A stretch of 64,000 bases of DNA, taken from positions 85,070,827-85,134,826 of the forward strand of contig CM060892.1 of the NCBI GenBank assembly GCA_030762935.1, read 5' to 3'. Positions 1 through 64,000 of the stretch are shown here, one piece after another. The notes beneath the pieces were generated by a model, which worked only from the letters and a program-made list of their open reading frames with translations, had not been told where the DNA came from and searched no databases. Position 1 is the first letter of the stretch. Each line of letters begins with the position of its first letter. Both the position numbers and the translations under genes were made by a program. The DNA comes from Hymenopus coronatus. Lineage: Eukaryota > Arthropoda > Insecta > Mantodea > Hymenopodidae.

Positions 1-463
1 TACGTTTTTCATAGCAGAAACCAAAAATAAGGAATGTCACAAAAACGACGAACTCCACGAAAAAATGTATATAGCATAAATTGTGTGTTTTAATGTGTTC
101 TACATTTTTTTGTGTAGTAAGTTTTCGTCCATCTCTTACGGTTTAGCAGTTATTCAAAATTTAGTAAAATGCATCCACAATAAACTACTCTTCAGAGGCT
201 ATTCCCAGAAAATTCAAGATATACATTTCATTTGTCAGGTAAATATGTTTAATATCCGAAATTTTAATCAAAATCGTTAGAGCCATTTTTGAGAAAATCA
301 ACATTTTCGAAAAAAGTTCCATGTAAAGGGTAGTTGGGGGTAGGGGGATTTTTCTCAAAATCTTCGTGTCGCATCCCTGGAAGATACTAAACTTAAATAC
401 CAAGTTTGGTATTTTACCGATTTTTCGTTTTTGAGTTATCGTGTTCACTGACATACACACACA

Positions 464-505
<42 letters not shown>

Positions 506-640
506 TCTTTTTGTGAAAATGCTTTTTTTGGATATTGGGGACCCTAAAACATATATTTTCGGTGAAATCTCGGTATCGAATTTTTGGTGGCGTGCAATAC
601 ATTCTCTATACACTATGTACATAGTGCGTATGGAGAAAGT
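1..640 (-). repeat. Family X dispersed repeat, copy 1 (cut by window edge)
   Basis: Reverse-oriented copy of the commonest repeat in the window (described at 9693-10553). It ends on the right with the terminal hairpin (ctatacactatgtacatag, then gagaaagt). The left end is lost at the window edge. A CA microsatellite sits at 452-502, at the family's fixed internal site. The overlapping open frames are read through the CA tract and are not genes. Confidence 0.85.
452..502. repeat. (CA)n microsatellite inside family X copy 1
   Basis: About 25 CA units, interrupted once by a T. The tract lies between the module aaaacgaaaaatcggt (reverse strand) and the module coding the aaaaaggtccgtg side, as in other copies. 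Confidence 0.95.
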
Positions 641-1287
641 AAAAATGTGACCTAAAATATTATACTAGATACAACAAGATCAGTTGTAAATTAAATTAAA
701 TCAAATCAGTTTATTTAGGAATAGAATTCACATGAGAAACAAGCTAATTTTAGAATTTGAAAAATTCTTTCTACTTCAGATGGCAACATGAACATAGAAG
801 GAAAAAAGTTTACTTCTTTAAAGAGAAACATATAACATGACCATTTATTTACTAAAATATGCTCTATCAGAACGAAATTGTCATATAATAATAATAATAA
901 TTATATGCTCCATCATGAACATCCTATCCGTATTCATTACTAATTACGTTATAGGTTGGATTGGATTAATGATAGGCATATGTTTCAAGATTGGTCGCTA
1001 TATGTTATTCATTGTCACACAATTCTGTGAAATCTGAACCTAAAGAATACTACAGGAATCCTTTTTAATTATGCACATCGTAATATTTTGCAGTGACGTC
1101 TGGTGTCCTTTTATTTGATGGAGCACAAGCTATGAAAATAACATTGCATAGGACCCATGAAAATAAATGTATCATACTGGATTGCAAAAGAAAGCCAGAC
1201 CGAAAAAAGATACTTTCACTTTTCCCGAAAATATTGTCAAACGTAATTTTATGCAAAAGATTTCAATTTTTATTTGATGCAAAATAT

Positions 1288-1345
<58 letters not shown>

Positions 1346-1950
1346 TTAAGATTTACAAAAGTAAATAATTCACTTGCATTCGAGATCTTTGATAATAGTT
1401 TCACTATCTATTTATTCTTCTTCTACTCCTTCTTCAGGGATTGCACTGGAAAATTGTCGGTAATAAATATAAATATTTAAGATGAAAGAGCATTTTTAAG
1501 CATAACTGTCCACAATGTTATTGCTATTTTTGAGGTGATGGCCATTAAAGTGTATTAAAAACAATAGTAAAATGCAACGTTGAAGAGCGCAGAAATAACT
1601 AATTTCTATTTATAGATGACATTTGTTCTTCCACCCACCTCTCACTTACCATTCAAGTTAACTCTTATGAATGTTGATTACTTTTTAAACGGAATTTTAT
1701 TTCAGACTACGTTATCTAAGTTGTCAATACAGGGGACGGCCTTTCTATAGTTTAAATTCTCACAAGCCATTGGCAAATAGTTAATGGGCTGATCTTCTCA
1801 TTAAATCGCCCGGGAAGATCTTTTTAATTTAAAGACGTCCTGAGATAACTGATATCTCTTTAACGTTTAACTATTCAGTACAATAAATTCTTTTCTGTTT
1901 ATACAATACATTTTATAACACATTAATCACTTTCATTATTATTGATTTCA
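641..1950. other. No gene recognised; contains a (CA)n tract at 1289-1344
   Basis: AT-rich unique-looking DNA. A 28-unit CA microsatellite lies at 1289-1344, and here it is not inside a family X copy. A short open stretch at about 1095-1290 follows a tttgcag-like acceptor, but I recognise no domain and do not call it an exon. Confidence 0.6.
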
Positions 1951-2766
1951 TTAAGGGGATGCATCACACAAAATCATAAATCCAACAGTTTTCAACTAAT
2001 CAGGCTGGAATTTTAAACATGCATCTATGTTGTACAATAGTTACATGCTTTAAAATTTAGTTTATGTAACATAAGTAGTTTTTGAGTTACTAATTTTTAA
2101 TTTAAAAAACTGGCGCCAAATTCAAATCACTCCACACGAAAATGAACAAATTATTTCTTTTTTATCTTTCAAAATATGCATTTAAGTATCAGGAACAGAA
2201 CTGTCATATGAATTTATTATACTACAATTAGTTTTAGAGGTAAAAAGTTAAAGCAAGAAACCGACTAAAATTCAAGAAATTTTATAATACAATTGACTTT
2301 AAAAATCAACATCTAAAACAATATTAGGAATTTTAAAAAAATTATATGACAGAAATCCTTTTTTGCTTGTTAAGAACCTATCCTAAAATTTTAGGAGAGC
2401 TTGAATAAAACCTGCATCGTGTGGATCATTTTAAAGTTTTGAAAACGCTGAAAAATAAAAATACGAGAAAACAGGTTTTAAGATTTAACATACAATTTAA
2501 CATTGTAAGTCTTAGAATGTCATAATCTCCTGCAGAAATGTTTAAACCAATAATATATGTCAACTCTCACGAACTGTTTACACTAATTCGGAGGAGTATA
2601 TAAAGGGAAGAAAAACTACAAGTCATTTGGTCCGAGTCAAGCTGCACTCTTTAAAGAGCCACATAGTAATAAAAATAACAGGAAATTGAATTACAAGCAT
2701 TACATTATATAATTAGGGGAAAAAAATTAGGATTTTTTTAGGATTTTGGGTGATGCATCCCCTTAA
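1951..2766. mobile_element. Non-autonomous DNA transposon with TTAA target duplications
   Basis: The body (1955-2762, 808 bp) is bounded by terminal inverted repeats. The left end reads ggggatgcatcacacaaaat and the right end is its reverse complement with one change over about 21 bp. TTAA occurs immediately outside both ends (1951-1954 and 2763-2766), as expected of piggyBac- or Kolobok-type transposases that target TTAA. No transposase frame is present inside, so it would have moved in trans. The superfamily is inferred only from the duplication and end structure. Confidence 0.8.
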
Positions 2767-3529
2767 AGCAATATTGCTTTCTTCTTCTTCTTCTTCTTCA
2801 TTTATTTACCCAATCTTCCATCTACTTATCACTAGGTTTTACTATTTTTATAATAAACTGCTTTGTTATTTCTTTGTTTCCGTTGACTCAATTAGGTTTA
2901 TTATTTTATATCTATTAATAAAGCATTTCACTTTTGACTTCAATAAATTATTAGCTTTTAAGTATTAACAGTTCACATTTAGTTTTAATAATACTTCTTA
3001 TTGGTAAATAAGTATCTGTTCCTGGAATTTGAACCATTTTAGCCTTCTATGCAATTAAGCTTGAATTTTTACAAAAGGGTTATTTCTGCATTTCACTATC
3101 CTTAGGATTAATTTTCCAGACTTTAATGATTTCTTCTTCGTTTTGAGATTTTCCATTTTGTTAACTTCGATAGCCAAATCCTTAATTTCAACGTTTTATT
3201 CTCTTCCAAACGGCTAATTACTTAAATTACACAAATTTTCAATTGGAAATCTGAAGTTCTTGTAGATGCTTCGATAAGCAGAAAGAACTAAGTGCGCATG
3301 CGCGAGAAAAGTTCACAGATTCTCTGTGCCCTTTGCGACGCTCCCTACAACACAGCTGTCATCCTGCTAAGAAGCCTGAACACAAAAGAACGTGACCTGG
3401 CCCGTTCTTCACATATCTTGCACCAAGTTATTTGTACTCGCCTGAGAAACCGTTTAGATGTCGCGCTTGCCTTTGTACCTACTACAAATGCTCAGGGTTT
3501 CCGTCTAAAAGTGATAGTTTTATTTTTTA
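2767..3529. other. No gene recognised; GC-richer patch at 3285-3525
   Basis: Starts with a short CTT repeat next to the TTAA element. The patch at 3285-3525 is clearly richer in G+C than its surroundings and has no long open frame I can identify. It may be a fragment of another inserted element. Confidence 0.5.
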
Positions 3530-4190
3530 CTTCATTTACTACGTATTAGTAAGTGGTAGAAGAATTGTATTCCACCCAAGAAAGCGATACCGAGATTTCA
3601 CCGAAAATGCATGTTTGGAGACTCTTGGAATCCAAAAGAAAAGCAGTTCAGAAAACGGCGCGCGTGCATGTATGTCTATCTGTCTGTCTGTCTGACTGTC
3701 TGTCTCTGAACAGCATAACTCAAAAACAAAGTGAGTAAAATATCAAACATTGTATTTATGCTCAGTTCTTCAGGGTGCGATACGAAGATTTGCAACAAAA
3801 TTCTCAGTCTAAACTACCCTTTCTTTATTTGACACATTTTTAGAAAACCTGATTTTCTCAAAAATAGCTATACGGATTTTGATTAAAATGTAACATTCTC
3901 AAGATCTTTCACGACAAATGAAATGTATATAATATATACTATACATGTTGAGTTTTCTGAGAATACCACCTGAAGTCCTCTTTATTCTGGATGACTTTTG
4001 CATAACTGGTAAGTGGTTAGAGAAAGAAAAAGTCTTACTGCACAACAAATGTCTAGCTCGTTAAAGCACACTTTATGCATATACATTTTTTGTGAAGTAA
4101 ATAATTTCCGGGATATTCCTTGTTATTAGTTGAAATTTTCTAAAACTTATACTTTCCTTAAATGGGAGGTCGGCATTTTTCTTTCTTTCC
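3530..4190 (+). repeat. Family X repeat, copy 2 (3' part missing)
   Basis: Follows the family order: decayed start hairpin, ccgagatttcacc module, a GTCT-type simple repeat at about 3675-3705 in the microsatellite position, aaaacaaagtgagtaaa, ctaccctttc, atttgacaca and ttccttgttatt modules. It stops before the final third and is followed at once by copy 3. Confidence 0.8.
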
Positions 4191-4212
4191 TTCTTTACTT
4201 ATTTCCTTGTTA

Positions 4213-5068
4213 TTACTATCTCTACACGTACTATGTGCATAGTGTATAGGGAAGGTATTGCATTCCACCCAAAAATTCGATACCAAGATTTCACCGGAAA
4301 TAGACGTTATAGGGCCCACTGTATAAATAAAAGCATTTGTAGAAAAAGTCCGATTGTCTGAATCCGACAACTCAGAAACGAAAAGTCGGTAAAATAAAAT
4401 ACCAAACTTGGTTTATAAGTTAAGTATCTTCCAAGGATGTGACATGAGGATTTTGGGGGAAATCTCATACCCCAAAATACCCTTTACATGGAAATAAAAT
4501 CGAAAATTTTGATTTTCTCAAAAACGGCTCTAATGATTTTGATCAAAATACTGTATATTAAAGGTGTTTACACGACAAATAAAATATATATCATGAATTT
4601 TCTGGGAATAGCATCTGCATACCTCTTTATTCTGAATGTATTTTGCTGCATGTTGCATAACAAGTAAACCGTAAGAGGTAGTCAAAAACTTACCACAATA
4701 AAAATGTAGATTTCATTAAAACACACCATTTATGTCATATACATTTTTTTTCGTGGAGTTGACCATTTTGAGATATTCCTTGTTAGGCATTAGTTTAAGT
4801 TTTAAAATACTTTAAAGCTTTTCACATCCGGGAATTTGTCAACTGCTGGCAATGCTCAGAAACGGATTTCATCCACATGGCAACCAGCTTTTAAAGGATT
4901 TTACTATTTTTTTTAACTTAAGTGTATTTCATAATTTCCCTTCTATTTAAAGCATTTCTGCTAATGTTTATCTCGATTAGTATGAAGTAGACAGAAGAAT
5001 ACGCAGTTTAACAATAATTTGTTGCAGAGATGTAGAGAAAGACATATGAATGGAACCCATCAGAGTTT
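4213..5068 (+). repeat. Family X repeat, copy 3 (near full length)
   Basis: Begins ctatctctacacgtactatg and ends gatgtagagaaag followed by the atgaatggaacccatcag tail, about 856 bp. All family modules are present in order. The microsatellite slot is collapsed here, with almost no GT repeat. Confidence 0.85.
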
Positions 5069-5124
5069 CTTACTCCTGTCCATGTAAAAAAAACCTAATT
5101 TCTATACCAGCAATTAGTGACCAG

Positions 5125-5312
5125 GTCCTATAAGATTTGATTATCGTTTTAGCCTAGTGTAATCCCTTATTTCCATTGTGCCTACAAGGAAATAAATAAT
5201 AGGAACATACAAACGTTTATCTCGATTGGCATGATGGAGATGGAAGAAGAGTTTGTGTAAGAATGTTTTGTTGCCGAATTGATGGAGAAAATCACATGAA
5301 TGGAACACATCG
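5125..5312 (+). repeat. Family X repeat, 3'-end fragment
   Basis: Contains only the last modules (gattatcgttttagcctag, tgtttatctcgattggca, cacatgaatggaacacatcg). It lies just after copy 3, so the 3' end is present twice in a row. Confidence 0.7.
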
Positions 5313-5440
5313 GTTTTTTTATGTATCGTGAGGTTGACAGTTTAAGCAAAAATTAGTTAAAGATATTATGGTTTGATGGTTTGAAATTAAAGAAAGGGCA
5401 TGTGACCTTGTGCTGTATAGCGTGAGCAGACAGGATATTT

Positions 5441-6322
5441 TTACTTTCTCTAGCATATGCATAATATACATAGTAGGTAGAGAAGGCATTATATTTCAGT
5501 CAAAAATTGATGTCAAGATTTCGCCAGAAATATGTTTGAGTACCCCTGAAAACAAAAATAGTATCTTTAGAAAAAGGCCCGTGTTTGTTTGTTTGTGTGT
5601 GTATGTGTGTGCAGCATAATTCAAAAACGATAAGTCGGTGAAATACCAAATCTGGTATTTAAGTTCAATATCTTCCAAGGATACGACACGAAGATTTTCA
5701 TAAATATCCTCCACCCACAACTAACCTTTGCATGGAACATTTTACATAAACTTTGATTTTCTCAAAAATAACTATAGATGTTGATTAACATGCCATATGT
5801 ATAATATATTTTCATGACAAACGAAATGTTAGTGTATCTTGAATTCTATGGAAATAGCTTCTGAAGACCCTTAACTCTAGATGATTTTGTATAACTGGTA
5901 AACCATAAGAGATAGACAAAAACTTACTACGCGAAAAATATAGTTCTCGTTAAAACAATTTATGTGATGCACCACTTTTGTAGAGTTAACCGTTTCCGAG
6001 ATATTTTTATTGGTTTTAATTTTAGACTAATTAAACTTTTCTGAAACTGGAAGTCATCTTCCGTTTCATATCCCTCTTGTTGTACTCCCGGCTATGCAAA
6101 AACAAAAATTGTTTCACATGGAAGCCAGCTTTTAAAGATTTGGCTATCGCTTTAGCCTAGTGTATTTCCTCTTTCTCTGCTACTTACAAGGAAACAGGCA
6201 ATAAGATAATTTCTGCTAATGGTTTACGTATGTTTGATGTAGGCAAATGACTAATCTTTTGTAATAATTGTTTGTTTGCAGAACAGGTACAGAAAGTCAT
6301 GTGAATGGCCACATTAGAGTGT
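5441..6322 (+). repeat. Family X repeat, copy 4 (near full length)
   Basis: Starts ttactttctctagcatatg and ends caggtacagaaagtcatgtg. The microsatellite slot near 5583-5612 holds a GTTT/GT mixture. It forms an inverted pair with copy 5 around the segment 6323-8233. Confidence 0.85.
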
Positions 6323-6639
6323 TTCTCCTTAAGTCTGATTTTTATTTTATTTTATTTATTGAAACAATAACAATTCTCCATATTTAAGGACTGCCAACAA
6401 GAACAGAGTAAACCTGACAAATCATATATTAATTATCTGATAAAAATAATAAATGAAAAGATATAAAGCTATAAAGATAAGGTAATATCGACAGTATGGC
6501 AATAAAAAAGGAAACTAAAAGCTATAAAAGGACTGTTAAACATGATATAAAATTGACATACAATTAATAATTTATAGCAATGCTATATACAACGTGAAAA
6601 CACTAAAAATGATTATGATTTCGAAGAAGAGAAATTTAA

Positions 6640-7120
6640 CCTCTTATTGCAGATACAGCAATTTATTTTATTTTTTTCTTCCTCAGGCCAAACTTTTTCC
6701 AGGTATCGAAGCAATGTAAAGATATGGTGCCCCGAACCCCAACCTTCAAGCCGATTGCTTCTATGGTTTTTAGACAGTATTTTCCTTGCATTATGGGATT
6801 GTCGGATGTAAATATTCCTTTTCTGTTTGTCGACGTCTTCTGGGTGCCCAAGCTTTTCAATTCTAATGGTAGGGTTGATCATAAATCCCATTTTTGTGAC
6901 TTGAATTACAATCATGGAAATCGTCTTGTGCTACCGTTAGTTTCCAGACCATGGACTTCTTCGAAGACTGTAGTTGTTCGTTTGCAATTCGTCTCGAATT
7001 TTGTGATGGCGAGAATTGCGTAATACTTCACCATGATGGCAGGATCTCAAGATGTGTGTGACCGTTTTTAACTCTCTGTGGCATCGCTGACAGAGTGTGT
7101 AAGCCATATTGATTGACGTA
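6640..7120 (-). mobile_element. Decayed non-LTR retrotransposon fragment (3' part of pol ORF)
   Basis: Read on the minus strand from about 7120 leftward, the translation shows a CCHC-like unit (CQRCHRELKTVTHILRSC) followed by HGEVLRNSRHHK. This is the C-terminal zinc-knuckle region typical of arthropod R2-like or related non-LTR retrotransposons. Further along come GFMINPTIRIEKLGHPEDVDK and, in another frame, GARGTISLH-like and TWKKFGL segments of the same region. At least two in-frame stops and one frame change show that it is dead. No reverse transcriptase core remains here. Confidence 0.6.
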
Positions 7121-8233
7121 GACCCCGATTAATGTAGTGAAGTGAAATTGTTTTAGTGAAATTTGTGAAGTATGAGATTTAAGAAAGAGTAATTGCTCAA
7201 GGAAATTGTATTTTAGTTTATATCTATTATAAAGTTGTTTAATGTTTTAAATTTTTTCGAGCATTTCATTAATACACGTAGATAAATGGTAGAATGATAT
7301 ATTTACATACCAAAAGAAATATAGTAGGAAAGGTGCTGAGAACCATTTATACAATTTAGATCTAGGATAGAATGTAAAAATAGGATTTAGGTTGGATACC
7401 AGCTTTAATTAATATTCGTGCCAGTATTTTGTATATTTTGATGGTTGTATAGTTTGTGATTAGTGGATTAAATAAAAACATGATGTGTATAATAAAATAA
7501 AAAATAGAAGATAAGAAAAATGTATTAAATAAATGAAATAATATGTTATAAATAATTTAAATAAAAGTATTTAATTGAAATTGAAAGGTAGTTTTTATTT
7601 TATTTTTAGTTTAACTTATTTCATATCTGTAAAATAATGTTGTATTATTAAATTTAGAAATAAAGGAATAAGGATTTGGGATACACGCCCCGGTTTTAGA
7701 AATTAGGTACCAGGGTATGGTCGTAAATATTTGTATTTATTTATTTATTTGTGCAAGCTATGTGATTAATCGCAGTTCCATGCAGTAAGAATTTTAGTGA
7801 AGGAAATTGAATTAATCTTATATTTTGAATCTATAGCTCATTTTTCGTGGAATGATTACTAACTGTATTAGAGAATAAGGATTAATTTGTTTCCAGCGTT
7901 ATGAATGTGGAGAAAAATCAATAAAGAAAAGTCTTGTCATTGTGTCCGAGCATGAAGTACGTTCGTGTTTAACTTTGTGAAGCTTGAACCCTTGAACATT
8001 GAGTGATAATAATTTTTACGGGTCATCAGTCCAACCCTACAGCCCATGCATCTGTGGAAAGAGTTTGTGTATAGGCTCTAACCAAGATTTGCAACTTCCA
8101 ACTAAATACAGAAGAGTTGCTGTGAATTCCCTAAAGAACAACCAGAGAATTGGAAGTTTTCGTGCATCACCTTTATGCTTTAAGTTGACTTGATATTGAG
8201 TAATTATTATGACCTTTAGTTTTAAAAAAAAAA
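7121..8233. other. AT-rich stretch between inverted family X copies; no gene seen
   Basis: Mostly A/T with short ATTT runs (7735-7750). The short open frame at 7999-8193 has no recognisable motif. Part of it may belong to the same insertion as the non-LTR fragment to its left. Confidence 0.5.
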
Positions 8234-9312
8234 CTGATGTGTTCATTCACATTAGTTTCTTTACCTGTTCTGCAAACAAACAATTTTTACAAAAGATTAT
8301 TCATCTATCTATTTCAAACTAATCGAGATAAACATTAGCAGAAATTATCTTATTACTTAGCTCCTTATAAATAGAAGGGAAATGAAGGAATGCATTAGGC
8401 TAAAGCAATAGTCAAATCTTTTACAAGCTGGTCGCTATGTGATATAGTTGAAATTCGGTTCTCTTCGCAGTGCCAGGAGTAAATCAAAAGAGATAGGAAA
8501 CGAATGACGAGTTGTCGTTTGAGGAAAATGTATGTATTTTAAGATTGAAACTAACAATAAGGAATATCTTGGAAATAGTTAACTCCACAAAAATAAATAT
8601 AATGATATCACAGTGGACGCACTGTAGCCGAGTGGTTAGACCACTCACCTCTCACCTAGGCGGTCCGGGTTCGATCCCCGCCATCGCATTCTACCAATGC
8701 TCCATCTTCATTCCATAAATCATCAATGTCATCGCCTGCAGTGCTATTTGTAGCAAAAGTGGACGTTACACTATTAAAAATATCACATATATTGTGTATT
8801 TTAACGATATCCACAATATTTGTTTAGTAAAATTTTGTCAATCTCTTACACTTTACCAGATTTAAAAAAAGCTACCCAGATTAAAGAGGGCTTTAGAGGA
8901 TATCCCCATAAAATTCAAGATACCTACACAGCTTATTTGCCTTTATATACCTTTAATATACGGAATTTTAATCAAAATCGTTTTTCATTTTTTTCAGAAA
9001 AATAAAAACATTTCGATAATTGTTCCATGTAAAGGGTAATTGGGTTGGGGGATTTTCCTGAAAATATTTGTGTGGCATCCTTGGATGACACTGAACTTAA
9101 ATATCAAGTTTAGTATTTAACCGACTGTTTGTTTTTGAGTTATGTGTTCAAAGACACACACGCACGCGCGCGGACCATTTTCTAAAAAAGATGTATTCAG
9201 AGGATCCTAAAATATATACCTATTTACCGTGAAATCCCGTTTTTGGGTAGAATACAATATAATAGCTTCTCTATCTACTATGTACATTGCAAATGCGTGC
9301 TAGAGAAAGTAA
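8234..9312 (-). repeat. Family X repeat, copy 5, split by a SINE
   Basis: Reverse-oriented and nearly complete. It begins with ctgatgtgttcattcac and ends at tagagaaagt. Modules on either side of 8613-8779 join in the correct family order, so the SINE landed in a pre-existing copy. The microsatellite slot at about 9153-9171 is a CA/CG alternation. Confidence 0.85.
8613..8779 (+). mobile_element. tRNA-derived SINE nested in family X copy 5
   Basis: The tRNA-like head shows an A box (tagccgagtggttaga) and a B box (ggttcgatcccc) with normal spacing. The body ends in gtggacgttacactattaaa. An 8-bp direct repeat, atatcaca, flanks it (8605-8612 and 8780-8787) and is taken as the target-site duplication. 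The continuing SINE body and the flanking repeats rule out a functional tRNA gene. Confidence 0.85.
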
Positions 9313-9318
9313 AAAAAT

Positions 9319-9690
9319 CTTATGTGTTACATTGACATTACTTTCTCTATATCTCTGCAACAAATTATTGTTGAAAAAAAGCTTATATTTATTTTTACTT
9401 CATGCTAATCGAGAAAAAATTAGCAGAAATAGCCTTATAACTTGTTTCCATATAAGTAGAAAGGAAATAAGGGAGCATACTAAGCTAAAGCGATAGCCAA
9501 ATCTATTAAAAGCTGTCGGAGTTCAATCCCATAGCCAGGAGTTGACAAGCTCCCGTATTAGAAAAGTTTAAGTATTTTAAAACTGAAACCAATAACAAAA
9601 AATATCACGGAAATGGACAATTCTAGGAAAAAATATATATGACATAAATTGTGTTTTCTTAACAAGATCTACATTTTTGGGTAGTCACTT
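9319..9690 (-). repeat. Family X repeat, copy 6 (truncated)
   Basis: Reverse-oriented 3' third of the family (actttctctatatctctgca, gctaatcgagaaaaaatta, gggtagtcac). It abuts copy 7, which runs the other way. Confidence 0.75.
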
Positions 9691-9692
9691 TT

Positions 9693-10553
9693 TACTTTCT
9701 CTACACGTACTATGTTCATAGTGTATAGAGAAGGTGTTGCACTCCATCCAAAACTTCAATACCGAGATTTCATCTGAAATATATGTTTTAGGATCCCCCG
9801 TATCCAAAAAAAAAAAAAACATTTTAAGAAAAAGGTCCGTGTGTCTGTGAGCACGATAACTCAAAACCGAAAAGTCGGTAAAATACCAAACTTGGTATTT
9901 AAGTTTAGTATCTTCCAGGGATGCAACGCGACATGAAGATTTTGAGGAAAAATCCCCCCACCTCAAACTACCCTTTACGTGGAACTTTTTTTCGAAAATT
10001 TTGTTTTTCTCAAAAATGGCTCTAACGATTTTGATTAAAATATTGTATATCAAAGATATTTACCTGACAAATAAAATGTATATCTTGAATTTTCTGGGAA
10101 TAGTCTCTGCAGACTACTTTATTCTGGTTGAATTTTACGGAATTTTGCACAACTGCTAAACCGTAAGAAATGGACAAAAACTTACCACACACAAAATGTA
10201 GAGCACGTTAAAACACATAATTTATGCAATATACACTTTCTCCGTGGAGATAATAGTTTTTTAGATATTCCTTGTTTTTGGTTTCACCTTTAAAAAACTT
10301 TTCTTTTCTCATACAGAAATTTGTCAACTCCTGTCCATAAAACAAAGGAACTTCAGTCACATAGCAACCAGCTTTTGACTATCACTTTAGCCTATGGTAC
10401 TCCCTTATTTCGCTTCTACTTACAAGGAAGCAAGTAATAAGACTATTTCTGCTAATTTTTTCTCGATTAGCATGAAGAAAAGAGAGGCATGCGCTTTTTA
10501 ACAATAATTTGTTGCAGAGATGTAGAGAAAGTCATGTGAATGGAGCATATCAG
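9693..10553 (+). repeat. Family X repeat, copy 7 (reference copy, about 860 bp)
   Basis: Best complete example of the window's dominant repeat. Order of modules: a terminal hairpin made by actttctctacacgtac and its near-complement tagtgtatagagaagg; cgagatttcatctgaaatat; a poly-A or aaaaaggtccgtg block; the microsatellite slot (gtgtgtctgtgagc); cgaaaagtcggtaaaatacc; ctaccctttacgtgg; ctcaaaaatggctctaacga; gacaaataaaatgtatatct; ttgcacaactgctaaaccg; gctaatttttctcgattagc; and the end gatgtagagaaagtcatgtg. The outermost actttctctac and gtagagaaagt are inverted, as in terminal inverted repeats. No open frame runs through it. It behaves like a non-autonomous DNA transposon, but the superfamily is unknown to me. 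Confidence 0.85.
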
Positions 10554-10564
10554 ATTTTTTATAT

Positions 10565-11004
10565 CTTGTGGTTTACCAGTAAAGTTTTGCAGAAGCTATC
10601 TAGCACGAAGTGGTCTTCCCAGAAAATTTAAGATATAAATTTTAATTGTCATGTAAACATCTTTAATACCCGGTATTTAATAAAAATCGTTAGAGCCATA
10701 TTTGACAAAATCAAAAGTTCGAAATGTTTTGCATGTAAAGTGTAGTTGGGATGGGGGAATTTTCTTGAAAATCTTCGTGTCGCATCCTTGAAAGATACTG
10801 AACTTCAATACCAAGTTTGGTATTTAAGGACTTTTCGTTTTTGAGCTATGCTGCGCACACACATTCACAGACAAAACAGACACACACACACACACACACA
10901 TGAACATTTTTCTCATATTTCCAGTGAAATCTCTGTATCGAATTTTTGGGTAGAACACAACAACTTCTCTATACGCTATGTACATAGTACATGTAGAGAA
11001 AGTA
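10565..11004 (-). repeat. Family X repeat, copy 8 (truncated)
   Basis: Reverse orientation, 5' half only, ending in the terminal hairpin (cgctatgtacatagtacatg, then tagagaaagta). It has a CA microsatellite at about 10854-10900 in the usual slot. Confidence 0.8.
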
Positions 11005-12699
11005 AGTTAGACTAACAAGATGCTGTAAATATTGCAGCAGTGTTGTAACAGCGATTGCTTCCAAACTCTGATTTTATTTTGGATTGAAGAAAACATTTTA
11101 AAAGGGAATCCAAGAAAATCTTTTCCACCAAATGTTGCCATGTTTACTCCAAAGGATTAGTGACACAAATTATTGTCTGTGATAATAATGCGCTGTCCTG
11201 TTTGTAAACAGCTTGTGTTATATTCCGGAAAATTGTCGATTGGAATACAAGCGGTCGATCAAAGTACATAGGTATCGTGTAATGATCTGGTCCATGAGTA
11301 CCAAGTCTTCCGTCCGTATTACCCGATCGTCATTAGAAAGACTTGGAGATTTAAAACAGTCATAGAATAAGGATGCCAAATGGTGGGATTCCCTAAGATA
11401 AACCTTTCCTGAACCTAACCAGCAACAGGCGGCCCTGGAACTGCGAATCTTTATTAAATACTGTGTAGATTGCCCAGGTTTTGGATCCCTGCCTACCCAT
11501 GTGCTGGTTTGTGTGCAATGATCTTATTTGTGCATTATTTGACAAGAAGTAAGCCTAGTAACAATGATTAAAGTATGTTCGAAAATCAATTCTAAATTTT
11601 CTTAAATGTTTTTAATTTCTTGTTTCGTTCTAACCGACTGAGATTGTTACAGGATACACATTAGAGATGATAATGATGATGATTATTATCATCATCATCA
11701 TCATCATTAGTCTCTGGCGAACCTATGGCAAAATAAATCACTTGTGTTTTCTTAAACTATTATGATGAAACACACGTACCTACAGCAGCTAAGATGTTAG
11801 ACGTTGCAAAGAATTAGCTATTTATTTGAAAAATCAGTCATTGAAGTAAATAGTTAAGAATACAGGATCTCAGAAAACGCAATAAATCTAGTTGTTTTAT
11901 TGATAAGGAACGTCCTCTTGTTCGAAGCAGATTTCATTCGGGTTTCACGAGCAGCTTGTATGAGGTGCTTGTAGTTCACAGAAGTTGAAGCGAGCTTTCT
12001 CAAAGTGAAATTGTGTTTGCCTTTTTAAGAGAGATCAGAGATGTAGTTATACTTGAAAGGGTCTCTACCACAAATATAATGAAGCTTTAAATGCTACCAG
12101 GTAGGGAGGTTAAAAGGGGACAGGTGGTAAAACGATTAATGCACATTAAAATTTCAAATCCAGTTACAACTATATTATAATAAGAGAATCCACACGGATT
12201 TCATGTTAAATGTCGTCACACATTACTTTCTCAATGCAGCCACACTGGAAGGTTTGACAGTGCGGTCTTATACACTTTCTAAGTCTGAAGTCAAAACTTA
12301 ACGACCAATTTGTAAATACCTTGTGATGCACCTAGGTTTGGTCAATTGTGACGACACAAGGAAAAAGTCTTCTCCTTCAGCGATGTGGAAGTCTGAACTG
12401 TATAATGCTACGGTCTGAACTCGCATCATCTTGTGTTAACTAGTGAGCATCCTAGGCACCCAAAACGCAGGGGGAAAGAAAAGATTTGAACCTCCGTAAT
12501 AATAATATGAGCAGATCCAACACATACCTATGCCGGTTCTCACCAATCAAGCATCAATGTGTCCTAATCTCTCATCAGAAACGGCCGTGCTGGTACGACC
12601 AGAGCAAGAGGGCTATGGTAATGTCCTCTTGGACCACAATGTTGTTCACATAGATTGTAATAATGTTGTTCATATGTGCGTGTGTGCGTGCGAGATTTG
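11005..12699. other. No gene recognised; short ATC/GAT palindromic repeat at 11666-11708
   Basis: Unique-looking sequence with mixed base composition. The only structure I see is the tract at 11666-11708, where GAT units turn into ATC units and form a simple-repeat palindrome. Confidence 0.5.
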
Positions 12700-13830
12700 G
12701 TAAGCTCTTGGTGAGCCTAGTTGCTGTGTACCTACCCGTGTAAGGGCTAAGTCACAGGAATGTAGGGGATGGGTTAAGGTATGGTTTTGGTGCAGTTTAG
12801 ATTGATTGTGTTAAGGAGGTAGCGCTACAGGTGTGCTCCTCAACGGTTGCTTTTTCGAGCGCAGCATCCTTTCCACTGCTCCGCTGGTGTCTTAATTGGT
12901 TTATTTCAGTTGGTTTTAATTTTTGATGACCACTCCCGTAGGTGGAGGGGGAAGCATTTAGTTCAGCTTTTAGCTGTTGACTGGTTTGAGGTCTTTGTTA
13001 TCGAGGGTGTTCACAAGCCATGCAGGGAACTCGGAACTACGTGCATCGGCGTTTAGTTGGTAAGTAGTCACCCAGAGATCTGACAAGGGCGTTCTCGTAT
13101 TTGACCAATCTGGCGTAGAAATTTTGAGCCCGGCGCCTAATCACATCCTCCACATATGGGAGAGCCGAAGCTTCATATAGTAGCCTCACTAAGAAGCGAC
13201 GACATACAGAGTAGATGGGCCGGAGTTCTCTTTTCTGTGTTCGCTGAAAACAGAGAAGCCAGGAATCTGCTGCCATGCCCTACACCTCTCAGACATAGCA
13301 TCAGAGGGACTATGAGCGCCTTGAAAAGGCGTAGGTTTAAGTGAACCGACATTTGGGAAGCTAGCACAGGCTATAGAGCACCCCCCCCCCCCGCTTATAT
13401 TAATGAAAAATGAGTGTCTTGTCAAGAATGACACCTAGATAGTGGATGGAATTTCCCCATTTTATCCTTTGGGTATCTGAGCTGTGGAGGTAAGTTTTCT
13501 GACGAGCAGAACAGCATGGCTTTTGCCCAGATTGACAGACATCCTCCACTGTCTGCACCAGTCCTGGACGAGATGGAGGTATCTTTATAGGGCTCTGCTA
13601 AAGTTTTTATCTGTTTGGTAAAGCAGGACGTCATCAGAAAACTGGACCACGTTGACACCCTGTTATGTAGGGAAGTCTGCCATGAAAAGGCTAAATAAGG
13701 TGAGTGATAAGACAGAGCCTTCAGAGACTCCACCTCATATGCTTTTCTATGCAGATGTTTTCTCTGCAACTACTACCACAAAGAAGCACTGGTATAGGAA
13801 ACTGTGTAGTATATACTATGGATAATTTCT
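12700..13830 (-). mobile_element. Decayed Jockey-like non-LTR retrotransposon (reverse transcriptase part)
   Basis: Read on the minus strand from about 13740 leftward. A GVSEGSVLSLTLFSLF-like segment (the PQGSVLSP region of reverse transcriptase) is followed by QFSDDVLLYQ, which matches the catalytic (F/Y)ADD motif with Ser in place of Ala. Then come WCRQWRMSVNLGKS and, further left, LVRLLYEASALPYVEDVIRR, the region after the RT palm seen in Jockey-type elements. Frames change several times and stops interrupt them. The tract is GC-richer than the surroundings, which fits an inserted element, and 12700-13030 is probably its 3' tail. A run of 12 C lies at 13381-13392. Confidence 0.7.
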
Positions 13831-16016
13831 CCATGAGGACACTCTGTGACTGATGTACATCCACTTTTAAAGATATCTATCCACTCATACACTTTTCTCT
13901 TACTAGTGCGGCTATCCATAACTTTCCAACATCCTTCTATGGGTTTGTCCAGGTTTTACACACTCTAATCATAAAAATCTTTATTACTGCTTGCTATTCT
14001 TCCACCATGCACACAGTTAGGGATGCAGCCATTTTGTTTAAACTGTCCTTCCTATTCAGCAATCAGCACATCATTCCATATGTCAGAATTTTCAGAGTTC
14101 ACTTTTCAAAGCGGGAGCTTGAAATGCCTGTATTTAATCCTGTTAGTTTGCTGTTACTTTTTGAATCACCCTCATATATCAACAAGAACTTGTTGTTAAA
14201 TGTAAAAAGATTGAATTTAGTATTATGGGTTAAAAACAATAAAATAAACTTCATCTTTCACTTCAAAAGGGATTTATTTTTGTCTATCTTTAGCTATAAT
14301 CCTTTGGTAGTATTCTGTTAGTATTTTTGCCTGTTATCTTTTTGAGTTTCTTGCCTCCATCCTTAAGATTGCAGAAGTTAAACTGCCTTTAAAAGAAGTT
14401 CCTACTAGTGGTTTATTTTCTCAGGCATTTTTTTTTTATCCATTACCTGTTATGATGAAATAAATATGTTGGAAGAATAAACAAAAAAACTAAATTTGTA
14501 GGTATATACCTAAGTTCTTGTAAGATAATGAATCGCTTAATGCAACTAACCACTGAACAGCATGTCAGTATGTTTACAAAAACACTATAAAATATGTAAA
14601 TCAGAGCTTCTCAAGCTACTTATATTACTTCCGATTGCATGTGCCAGGCATGCAATATTTCCTCCTGGGTAACTGATTATTCACAATGACCATAAAGCGT
14701 TTTGTTGATCTACCACCATAGGCGTTGAAAACTATTTCTGTACCACATAGGATCTGAGTGACAATGTCCACATTTTGCTTCAGTGTTGTTTTGAAACACA
14801 TTGTATGGTGCCCCCAACAAAGGTGGCAATTTTTTCAAAGAGGTAGGTTCTGTAAAACCTGCTGCTGCCCACAAAGTTTCTAGAACTGCAAGAAGATGCA
14901 ATCAAAGCATTTGTTTCATGAGCTGTTACTGTGCATATTTATTTGCTTTAAAGGTCATTCATTATTGGGTGGAACCATTTGTTCTCAGAGTGGGAGACAC
15001 CTGCAACAATCCAGCGAGCTACGTAAAGTAGCCCACTTGTTTTCACTCCAGCTCTGCTTGTGCATTGTCCACACTTCCAACAATATCTATGTAAAGGCTT
15101 TACTTTCCAATGTGGTCCACAGCCAATTGTCCAGATGACGAGGCAAATTTGTATGTCACAATATTATACATACCATTAAATGCACAAATGTTGTGCTTCT
15201 GCTATTGTGTTAGCCTGTGTGTTACCTAACTACCAACCCAGATATGATGATGATGATGATGATGATGGTCGCCGCCTCCACCATCTTCTTCTTATCAAAT
15301 AACCCTTCTCTTTGAAGGACTTACAATCCCACACCTTGAGTCAGTACACTGTTGAGGAGTAAGTAAACTCTTGGATCACAGCATATCCAGAATGCATAAT
15401 CATTACAATGCCTAGTATGGTGGTGAAGAAGAAGGAAATTAAATGCAGTGAAGAAAGGAATCAAAGGAAAATTTTCAAATCAAATTATGCAACCCAGCAT
15501 TCACCTAGCAAAAAATTAAAGGTAAAAATCATATAGAACTTGAAAAAATAATTATCCCATGATATTTAAATAAATTAAAATAATAATTTAATCTATATTT
15601 AAATGTAATTCTTCCTAATCACAATATTAATTTCCTACATATTAACCTACAATTATTTTATTCAACTTATAATAATTTTTTCAACCTTCGGTCAGATTGG
15701 TCAATCACAAGAGTTTGAACCCAGGTCCTCCCAAATGGAACCCAGATGTATCTCTGAAACTAAATAAGGAACTGAACAGTGTCTTTCATAGGCATAAAGA
15801 TAGGAGGGGTTCTCATCAAAGTAGGTGATACAGGACTCTTTCAAAAATGTAAACAAATAATTTTCGACACTTATGTTTTTTAAATGGAAACCCTGTATTA
15901 TTACTTTTTACACAATTAATAGCAGAAAATAACATTAAGAATGGTGACTATTGCATTGCAGTACGTTGATTACCCCAAGGAATTGTCATATGTAGTTGAC
16001 ACTTGGGATACAATAA
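13831..16016. other. No gene recognised; (GAT)n at 15245-15268
   Basis: AT-rich. Short open frames at 14007-14321 and 14710-15138 have no domain I can name. A CGHC-containing minus-strand frame near 14760 is too short to interpret. Confidence 0.5.
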
Positions 16017-16198
16017 AATGCACTCATTTGTACATTCTGAAGTTAAACTACATCATTGAATCTTAAGTATAAACTTTACATTGCAGTTAATTTCGAGAAT
16101 GATTATTAATGCACTCATTTGTACATTCTGAAGTTAAACTACATCATTGAATCTCAAGTATAAACTTTACATTGCAGTTAATTTCGAGAATGATTATT
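16017..16198. repeat. Tandem duplication, two 91-bp units
   Basis: Units 16017-16107 and 16108-16198 are identical except for one base (cttaag against ctcaag in the middle). Each begins aatgcactcatttgtacatt and ends cgagaatgattatt. With so little divergence the duplication looks recent. Confidence 0.95.
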
Positions 16199-16350
16199 AC
16201 AATATGATTCCTCCAGTGATCTTCAAAAATGGCTCAAGAAATCCAGATATATCCTTATCATAGCTCATGCAGAGTTTTTCTGTTTGCAAAACTTTGTTTA
16301 GAGAGACATGATATAGCTCCAATAATTATGAAGCTATGGATTTCTCTTTT

Positions 16351-16920
16351 TTACTTTTTCTATCATTCACGTGGAAGTTATTCTATTCCACTTAAAAATT
16401 TGACACTAAGATTTCACCAGAAAGGATCCCTGAATTTTTAAAAAAGAATTCCTTTTTTTTTAAAAAAAAAAAAAAATAATGTGCATGTATATCTAAAACT
16501 CAAAAATGAAATGTGGATAAATACCAAACGTGGTATTTAAGTTCAATTTCTTCAAAGATACAGCCCAAAGATTGTCAAAAAAGTCTCCCAAACTCAAAAA
16601 TGTACTTTACACAAAGCATTTTCAGAAATGTTTTCTATTCACAAAAATAAATTTAATGATTTTGTTTAAAATACCATATATTAAAGATATTTAAAGGGGA
16701 AATAAAGTGTTCATTTGAATTTTTTGGGGATAACTTATAAAGTCCTCTTCATTTGGAAGGAATTTTATATAATAATGTATAGACAAAATTGCAGTGTGCA
16801 AAAAAAATGTAGATCTCTCTAGGGTACATAATTTGTTTCCATTCACTTGTATCATAAGCCATTTCTGGGATATCATACTAATGGTTCAAATTGTTAAAAC
16901 TTTATCATTCTTTTAAAGTT
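16351..16920 (+). repeat. Family X repeat, copy 9 (diverged, 3' truncated)
   Basis: Recognisable from ttactttttctatcattcac, gatttcaccagaaagg, aaatgaaatgtggataaata and gatatcatactaatgg. It is clearly older than copies such as 7, with many substitutions and an A-rich block at about 16450-16475. Confidence 0.7.
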
Positions 16921-18604
16921 CTGTTAATTTTCAGTTCCTAAACATTTGACTATCATTGTTCCCTTTGTGTCTATAACTATATGTGTAACATTAGTGCTGT
17001 GCTTTGGGCTCAGCTCGAGCAGTTCAAGAAGATGATGCCATTTCTCAAGTAGTTCCAAGCTGATTCGAGCTACCATTTGTGCATGTTACAAACTAGTGGT
17101 ATTATTGTAACTAGTTGCTTGAAGCTTCAAAATCTATTGAAATAAAATGTCTTTGGGACTTATGCCCCTGTCCCTAAACTTAGGAACTTACGTCCATGAG
17201 TTTAGACTAAAAATATGGTTTAGTGCCTTTATGACTAGGTATTGAAAAAGCAAACTAACAATCAAGATCAAAGTGTGTGATAGATATAATATATTGAAAA
17301 TAATTGGTTCATTTATTCACTTGAATGAAATTGTTTCCTGTAACTGATCACTGTGAGTGTATTGTTTGTGGGAGTTGCTCAGATGGTTAAGTACTGACAA
17401 GCTGAGCTGGAATCTTTGGTTAAAACACAGCCAAGGTCAATGTTCGTTTTTATGAGTGAAAATTCATAAACGAGCATGTGCATTAGGTAAATAGTTTTGC
17501 ACAGTATAAAATCAGAACATCGCTGAGTCTAATTAATCCAATTAAGGTTATTTCTGATTTTAATAATTTTTAAAATCCCAACTATATGCTAGTTTTTTAC
17601 CATCAGCAAAACTACTGTTTTCATCATTTAAATTAACAAGCTTATAAAAGTAGTTAAACCCTATAAACTTTATTCCCAATACTTTGACACTGAAGTAGTT
17701 TTATTCTGTGATTTGTTTCATCCTAATTTATGAAATAAATTAAAAACAAAGACCATGACACAAATATTTATTTTCTACACACACCGAAATTCTCGCTTTT
17801 TATTGGTGCAGGTGTATATATCCCAAAACAAGCATAGTGACTTTCACATATTATAGGATATTATATTAAATATTTTATAATTTTGCACTGTAATTAATGG
17901 TAATAATGACAACAATTTATAGGAAAATATACAGTGAAATCAAACATTATAGGAGAAAATGAAAGTATAGTATAGAACTTAATTTATTCATTGAATAATA
18001 TAGTATTTATGTATGAATGTGTTCATCAAAAATACAATTAATAAAATCCCTTTTAATTAATTACAGCATTTTTTTAAAATGTCCTTCATATGTAAAATCT
18101 TCAAATATTTAATGTTATTAACCCTCCAATTACTAATCCCATATGAGCTACAGACAAATAAGCAATTAAAGCCTTCATATCAACTTTACCTATTATTTAC
18201 AAGATACGAGAATGTATATAATGTTTAAAAATTACCTTGCATTTGAGGACACTGACTATAAATACCTGGGACATGACTTTGGTTATGAGTTATGACATTA
18301 AGAATCATTTAATAGGAAGGAACATAATATTTCATCTAATACTAACTGATAATCCAAATTATTTCATAGATTGACTCTATACCCACCTAGTATAGCTTCA
18401 ATATAGCCATGAAATGGTCGCCTTTCAGTAAGGCTAATGTTTATAGCTATGTGAAGGATACAAATGAGTACTATATTAACATGCCTTTTGAGAAATCTGA
18501 AGTTCTGAACATGTTGCAGCATCATGATCTCAGCGCTCAAGTATTAAGATGTGCTGTGTGTCAGACTTATTCAAGCTTGCTCAAGCTGTGAGGTATCATT
18601 TGCC
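16921..18604. other. No gene recognised; possible old tRNA-type SINE near 17365-17475
   Basis: At 17370-17430 a stretch reads like a decayed tRNA head (A-box-like tgctcagatggttaagta, weak B-box). The rest is AT-rich with nothing I can support. Confidence 0.4.
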
Positions 18605-18747
18605 CAGACTTATGTAATATAGCTATTTCTACAAAGGTTTATCTCAATTAAAATGAAATTTATAGAAAAATATGCTTTTGTAAGAAGATTTTATATATGC
18701 AATTACAAATGATAGAGGGTAGAGAAAGTGTAAATGTAACATCATAC
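18605..18747 (+). repeat. Family X repeat, 3'-end fragment
   Basis: Contains tttctacaaaggtttatctc, the taagaagattt module and the end motif gagggtagagaaagtg. Confidence 0.65.
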
Positions 18748-18918
18748 TTTATGTAAACTATGACGAAAAGCTGCATAATCCTTCATTATTTATAAAATCT
18801 CATTTATTAATATCATTTATTGTTGGAACAAACACATTCTCTTACTGCTGATCACAGGTTTGCTGTCATTATGAGGGAATTGATGATATTATTTCCAAAA
18901 ATCTTTATCATGCACTTT

Positions 18919-18986
18919 ATCGCCTGCGATGCCACAAGTATTAAAAGTGGGCGTTAAATACTACCAAAAAAAAAAAAAAAAAAAAA
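18919..18986 (+). mobile_element. 5'-truncated SINE tail with perfect target-site duplication
   Basis: A 68-bp insert made of atcgcctgcgatgccacaag, agtgggcgttaaatact and about 23 A. It matches the 3' end of the SINE at 8613-8779 (atcgcctgcag, agtggacgttacac). The 12-bp sequence atcatgcacttt occurs just before (18907-18918) and just after (18987-18998) without mismatch. The 5' truncation, poly-A tail and duplication are the marks of target-primed reverse transcription. Confidence 0.85.
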
Positions 18987-19429
18987 ATCATGCACTTTCT
19001 GTACTTCCATGATTTTGTTCCGCTATTGTGGACATCAAATGCTTTGGTAGCAGAGACTTATGAGCCATTAATCATTTACATCCCTATTACAATTTTATTA
19101 CTTGCTGTTATAAAGTGTATAAATGCAGGCTGTCGGATTTCTAACCATCCTGGTTTATCAAAGTGATCTATTCCACTTATATCTGCACATTCACATTGAA
19201 GTAGTTGGACTTGAATTGGAAAACCATTATAATTTGATGTGTTTACACCAGAACTACATCTATATCTGAAAAAGTATATTCAGTTCATTTGAGTTTGCAA
19301 AAGTATTAACTACTCTTCAGAGAAGTTATTGTTGGATGCATATCATGACAGTGTGGACAAAAACCAAAATGTTGTGAAAGCTTGCTATAGAGATACTTGC
19401 TCACTAAACATAGTTTTGTTTACTTTCTC

Positions 19430-19597
19430 TAGCTACTTACCTTGTAATAAACAGGAAATATTGCTTTCCCATCCAAAAATTTGATATTAAGATTTCCCTG
19501 GAAATACACATTTTAAGAATTTTTTAATCCATAACAGTGTATGTGTGTGCATGTGTACTTGTGTGTATACAGTATGTGTACCTATACAGTATAAGTG

Positions 19598-19631
<34 letters not shown>

Positions 19632-20183
19632 AGTTAAATACGATCTTCCAAGGATGTGATTTTCAGTAAAGCTCCCCATACCCAAACTCTTCTGTGCATA
19701 GATAGTTGTTTTTTATTTTTTCAAAACTGGCCCCAACAATATTGATTGAAATGCCAATGTTTAAGACATTTTCATGATAAATAAAATGTATATTCACAAA
19801 AATTGCCACACACAAAATTTTTATCTAATTAAAAGTCACAATGCATGTCACTTTTTGTGGCATTAACCTTTGGAAAGATTTTTTTTTTTATTGGTTTGAA
19901 TTTTCAAATACTATTACTTTTTTCAAGCGTAAATTGCTATTCAGCTCTTTATGTGATCATGCAAAGAGCATATTATTTTAAAGCCATCACATTGCAGGCT
20001 GATTTTCAAAAATATGTCTGTTGCTTTAGCTTTTTAAAAATATGTCATATCCTTCTTTTGCCTACAAAAATGTTTAAAATGAACTGAAAGTATATCTTGA
20101 TTAACAAGAAGTAAATAGAAGAATAAGCTTTTGTAAGAATAGTTTAGAAGATCAGGTAGAAAGTAATGTGAATGCAACACATA
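19430..20183 (+). repeat. Family X repeat, copy 11 (near full length, diverged)
   Basis: Starts ttactttctctagctactta and ends aggtagaaagtaatgtgaat. The microsatellite slot (19539-19590) has GT and GTAT units, followed by a pure A run at 19598-19629. Confidence 0.75.
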
Positions 20184-20274
20184 TTTTTATACATAACCTT
20201 TTATAGCATTCTTAATATTTTAAATTTGTATTATTTTTTATTTGATTTGACAATATTTTAAGCAATACACTTTA

Positions 20275-20275
<1 letters not shown>

Positions 20276-20336
<61 letters not shown>

Positions 20337-20363
20337 GTATTATTAGTATTAGTATTATTATTA
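20276..20363. repeat. (ATT)n microsatellite
   Basis: Nearly 30 ATT units, the later ones interrupted by AGT. Confidence 0.95.
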
Positions 20364-21525
20364 AGGAACCTTTTGTTATCATTAGCGCGTGTAAAGAATA
20401 CATTTTAGGGTTCTTGCTTTCTAAGCCACTGATTGCCCCTCAACTTCCTTATGATCCTTTTTACCTATAACAATATAAATATTGAAGTAATTTTTACAGT
20501 GCACTATGTGTTCTCTAACTTTAATCTTAGGTATTTTATATCATTTTTGAGTTTAAGTACCAATTAAGAAGTCATGTATTTCTTGTTTGTTGCTATTGAT
20601 ATTGTCATATTTAAGATCCTCCCTCTCCTTAAACTAGTAAGCAGTTTTAAAGAAATGTTAATATCATTTAAATGTTTATGATCACAAATATATTCTTTAA
20701 GAGAGTATAAGTAGTGAATATTAAAAATCAAATAAAAGAAATATAGGCATATTTGCTTCCATTTAAATATTTATTCTAATATTTTATAACTCAAATAAGA
20801 TAATTTGGGAAATCAAAATGGTTTAGCTTGAAAAGAGTGTCCTGCGAAATAAAATTCTGGCACACTGGTTGTGCTGATATGAACCTGGCAATTGATAACA
20901 TCGTTAACAAACAAAATATTTATTTAATGCGCAAAAATGCAGATTTGGACTATTTTATTTAGTAGCCTATCTCCATGATGTATTAAGTTTTGGTATTGCT
21001 AGCATTCTGGTTCACATCTTGGTGCAGGTTTACTGGAAAAAGTTTCTTTCCAAGGTTTTCCTTTGTCCTGAAATGGAGGGTAACTTTCAGATGTTTGAAT
21101 ATGGTATCATTTGAACAATATTCATCACTTCATTTATGGTTTCTGTAGTCCTTGGGTGTTAATGAATAATCTAAACTAGATGAAAGAATTATAAATACAT
21201 TTAATTCCTGTTTACATCATAAAAATGATTTTAATATTTCTACCAGCTTTAAGCATATGTGCTAAATATCTCTGATAGTCCCTGCATTCATAAAATACCC
21301 TATTATCATTTCATTATTTTAGTATCTATATTTAAAACTTACATATACACCAATGATCACTTTTGCCAGGTTTAATATATAAATATTCAGTTATACAAAA
21401 TATATTACAGTATACATAAATACATTATATTTACTCAAACAAAACCCAGTTCATGAACTTCATGATCACAACAGTTTATACAAATGAGTTTATGATTCAA
21501 ACAAATCATTAATGTGTTTTTTCAG
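20364..21525. other. Upstream region of the NRPS-like gene; no promoter motif supported
   Basis: AT-rich DNA immediately 5' of the first recognised coding exon. I see no convincing TATA or initiator arrangement. Because tttttcag directly precedes the first ATG, this stretch may be the end of a first intron, with the transcription start further left. Confidence 0.4.
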
Positions 21526-21669
21526 ATGCCATCATTTATGTCTTCAAGCACTGCAGTGGAAACTGCAATGAAGGATTATGACAAACATGGATGTCTGCAT
21601 GATATGTTCATTGCACAAGCTAAACGTTCTCCTAATAATATTGCTGTTGTCACACATGATGGGAATAAG
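21526..21669 (+). CDS. NRPS-like gene exon 1 (residues 1-48)
   Basis: 144 bases, ending in aataag before gtaatc (phase 0). The start ATG at 21526 follows tttttcag directly, so either a non-coding exon lies upstream or the 5' UTR reads through. A second in-frame ATG occurs at codon 5. It encodes the start of the adenylation domain ([19 protein letters not shown]), which suggests that little or no protein is missing N-terminally. Confidence 0.85.
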
Positions 21670-23377
21670 GTAATCAAAAAAGCAATAATTTTTACCATTG
21701 GCTGCATGCAACAAAAAAAGCTTGTGAACTGCCTTAAATGAAACTATAATGATGCTAAAAACTTGTTATAGAACCTAATTGGTTTAGAATCTTTTTTTGA
21801 ACTAAGGTTCTCTAATACTTGATTATCAGAGTAGGTGTGATGAGTTAATTGAAAAGGATTTGGCAGTAGATAATGTTAATGGACATAACTGTGAAGGCTG
21901 CATCTAAGCATATAAAAATAATAATTGTGATCTGGATAAAATGTTGCTTATCCAATACATAAACAAACAAATAAAACCAGTTTTTTAATTCAAGGATTTG
22001 ATTAAATAAATGAATAAATTGGAATACTTTTAACAGTGTTAGTATTAAGTATAGCACCAATTAATTATGCTAGGAAGCACTGCTGAAATTATTTTGTTGA
22101 ATCAGGAAGTTTTTAAAAATGCCATATTTTGTGTTTCTCATTTTGTAGAAATTAATAAATAATAATGATGAGAATTTTAGTTATTGTTTTGCTTACTTTA
22201 TGAAAGATTTTACACATTACTTACCATAATTTTTAGCTGTGCTCTTAAACTACTGCAGTAATTTTTTGGTTTCACATCATTATTAGGTGACTTATGCAGA
22301 GCTGGACAAAATGACTGAACTTCTGGCTGCTAGACTGAGACAACTGGGGGTCACTCGTAACACAGTGGTGGGTATTCTCATGGATCGCTGCCTGGAGTAT
22401 GTCATCTCGTATATTGCTATTCTTCGTGCAGGTACATTTTTGCTAATGATGTTATACATATTTTCTCTCTACAAAAGTTTATTTTGGTAAACTATGCTTA
22501 AAGTCATAATCATCTTTCTCACTTTTGCCATTTCATATTGTCTTTGTTTTTGTTCTTTTTCATGACAACATTTCCAAGCTCAGCAGAACTGTATTATTCG
22601 CATTATTTATAAATTATTTAGATAGAAATTTTATCACTCTCTCTATCACTCACAGCCCTTCGTTTTATGCCAAGGCCACAATTGCCTTATATGCATATTG
22701 GCCAAGATGGCATTTACCTTGGTATTATGACACTGAACAGAAGTGGTGCAAAACTTTTCAACGGTATGTTTATCAGCAGTGAGCTGTTTCAGTTGTTGCT
22801 TAGTCTTTGTGTTGTGAAGTGTTTTGACATTACATATGTTGTGTGTGATTTCCTTAGGAATGTTATTCTCTTATTAGTCCATGGAAATGCCTGCCACCAA
22901 ATTCATGCCTGAACAGCATAGTTTTATGTACAACACATACATGAAAACTGGATCATAAAGCAAGGTATGCAGTTTCAGCAGCAATTTCCTGTTTATTAGT
23001 TCTGGATAGATACATTGTGAGATGCTTGTCCAATAAATTTATAACAACATATTCACTAAACACTAAACCAAAGAAGTGAAAACAACATGTCCTAACAAAG
23101 GAAAAGCTAGAATTGGTGCTGCATTTGAATACTCACCTAAGAAGCATCGCAGCCATGTTGCATAGCAAGTGGGTGTTTCACAAACCTCTCATACAGTATT
23201 TAAACAGTATACAGTATTTAAACTTTTAAAACTGAAACCCTACTATGTGAATATAGTGCAGAAATTATGAATATTATGCAAGAAGAAGCAATACATGTGA
23301 ATGATAATTTCATCCAATGATGTCAAGAGCATTTTCATGCAGATGAACATCACTTATAACAAGTATAGTATTAATTT

Positions 23378-23416
<39 letters not shown>

Positions 23417-25500
23417 AATGAATACAAATAGTCGTGAGTAAGCAACACAGAGTTACAGAATGGAAAACCTCACAGTGTAGTAGACTGTGTTTGGTGCATG
23501 ATCTGTAACCTTGGCATAAAACGGGGGCACCATACAAGAAGTTCTTAATTTGTTGTATAAATTACAGATGACTTCACAGGATAGCAACCAAGTTAGATTG
23601 GAATCAAAGAAATCCAAGCTTTCCAACATCTTGACTCTGTGATCTTTGTCAGTTAGTTCCCTGACAAAGACCACAGAGCCAAGATGGTCGAAAGTTTGGA
23701 TTTCTTTGATTCCAATCTAACTCAGTTGCTGTCCCGTGAAGCCATCTGTAATAATCAACACTGAGAAAACTTCAAATCTTTAATTGTTGTATAAAATTTA
23801 TATCAGTCTTTCTCACATATTTCTCATGCTATCAAATTTGGGCTAAAATGTATTGTTGTATTTTTTATTCACTATCTAAACAAATTATGTGTATACTTTT
23901 AAAGTTAAGTGATTTCATCCTAAAATCACAGAATAAATTATGCGTACAAATATACTTGCCTACTTAGAAAAATTCTTTTATGAAACTAGTTGAAAGCATT
24001 TCCTAATAGCTACCAAAAGATTCTCTTTTATTTGTGTGACCTTATGTCCTAATAAACAGCTAATGAATCACCCTGAATTTTAGAATAACAACAGTATCAT
24101 CTTTCTGTTTAATCAAAAACTTACTAACATTCACATGTATCTTTACTAATTAGATGCATTTACCTATATGCAAAGTATTTTACTTTTGTTAAATTCTCTG
24201 ACAAATGATAACAGTCTTACATTGTTTCTTCTTTTGTTCTTTCCTGAAACTGATGAAATGCTTAATGTAGCATAGTGCTACGTTTTAAATTCCTTCATTT
24301 CAGATGGAAATGATGAAAGAATATTTTAATTTATGAAGCCATTTATCTTACATTTATTTTGTGGAATGCTCTTATGGAGCTAAATTTGTGTGATGGGTTG
24401 CATCTCTGATATTTATCATACATTATTAATGTTACAGCAGACAATTAAATAAAGGTTAATGCTGTAGCACTGGTAATATTGTATTTTTTTTAATAATCCT
24501 AAAAACTATGCGGGTCTCATTCTTAATTTTATCTTATATATATAACATTTCAGTTCTTTGCATGCAACCATTTTTGGGCTGTAGCAAAGAGGATGCAAGT
24601 GCACCTAAACGGAATATGCACAAAAAGAATGATTATCTTATACATTGTTGCTTGGTAATAAATCTACCACTCTGAACTTTATATGGCACATAGAATAATT
24701 GTAATTGTTCTGAACACTTTTAATGTGAAGAATGTTGTAAAAATGTTTTTCTTAAATATTTTCTCTTTTATTTACCTATTTATCCTTATGGACTTTTTTT
24801 CTGAATCATATATTATCCACATTATGTGCAGAAGCTTTTGTAGTTTTACTTAAAGACAGCACGCTTATAATAACTGAATAAAGAAACATTCACAACTTCA
24901 GTAATTTATACATAAGAACAATTTTATAATTTTCAAAGCCTTCGTCTTGAGCTGCAATTTATTGATGATTCATCTGGTTCCTGTACCATTTCCTTGGTTT
25001 TATGATTTGCTGATGAGATCTGCTCACTGGTACCTACATATATCAGGGTATATGTCTGAGTCTTTATTCTTCACCATAAGTAATTTATACAGCTTTTTGG
25101 ATGACTTTTAAAAACTTTGTTTCCTTTTAGAAGTCTTGATTTTATTGCCAAATATGAAAGACTGGACTTCTTATCTGTTTGCCTTTAAAATATATCCTGG
25201 AAATAATAAGCTCTTCACTTCAGTATGCTCCCCAAAATGTTAATTTCATTGCTTGAAAGTAACATACAATATATTGCAGAACATAGCATTCAGGAAACAT
25301 CTGAATAGTACAGAGTTAAAATAACTTTCATTTAAAGTTATTGTTACCCAAATAAAAAATACATAAACATATTTTTTAAGCATACATTTTTTTAATACAT
25401 TTTCCAGTCAAAATTCCATTAATCTTTGAAGTGAGCACCATTAGGCTTTATGGTTTTTCTCATAGTTCAGTTGAAGTCATTATTCTGTGGTGATAATATA

Positions 25501-25541
<41 letters not shown>

Positions 25542-28500
25542 CAACAACAATTGATTATTGATTATTACTGTCAATAGACCTAAAATACAAATTTCTGACA
25601 TTGTTAATGGTATATATACGAGTATGTACATATAATGATTAACATTCTTTCAGTTATAAATTTTGTAACTCTTTAGATTATGCACAAAATAACTTCCTTT
25701 ATGATTTGTTATGTACTGTGAGTACTTATTATAGAATAGAATATCAAATCTTTAATACTTCAATCATTATCAGAAAATCTCATATTTATATCTTCACTAT
25801 AATAGTTGTCCTACCCTCTAGCATCATAGAAACATAAGTTACTGTTTTCATCACTCAGTATTGCAAGATATATATTACAGATAACTGTCCAAATTTACTA
25901 CTTATAAAGATATCTCTGTACGATCCCTCTTTTTAGGCCATAATATATACATCTCTAACATCTTTTTATATAATTGCAAATGCCACCCTTCCCCTCAAGC
26001 TTTCAGTCATAACTTAATTTTTATCTGCAACATCAGTCCTACATGACTACTTATTATTTTCACAGAACATGTATATGTTGGTTAACTGTATGTATTGGTA
26101 TTCAATAAATAAACTCGAGAAAAGACATATATGGTGAAAAAATAAGATTGGTTTTAGTGAAAGATAAAAACTGTAAAAGAATAAATGTTCAATACTTCAG
26201 GATTACTGCTTTATCAGAAGATAAAAATATAAGTAAGACTGACAGACGGTCCTATAGGATGGTTGACTGCATTGGTTAATTATCAGCTTTACTACAGGGA
26301 ATAGGACATATAATAGACATCTTCCAACTGTGACTGTGGGAGATCTATTATGATTTTCACTCAACTACCCAAGAGAAAGGAATAAAGACTATTAGTAGCT
26401 TGAAACACTCCTGTTTATAAACGTGATACTTATTGTTGAACACCTGATGCACAGAACGTATTGTCAATTATCATAAGTGAGCATCACATCCAAACATCAA
26501 CTCTGGCACTTAATCACCAGTTTCGTAACAAAATGTTTCCAGAAAGTTGCTAGAATTTAAGAATGATTTGTAATTCCGTCCTGTTTGAAGTTTTTTAAAA
26601 TTTATTTTTACATTTATACCATGCTCCTATCAGCAGTATTTCCCTTTGGAAGGGAATGGTGTTAACTTGTGTACAATGTCATTGGATTTCTGTTTATCTT
26701 TAATTTTAATCATAAATCACACTCAAATCCATACTTCCACACTCTGGGGAGGATAGGGAATAATCTGGATTAGAGAAAAATCCGTAACCACGGCTAGGAA
26801 TCAAACCCAGGACCCCTCCACAGCAGTCAGGTGTTCTACTGCCTGAGCTACAGGGCTAGCTCAAATGTCTTATTCATGTTTCAAGATTTGTCTGTCCTGG
26901 AGAATGGCATTTCTTGACCCCTCCTTGAGCAGTCCTAATAATTACTGTTAAATGCCTTTTAACATGTATACAATAACTGATATTTTTGCATACAAAATCA
27001 ATGTGACCTTTCATCAACATATACTCCAGGAAGTTATTACTATCAACCTTTTCGATACTTGAGTATGCGGTAAGTAGAGAATTCCTGGATAATGTCTTCA
27101 AGTGTCTCAAAGGTTTTGAACTGACATCCACAATGAAACTGGATATGACAATATTTTCACTCTTAGAAAGTGTAAACTGTTTTAACTTCAGGTAGTTCTT
27201 GATTATTCTACTAATTCCTACTTCCTTTGCAAATTAAATTTAGAAAGAATGAGATCTTAAGCCTGTATAAGATAATTTCTTACATAATTATAATAATTTA
27301 TTTGCGTGCTAAGTTCAATTCAATGGTGGCAGTCTCTTGTGACCTAGGCTATTATCCTAGTATGCCATCAATCTCCATTTATTACTAAATTATCTGTAAA
27401 ATAAAATTAGTTCACAATGTGCTCTCACTAATTAAAACCTATCTATTTGCTTTGTCCATTTGACCTTAACTTTCTATTGGAGTTGCCCTAAATCTCTTAG
27501 CTGCTCTTGGTCCTTGAAGATCTTCTTTATCCCTACTTCATTATCTCTCCCTAACCACTTCTGTTTAATCAACTTCACTCTCCATTCACTCGCTTTACAT
27601 TTAAACTTTATGTGCAGTTCATCCAGCTCCTCCCCACAAATTGACAAATCCATGCCTCACTCCTCATCTCAAACCTTTAAACTTCATACCCTTAGTTGGA
27701 ACCCTGATCTTTCATTTCTATTGCAAACTTTAAGATATTCTTCCTTTCTTAGATTTCCTTCACCTTTGTTATACCATTGCAATGATTTTTCCCCCTCATC
27801 TGTGCCTGTAGATTTGCCTATCCATATCCTCCAATATAATCTGTATAACACATTAAAGCCATTATAATTTACATTTAGGTGGAGCATATCTGCCTCTTGA
27901 AATATCTTATCCACCAGCCCTGCTTGCTTCTGTGCTGGAAGATGCTGAACCAATTGTAGTATGCAGCAAGACTCCATATCAAGAGCGGCTATCATCTTCT
28001 TTGACTTTGATCAGTCTGGACCAGACATGGAAACAACAGATTCAAGAGTTAGTGAAAGCTTCACCCGTTCCAGAAAATCCTTCTGTATCACTAGATGATA
28101 TGGCATACACAGTGTATTCATCTGGTACTACTGGAAAACCCAAAGGTTAAGAAATTTTTACTATTAGTTAAGTAACTCTTTATATTGTTTTTCACTTAAA
28201 TATGTACAGAAATCTATCATTCTTTGCATACAGATTAAGTATGCTAACAATGAATAATTATAGGGCAAGACGCCAAACTGATCATTTTAGATAATGGAGT
28301 CCATTCACAAAAGTGCAAGTTTCATACCATGGGACACCAAATTATAATGGCTTCAGATAAGCCAACAGCAAGCAATTCATATTTTGGCAAACAAACCTGT
28401 ATTGACTGCCTCTGTAATCAAGTGGTCAGTATGCTGGCTTTTCAGTCCAGAGGTCACAAAATCATTTCACAGCTGGGGTAGGGAAATTTTTCTTTAAACA

Positions 28501-31500
28501 CCTTTAATCTTCAAATAACTCTTTCTGTAGAATCAGCCTTTCTGAGACATCCATTATTTATAAATTTGAATTTTGCAATACCTTGTTATTCTTTTTAAAG
28601 TGCTTATCACCATTCTGTTATTTCTTGTCATGGAAAGTGTATGGAATTTTAAGGTCTGCATATAGTGACATTTAAATATTGCTATGGGTGGATAGTCCCC
28701 CTTGTATTTACAATCAAATGTATAATGAAACTATTTTTGTAAAATGTTATTTGGTTAACATGAAGTACATATAAAAAAACCTGAGAAATAAGTAGTCATT
28801 TGAGCAGGTAACTGCCATTTTCCCTATTACCTGAAAGCTAAGGCAGGTTTATTGATCACAAAAGAGAAGAATCCTGCTTGTTTTCATGACATATGCTTGC
28901 TAAGAACACCCTTTGAGGTATGAGTATGCAGGCATCATACCATGTTTCGTGCACTGCCTGATCTCAAAAAGATGTAATTTTCAGTGTTGCATAAAAACAT
29001 ATCTAAATGTGCTTCGAAGCTACAACATCAAAATTCAGACTAATTCAAGTACAAGCTATAAGACTTTTATATTCATTTGTTGTTGTTTTGAAATAACTTG
29101 TAAATTCCTCTCCATGATATAATTGCTATTGCATTTCATTAAATTCAAATCTAAGCCTCATTAATATCCTTAAATTTTATTTTAGGCATCCAATGCCCAC
29201 ATCGTGGTGCTGTATTTTCTTATTATTGGAGACATGTTGCTTACCCTTATAAAGAAGGTGAAAGAGAGGCATGCAATGTGTTTTTTGTTTGGGAAATGCT
29301 TCGCCCACTCATCAAAGGTAAGTTATATATCTTATAATCGTTAGCAATTAAAGCTACTTTATTTGCATGTACATTGTAACTGTTTTGCTTCTTAGGATTT
29401 CTTAAGATTAACGACTGTATAATTTTTAATATATCTACAACAATATACCAGTCTTGTACATTGTGCACTACATTAATAATAAATGAAAATAATTTGTTTT
29501 GTGTTTCCTTTTTTTGGAGATGAAAACAGGAAATGAACTTTTGCTTAGTTACCTAATTATTAATATAACTTTCAACAAGTAATTCATATTTCTGATTTCT
29601 TAAAAGATGAAATAATGACTAATCAAATAAAAAAACATACAAATTAATAAGAGAATTAAAAATCTGTAAGTGTCATTAAATTTGTTATTCCCCATAGAGT
29701 CTGCAACCTTTGAGGTATCTTGTTTCACTACGCAATGACTTAGCATAATTTAATTGGAATTTCCTGCAGATGACACCCATTAATTAGAATGGTACAATAA
29801 GGAGGCAAGAATTCATTATTGATTTAGAATATTTTACTTGAGGTAACTGAAAGTAAAGGTCTGATTCAGAGCAATTTTAAATTGCCATCCCAGATTCACT
29901 GATCCTCACTGCTATTCAAAATAATTGATCTACCAAACTGAGAGTAAAAGTATAATATTTATTTTGTATTTGTGTTTGTTTCATCTATAAAAAGTAATAC
30001 TCCTACATACACCAATTTAAAATACAAGGAAAAAATATACCAAGATGCATAAAAGATTAAAAATACAGAGATATAAGATTCATTAAAAATTTAAAATATA
30101 AATGAAACAATACAATGGTACTAAATAAGACTAGATATAATTGGATTGTAAAATAGTTATTTACAGATGTACAAATTTAAGTTTTCCTTTTGTTGTAATT
30201 TATTTATTTGTTTTCCAGCTACCATTTTCTGGGTTAATTATTTAAAAAGTTATTGAAGCTTTGTAAAAACAAGTGGAAGAATAGCTCAATAAAGAAGAAA
30301 ATTAAGAATATCCTTAACTCTAAGACCTGTTTCAATAAAATATTTATCAACCAGGTTCAAGCATGAAAATCCTGAACCTACAACCAGAGAATCACAATCT
30401 CTTCACAATCAATTGGTATTTATGGCTGAAGTTGCTATATGCAGAGTGTGGTTTTGAGAAAAAACCAATTGAAAATTATATTCAACAAAGATTGCTCCTC
30501 TTATCTAAAATGTAAATTTAAAAATAAAATAAAACAAAAATAATTTAATTAAAACATTATTTCTGATAATGCTACAAAATACTATATCTATATGTATGTA
30601 TACTTTTATTTCTAAAATTGAGATTATTATTAGATTATGCGATTCAGTTATTTTATGTTATATATATATATATATATATTAAATGTATATTATAACATAA
30701 AATACCTGAATAGCATAATCTATAATAAAATACATTTTAGGAAAAAGAAAACATGACAAAGCTTATCACCATCTTCTACATGTCAGTTATTGTTCTACTG
30801 ATAGTCTAAATCTCTAAGGGAATTAAAATGACATGAATTGTGTACATTATTACCCTCATGATGTTTTAGTATTTCTCTATTTGCATATCAGAGAATAGAA
30901 TTTTGCAGGGTTAATTATTTAAAATATTATAATTAAAGAAAAAGTACTATGTGCACACCTTTTCTTGGTTTCTAGTTTTATGGCAATGGTGGAAGAAGAC
31001 AGAGCCCATCCACCTGTCTTTCTGCAGTATTGCCAATCAAAGAAAGCTTCTTTCTTTGAGGTCCTCACCATTATAGTGAATAGGTTATTTAATTTACTGC
31101 AAACTACCTGAATTAGTGAACAAAACAACAAACGTGCATCTGCATGAACTCTGGGATCCAGATAGAATGGAACCTTAGCATTGAAGCCACTAGATATTAG
31201 GATGTATAGCTTACTTCATAATTCATGTCTCAATGTTGTCACTCCCCTCTGCTTCTGAAATTATGTGAAACTTACCGAATGAAGATTAGGAAGTACCCAA
31301 GAAAAGGTGCACATATAGTAGTCTAAAATCCAAGCAAGAATTATTAATGTAACAACATTTTGAACTTCTGAAAATAATTTATATTATACCAAATTTATTT
31401 CAAATTAGCTTCTTAAATGCATAGACTTTATGTTATATTCCTTACATTATTAAATCCTCATCATTGCTTTTTTACACTTATTTTAGGAATGGAACTGCAT

Positions 31501-34500
31501 ATAATCCCTGATGATATCATATATGACCCTCCACGGCTTGTTGAGTTCTTACAGCAGCATAAAATTACCCGAATGATGTTTACTCCTAGTCTTCTTCAAG
31601 CTGTATTAGATTTCAAAGGGCTGCAATTGGACAAAGCATTTGAGTCAATGAGGTATGTGAAAAGGATCACGAAATTAAATAATAAACTTGGCTAGGATTA
31701 TAGCTTTGGTTGTAAAAGCTTAATAAAAAGAAAAGAGAATTCAGAGGGGAATGATATTTTTATACACTCATTTGTTGTAGTTTAGGACTTATCTAATCAG
31801 TTTTGTAAACAATTTATTTTATATATGTATGCCAGTATGACAGAAAATACTCAAATAACATAAAAACAACTATTACTTTAATTTTTAGATATCTATGTGT
31901 TTTCTTGAATGGTGTAGGATGGAATTAATCTTCAACATGAGTTTATGTGTAATTAAAATGTGTGAAATTACTTTGATTTAATAAAACAAGATTGGAAAAG
32001 CTCATTTTACTTTCTGTACTACATACCTTTAATGTGCAGAGGAAATAGTGCATTCCACCCAAAAGTATGATTTTGAGATTTCACTGGAAATACGCGCTTT
32101 GAGGTTCCCTGAAGCAAAGGAAAGAAAAGGCATTTTTAGGAAAAAGTTTACCATATATGCATGTGAGCGGGTGTGCGTATGTGTGTGCAGGTATGTGTAG
32201 GTGTATGCATAAATGTATGCAGCATAACTTGAAAACTAAAAGCTGGATGAATAATAATCTTAGTATTATTTTCAGTGTCTTTCAAGGATGCAACACATAG
32301 ATTTTCAAGAAAATTCCTCCTCCCAAACTACCCTTTACATACAACATTTTTCATTAATTTCGATTTTCTCAAAAGTCTCAATTTTGATTAAAATACCATG
32401 TGTATAAGGTATTGTATGAAAAATAAAAGGTACCTATATCCTTAATTTGCTGACAATAACTTGCAATGTTCATATATTCTGTGAAAATTCTGTATACTTT
32501 TGTATAATGGTAAACTGTGAAAAATACAAAACTTACTATTACTTAATTTTTATATACTTTATACTTTTTAAATAGAATTAAGAACTGATTTCCAAAACAC
32601 AATCAATTACATGTAAAGTAGAGTTCATTTCATTTTCAAAAAGTTTTCAACTGATCTACAGGATAGCTTACATTGGAATTATTATCGCTAAAGCCTAGAC
32701 CCATCATGAGATAGCAGATTTTGAGATAAACGAAGATACCTATTTCTATAGACACGTTTTATTAAATTTCCACATTAATAATTATAAAAGTATAAAACTG
32801 TGAAAGTATAAATCAGATAAGCAAACCTCATCTGATACTATAGGTGTGAAAAATCTACTTTACAGATTGCTGCGTTCTTTCTTTTCTTGGGTAACTACAT
32901 AGAATATACTTCCTGTTTAAGAACAATCACTAAACCTTATTTATGAAACAAGAATCAAACATGCTGCTATCTTAAGTTAAAAATGTAGCTTTATATTGTG
33001 GGTTTGATACTGTGAAAGCTGAAACTTTTGATAAGGTAACAAGATCAATATTAGAAGGTCTGTGTTGCCAAAAGATTTTTTTGAGACAAAAGAGAAGCAT
33101 GATTTCAAATGGTATTACTGCCTTTCAAAAATAATCTATCACTTCCTGAATTTCAGAAATTATAGTGTATTGTCAATTCAGCCTTGATGCAACCAAAACA
33201 TTTTGTATGCCTTTGTGTCCATTAACCTAGTGTTCATTTCAGCTGCAAGAAACAAGCAAAAATACATGGATTCAGGTTTTATGTTTATAATAAAACAGAA
33301 GTGTGAAGTATTCAAATAATGGTTATAAAATAATAACAATAATAATAATGATGATGATCATCATAACAATAATAACAACAATAATGGTAATAACAACACC
33401 GAAATAAAAGTTCAGTTGAAACGAAATGCAAAATAATAATTAAAATAAAACTCAATTTTCATGTATAGCCACTTTGATAGAAATGAAAAATCTGTGTCTC
33501 CCTCACATGATATATTCTCTGTCAATAATTATATTCACTTTATTTCTCTTCATAAATCTAAATGCAATCTCTAGTACCTAATAATTTATGAAAAGTGGAC
33601 TATATGAATGAAATTAACACAGGTTAATCTTTGACAAAACTTTGGCTAAGAATCATCATCATTGAAGGTTCATTATTAAAGAAAAACTTGGTGCGCTTTC
33701 CAAAAAATAGAAAATGTATAAAATTATTTGCTTTTTTCAATCTAGTTAGTATTTAACTTGATTATAGATGGTTTATGGTCTAGTTAATCTTGCTTCTTTT
33801 CTTCCTTGATATTTGCAATATTTTTTACACATACGCGTAACACATCACATGGAAATATCGCTATAATCTGCAATTAATTTAAGAATGTTTTCATATTAAC
33901 AGTTGAATTCTCCTGCTTTAGTTTGCTAAAAACATTCAACCCAGTTTGTTTCCTACTGCTTTTATCATCTTACTTTCACCATTTAAAAGAAACAGTGACT
34001 TACTTAACCTTACTGGCATGAGTCATGTATGTGCTTAATAGATTAAAATTGTTAATTAAGGGAAATCATTGTTGAATGTGTATTATGCATTGTTTCACTC
34101 TCATCTTTGTTATGGAATTTTACAATGGGGTAATGCAAATGGAGCTAATACTGTCAGGTAGCAATAGAAAGCTATTCATTGTATTAAAATTCTAAAAAAA
34201 TATGGAATCATGTAAAACTTACTTTAAAGAAATGTATTTAAAATACTAAATGTTGTGGTGTGATTTGGTTTCCTTCATATTGTGGACTATTAATGCCACA
34301 TGTTTATATAAGGTTTGGTTCTAAGAGTGGAGCAATAATACTCATAGTGGTCATTAGAATGGCTAAGAAAATTTCAGCATTTAACTTGGAAGTTAGAGAA
34401 TTCCATTTGCATTTTAAATAAAACTCTTTTGAAATGACGCCTTTTGTAATCATTCAGTCAGCAAGTATTGCTTTCCTTCTCTGTGTGACTGTTGTCCCAA

Positions 34501-37500
34501 CATCCCAATGGAAGGTGGTATTTATTAATAAATAGAAGCTAAGGAAAACTGAATTGTGGCCTTATAGAAATGGCAGTATAAAAAATGTAGAACCAGAAAG
34601 AGGGAACAAGGGGAGGGTATTAAGCTTACATCCGACCCTCCATTCATCACATCGTCTCCTAGAGTCTACACTTAAAATTACTATGGCTTCCAACTTCATT
34701 AGGATCTCTCCTTATTTTAACAGTAGTCTTGGCATGAAATGGAAAGTGAATAAAATTACTATGTTTAGGAAAACCACCTCAATTATTCAGTGAAACCAAT
34801 CTCCACTAAGTTCATGCTCCTCTGTGAGATATGTAATTTCTAGCATTTTGTTAGCTTTACTGCAGATTAAGCTGAACTTAAAGATTTAGGGATAGGTGCC
34901 AGGATCCATCTTTAAACAGCTTGGTATCAACACAACAATCAATAATTTGTAAAAATTCCTCATTTAACTTTTTTAAATTCCACAGAACTAGTTTTGTAAT
35001 TAAAGCTCTATTGTATCTTCAGCTCAATTTCTCTTTGCTGCTGTTGTTTATTTACATTGCTGTGGTTACTGATATTGAATGAATTGTGTGCTAAGGTATT
35101 GCTAACTGCAAAGAACAACTGAATTGAAAATACAATAGAGCTTTAATTGTAAAATTAGTCCTGTGAATTTTAAAAAAAAGATAAATGAAGAGATGTCACA
35201 AATTATTAATTGCTATATTAATATATGTGTTACTTCACTGTTAGCAGTTTTATATTTACATATTACATGCTTGGTATCATTAACATTTTATCCTAATAAG
35301 AAAATTATAACCAAGCAAGGTGGTGGTGCTGCCTTGATGTATAGCTTGTCAAGGTAATTAAAAATATTACCTTATTTTGGTCCATGCAGTTCACTCCTTC
35401 ACTGGCCTCTTCCCACTTAGCCGACCTCTGTTCAGAGATGTTGGTAAGGTGGGGGTGGAGGGAGAGTTTGCCATCACCATTACATCGTTGTTACAAGAAG
35501 CGCGTGCATAGCTCAATGTATGAGAACAAGAACTTATTTTCACAAGTAAATCACAGCATAGTTAACAATCTCCCTAACCTGCCCTCTAAGGAACTTATCA
35601 GAGGAGAACTTAGGTGTTGAAAGTATTATTGGTGATAGTTTTCAGTTTATATATCCTTACAATCAACAGTGCACTATGATTTTTGTGATCACTTACTGCC
35701 GCTTAAAGTGCTCTCTCTCCCATTGACAAGAACTTTGTGATGCGCATATGGGTTTGATGTCACATGGACATGCAAGAGAAAGGAGAATGACATAATCTGC
35801 TATAGTTTGCACTCACAGCTTTTTCATTACAGAGTATATTAAGAACTGCAAATTATATCTCAACAACAACTACTCATAATGGCATATAAAGGGTATCTAA
35901 TGAACAAAAATGAATTCAGAATAATAACTGAAATCAAAGACTTTTAATAAAAACATCAGTTAATGGTTTCTTCAGTTCCAGGTCCATTTTTCAGCTTTGA
36001 ATGAACCAAATTAATAAAAGATATGCTAGATGAATATCTTTTGGCAGTAAAAATTAATTCACTAATGAGAAATGCATAAAACAAGCTTTGCACTTACAAA
36101 GATATATATTAACATTGAGCTTGATGTTGTACTGTACATTCTTATTGTATTTTTGTCACAGACAGCTGTGGTTCTGTGGTGAGGTGATGACAGTAATTCT
36201 AAGGGATCGCTTTGCCATGCTGTTTCCACATATACAGCTGCTGAATCTGTATAGTGTGTCTGAATGCCATGATATTGCCTGTTCAGGTAAGATCTCTTCC
36301 AAGATACTTTCCTTCATGTTATAACTTTTAATCACTGTCAAAATAAAATGAGGAAACACCAGAATTAGTTTCTGTTGGTAAAATACTTCATTGCATTCAT
36401 ATTTTATATGGTGTGATATTTTCTGCTAAAAAGAGTCTGATTAAAATAGAAAAAAAATAATGCATATTAAATGTATGTAAAATATTGTTTGGAAATTCAT
36501 ACAAGAGAATAACATAAAATGGAGTATTAAATAATATTTAAATTGATGAGGCTTAGAAAAGAAAATTGGTGGGAAGACATCACAATGCTTTATTTTATAT
36601 TTGTTTATACAGTTTGTTTAATAGGTGACAAAAAGGAATTTTGCTTTTTGTTTCAATTTAGCAGTGCAATTTAATGTTATTTTTTCCCTCAAACTGCAAT
36701 ATAGTCCCCACAATTGTCTAATTTAAGGATTGTATCATAGTGCATGTATTCTTAAATGATAAAATATAACTTAAATAATTATATCACTAATTCTATACTA
36801 TCTTAAATGAAATACAATTTACTTAATTTAAAGTGAATGTGTTAACTATACCATTTAAACAAGGAGTGACTTTTAACAGATTACTCATAGCAGGGAAATA
36901 GGACAGCATTGCTGGTCATATGAAAGCACTTGAAAGCTGTAGAAAGCACTTTATAATGTTACACAGGTGATATAATCTGTATCTAAACTAGGCATCATGA
37001 AGTAATGAACCGTACATAAGCATGCTGGGAGCAACTATAAGAGGAGCAAAGGGGAAAATATTAATGTTATTCACACTATCCTCAGCGCGGTGGTGGGTCA
37101 GATTGTCTTGTTGGATAGTTTTTTTGTTTTATCATTGAGTAACCTGAATCAAAGCGCAGTACCATCATCAAATAGCTTCAACCCTAATTGGGAGGATACA
37201 TATTTTATTATGGAACAAGATAAAAATGGTTCTGAGTATTTAATTTGTATTACAAAATACAGTTAAACCATAAAAAAGGTTAATACTCAGCATCAAAACT
37301 ACCAAGGGCAGAGAAACATCAGCTTATGCAGAACAACTAAAATGTGTAAAGTTTGTGGATGTAAGTACAATACATATTATTGTACTGTAATTGATTGAAT
37401 TTGCTGAACTCGTTCATACTGGTCAGACTTACAACGCTTTACTTTCTCTACACGTACTATGTGTATAGTGAATAGGGAAGCTATTGTAAATTTGACACCA

Positions 37501-40500
37501 AGATTTTACCAAAGATATGAGGGGTAACTTTTCAAAACACAATAAGCCCACAAATACAAATTTTACAGGAGAGGCCAAAAACTGATATTGAGTAAAGTTT
37601 TATAGATAATGTATATTTAAACACTGGGATCTATTTAGAGTTCTGAATACAGAAAAATAGGATAATTGGCGAAAATCTCACTCTTTAATTAAAGCCACTG
37701 TTGCTAACTGAATTTTGAAAATTTGTGGACTTTTGCACCAATCAAAAGGACATGTTGTTTTGAAGCAAATTTATACAGAAATAATGCAAGAAAATAGCCT
37801 TTACTGCTCATTCTTAAACAGTTTAATTGATATAATGAAATCATAAATTGAAGAACATGTTTTCAAACATTTATTTAAACGATACAATGAAAATCACTCG
37901 CTCGTCTTAATATTATATGTTGTTTTTTGAGAAATATCCAGACATTTAAGCAATATGATTAAAATTATAATCAAGGAGAACAATTGAAAATATTATTTAA
38001 AATATACAATTCAAATCCTTACTTCTTTAATTATGTGTTCTTTTCTTAATTTTTTAAACTATATGCAATTTAAACTGAACCATTAATAATTCTCCAAATT
38101 CTTTTCATAGCTTATATTATAACTGTTAATAACTGAATCAAAGTTAGTTTTGCCCACCTGGGTAGTGTAGTGATAGCATGTCTGCTTCACATTCAAAAGG
38201 ACGTGAGTTCAAATCTCACTTAGGGTGAGTTACGCGGATAAGATTTTTTTTGGGGTTTTCCCTTATCCTGAGAAGACGAATGTCAAGTAATTTTAAGTTC
38301 CATGGACCCTGAGATCATTTGAGCATCATTTCACCAAGTTCATTCATCGTCCAATATGACCAACCAGGCTATAGGACGTTAAGCTAAAAAAAAAAAAAAG
38401 GTAGTTTTACTTTAAACATCCTGCAATATTTCTCTTATCTTTGTTTTTGTTTGGAGCATTATCCAGGGAATCTCTATAATAATAATTAAAAAAATGCTTT
38501 GATATTCATTAAATAAGGCAGTAAAAAGTTATCCTTTTTAAAAGTAAAGTGTTAAAATTTGTTGTGTCAAGTCTGAAAAAACAAAATAATACAGAGCAGA
38601 TATTACAAAAACAAAATTATAATATAAATATCACCAACAAAAGTAGTTTCACATACACTTTCTCATGCTCTTCTTCAGAGCATTTGATATCCAGGCTCCT
38701 CCTCCAAGCAACCACATTCATGTTGCAACATCTCTCTCGAGCACATCAACATAAAAGTTCAGACTTTCATCCTCCTTCAGCTAACACTAAAGCTTTGCTT
38801 CAGAAGCACAATTAAGTGTGACTTAAGAGTGTGTATCTAACTGACAGTATTTGGATCAGGTATCTGATCAGCTGATACACTTCTTTTCAGCAGGAAACAT
38901 AGTTTTTTGAGGCATCATTCAGTCTGTATAAGGGTTCCATTTTAAAAACAATGAAAGTGTTATTCCCTTTGAATTTCTTTTTCAAAATTACATGTTGCAT
39001 GTCTCTTATACCCACTGGCTTCTTCAGAACATCGCAGAGGCTCTTGAAGTTTAAAATATTCCAGTCTATACCTAACTTGTGAACGTTTCCCATTTTCTCA
39101 TAAATTTTATGATATTGCTCAGGAGTTAATATTTCAGATTGTTTCCAAAGACTCTACTCCACTATGCTGAAAAGGCAGTCCACAGGCAAGTAGGAGTGGC
39201 CATGCACTGGGACTGTAATGCATACTTTTTTAATTGAGTCTGAGGATTTTTTTAGAAACCACCAATACAAAGAACGAACTATGTGGGCATTTCTGTTCTG
39301 CCCAGCGCTGCCTTTACAAAATAATCTTATGGCTGAGATATGTTCATCATATCTATGCTTACTTAGAACATCTATCAAAGCTGAAGCTACTTCATTTGTT
39401 CCACGACCAGTCTGGTTGTCACGCCAGCAATAGAAGTTTGGAGACTTATTTTGTATGTCTGTAATGCAGAGAGCATAATATGACAGTTGTCGTGCATAGT
39501 ATACCTTGCCAATAATAAGTTATGGCAAGGGTTTAACTTGCTGTAGATCGAAGCATAAATGCGAAGCAGTTGGGTAGTTTTTCATTCATAAGTTAAAAAA
39601 AAAAAAATGTTTTGCTCTCATTCTATGGGCTGCAAGCTCTGCTTCCCCTTTTTGTATTTTGCCAGAATCTTTAGTAAGTTTCATTTCATGTTTCATTCTA
39701 CAGCAATAGCTACAGACATCTACTGCAGGATCACCAAATCCCAAATTAAAATGATTAGAGAAGGTTTATTGAAGAACCACTTTTTTACCTTTAATGAATC
39801 AGGAACACTCTCATTATGCATTTTAAAGAGCTTTGTGATATTCATTTCTGAAGGAAGATAGTCTTTTACTTTTTTGTCTGTTGTAGTGAGTTTTCCTAGC
39901 TCTCAAATTTGACTCACATTTTCTTTCTTTGAAATGTTTTTTTACTTTCTCTATACTTACTATATATATAGTGTATGCTGAAGGTATTGTGTGTGTCTGT
40001 GGACAGCATAGCTCAAAAACTAAAAGACTGTTAAATAACAAACTTGGTATTTAACTTTATTGTGTATTTAAGTTTACTGTCTTCCAAGGATGCAACATGA
40101 ATATTTTCAGGAAATTCCCCCATTCCAGACTATCCTTTACATAAAAAAAGTTTTGAACATTTTGCTTATCTCAAAAATGGCTGTAATGATTTTGATTAAA
40201 ATACTGTATATTAAAGTTATTCACCACAGAAATATAGTGTATATTTTGAATTTTCTGGGAAAAGTCTCTGAAGAGCACTGTATTCTGGTTGATTTTTTCA
40301 TAATTTTGCATAACAGTTAAACTGTAAGAGATAGACAAAAGCTTACTACACAAAAAAGCAGATCTCATTAAAACACCTAATTTATGTCATATGCATATTT
40401 GTTGTTGAGTTGACCATTTCCAAGATATTCCTTGGGTACAGGATGAACAGTATATCCACCCCTCACAGCCAGTATTGCCCATGCAGGACCCGTGGTAGAT

Positions 40501-43500
40501 TTAACTATCAAGATGAGAATAAATATAACAACTGCAACAAATGAAATTGCTTTCAATTGTAAAATACTTATAATTTTCTCAGATAGGAAGTGTCAGTTTT
40601 TCTTTTGTTCTTCCCCTGGCCAAGCACAGAAGCCAATTTCAATGACAATTGCATAATGATAGCTTTAAAACATTTGACTATCGCTTTAGCATAGCAATTC
40701 CTTTAGTTTCTTTCTACTTATAAGGAACTAAATAATAAGCACATTCTGCTAATGCTTATCTTGATTAGCATGGTGTAGAAAGAAGAATAACCTTATGTAA
40801 GAAGTCTGTTTGTAGAATAGTTAGATAAAGTCATACGCGTATAACACATAACATTTTTTGTTTGCTTTGAACAAGAAAATGCTTACTTCAGGGAACCTGC
40901 TATGCAGATATTTTAAATATGTTTGCATCCATATATCCATGTGATCAGTTGCTTTCATCAAGGAAGATGAGCAAGACTAAAGAAAGAAGTAAGCTTAGCT
41001 ATCAAAACCTAAAATTTGCTTTATCACTTGTGAGTATACAGGCAATAATGCCAATTATTGATAAAATAGTAAACTCTAAAAGAGCAATAAGGTCTTATAC
41101 GATGGATTGAAAGGAACATTTATCTAATTAGAACAAGACAGTTAACAGGTTATTTTTAATTGAAATTAGTTAATAAATACATCACTTTTAAACTTATTTA
41201 CATGTTAAAAATCAGCATATATATTTTGTTTTAGGTGTTTTCATTACAGCCATACTTAGCCCAAAAATATGAAATAATCCCTTTAATACTATTTTACTTT
41301 AAGATAATTCTGCTAATATTTTTATTGCTTAATTGTTTGTAAAATAAAAAAAGCACTTAGGAAATATACTGCATGTCTCATAAAAAGTGTTTCGATCATC
41401 CACCACAACTAATTATTATTACATTTTTTATAAGAATTTCTTATTCATTGATTGTACAGTTCATCCAGTGATGCACAATGTAAATATGTCTAAGCCTGAA
41501 GAAGATAACAAATAACTCACCCACACAGATAACAACATTAGAAGCCAATGGTTTTAATCCCAGACAGCACAAGCATGCCATAGTCAATAGTCTCACCCAT
41601 AGGATAGTTAACTTACCGTTGAATAATATAGAATACACTAAAGAATATATGGAAATCATCAGGATAGCAGAATGTAATAACTTTAACAGAGAAATGGCTA
41701 ACAAGAAAACTCATAAATTCAAAAAACAAAAATACTTGAAAGAAATCACAACACTCAAAAATCAGAAACAGGATATGTAACATAAGAAGTCTACCTTCAA
41801 TCCCACTGCTATGCATAAATTCCAAAAGATTTTAAAAAAACATAATATCATTTGGCTCTTCAGAACTTATTAAATCCCACAAACCACAAACAAACAAAAA
41901 ACCAGGGTATATCACATTAAAGGTTTAGATTGTGACAAGATCTACATAGGAAAAACTAAGAGAAGTTTAAAGACTGGACAAAAACAACATTTCATGAACA
42001 TTAGATATAAACAGACAGACAAATCAGTAGTAGTCGACCATTTTTGGACAACCAACCATAACATCAGTGAAGATATCAAACTCTTAAAGACCACAAGAAA
42101 TTTTAAGGAGTTGGAGTTTTGGGAGAAGATCCCCATTAAGAAGAATGATGGACAAGTCATGAAATTTGAGATTGCAAAATACATAAACTTTTATTCAAAA
42201 TGGTTTCAATTAATGCCACCAAATGATACATCACCAACCAAACCATTACCAGATGCTTGAGCTAGTCAACAGCCATTGATAATGTAGACAAAGGCCTATG
42301 AAAGCATGTTCCTGCATTAATTGTATGGTGAGTAAAAAGATTGAGTGTTCAATTGACTACATCTCAAAAACATTATGTCTAAACTTGCTTAATTGCTAAT
42401 TGAATATTATAATAATAACAAGAACAAACAAATAAAAATTAACAATAATACTAACAATAAACAGTATAAGTAATATAATTCATAAAAGACTATATTTACA
42501 ACATTTGAAATCAATTTATGTTGCAAAGTTACTCCCGTGCAGTTACAGGAAATGCCACTGAATTTAGAAGCAACCTGTTGCTCAGCTTTCCTTGTAGCAG
42601 ATGGTAACAAGAGTGGTGCGGGTAAATTAGTTCCCAAAGTTACTCATTGATGATGCCTGATCTAAACCACACCATCCCTTCTCCATTGTGATGAGAAAGC
42701 TCTTGAATAATGAGGGAGATAGAGAAAATACCCTGAACAAAATGCTCAAGGAATAGATCTGGAAGCTTTTGAAATCCTTTTTAACCTGAAACAATTAGAA
42801 CAATAAAAAAAGTGTTTAATGATCTCATAGCTGGAAAAATGCTATAACTCTGTCTCAGGAAGAGTAGGAACTAATGTGCTTTTTGTTAAAGAAGTTTCTA
42901 GTATGAACAAAGGTTTGAAAGTTCAGATTTAACTTTACTAATGAATGTTATTCAGATAGCATGGATAGGAAAAGCAATTGAAGAGCTGATAGAATAAAAT
43001 TTGCTGTAAATATGATCAGGATGTTTAATGTACAAATACTGTCTGCATGTGGGAATCAAAAATCATAGTTTATTTAAATATGAACATATAAGGTTACAGT
43101 TAAGGAAAGTGCTGTAATGGCGACTCTTTCAAATGGTTTTTCAACTTATAGGAAAATGATCCTAAATAAACTTCTGAAATTTTGCTAGGCTGTTTAATGT
43201 GTCACTGTCTGCTTGTGCTTCACCTCATCTCTTTATTCTCAGATCTAATTCCAACTGGATAAAGCAATGGACAGACATACACCCATCAAATCAAAATTTC
43301 CTGAAAGAGAGGATGAAAGAAGAATGGACAAATTTCCACTATTATATGAGGAACTTTATTCAGATTATCCAGAAGATTAAATTAAAAGGAAAACAAAAAT
43401 GCCTATAAAATATAACAATCATATTTACTTTATTTTCTGTAGTACCTATAATTTGCTTTATGCCTAATTATTTTTGTGAGCAAAAAAATATCAATCCTTT

Positions 43501-44393
43501 TGTGGTGTTACATAGTGTTGCATTATATCCTCTCTAAGATGATAACATCTTCATTTTTTATCAAATGATGTGTATAGCTACGCATTTCAACCAAAGTGAA
43601 AAAGTCACTGTTTGTTATTTAAATGTAGTAAGAATACCTAGTCTGCCATGCATAATTATTTAAGGGATTCAACGTAAATGCATGATTCTTAGAAACTCTT
43701 TTCTTTTGAATTTTACATAATTATAATGTAAGCTGTTTCACTATGATATTTTAAAGTACATTGATGCTTTCCATTACAGCTATAGATTTTATTTTTATTT
43801 TCTCCCAATACAGCAGTTTTTGTTGTTGTTGTCATCATCATCATCATCATTATTATTTCTTTTGTATTGTTTTTTGCAGATCTCACCCTGGACAAATCTG
43901 AAAACTCTGAATCACGCAAGTTTTGCCCTGTTGGAAAACTTCTTCCAGGAGTGCATGTAGTCATAATGGATGAAGAAATGAATGTAAAGCCTGTAGGAGT
44001 GCCGGGTGAGGTATGTTCTGCTATCACAAGCATCTGTTACAAAAATTTAAAATTTCAGCAAATATAAATTTGCTCTTGCTTAGTACAGAAGTTAGGGATG
44101 GCTTTTGCACACAGCATTTTCACATTTCATTTTACAGGTCACATTTATTATTCTGTTATCAGCATAGGAATTATGAATAGGATATTATAGGCAATATGAA
44201 AACAAATTCTGACTTGTAGCATTCATCTGACTTGCTGCACTTACTGTTCTACAAACTTTTCTTACAAAACTTATTGTATCTTTTTGTTAATGCAGATAAG
44301 CTTTCAATTCACATTTAAATGCTGTGTCATAGGATACAGCAGATAAGGCAATAGTCAGATATTTAATTGCCTTCCTGAAAACGGTTAATTCCA

Positions 44394-44431
<38 letters not shown>

Positions 44432-47400
44432 GAGAGAAAAAAAAAGAATGAAATAAATTGATTTGGCATAAAGTGTGCTTTTCAAAATCTATATTTTTTT
44501 TTTTGTAGTAAGATTTTGTCTGTCTCTTATGGTCTGTCTGTCTAATATACAACAAGTACACCTAAAATGGAAATTAAGTGACATAAATGAATGATGCAAT
44601 ATTTTAATGTCTTATGTATGCCATTTTTGAGTTATTAGTGTTTTATACTTATTTTATCACTTCTGATATGTTAATTTAAAAAGCTCCTTGTACTAAATGG
44701 TTCATTGTATCTGTCACAAGTTTTATTTTGACCTTGAAAACCTAACTTTTAAGACATTCATGTCCAGATATTGAGTTATTTTAGTTAGTGTACATGACAA
44801 ACTACACATGTTTTATATAATTCAAAATCTTCTCTTTGAATTAACACGTTGCCAGGAAAGCTTCAGTTCTTATTTTATGTTTTATATATTTCATAAACAA
44901 AATATTTAGAAAATATTTAATTGAAAATGAAGTGCTTAGTATTGATTATAATAACACAAGTAGTTTAAATCCTTAATGTCATAAACACTCCTGAAGATTT
45001 CAAACATTAATTTAAAAAGTATGGCAAGCATAGTTTTGGAAAAGAAATAAGGTGATAAATGAGAAAAGTTGCTTAAAATTTATACTATTTGCTTATGTGA
45101 TGTAGGTGCTTTTAAACTGGATTGAAGCTTTAAAAATTCACTTGAAAATAATGCATAATTATTATATGAAGAAGGTTATAATTTTTTTGCCAAACTTTGG
45201 TGTTATATTACCTTGAATTTGAAATTAAAGCATACATCAAAGGTTTGTGAGTATATACATATATTCTGTTAAATTCACTATAGACAAGTAATACAACATT
45301 TATAGTTTCATTTCGTTTTATAATTGGCTTACCCTCCCCATAAGTATAGGACTGACATGCCCTAGGACTTACAAGCCAATGTCTAGGGGTCAGAAGCCGC
45401 TGGGGAGCCTATGGCACGAAACCACAGAATGGAGAACCTGTTACAAGGGGTTGGCCCGTAGTGAGGTATGAGCATGAGGAAGTGGATGATATGAAATGTA
45501 AGCAAAATTGATGATTGGAAAGGTGATGATGGAGCAATTGGTGGAATGGGTGGTGGGGGAAACCAGGGGACCTGGAACAAATCTGCCCAGATGCTGCTTC
45601 GTCCACTATGAGTCCTACATGCGGCGCTTGGGATCGAACCCAAGTCGCCTGAATGGGAGGCGAGCAGTCTAACCACTCAACCACTTACACTTTTGGTACA
45701 CAGATAATTGAGTCACTGCATTTATGTCACGTTCTCTACAAACACCACTCACTAGATTGATCTTTAACTCACTTCTCGAGCACTTGTCATCATTTCCTTC
45801 TATAGTCTGTACTAGCCTCTGAAGGTTCTAGTATTAGAAATTATTAGAATATTACGTTTTGTCCATTAGAGAGAGAATACTCTAGAAGAAGAATGTTCTC
45901 GGCCTGGGGAGAAAGAAGGTTTGAGAGATCTTGCAGGTAAACTCACAAAGGCCTTTGTTTTCCTGGCTATTGTGACTGTTCGCTCTATTGTTACAGTGGG
46001 CCAGGCAGGGATCCCTTCAGCAGTCACTCGGTCCTACACTCCAACATTACGCTGCTCCCTCCTCAATGCTGGCCGTCTCGGCTAGCATTGTCCAAGCAGA
46101 CTAGACTTTCTTGGCACACTACCAACATCTTCTCTAAGGGTGCGGTCGATTACATATTGATCCATTTCCAAATGGTGCGGTCCTGGCCATAGTTGTTGGT
46201 ACCTGGGCCTATGCCCCTTGGTTTGGGTTCGGCGATACAACACCTAAACTCCCTGGAAATTTTCCCTGCTGACTTGTAACAGTTCTCCATCTCCTCGCTT
46301 CTCCCTGGTGAACCAGACTGGTTCTCTTGATAGCTGGTCCACAATATGCACCCTTGCAGTCACTGCGACTCCTAGCATGATCACATCCTCCTTCAGGGTT
46401 GAGGACTCCAGGATGTTGTTCGGCACTCCGGAGCGCCACTTCGTCTTTGCCGAGTCGTCCTATGTCTTCCTGCCTATGTCAACCGTCGCATTTTGGCTCC
46501 CAGGAGCATCCAGTCCCATTATCACCTCCTCAGCCACCCTCGCGACGATCACCCACAGCCTTATGGCTCTCCATCCCAAGGTTAACTTCAACAACACCTC
46601 CTTCTCCACTGGCAAGGTTTCGCCCAATGCCATTACTATCTCACAAGGCCGATTCGGTTCCCTGGTCAGCAAGTCCTCAGCCTCGTCAGGTTCTAATTAT
46701 GATCACAACTACACCGGTATCCGGCACAATCTCAATAGTATCCAATAATCCACAATGAACTGTCTTCCATCCCTCTGTCTAAGGCACAGCGTTAACAAGG
46801 AGACGGCGATGACGACTCTGGTGTGCCCCTCACCATGTCAGGCCTCCTTTGTGTCCCGTCTGCCGGTCGGCTAGATTGCTGACATTGTCTCACTATGTGT
46901 CCCGGACGTCTGCATCCCCAACATTCCCAGTCCAATGCTCTCTTCTCAGTCACTTACAGTCCTTCATCAGATGTCTGGGTCGGCCACATCCCAGCACATA
47001 CCACTATAAACTCGTTTCAATGTCCATGAGTTGATCCCCATTCTCCCTGGCACTGAGCACTCTTGATCTTCTCGGTTAGGACAGTCATTACCCCGGCATA
47101 CATTCTCTTTTCTATCTGCAGGCGATGCATGTTCATTGTCTTGGTGTGGGCAGTCTCTTGCTAGATGTTCTGGATGGCCACACCCCCAACACATTCCATT
47201 CGATAAACACCATTGGTCCTGTGTGGTTCCTTCGTTCTTGTCATAGCAAATGCTCCTGCTCCTCCTCAGAGCTTTTGTTACCCGACTGCCTCCATCCTCA
47301 GTGCAGCTGTTAGTGCCTTGTGAATGGTCTTGTACTTGTCAAGTATCAGACGCTCTTTTATCTCGGTGTCATGTATCCCATCAAAAAAAAAGAGTAGGCA

Positions 47401-50368
47401 GCTTCATGGGAGATGTAACAGGAGGTCCACCAGAGCTTTGGTTACTAACTGAACATTTTTGCATTTTATAAGCAATTTTCTGAAGAAAAAAAACTAGGCA
47501 AGAGTTACACAAAGTAATATCAAATAAAAAACTTTAAGAGGTATTGAACCCCATATTTAATTGAACCTTTTTAAATCTTGGATAAGATATTTCATACCTT
47601 TTACAACTTCATGTATTTCATGCTCAGTATATTGTGCTTAATTTTGGGTATTAAACATTATTTGTTTAGATCTATGTTGGAGGTCCAACTCTGGCAATTG
47701 GTTACTTAAATCGACCAGATTTGAATGCCCAAAGATTCATACCACGTCCTGAGCATGTATCTTCATTGGTGGGAGATAGGTTATACAGGACTGGTGACTG
47801 GGGTTACATGCTGAGTGATGGCAATTTAGAAATCTGTGGAAGATGCGACTCCATGGTGAAAATTCGAGGTTACAGCATTGAGATACAGGTATAATTTTTT
47901 ACTCTTTATGTTCTAAAGGTCGTCAGATTACAAATATTGCAGAATAATTTGGTATTAAATCTTCTAATAATATCAAATTAAATTATTAATTTAATGAGAT
48001 GAGTTTCAATTAACAAATTGTATTTAATACTAAGCCTCTGTTCTGCTTTCAATCTCTAAGATGAATAAGAAAATACAGCAGTATGTCTAACTCTAGTTTA
48101 ATTCGGGCATAATACAAAGGATTAACCAACTTTCAAACAGCTGTAAGAGATAACCAATTTTAGTGAATAGATTTATTTCAGATTCTAATGTATAAGTAAT
48201 ATTTGAGTCAAAGATCTCAGTATTTAAATGCTACAAGGAAATATATATATAAAAAAATAATTGTTGATGATAATAAGAACAAGTTTAATGAATTAATGAA
48301 CTCACAGACTTTCACCTCAAGAAAAAATATATTAACTTTCGAATAAATCATAACATTCAAAGCTCTCTCTCCCCCTCCCTTTCCCTCTTTCCCCTACCCC
48401 TCTCTCTCTCCCCTCCCCCTTCTCAACCTCCTGCCCCTCCCTCTTCCTTCTCCCTCTCTCTCTCACCCTCTCTCTCTGGAGCAGAAAAAAATACCTGTCG
48501 TATTTGTGAATGAACTTAAAAAAAAATAAATAAGACCAGGAACCTTACCAACCTTGCATGTTCTGTAAAACCACAAGATAATAGGAACAGTGTATTGATA
48601 ATGAAAGAACATATGTTAAGGTCATTAAGCATTATAAGGTCCTCTCTATCCTAACGTTTGTGTTATAGCATATCTAAAACATAAAAATCTGATGTATTCC
48701 ACTCACATGACTTTCTCTACATCTCTGCTACGAATTATTGTTAAAAAGCTTAATGCTTCTTTTTACTTCATAGTAATCAAGAAAAAATTAGCAGAAATAG
48801 TCTTATTACTTGCTTCCATACAAGTAGAAGGGAAATAAGGGAGTAGCATGTGCTAAAGTATTAGTCAAAAGCTACTTGTTATGTGATTGATGTTCCTTTG
48901 TTTGTATGGACAGGAGTGGACAAATTCCTGTATGAGAAGTTTTTTAAAACTGAAACCAGTAAGAAGAAATATCTAAAAAGTATTCCACTCCATGAAAAAA
49001 ATGTATATAACATAAATTGTGGGTTTTAACGAGCTCTACATTCTCTGTTATGTAAGTTTTTGGCTATCTCTTATGGTTTGCCAGTTATACAAAATTCCGT
49101 AAAATTCATTCAGAATAAAGTAGTCTTCAGAAGCTATTTCCAGAAAATTCAAGATATACATTTCATTTGTCATATTTATATCTTTAATATATGATATTTT
49201 AATCAAAATTGTTGGAGCCATTTTTGAGAAAATAACATTTTCGAAAATTTTTCCATGTAAAGAGTAGTTGGGGGTGGGGGGATTTTCTTGAAAATCTTTG
49301 TGTTGCAGTCTTGAAAAATACTGAACTTATGCTGTTCACACACACGCACACACACGCACACACGCATGCACACTTTTTCTAAAAATGCTTTTTTTTGGAC
49401 TCAGGGGGACCCAAAATATATATTTCTGGTGAAATCTCGGTCTCAAATTATTGGGTACATTACAATACTTTCTTTATACACTATGTATGTAGTATGTGTA
49501 GATAAAGTAAAAGTGTATTGGCTCTTATGGCGACCTAGTATAATATTAGTAAATGAGCAAGTGGGACAAGGAGGGATACAAAAGTGAACAAAACACGGAA
49601 ATAGGTGAGAAGTGCTAAGAAGAAATAAACAGTAAAGTTAAGAAAGAATGCAATTAAAAGGGTTGTGTGTTCCATTCACATGTGTTTCTCTGCCTGTTAT
49701 GCAAACAAACTGTTCTTACAAAAGATTATTTTTTATCTATATCATGCTAATCGAGATAAACATTAGTAGAAATTGTCTAATTACTTGCTTCCTTCTAAGC
49801 AGAAGGGAAAATAAGGGAATACACTAGGCTAGATTGATAGTCAAATCTTTTATCGCTATGTGAACAATTGAAGTTTGGTCGACTTTGTGCAGCCAGAAGT
49901 AAAAACAAAAGAAAGATGAAATGAAAAGTGGCTTCCCGTTTGAGAAAAGCTGTACAGTTTAAAATTGAAACCAATAATAGGAATATCTCAGAAACGGTCA
50001 CCCCTACAAAAAAAGTGTATGGCATAAATTATGTATTTTTTGTGTGGTAAGTTTTTGCCTGTCTCTTACAGTTTACCACATAGGCAAACTTTTCCAGAAT
50101 ATAGAGGTCTTCATAGGTTATTCCCAGAAATTTCAAGCTATACATTTTATGGTATGTAAATAAATATCTTTAATATACAGTACTTTAATTAAAATCATTA
50201 GAGCCATTTTTGAGAAAACAGAAATTTATAATTTTTTTCCATGTAAAGGGTAGTTTGGGGTGACAGGATTTTCTTGAAAATCTTTGTGTCGCATCCTTGG
50301 AAGATTCTAATCTTTAATACCAAGTTTGTTATTTAACTCTCTTTTCATTTTTGAGCATGCTGTCATAT

Positions 50369-50405
<37 letters not shown>

Positions 50406-51656
50406 GAGATATATTTTTTAATCTTTTTTGGGTTCAGTGGACCTCAAAACATAAATTTCCAGTGAAATCTTGGTGAAATGCTAATACTAAGGCAAAATTT
50501 TTAAAATTTGCAATAATGTGTTGGAAAAAGGAGAAATACATTTAAAAATTCATTCAATATTAGCATTTTTAGAGTTTCCACATATTAAAGCACCATAAGA
50601 TTTGATGCAAATGAATGTATGCATACTACAGAGATAAAAGTGCTTTATTTGGAAAATTCAAAAAGGGGGGAAATACAGTTTTTATTTCTTCAATTTAATT
50701 ATGTGAATATTGCATTTCAAGTTTCTCTCCAACCATGTAAACCAAGAAATGTTCTTTATGTGTGGCTCATACATTTTTCATTAAGCACTGTATTAAAGCC
50801 ATCACTTTGGCTTCCATGTGTATTGTGAAATGGCCTCTGTCTTTTCTGTATTTAATACCAATCTATTTCCTTCAAACCACTTGCTTAATTTATTTGCTGA
50901 ACCTTCATCAGTTAAGGAAAATAGATTAGGGCTGGTAACAAATATGCTAAGATACCATATGCAAAGAGCGTGTGTTTACAGTTCAGATTGCTACAGATGA
51001 AGAGGGTCTGCATAAAAGGAATGGTGGTGATTCAAATAGTACAATGGTAACCAAATATTTTGTCTTGTATAATTAAAAACAGAAACAATATATGCATTGT
51101 CTTAAGTGAATTTACAGGCAATATAGCTAACAGCAAGTAACTAAAATCAGCTTTAATAACTATAAAAGAAAATCATAATATTATGTAAAGAACAATATTT
51201 TTGCATCTGTGCAAAGGGCACTGACTTTAGCATACACAACCTACAGATACTCAAGTAGTGAGAGTGTTAATAAAGTGAAGAAATATATGTATACTGTAGT
51301 CAAACAATAATATTTCAAGTTTTACGTAAAAGTACTTAGGTAAGGATAAGAAATTTAATGTTGCTCTGAAAAAGTACTTGTTGATGAGAGCACTTTATAG
51401 TATAGATGAGCTAGGCTTTATTGTTAACCAACTATAGAATTTAGTGCCATGCAAGATGCTGCCACGGTAGAGCAGTGGTCAGAGCAACTGGATGGAAAAC
51501 AGATCTGTGGCTCAAATCCCAACTATGACATTGAATTTTTCAGTCTTACTCTACCTCTCCAACTTGTGTCCTACACACGACTGGTGTGAAATAAATAATT
51601 AATTCGCATCTTTTGACCATTTGTTGTAATTATTAGTATTAGTATTATTGACAGTA

Positions 51657-51692
<36 letters not shown>

Positions 51693-54600
51693 CTATCATA
51701 CTATTTCAGGCAGTAGAAACAGCCCTACTAGATCTTCCCATGGTGCAAGCTGGCTGTGTCTTAGCTCAGGGAGAGGAAGGTTCAGACAAGTTCCTTGTTG
51801 CCTATATTGTGGCAAAAGGTAAAACTTCACGTAAAGAAGTTAGAGCAGCTCTCAAAAAACGTCTACCTTTTTATATGATACCATCAAAATTTATATTCCT
51901 TAACAGGTAAAACATTTTATTATTTTGAGAGCTAAGAAAGCATACTGACATGTAGAATGCACAATTTTTCTATTGCTATTGCATTAACTGTGAAGGTTCT
52001 TCTCTTTTTCTTTCTATCTGTGTGTCATATATGCTCTTGTAAGGCTAAAAAACACTGTTTTTCATGTGTTAGAAAAAACTGTAACATAAGCAATAGGTTT
52101 ACATCATACGAGTTTGAGCCTGTCTTTAATGCTTATTCCATAATAGCCAAAAAACCACTATACTAGATCCATAATAGTAATGCATGACATTAACTGTCTT
52201 TATATATATAACAAATGGTAGTAAAAGAGTGGTGTAAGCTCTTAAATAACAGAATTTGTCCTGTGATACCAGAATGCACCAGCAGAAAAAGGTGAAGCAC
52301 AGTCTTAAATGATTATGTGTTGAACCTCCACATAATTTTAACAAAATATATTAGCTACTTATTTTCTAGCTGGTACTGCAAAACTGAATATTATTGATAG
52401 AAATAGTAAAATCTTAAAATTGAAAATTAAAAACACTTTAAAAGCTTGACAAAGACTAGTTTCTGGGAACTTCCCTCCTATCACAGTTTTTTCATGGACT
52501 GATGCTCTCATGTAGCATAACCCAGCATAGGGTTCCTCCAGGGATCACGCTACCATGTATTCTCTTTGTAAATTGATAAAGTAATGTGCTCAAAGTTGAT
52601 GAGGTTTTCTTTATGCCTTGTAAAAGGGCATTATACCAGATGTTTAATTCCAAAGGCTTCTTCACATGTTTTATTAGTTTTATCTCCAGTTCAATGTTAT
52701 GATCTTCTTCCAAAAATGATAAGCTATGGCAGACTTGTTTCTGTATTTAAATTTTATATTTCTCATATGTCCTTTTTCCAAATTTCTCTTTGTTTTTCCC
52801 AATATATGTTTTGCAGTCTTGGTAGTTCATTTGGCAAACATCAGTTAATTTTATTTTTGGAGTACTATTTTTCAAAGATGATGTAATACATTTTTGATTT
52901 TTCATTAATTTTGTTGTATTTTAATTGAGTTGATATTAAAAACACTTTAAAATCCCCATAACAAGAAGGCTTCTAGAAACTAGTCTTTTTTTAAAATGTG
53001 GTATGTAATGGAGATTTTCTTTTTTTAAAATGTGGCATGTAATGGAGGTTCTAACTTCTTTTTTTTTTATATATAATTTCAGCTTAAGTTTAAGATTTTA
53101 TTACAATGATGATCCACTGTATAAAATACTTCTTAATGGTTATTTATAGAATTTCTGTTACTTTTATAACAGTGTTTTGAGCAGGAATTTTATTTCCTGC
53201 TTGTGATATATGTATGTGCTTATTGATTTTTGAGCGGGCAGTACTTCCAGAATACAATAGGCAGAGGAGGGCATAATCTAAATTTGAGCATTCAACAGGT
53301 TAGAAAAATTAATTGCTTCTATAAATTTCAACAAATTTTATAATTTTGTATCAATTTGGTATCATAAACAAAAACACATATTTTGGCATGAAAATACAAG
53401 TATGACAAAAATTAAACACTTCAAAAAATAATAAATGCTGGTTTGTACCCTCCTTTAAAACTATGGTTATCTGCTGGTTAGTTTTTTATGCGTAATTATT
53501 TGTTTAAGGGCAGCGCCATGGCCTAGTGGTTAGACTACTCGCCTCCCATCTAGGTGGCCCAGGTTCAATCCCAAGCACCCAAATGTGGGATTTATGTTGG
53601 ATGAAGTGGTATCTGGATGGGTTTTCTCTGGATCCTCCGGTTTCTCCCATCACTCAAATCCACCAATTGCTCCATCTTCAACTTTTCTATTATCCGTTTC
53701 GCTTGCATTTCATCATTCACTTCCTCACACTCATGTCTGGCTACTAGCCCGACCTCTTGTTCCAGGTTCTCCATTCTGTGGTTTTGTGCTGTTGGCTCCC
53801 TGGCAGGCTTCTGAACCCTAGGCCTTCACTTGTAAGCCCTAGAGGGTGTCAGTCTTAACTAGGGAGAGAGTAAACCACTACAAACAATTTACTTGTTCAA
53901 ATGGAAAATGGAGTGTATGTGCATTCATATGTTTTAATACAATTGGAAGTTTTTGGTGTTCACTTAATTATTAACAAAGACTTTAGGCACAAAGCAGCAG
54001 ACTAGTAAACCTCTGCATGCTTGTTGCATCACATTTTTCACTTTCTAATACTTTCTTAGTAAAATAAGACAGTATTATTCTCTTCACTTATAAAGAAAAA
54101 CTATTGCATACAAACTCTGGAAGTACACTTGCACATACACTACACGCATAAAATAAAATTCTTCCTCATAACACTGTTTAATAAAATAATGAAACTCTAC
54201 AAATAATATTCAATTTTGCAGTAGGTACAAGTTATAGTATTAGCAGCTAATAATTTTTTGCCAAAATAATTTCAGAGGTTTAGTCATAATCCAAACTATG
54301 AAGGGGGTGAAAAGAATCTATGAATGGACATCAGCCTTGTCTGCCTGTTGTATTTTGGTATCACTGTACCCCAATATGCCATCATGGTGAATCAAACTAT
54401 TTATTGTCTTATCAATAGAGAATTTTGTCTGTATTGTTGGCATTAAACCACCTTGTCATGCAAACCCAACAATTTAATAATCTGGTGTGTTGTTTTTATA
54501 GCATTCCAATTTTGGAATCCTCAGGAAAGCTAGACAAAAAGTCTCTTCCAAAGACCACAGATTTAAATGAAGATCATGCCATAGATCCACAGGATCTACC

Positions 54601-57600
54601 ATCTACTCCCATGGAACATAAAATAGCAAATATCTGGTGTCGGGTACTCAAACTTAAGGCGATTGATGTTCAGGAGAACTTTTTTGAGCTTGGAGGGTAA
54701 AAATTTACTTATTTATTACTTTATAAAATATTTTATGCATGTGGCCGAACCAATCACAATTGCAAAATAAATGCTTTTAAATTTCTATTTATCATTTTTG
54801 CAGCAAAGTGTTGCCAAATAAATCCATCTATTGAAAGCATAGAACTTAAATAAGTCTAAAAAAGGGGAGAAAGTAGGTAATTTTGATAGAATCCTTAATG
54901 TTTCAGACACTCACTGCTTGCTACTCGCCTGTTAAGTGAGATGAACCAAGATTTAGGACTGGATCTTGCCATTCTGGACTTATTCCAACATCCTACACTA
55001 TCTTCTATGGCCAGCTTCATTGAAAACCCCAGCTCCACCAATGGTTCTGATAGTGTTAAGCTTGACCTACTTGCTGAAGTAGATAGGCATGATCAGGGAA
55101 AGGCTTTAATGGACATTCGCTTACGAGCATTTTGGCGTTCATTCCAACTCTCTAACACTAAATGGCGAAGAGATAAAGTACTCTTGACTGGCGTCACAGG
55201 ATATGTTGGGGCATTCATTCTTAAAGAACTTCTGCAGACTACTAAGGTAAGTACATAAATTTGGAGATACTATTTACTTTAGTGTTTACTGAATCTAATA
55301 TAATGACTGTAAGTTTCTATTACTGAAGAAGCAAAGAAGAAACTAAAGCAATCATGTTCATTAATATTGTCCTCTGTGTCAATATCCTGGTTTTGTTAAT
55401 CTTTGAAGTTAGCATTGGTAGTACAAACATGGCAAAAATGCCTTCTTTCAAATCCCAGCGCAATAGACAGATTATATTTCTTTACCCCTGTGGTCTAAAG
55501 CTAACATGCTATCCTCAGGTTACAAAGGTTGCAGGTTTAAGCTGGCAGTGGTTAATTGAATTTTTTTTTCAGGTTTAAAAATCTTTAATAGAAGGGAAGT
55601 AAAGCTAGTGGTCCCGTAGCATAGATTTACGGCACATAAAAGAACCTCAAGCCTGATAAACAGGAGTCTGAGAAAAGTTAAGCAGTCTTTCATGCCCAAA
55701 ATAGAATAGAATGCTGAGAACCTCAGCAGTTTTAGAGCATCCATGAATAAAACTCAATTTCAATTTTTCACCTAGCAACATGCATAACACAAATAAAAAT
55801 CAGATAGATTGCCATTCATATTGGTGGGAGTTAAAATGTAATTATGAAACAGTTTTTCACCCTTTGTATAGGATAAAGACAGTAAGAACCAACTTAAGGG
55901 AAGGTTGAACCATACCATTGCCCAGGGTAGCAGGTTTTAGGGGTAGTAAAATTATAGAACATGAACAAGATATGTACACATCTGATGTGTTATACTTCCA
56001 TGACTTTCTCAACTTATTTTGCATCAAACTATACTTACAAAAACTTAAATTTTAACTACTTCATGCTAATCAAAATGAACATAAGCAGAAACGGTCTTAT
56101 CACTTATTTCCTTGTAGGTATATGGGAAATAAGGGAATACATTAAGCTAAAGCAATAATCAAATCATTTATGAGCATATTACTATGTGATAGTAATTGAA
56201 ATTAATTTTTTTTTGCATAGTAGGAGTAAAAACAAAGATTGAGGACTTCCTATATGAGGAAAGTATAATTATTGGAAAATTTAAACTAATAATAAAAATA
56301 TCTTGGAAATGCTTAACTCCACAAAAAAAAATGTAATTGACATACATTATGTTTTCGACAAAATCTACATATGTATAGTACATTTTTGTCCATCTCTTTC
56401 AGTTTACCAGTTATGCAAAGGCCATCCAGAATGAATAGCAGTTCATACACCATTTCCAGAAAATTCAAGATGCGCATTTCATTTGTCTGAAAATATCTTA
56501 AACATATTATATCATTGAAGCTATTTTTGAGAAAAATCTAAATTTTTGAAAATATTCCCTGTAAAGGGCAGTTGGAAGTTTTATATTTGCGTGCCTATTC
56601 ATTTTTGAGTTATACTCCACACACCACAGGTATCCCTCGGAAATAAGAACACATTTGCTGTAGACAAAAGGATGGGAATTTGCCAAAGAACATTACCACT
56701 CTAAACATTCAGTTGCTTCCTAATTGAAAAGCACATCATGAGGGTTTAAAATAGAAAACAGTTTCTCAACATTAGAAAGCATTGGCAAGTAAACTAATAA
56801 CAATCTGAACAAATATTCAGACAGTGAGCTATTAGTGACTGAAATTTTTGTACCTAATTTAACCCCTCAGTACTTTTGAAACTTGCTTGCACATGTAAAA
56901 AGAGTTTCCAAGCATTATTGTGATTGCAAAATACTTTTCTTTACAGACTACTGTATACTGCTTGGTGCGCATGATGCCAGGTTTGGCTCCAATGGAACGG
57001 ATTCGACAAGCACTTATACATTTTGGTATCAGTAATTCAGAAACTGATGACCTGGCTCAGCAGTTAGACTGGAGAGTGATTCCTGTCAATGGTAGGAGTC
57101 CAACACATAACTATTTGACTTACATTTGTTAAAGTAAAATAAATTTGTTTCTAATGACTTATTTTACTCTCTCTGCATTACTATGTACATAGAGCATAAA
57201 GAAGGTATTGTATTGCACCCAAAAATGTGATACCAAGATTTCACAAGAAATATATGTTTTGAAACCCCCTGAATCCAAAAAAAGCATTTTTAGAAAAATG
57301 TGTGCTGTGTGTGTGTATGCTTCCGTGCGTGTGTGTGTGTGTGCATAGCTCAAAAACAAAATGCCTGTTAAATACCAAACTTGGTATTTAAATTCAGTAT
57401 CTTTCAAGGATGCGACAAAAAGATTTTTGAGAAAATCCCCCCCCTCCCAATTACCCTTTATATGGAAAAATGTTTTGAAAATTTTGATTTTCTTATAAAT
57501 GGCTCTAACAATTTTAATAAAATATTGTATATTAAAGATATTTACATAACAAATAAAATGTATATTTTGAATTTTCTAGGAATAAGCTCTGAAGACATCT

Positions 57601-60600
57601 TTATTCTGGATGAATTTTATGGAATTTTGCATAACTGGTAAACCGTAAAAGATAGACAAAAATTTACTTCACAAAATATATATATATATATATATTTTTC
57701 ATGGAGTTGACCATTTTTGAGATATCCCTTGTTACTGGTTTCAGTTTTAAAATACTTATAATTTTCTCATACGGGAATTTGTCAACTCCTGGCCATACAG
57801 ACAAAGCAATTTCAATCACATAGCAACCAGCTTTTAAAAGATTTGACTATTGTTAGCCTATGGTACTGCCTTATTTCCTCTTCTATTTACAAGGAAGCAA
57901 GCAATAAGACCATTTCTACTAATTTTCTATCATTTAGCATGAAATAAATAAAAGAATAACTTTTTAATAATAATTTGTTGCAGGGTGTAGAGAAAGTCAT
58001 GTGATTGAACACATCATATTTTTTAAATTTGGATTATATAACATAATATGCAGTCTATAGTTGATGTAACTGAGCGGAGTTAATTTCTTTGATAATCAGT
58101 TAATTAAGAGCTTAAGACAGTACTCTGTGAATGCAGATAGTATAACTGTTATCTGCCAGACTGTGGTTCTGGTCCAATAAATCCTGATCTTGTGTGCTGT
58201 GAGCATTTATTAGATATTAGACACAAGAGATTAAATAACTGTTATAATTTATTGTCTGCAATGAGAGACACTGAAATTGTACAGGGCTTTACTTTGAGTA
58301 ATTTCATTGCTCTGTGGACTGATGCCCTCAAATTCCTGAGCTGTCCTAAATGTCTCAAAGATTTTCTAGAACTACCTTCCAAGGCAGAACCAATTTTGCC
58401 AAGTTTGTCCTCAATAAGGACACAATTTTTGTCTAATTTTTCCATTCCAATTCTTATTTCATACAAATGTTTTTTTAAGATGTAATGCTCACAGTATGAA
58501 TAAACAACTATGCTATAGTATGAACACATGTAAATACACACAATGTCTCCAAGGTCTACTTTCACACTGAGTGTGTCTAACTTTTAGCAGAAGAAGGAAT
58601 ACTTGAAGCTGGAAATGCATGATATCTGCCAAGCACATACAATATGTGAGGCTGGGAGTTGTTATATTAGATCCACAGACTGGTATATACTTTATCCCAT
58701 CAATGGTCACTAGGACATACTGTACAATATTCATATTTTTACTTTCTCTACATTTACTATGTACATAGTGTATAGAGATGGTACTGTATTGCACCCAAAA
58801 ATTTGATAAGATTTCACCAGAAATACATATTTTGAGACCTTCTGATAAAAAAAAGAAATAGTATTTTTAGAAACATGTCCATTTGTGTATGTGCACATAG
58901 CTGAATAATGAAAATTAAGTTAAGTGTTTTCTAAGGATACGATACAAAGATTTTCAAGAAAATCCCCCCACCTTAAACTACCCTTTACATGGAGCATTTT
59001 TCGAAAATTTTAATTTTCTCAAAAATAGCTTAACGCTAATGACTAAAATACCTTATGGTTTAGACATTTTTATGACAAATTAAATTTATATCTTGAATTT
59101 TCTGGGAATAGCCTCTGAAGATCTCTTCATTGAATGGCTTTTGTGTAACTGACAAAAACTTGCTGCACAAAAAATGTAGACCTATTAAAACACACAATTA
59201 TGTTATATACATTTTTTTTTTTGTAGTTAACCTTTTTCTAAATATTCTGGAGTATTGGTTTCAATTTTAAGCTACTTAAACTTTTTCCAGTGAGAAGACA
59301 TCTTTCTTCTCATTTCTCATTTGTTTACTCCTGGCAAGCAAAGAGAATGGAATTTCAATTGTTTTTTCACATAGTGACCACTTTTAAAGGACTAGACTAT
59401 CGCTTTAGCCTGCGCATTCCCTTATTTCCCTTCCACTTACATGGAAGCTAGTATTAAGACCAAGTCTGCTTATGTTTACCTTGATTAACATGATGAAGAT
59501 AAAAGATTACTCTTTTGGATAAAAGGTTTGTTGCCAAACAGCTAGAGACAGTCATGTGAATGGAACACACCAGATTTTCCCCTTCTACTTACAAGGAACC
59601 AAGTAATAAGGACAATTTCTGCTAATAATTATGTTGATTATCATGAAGTAGATAGAAGAATACACTTTTTAACAGAATTGTTACAGAAATGTAGAGAAAG
59701 TCATGTGATCGGAACACATCAGATTTATTACTAATTGTTGTATGTCAGACTTTGAAATGTTGTACTATAGAACAAACCCCAATGGCATTTCATCCTAGAA
59801 TGAACGCTGAGCATGTAATGATATCAAATGTCACCTAGACAGACAGTGTGATGAAGAAAAGTCCTTAAGGTTTGTCCTGAAGTATACTATTACTAATTTA
59901 TATATAAAATAGATATGCTGAAAAAATAGGTTGCTATACAGTTTCTGATTTGTACTCATTAATAAATCATAGATATGCCAGTTTTCCATTTTATTTACTG
60001 TTTCTCTAACAAGAGGTTGCAATGGAAATTTCTGAAATAACAATAAAAACTTATGGAAAAAATCTTCTAAGTTGAATAAATTAACATGTTTATGACAATT
60101 TTTAGGTGATATAACTCTTCTGAATCTTGGAATGAGTGAAGATGATTACATGTATCTTTCTTATGAGGTTGATTCAATTATCCATGCTGCTGCAAAAGTG
60201 AACCTAATATATCCATACAGAGCATTGCACAGCACAAATGTGTTGGGAACAGAAAATATTATAAATTTTGCTTTGGAGCATAAGATCAAACCAGTACATC
60301 ATATTAGGTAAGGAAAAAACTGCTCTTGTTTATTCATATCTGCTCTTTCTACTCATTGTATCTTTTATGCAAATTAAAAATTCTTTCACACAAATATTTT
60401 GTATTCAACTTCATTTCACAACAACGATTTACACAATTTTTTTTAATTTATTTACATTGTTGTGAAATGACAGTTGAATACAAATTATTTGTATGAAAGA
60501 ATTTGTTAATAGCTGATGTACTTCTTGTATTTCTATTATGTTTAATTGATTTGTCAGTATTTTTGTTTGTTATATTATTCCTATTGTATATAGAACCAAA

Positions 60601-62288
60601 CTGGTAATATCTAATAGATTTATGTAATCTCTATGGACAATAAATTGAAATTTCACATTATGCTTAAATTAACATCTTTTGTGGTTGATGAGAAGTAGGG
60701 TCTCAAGTTGGTCTTAGACTAGGAAGGGAGTGGATATTGAGCAGTTTTACATATTATTGAAATAATTTATATGTTTTATTTCTAGCTTTTTCTACTAGAT
60801 AAGTAAGTAGGGGAAGTAATGTATTCTGCCAAAAAATTTGATACCAAGACTTCATTGGAAATACATTTTTTGATACTCCCTGAATTAAAAAGAAACAAAA
60901 CAAAAAGAAAACATCTTTAAAAAATATCCCTGTGAACAGTATAACTCAAAAACATAAAGATGGTTAAATATCAAACTTGATATTTAACCTCAGTATCTAC
61001 CTTAAGATGTAAGCAACAAATATTTAGCAAAAACCCCCCACACTAAGCTACCCTTTATATGGAATATTTTTTAAAATGTTCATTTTCTCAAAATGGCTGT
61101 TAATGATTTTGATTAAAATACTATATTTTAAAGATTTTACATAAAAAAAAATTATATTTTGAATTTTCTAGGTGTAGCCCAAGAAGTCCACTTTATTTGG
61201 AAAGAATTTTGTGAGACTGGCAAATGTTAAGCAATACACCAAAAAGTATTGCACAAAAAGTGTAAATCTCTTTAAAACACTCAATTTGTTAAATATCTTT
61301 TTGGTACCTTAAGCCATTTCTGAGATATCTGTTGTTAATTGATTAAATTGTTCATTTTTTCAAAGGCCTTTTGACGTTCGGTTGTTTTTCAGATTAAGAT
61401 AGGTTTCTAAGCCCATTATAAACAGTGTCCAATAGCCCAGACTATTGCTCCTCTCTTTGTATCAATAATGAAATGTGTACTTTAGCCATTTCTGCAAAAG
61501 TTTAGCTATGAAACTGAAATAGATAGAAATATAAACTTTTGTAAGAATTATTTGTATACCTACTAATAAATATAGAGGGGATAAAGAACACATCAGGATT
61601 TTTGTTTTTTCTGAACTGCTAATTTTATTATTTTATATAAAATTTTTTTCATTAATTTAATTTTTAATTTTTATGCTTAAAAAATGTGTACCATAAATAA
61701 TAATTTATGTTCTGATTTTGGGTAAGTTTGTGTAAAATGAGCTTCTAATAGTGAAGCAGGGACAGATTGAAGGTTTGAGGTGGACTCAAATATATCTCTT
61801 TTAAACAAAATGCATTTTTTAAAGTACATATATTGGAAGCCACAACACCACTGCTACCATCTCTATGATCACCACTTTCATCACCATTACTATTAAAATG
61901 CAAAATGTGTGTCTTTTGAAAAAATCATCAAAATTAATTCAGAAGGAAAAGGTTCTATGATTGTATGCTCTCTGAGAGCATGCTCTCTGTTAATAAGTTT
62001 TCAATAAATCAATAGATTTTTACTTCAATTATGTCCCTTTTATTGCTTTTTTATTTTGGTTTAAATTATAGTACCTACAGGAAATCATGGACTTTTTTTA
62101 AATGTTTAAATTCTCTCTTCATACAGCACTGATGCAGTATTTCCTGAAGGAATGTTAGCCTGCTCAGAAGATGCTAATATGTCAGCTTATGCTAGCAACC
62201 TAGACAGTGGCTATTCTCAGTCAAAATGGGTAGCAGAACAGCTTGTCTTGCGAGCTCGAGATAGAGGGCTGCCAGTAGCAATTTACAG
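21526..62288 (+). CDS. NRPS-like A-T-R enzyme (adenylation, carrier, thioester reductase), 14 exons visible, 3' end missing
   Basis: Single-module nonribosomal-peptide-synthetase-like enzyme of 856 visible residues. Adenylation domain, about 1-520: [10 protein letters not shown] around 95, the ATP-binding P-loop [11 protein letters not shown] at 176-186, YRTGDWG at 409-415, [16 protein letters not shown] at 428-443 and the catalytic lysine in GKLDKKSLP at 518. Carrier domain, about 540-620: FFELGGHSLL, with Ser576 (codon 54911-54913) as the phosphopantetheine site. Reductase domain from about 660: NAD(P)-binding TGVTGYVG at 668-675, a STDAVF strand at 803-808 and the short-chain-dehydrogenase pair Tyr832/Lys836 in GYSQSK. 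In known A-T-R enzymes (Lys2, carboxylic acid reductases, fungal NRPS-like reductases) an acid is adenylated, tethered and reduced to aldehyde or alcohol. No condensation domain is seen before the A domain. It is not Ebony, whose C-terminus is not a reductase. It needs a 4'-phosphopantetheinyl transferase to be active. The substrate cannot be read with certainty. Confidence 0.93.
21670..22286 (+). other. Intron 1 (617 bp), no inserted element recognised
   Basis: Bounded by gtaatc and attattag. It is AT-rich, with no repeat or frame I can identify. Confidence 0.75.
22287..22431 (+). CDS. NRPS-like gene exon 2 (residues 49-97 start)
   Basis: 145 bases, acceptor tattag, donor g|gtacat, phase 1. 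It encodes [20 protein letters not shown] and ILRAG, core regions A1 and the first half of A2 of adenylation domains. Confidence 0.93.
23561..23752. repeat. Long hairpin: inverted repeat with 92-bp arms and 8-bp loop
   Basis: The left arm (23561-23652) and right arm (23661-23752) are reverse complements with only about a dozen mismatches, separated by ttagttcc. Each arm carries the same open stretch ([18 protein letters not shown] on one strand, a close variant on the other). This resembles, weakly, the region after the GIY-YIG domain in Penelope-like elements, so an inverted duplication of such an element is a possible origin. Transcribed as part of intron 2, it would fold into a near-perfect stem. 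Confidence 0.9.
25497..25550. repeat. (AAT)n/(AAC)n microsatellite
   Basis: About 14 AAT units passing into AAC units. Confidence 0.95.
26700..26865 (-). mobile_element. tRNA-derived SINE
   Basis: Minus strand: A box tagctcaggcagtagaac and B box ggtttgattcc with normal spacing, then the tail running toward 26700. It is a different subfamily from the SINE at 8613. The boxes are good, but the 3' extension and loss of acceptor-stem pairing argue against a working tRNA gene. Confidence 0.7.
27879..28145 (+). CDS. NRPS-like gene exon 3 (residues 97-185)
   Basis: 267 bases, acceptor catttag, donor aaag|gttaag, phase 1. It completes core A2 (GGAYLPLE) and ends with core A3, the P-loop ([10 protein letters not shown]), at its 3' edge. 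The intron splits the last Gly of the loop. Confidence 0.96.
28146..29185 (+). other. Intron 3 (1040 bp), with a possible old SINE at 28405-28560
   Basis: The stretch at 28405-28560 (gcctctgtaatcaagtggtc, followed by cagtccagaggtcac) resembles a worn tRNA-type SINE head, but the B box is poor. Nothing else is recognised. Confidence 0.5.
29186..29317 (+). CDS. NRPS-like gene exon 4 (residues 186-229)
   Basis: 132 bases, acceptor ttttag, donor aaag|gtaagt, phase 1. It encodes IQCPHRGAV and the core A4 region ([15 protein letters not shown]). In standard adenylation numbering the residue aligned with the amino-group-binding Asp235 is Val217 here. Confidence 0.95.
29318..31486 (+). other. Intron 4 (2169 bp)
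   Basis: Contains a small hairpin element at 30631-30722. The remainder is AT-rich with no gene or recognised repeat. Confidence 0.75.
30631..30722. repeat. Small hairpin (MITE-like), 32-bp arms around a TA tract
   Basis: Arms 30631-30662 and 30691-30722 pair at 30 of 32 positions and enclose an AT-alternating loop. The size and structure resemble a miniature inverted-repeat element, but no target duplication is evident. Confidence 0.75.
31487..31652 (+). CDS. NRPS-like gene exon 5 (residues 230-284)
   Basis: 166 bases, acceptor ttttag, donor ag|gtatgt, phase 2. It encodes [19 protein letters not shown] and the [15 protein letters not shown] stretch, which form part of the substrate pocket (Ser264 aligns with pocket position 278). 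Confidence 0.95.
32007..32705 (+). repeat. Family X repeat, copy 12 (3' truncated)
   Basis: Starts actttctgtactacatacct. Modules gatttcactggaaatacg, a GT-rich microsatellite slot (32164-32205), ctaccctttacatac and ctcaaaagtctc follow in order. It stops after the taaagcctag module. Confidence 0.75.
34010..34330 (+). mobile_element. Scrap of a non-LTR retrotransposon reverse transcriptase
   Basis: Plus-strand translation gives [20 protein letters not shown] followed by KAIHCIK and a worn ESCKTYFKE segment in a shifted frame. This is the region downstream of the RT palm in arthropod non-LTR elements (usual form YHSHLRYGI..WG, then LQKKAIR). Stops and frame changes show that it is dead. Confidence 0.6.
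34971..35174. mobile_element. Foldback/MITE-like element with about 67-bp inverted arms
   Basis: Left arm 34971-35038 and right arm 35108-35174 are reverse complements over most of their length (shared core aattaaagctctattgta), separated by about 70 bp. There is no coding capacity. The outer ends run into A/T tracts, so a target duplication cannot be fixed. Confidence 0.8.
36162..36286 (+). CDS. NRPS-like gene exon 6 (residues 285-326)
   Basis: 125 bases, acceptor gtcacag, donor tcag|gtaaga. The first of two overlapping AGs must be used to keep frame. It encodes LWFCGEVMT (core A5 start) and [14 protein letters not shown], equivalent to the YGPTE core, with the conserved Glu319 kept. Confidence 0.95.
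37440..37530 (+). repeat. Family X repeat, copy 13 (5' end only)
   Basis: A 90-bp piece with a well-preserved start, actttctctacacgtactat, followed by tagtgaatagggaag and an altered aagattttacc module. Confidence 0.75.
38153..38399 (+). mobile_element. tRNA-derived SINE with poly-A tail
   Basis: tRNA-like head (gtagtgtagtgatagcatg, then gagttcaaatctca as B box), a roughly 150-bp body ending taggacgttaagct, and 13 A. The flanks agttagtttt (before) and ggtagtttta (after) are similar and may be the target duplication. The 3' gacgttaa motif is shared with the SINE at 8613. Confidence 0.8.
38850..39855 (-). pseudogene. Decayed transposable-element gene (DDE-like protein with CGGQNRN / GHSYLP motifs)
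   Basis: The minus-strand translation from about 39850 leftward shows, in order: [95 protein letters not shown] and [14 protein letters not shown]. This order is typical of a transposase-like protein (usual motifs W..N..GRG.NEV, SDG..GQNRN, GHS..P.DR.F) present in many copies in arthropod genomes. I do not assign a superfamily. The reading frame from about 39500 to 38887 is kept apart from one in-frame TAG just after the GHSYLP region. Another stop follows LQQVKPLP, and upstream the frame breaks near the T/A run at about 39600. Confidence 0.65.
39943..40852 (+). repeat. Family X repeat, copy 14, with a roughly 100-bp foreign insert
   Basis: Starts ttactttctctatacttact and ends gttagataaagtcatacg. 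The region between the hairpin and the GT slot is deleted, and GT units sit at about 39987-40000. A GC-richer block at about 40436-40545 (cacccctcacagccagtatt) interrupts the family order. Confidence 0.75.
41520..42265 (+). mobile_element. Penelope-like element fragment: RT thumb remnant and GIY-YIG endonuclease domain
   Basis: The plus-strand translation at 41520-41715 gives [20 protein letters not shown], typical of the segment after the reverse transcriptase core in Penelope-like elements. After frame breaks, 41905-42260 encodes [20 protein letters not shown], then [10 protein letters not shown] and an [10 protein letters not shown] tail. This is the linker and GIY-YIG nuclease domain with its characteristic Tyr-Ile-Gly and Arg. 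The nuclease portion is open to a TGA at 42258-42260. The reverse transcriptase core upstream is missing, so the copy is 5' truncated. Confidence 0.75.
42290..43815. other. Intronic stretch, no feature recognised
   Basis: AT-rich. The short open frame at 43199-43408 shows no domain and no splice-site context suggesting an exon. Confidence 0.5.
43819..43857. repeat. (GTT)n(CAT)n(TAT)n simple repeat just before exon 7
   Basis: Compound trinucleotide repeat ending 22 bases upstream of the exon 7 acceptor, overlapping the expected branch-point region. Confidence 0.9.
43880..44010 (+). CDS. NRPS-like gene exon 7 (residues 327-370)
   Basis: 131 bases, acceptor tttgcag, donor gag|gtatgt, phase 0. 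It encodes [19 protein letters not shown] and GVPGE, the core A6 region linking the two adenylation subdomains. Confidence 0.95.
44340..44545 (-). repeat. Family X repeat fragment with a 33-base A run
   Basis: Minus-oriented piece recognised by gcaatagtcagat, cggttaattccac and gtagtaagattttgtctgtc. The family's short A tract has grown to an uninterrupted A run at 44396-44428. Confidence 0.65.
45345..45695 (-). mobile_element. tRNA-derived SINE, about 340 bp
   Basis: On the minus strand the head is gagtggttagactgctcgcc, then gggttcgatccca (B box), followed by a body shared with the SINE at 53508-53880 (caattgctccatc, ggttctccattctgtggttt, tgtaagtcctaggg). The two are oppositely oriented copies of one family. 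Confidence 0.85.
46140..47400 (-). mobile_element. Ty3/gypsy-type retroelement remnant (Gag zinc knuckles and protease)
   Basis: GC-richer than its surroundings and read on the minus strand. Three Gag-type CCHC knuckles occur in tandem: [14 protein letters not shown] (47150-47191), a second of the form [13 protein letters not shown] with a frameshift (46956-46996), and [14 protein letters not shown] (46882-46923). Further on, [12 protein letters not shown] at about 46715-46745 carries the aspartic-protease D-T-G signature, and the segment [10 protein letters not shown]...ATVDIGRK, in a shifted frame, matches the second half of retroviral-type proteases. Frames break repeatedly. No reverse transcriptase, integrase or LTR was identified, so only the gag-pro part survives. 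Confidence 0.65.
47670..47888 (+). CDS. NRPS-like gene exon 8 (residues 371-443)
   Basis: 219 bases, acceptor tgtttag, donor cag|gtataa, phase 0 at both ends. It encodes [19 protein letters not shown], the core A7 motif YRTGDWG (Asp binding the ribose hydroxyls) and core A8 [16 protein letters not shown], the hinge of the C-terminal subdomain. Confidence 0.97.
48363..48479. repeat. CT-rich polypyrimidine tract, about 117 bases
   Basis: Almost uninterrupted C/T on the plus strand (CTCTCC, CCCTCC and TCTC units with rare A), so the complement is all-purine. Such tracts can form triplex DNA when supercoiled and resemble strong splice-acceptor pyrimidine runs, although no exon follows. Confidence 0.9.
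48689..49510 (-). repeat. Family X repeat, copy 16 (near full length)
   Basis: Minus-oriented, beginning with the end motif actttctctacatctctgct and finishing at the start hairpin (cactatgtatgtagtatgtg, then agataaagta). CA/CACG units in the slot lie at about 49338-49372. Confidence 0.85.
49662..50475 (-). repeat. Family X repeat, copy 17 (5' hairpin missing)
   Basis: Minus-oriented, with all modules from gtgtgttccattcacatg to the CA/CG slot (50370-50405) and tttccagtgaaatcttggtg. The terminal hairpin is absent. Confidence 0.8.
51455..51600 (+). mobile_element. tRNA-derived SINE (third subfamily)
   Basis: Head cacggtagagcagtggtcag, B-box-like ggctcaaatccca, body ending with cacgactggtgtgaaataaa and an A/T-rich tail. 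The B box is intact enough to identify it, but the fold is not that of a working tRNA. Confidence 0.65.
51656..51690. repeat. (ATT)n microsatellite abutting exon 9 acceptor
   Basis: About 12 uninterrupted ATT units ending 19 bases before exon 9, so the tract occupies the place where the branch point and pyrimidine run of the acceptor should be. Confidence 0.95.
51710..51906 (+). CDS. NRPS-like gene exon 9 (residues 444-508)
   Basis: 197 bases, acceptor atttcag, donor acag|gtaaaa, phase 2. It encodes [20 protein letters not shown] and [16 protein letters not shown], core A9 of the adenylation C-terminal subdomain. Confidence 0.95.
52444..52990 (-). mobile_element. Second Penelope-like fragment (GIY-YIG region)
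   Basis: The minus-strand translation from about 52840 leftward gives [20 protein letters not shown] and then [20 protein letters not shown]. These are the cysteine linker, the Tyr-Ile-Gly core and the following helix of Penelope-type GIY-YIG nucleases. At least one stop and a frame change interrupt it. The two flanks share an inverted motif (aaagactagtttct at about 52457, its complement at about 52974), and an exact 18-bp direct repeat, attaaaaacactttaaaa, lies at 52426-52443 and 52935-52952. Confidence 0.7.
53508..53880 (+). mobile_element. tRNA-derived SINE, same family as 45345-45695
   Basis: Head gcctagtggttagactactc and B box aggttcaatccca, then the shared body (ccaattgctccatcttc, ggttctccattctgtggttt, tgtaagccctagagg). 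It lies on the plus strand, the same strand as the gene. Short open frames across it are artefacts. Confidence 0.85.
54502..54696 (+). CDS. NRPS-like gene exon 10 (residues 509-573)
   Basis: 195 bases, acceptor tttatag, donor gagg|gtaaaa, phase 2. It encodes core A10 [12 protein letters not shown] with the catalytic Lys518, a Pro/Asp-rich linker, and the first helix of the carrier domain through ENFFELGG. Confidence 0.96.
54697..54906 (+). other. Intron 10 (210 bp, the shortest)
   Basis: Bounded by gtaaaa and gtttcag. It splits the carrier motif LGGHSLL between its two glycines and the His-Ser pair. No inserted element. Confidence 0.9.
54907..55246 (+). CDS. NRPS-like gene exon 11 (residues 574-687)
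   Basis: 340 bases, acceptor gtttcag, donor aag|gtaagt, phase 0. Residues [12 protein letters not shown] carry the phosphopantetheine attachment site Ser576. [16 protein letters not shown] completes the carrier domain. After a linker the reductase begins with [20 protein letters not shown], the Rossmann GxTGxxG nucleotide-binding loop. Confidence 0.97.
55247..56946 (+). other. Intron 11 (1700 bp); possible SINE at 55405-55755
   Basis: Besides family X copy 18, the stretch at 55405-55755 has a weak A box (tagcattggtagtac), a B-box-like tttcaaatccca and a motif gatttacggcacataaaaga that looks like a SINE body. I hold this only loosely. Confidence 0.5.
55981..56630 (-). repeat. Family X repeat, copy 18 (truncated)
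   Basis: Minus-oriented, with modules from tctgatgtgttatacttcca through gctaatcaaaatgaac, ggaaatgcttaactccac, ggcagttgg and tcatttttgagttata. It ends before the CA slot, so the microsatellite and hairpin are missing. Confidence 0.75.
56947..57091 (+). CDS. NRPS-like gene exon 12 (residues 688-735)
   Basis: 145 bases, acceptor tttacag, donor aatg|gtagga, phase 1. It encodes [20 protein letters not shown], the strand and Arg following the nucleotide-binding loop (NADPH phosphate contact in related reductases), and [10 protein letters not shown]. Confidence 0.95.
57163..58018 (+). repeat. Family X repeat, copy 19 (full length)
   Basis: Starts ttactctctctgcattacta and ends gggtgtagagaaagtcatgt, 856 bp with all modules. 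GT units in the slot at 57303-57345. A TA run at about 57675-57695 replaces part of the region before the catggagttgacc module. Confidence 0.85.
58740..59576 (+). repeat. Family X repeat, copy 20 (full length)
   Basis: Starts actttctctacatttactat and ends gctagagacagtcatgtgaa. The slot has only gtgtatgtgcac. The strong hairpin at the start (tttactatgtacatagtgta) is almost perfect. Confidence 0.85.
59577..59727 (+). repeat. Family X repeat, extra 3' end after copy 20
   Basis: Repeats only the last modules (cttctacttacaaggaacca, agaagaatacactttttaac, tgtagagaaagtcatgtgat). As after copy 3, the 3' terminus is present twice in a row. Confidence 0.75.
60106..60307 (+). CDS. NRPS-like gene exon 13 (residues 736-802)
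   Basis: 202 bases, acceptor tttttag, donor attag|gtaagg, phase 2. It encodes [28 protein letters not shown] (the extended-SDR HxAAxVN strand and turn) and [16 protein letters not shown], all conserved in thioester reductase domains. Confidence 0.96.
60380..60502. repeat. Small hairpin (MITE-like), about 45-bp arms
   Basis: Left arm 60380-60424 (attctttcacacaaatattt at its start) and right arm 60457-60502 are reverse complements with a few mismatches, around a roughly 32-bp T-rich loop. No coding capacity. Confidence 0.8.
60780..61602 (+). repeat. Family X repeat, copy 21 (diverged)
   Basis: Recognised by ttctagctttttctactaga, gataccaagacttcattgg, ctaccctttatatgg, ctcaaaatggctgttaatga and the end tatagaggggataaag. 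The slot lacks GT repeats. Confidence 0.7.
62127..62288 (+). CDS. NRPS-like gene exon 14 (residues 803-856, continues beyond)
   Basis: 162 bases, acceptor atacag, donor acag|gtaatt, phase 2. It encodes STDAVFPEG and [17 protein letters not shown] with the catalytic Tyr832 (62212-62214) and Lys836 (62224-62226), then LPVAIYR. In related enzymes a PGxI(S/T)G segment follows next. I find no such exon before the window ends, so the C-terminal part of the reductase and the stop codon lie outside. Confidence 0.95.
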
Positions 62289-62627
62289 GTAATTGTTACG
62301 TTAGATTTGTACACTAAAACTTTTTAAGCTGTAAAGAATATGAAACGCTACATATACTTGCACATGCACCCCCACACATACCATGTCTTCTATGCATGCA
62401 TACATGTATGCACATTCATACACACAAACTGAGTTAAAGTGGTAGTCAATTCATTTTTAGAAGAGAGGGTCTGTGAGTTCAAATGAAACTGAGTTTTATA
62501 TATGCATACTCTTTTAGCTACTGTGGTTCTCAAGACTCCCATTCTATATTAAAGATCATTTAATTTTGCTCAGAAGCCTCTGTCAGAGATACATTTCACC
62601 ACTGGCTCTACTTTCCTTCCAAATGAA

Positions 62628-63276
62628 GTTCTCAAAAATGGCTCCAACAATTTTAATTAAAATATAATAAATATTTAAGATATTTACATGACAATAGAAT
62701 GTATATGTTGAATTTTCTGAGACTAGCCTCTGAAGTTCTCTTTTGAAAGGAATTTGGCATGGTTTTGTATAATGGGTACACCATTAGAGGTAGACAAAGG
62801 CTTACTCACAAACAATTTAGATTTGCTTAAATTATCCTGCTTATTTCATTCATGTTTTTTTGACATTGCTCATTCGATATGTCCATTATCATCAACACTA
62901 CCAGTGTATAATTTATAGGAACAACAAAATTACTACTACTATTACTTCTAGGCATTTCTGAGGTAACATTGTTATTGATTTAATGCTTCTATACTTCAGC
63001 ATTCCTTTAAAGTGTTATCACTATTCAGTTGTTCTTTGTGATGTTATGGAAAGAATATGGAATTTAAAGGTAATTACATAGTGACCCAGTTTTAAATATT
63101 CAAATATCAATTTAGTTTCCTTTAACTCCCTATACTACAAGAACTGTGTAATGAAATTAACTTGATTAACATGAAGTAGATAGAAAAATAAGGTTTCACA
63201 AGAATAGTTTGTAGAAGCTGTATAAAAATAAATGACAGTAAGTAGAGAATGTCTTGTGACTTTAACACATCTGATT
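62628..63276 (+). repeat. Family X repeat, copy 22 (5' truncated, diverged)
   Basis: Begins within ctcaaaaatggctccaacaa and continues through acatgacaatagaatgtata, gactagcctctgaag and the end gtagagaatgtcttgtgact. It lies in intron 14. Confidence 0.7.
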
Positions 63277-63866
63277 TTCTTTTAATTGTTTATTACTCAA
63301 GTAATACAGAAGATTGAGGTATTATACAAAGAAGCAGTAATGAAAATGAAGTTTTCATGTTATATATTTATGGACATCCAATCTTTACACTATTTCACTC
63401 AATCTTGATGGTGGTTGCCTGGACACATTTCGACAAATTCATCATTGTAATCTTCCAGTAGGTTTGCAGACGTCTGAATTGGGTGAACGTAATGCTTATG
63501 GCAAACTCTGAAGAGAATTTCACAGATTATTACATAAATTTGTGATGACATCTAAATTAATAGCAAGAGAAAACTGAAACAATGATTATATCCAAGAAGC
63601 CGGTAAGATGTAAGTTATAAATATAAGGAAAAGTCATTGAGCAAGTAATGAGGTTTCAATACTTGTGAGTGGATGTATTAAGTGATTGTAAAACATAAAG
63701 AAACTAGGGAGCAGGCCATAAAAGGAGCTTGCATATCAGGATACTTAAGATATGTAACCTGCGTAACAATGTTAAGACAGATCCTGATATACAAAGTGCA
63801 TTCAAGGTATAACACCTCCTACTTTTTTTCTCACAAAGTAATGACAAGAAAAATGTGAAACTAGTG

Positions 63867-63999
63867 TCACTTCTCAACGTAATCTCCCTCTAGCCGTACA
63901 CATTTTTCACATCAAAGCCATGATTCCATGGCTGCTGCGAACGCTTCTTTAGGAGAGTGTTTTGACCACTGGAAAATTGCTGAGGCAATAGCGGCACAA
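63867..63999 (-). mobile_element. Mariner-type transposase C-terminal fragment (window-truncated)
   Basis: The minus-strand translation gives KEAFAAAMESW, an in-frame TGA, then CEKCVRLEGDYVEK and a stop at 63867-63869. This is the usual C-terminus of mariner transposases, where a W..R..KC....GDYVEK tail closes the protein. The internal stop shows that this copy is not intact. The catalytic region would lie to the right of the window. The bases between about 63770 and 63866 are probably its 3' untranslated end. Confidence 0.75.
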
Positions 64000-64000
64000 C

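What the first reader, a model, noticed from the sequence alone, without database searches (positions are those of the whole stretch)
21526..62288. An NRPS-like A-T-R enzyme encoded in an animal genome, with at least 14 exons
Seen: 14 exons with matching phases and canonical GT-AG borders, encoding adenylation core motifs, a carrier Ser and a reductase with GxTGxxG and Y-x3-K. Known: A-T-R enzymes are common in bacteria and fungi but uncommon in animals, where the familiar cases are Ebony and the AASDH-like proteins with other C-termini. Inference: this may make a small aldehyde, alcohol or amine product of unknown role. The many introns and embedded repeats argue against bacterial contamination.
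Basis: partly seen in the sequence, partly recalled or inferred. Interest (0 to 1): 0.78.

Follow-up and report, generated by a model that had tools for sequence, protein, structure and literature searches.

The report
Insect gene for betaine-to-choline reductase
This stretch of insect DNA holds most of an intact gene for an enzyme that very probably turns the plant and cell solute glycine betaine back into the nutrient choline; the same gene occurs across many animal groups, so it is an under-described but not exotic gene.

Summary
Fourteen exons between 21526 and 62288 (+ strand) join with GT-AG borders and matching phases into 856 codons without a stop, encoding AMP-binding, AMP-binding_C, PP-binding and NAD_binding_4 domains. 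The interpretation needs three corrections. (1) The window's end cuts the gene: the closest relative runs 434 residues further, through the rest of the first reductase and a second SDR-type reductase, so the enzyme is most likely A-T-R1-R2, not A-T-R. (2) It is not rare in animals: the closest proteins are from katydids, crickets, locusts, stick insects and cockroaches (up to 73% identity), then many other animal phyla down to cnidarians and Trichoplax. (3) The product is predictable: sources name the sea anemone and abalone orthologs glycine betaine reductase ATRR, the A-domain pocket resembles that of fungal ATRR, and a nematode ortholog is tied by experiment to betaine and choline metabolism (PMC11050029). 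A tree gives one animal clade (100/99) and puts the window protein among polyneopteran insects; no recent bacterial or fungal transfer. New member of a known kind; activity of the insect enzyme is untested. The own-genome search did not complete, so the 3' exons were not seen.

The parts
21526..21669 (+). exon 1 (residues 1-48); first ATG of the model; AG just before the ATG, so a 5' untranslated or short coding exon may lie upstream
22287..22431 (+). exon 2, adenylation domain
27879..28145 (+). exon 3, adenylation domain with SGTTGKPKG
29186..29317 (+). exon 4, adenylation domain, NVFFVWE pocket loop in place of the usual FDxS loop
31487..31652 (+). exon 5, adenylation domain
36162..36286 (+). 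exon 6, adenylation domain, [11 protein letters not shown] with pocket Asp322
43880..44010 (+). exon 7, adenylation domain
47670..47888 (+). exon 8, adenylation domain with YRTGD and [11 protein letters not shown]
51710..51906 (+). exon 9, adenylation C-terminal subdomain
54502..54696 (+). exon 10, A10 lysine K518 and start of carrier domain
54907..55246 (+). exon 11, carrier domain (S576) and start of R1 with GVTGYVG
56947..57091 (+). exon 12, R1 (least conserved exon)
60106..60307 (+). exon 13, R1
62127..62288 (+). exon 14, R1 with Y832-x3-K836; the rest of R1 and the expected R2 lie beyond the window

Best explanation
The gene is the polyneopteran-insect ortholog of ATRR, a four-domain A-T-R1-R2 glycine betaine reductase. 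Expected cycle: the A domain adenylates glycine betaine with ATP and loads it on the phosphopantetheine arm of the carrier serine (S576); R1 cuts the thioester with NADPH to free betaine aldehyde; R2, a short-chain dehydrogenase expected beyond the window, reduces that to choline. Shown here: exons, intact A, T and partial R1, orthology, pocket residues. Inferred: substrate, presence of R2 in this particular gene, cofactor, product and physiological role (recovering choline from dietary or internal betaine).
For: Domains; all 14 exons intact; nearest relatives are polyneopteran, 73% identity to Anabrus, and two animal proteins are source-named glycine betaine reductase ATRR or ATRR-like. R2 is present in 99 of 114 aligned proteins of that list and in Anabrus covers residues 1068-1309, matching a solved SDR. 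Nine pocket positions read V F W M W C L D I in the window against V F W L W N C E I in 58 of 77 later-list rows, which include Aspergillus spinulosporus and an Exophiala protein named Glycine betaine reductase ATRR; an acid stands at position 322 in 233 of 234 rows, the other being gapped there. Replacement of the D235 loop by a shorter hydrophobic loop plus an acid elsewhere is what a passage of PMC7496086 describes for ATRR-A. Nematode MiATRR lets yeast overcome growth inhibition by high betaine, and its silencing effects are intensified by betaine and eased by choline (PMC11050029). One animal clade at 100/99 and an insect clade at 100/95.
Against: Only 5 of 9 pocket residues are identical to the fungal code. 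A close pocket type (BurA) takes the sulfonium acid DMSP instead. R2 of this gene was not seen because the own-genome search did not complete. No insect ATRR activity was seen in the papers searched (listings). 15 of 114 listed proteins lack a full R2, among them two Capitella paralogs and, probably as partial predictions, two Timema and one Blattella protein, so substrate drift within the family is possible. The fungal branch groups with two bacterial proteins, not directly with animals.
Confidence: 0.78

Rival explanations
1. Same enzyme family, other charged acid: the A domain prefers another betaine or a sulfonium acid such as DMSP, and the product is the matching aldehyde or alcohol.
For: BurA-A shares pocket features of ATRR-A and is reported to be loaded with DMSP (PMC7496086, one passage and a figure legend); the window pocket differs from the fungal one at four of nine positions.
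Against: The nematode ortholog behaves as a glycine betaine enzyme. Weakly: 9 of the 18 long bacterial proteins with a similar loop carry Asp at the position of window L314, where animals mostly have Leu and fungi Cys.
Confidence: 0.1
2. A true animal A-T-R enzyme without R2, releasing an aldehyde for a secondary metabolite, as (recalled) in the animal-encoded bursatellin pathway.
For: The window itself shows only A-T-R; 15 of 114 listed relatives lack a full R2, all of them 989-1195 residues long and in part probably partial predictions; an animal nonribosomal bursatellin pathway is cited in PMC12833800 (passages; the bursatellin paper itself was not held).
Against: The full-length polyneopteran relatives Anabrus, Gryllus, Schistocerca, Diploptera and Periplaneta carry R2; the window protein falls inside that clade.
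Confidence: 0.08
3. Non-functional copy (pseudogene or unexpressed relic).
For: No RNA evidence; 3' part unseen.
Against: No stop in 856 codons where about 57 would be expected by chance; all splice borders intact; catalytic motifs conserved.
Confidence: 0.03
4. Recent horizontal transfer or contamination from bacteria or fungi.
For: Bacterial A-T-R proteins at about 41-42% identity exist.
Against: 13 introns, animal-wide distribution, single animal clade at 100/99, nearest neighbours polyneopteran.
Confidence: 0.01

Closest known systems
Uncharacterized polyneopteran orthologs (Anabrus simplex P0001, Gryllus longicercus P0002, Schistocerca nitens P0004)
   Same: 69-73% identity over 98-100% of the window protein, same A-T-R1 order
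   Different: Their R2 is seen; the window's is not. No specific function assigned by the sources
Fungal glycine betaine reductase ATRR (Aspergillus; here P0162 A. spinulosporus, P0203 Exophiala)
   Same: A-T-R1-R2; D235 loop replaced, acid in pocket, five of nine pocket residues identical
   Different: about 41-42% identity; the window has M for L, C for N, L for C and D for E in the pocket
Nematode MiATRR (PMC11050029; database relative P0105)
   Same: animal ATRR; 47.7% identity of P0105 to the window protein; experimental link to betaine and choline
   Different: plant parasite; role in insects unknown
Animal bursatellin pathway (cited in PMC12833800; primary paper not held)
   Same: animal-encoded nonribosomal route (citation seen; A-T-R type recalled)
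   Different: secondary metabolite; its protein was not compared here
Ebony and AASDH
   Same: animal A-T proteins (recalled)
   Different: other C-termini, no thioester reductase (recalled); not compared by tool

Membership tests
Glycine betaine reductase ATRR | Order A-T-R1 | tested here: met
   Pfam AMP-binding 30-383, AMP-binding_C 445-516, PP-binding 549-612, NAD_binding_4 667-856
Glycine betaine reductase ATRR | Second C-terminal SDR reductase R2 | tested here: inconclusive
   Beyond the window; 99 of 114 aligned listed relatives have it; own-genome search did not complete
Glycine betaine reductase ATRR | D235 loop replaced by a shorter hydrophobic loop, acidic residue elsewhere in the pocket | tested here: met
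   NVFFVWE with a five-residue gap at this place in the first of two LgrA alignments; in the second the gap falls a little further on. Acid at 322 in 233 of 234 rows. Feature described in PMC7496086
Glycine betaine reductase ATRR | Pocket code of fungal ATRR | tested here: inconclusive
   Five of nine identical, two more conservative (L/M, E/D); the nematode paper reports five of its 10 identical to A. nidulans
Glycine betaine reductase ATRR | Same clade as animal sequences source-named ATRR | tested here: met
   Nematostella and Haliotis proteins named ATRR or ATRR-like lie in the same animal clade, 100/99
Glycine betaine reductase ATRR | Makes choline from glycine betaine with NADPH | not testable with these tools
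   needs an enzyme assay
L-aminoadipate reductase (Lys2) | NCBIfam alpha_am_amid cut-off | tested here: not met
   363 bits against a cut-off of 1030; caveat: the query lacks its last third
Bacterial carboxylic acid reductase (CAR) | NCBIfam carboxyl_red cut-off | tested here: not met
   152 bits against 1300; same caveat

The most novel reading that the evidence does not exclude
Polyneopteran and hemipteran insects, unlike insects in general as described in print, can regenerate choline from betaine with ATRR, so their dietary choline need can be met or spared by plant betaine; the listed hits suggest that Holometabola (and vertebrates) lost the gene. A hint from print: a gene labelled linear gramicidin synthase subunit D, a name that some orthologs here bear, is one of two genes that change with the host plant in both pea aphid biotypes tested (PMC6818229, one passage; its identity with ATRR was not tested).
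Probability: 0.4. Interest if true: 0.6.

Novelty: new member of a known kind. Interest (0 to 1): 0.36.

Why it matters
[quoted passage not shown] A conserved betaine-to-choline reductase in locusts, crickets, stick insects, cockroaches, termites, aphids and planthoppers would be a salvage route from a solute common in plants, in several lineages with crop pests. These genes are mostly labelled uncharacterized, linear gramicidin synthase or fatty acid synthase in the sources, which hides the probable function.

Tried and rejected
Rejected: Lys2 and bacterial CAR membership (far under the cut-offs, with the caveat that the query is cut short); recent horizontal transfer; a complete A-T-R gene inside the window (no match for P0001 residues 879-1312 better than E 1.6). 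Led nowhere: a Pfam scan of ten other long ORFs in and around the gene gave no family (the rest of the upstream 21 kb was not scanned); searches for print on insect ATRR (11 and 13 papers listed, titles and abstract starts seen; one of them, PMC6818229, was opened at one passage and mentions an aphid gene named linear gramicidin synthase subunit D, without a function) and on betaine and cockroach choline need (none); the two primary papers (fungal ATRR, PNAS 2019, title recalled; bursatellin pathway) are not held. A first exon model had exon 5 one base short and broke the frame; corrected. Structure prediction was not run: sequence evidence was enough. Rows dropped: one search read 20 of the 28 loci (L021-L028, 26-28% identity, left out); one search used 213 of 231 proteins (length 950-1500 aa; 114 of the 120 and 99), plus the window and 20 loci; one search used 59 rows chosen by me; one search used 47 of those 59, leaving out 12 that I judged long-branched or redundant. 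The mapping of pocket positions to the GrsA code rests on recalled GrsA numbering and is approximate at the shortened loop.

Full report
Observation. I rebuilt the gene from the raw sequence. Fourteen exons at 21526-21669, 22287-22431, 27879-28145, 29186-29317, 31487-31652, 36162-36286, 43880-44010, 47670-47888, 51710-51906, 54502-54696, 54907-55246, 56947-57091, 60106-60307 and 62127-62288 all have AG before and GT after, chain in phase, and give 856 codons with no stop. About 57 stops would be expected from the introns' triplets, and exon GC is 42.1% against 31.7% in introns. tblastn of the Anabrus simplex relative recovers the same 14 segments in order, each at E of 3.2e-11 or better; exon 12 is the weakest with other relatives.

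Anatomy. Pfam gives AMP-binding 30-383, AMP-binding_C 445-516, PP-binding 549-612 and NAD_binding_4 667-856, the last cut at profile position 202 of 258. Among the 114 aligned proteins of the list, K518 and S576 are present in 114 of 114, and Y832 and K836 in 112 of 114, the other two gapped. The reductase is truncated because the window ends: P0001 residues 879-1312 have no match in the window better than E 1.6.

Relatives. The best 120 of 6279 hits begin with Anabrus (73%), Gryllus (72%), Timema, Schistocerca (69%), Diploptera, Cryptotermes, Periplaneta and Blattella, then Ptychodera, Anneissia, Nematostella, molluscs, annelids, nemerteans, hemipterans, sea stars, Trichoplax, tunicates, a flatworm, an acoel and nematodes. 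The only beetle seen (Asbolus, P0121) is a protein of dehydrogenase domains without a listed AMP-binding domain. Sources name the Nematostella protein glycine betaine reductase ATRR and the Haliotis one ATRR-like. A search with the R2 region of the Hondaea protein brought fungal relatives, one named Glycine betaine reductase ATRR (Exophiala) and others from Aspergillus, 53-57% identical to the Hondaea R2; the animal R2s in the same list lie in the same range. R2 is therefore a shared part of the eukaryotic enzyme. It is present in 99 of the 114 aligned proteins; the 15 without a full R2 are 989-1195 residues long, in part probably partial predictions (two Timema, Blattella, a Nematostella isoform), in part perhaps true paralogs (two from Capitella). 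In Anabrus R2 spans 1068-1309 and matches a solved short-chain dehydrogenase.

Pocket. At nine positions (chosen from recalled GrsA numbering) the window reads V F W M W C L D I; 58 of 77 rows of the later list, mostly fungal, read V F W L W N C E I; the commonest among the 114 rows of the first list is V F W L W C L D V (31 of 114). The usual D235 loop is replaced (NVFFVWE; a gap falls there in the first LgrA alignment and a little further on in the second), and an acid stands at position 322 in 233 of 234 rows, the last being gapped. A passage of PMC7496086 describes these two features for ATRR-A, and notes that BurA-A, which is loaded with DMSP, shares them; this keeps a sulfonium substrate open as a rival. 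A bacterial genome scan found 28 loci; 20 were read, two of them 1056 and 1032 residues long (Rubrobacter and SAR202 MAGs), the other 18 about 1730-2550, some cut by the locus end. 9 of these 18 have Asp at the position of window L314.

Phylogeny. On 501 A-domain columns, a careful tree of 47 rows, rooted on five bacterial rows, gives all 30 animal rows as one group (100/99), 14 insects at 100/95, and the window protein in a set of eight polyneopteran rows at 96/86; its exact neighbour is not resolved (92/22), and the stick insect Bacillus rossius falls outside that set. The quick tree of 59 rows agrees on the animal group (97) and the insects (99), with the polyneopteran set at 88, not starred. 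Ichthyosporeans and stramenopiles group next to animals (100/98); fungi group with the two bacterial A-T-R proteins. Deep transfer events between these lineages are possible, but the insect gene is inherited within animals.

Function. PMC11050029 (abstract, passages and Discussion read) reports that nematode MiATRR, an A-T-R1-R2 protein, lets yeast overcome growth inhibition by high betaine, and that silencing effects are intensified by betaine and eased by choline; it cites fungal ATRR as reducing glycine betaine to choline through betaine aldehyde. The primary fungal paper is not held. A passage of PMC8877510 states that insects cannot synthesize choline. A passage of PMC6818229 reports that a pea aphid gene named linear gramicidin synthase subunit D is one of two genes lower in both biotypes on Vicia faba than on their own host plants; that name is also borne by some orthologs here, but I did not test that it is this gene. 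I commit to glycine betaine reductase with choline salvage as role (0.78 for the enzyme; the physiological role is weaker, 0.4). In the papers searched I saw no description of an insect betaine reductase (listings, one passage opened).

Verdict.

Noticed in passing
window 4-648, 4210-5074, 5437-6314, 9306-10564, 48683-49512, 49665-50472, 57162-58025, 58736-59730 and others: Old dispersed repeat matter of about 0.9 kb units, 65-76% alike in the longest self-matches, up to 16 overlapping matches, in 20 intervals that add to 11425 bases of upstream DNA and introns; none of the 20 overlaps an exon. Not identified.
   Followed up: partly
window 46212-47338, - strand: Intron 7 holds a GC-richer block with broken ORFs, one with a [14 protein letters not shown] zinc-knuckle-like string that looks gag-like by eye; no Pfam match for the two ORFs scanned.
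   Followed up: partly
window 41874-42257, + strand: A 128-residue ORF with [19 protein letters not shown], by eye like the GIY-YIG part of a Penelope-like element (recalled resemblance); no Pfam match.
   Followed up: partly
P0079 and P0096 (Capitella), P0116 (Mytilus): Extra animal paralogs of 989, 1030 and 937 residues without a full R2, the Mytilus one with FFPWE in place of FFVWE; possible A-T-R enzymes with other products (P0116 was too short for the count).
   Followed up: no
L002, L004-L018, L020: Bacterial proteins of about 1730-2550 residues (read stop to stop, some cut by the locus end) share the FFVWE/FLVWE loop and a pocket acid, in Desulfopila, Filomicrobium, Piscicoccus, Mesorhizobium, Sinorhizobium and others; they may load betaine-like or sulfonium acids.
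   Followed up: partly
L001 and L003: Rubrobacter and SAR202 MAG proteins of 1056 and 1032 residues group with fungal ATRR in the A-domain tree (100/100 and 100/93), hinting at an old exchange with the fungal line.
   Followed up: partly
P0121 (Asbolus verrucosus, beetle): Best hit of the R2-region search: a 2168-residue protein of dehydrogenase domains with no AMP-binding domain listed.
   Followed up: no
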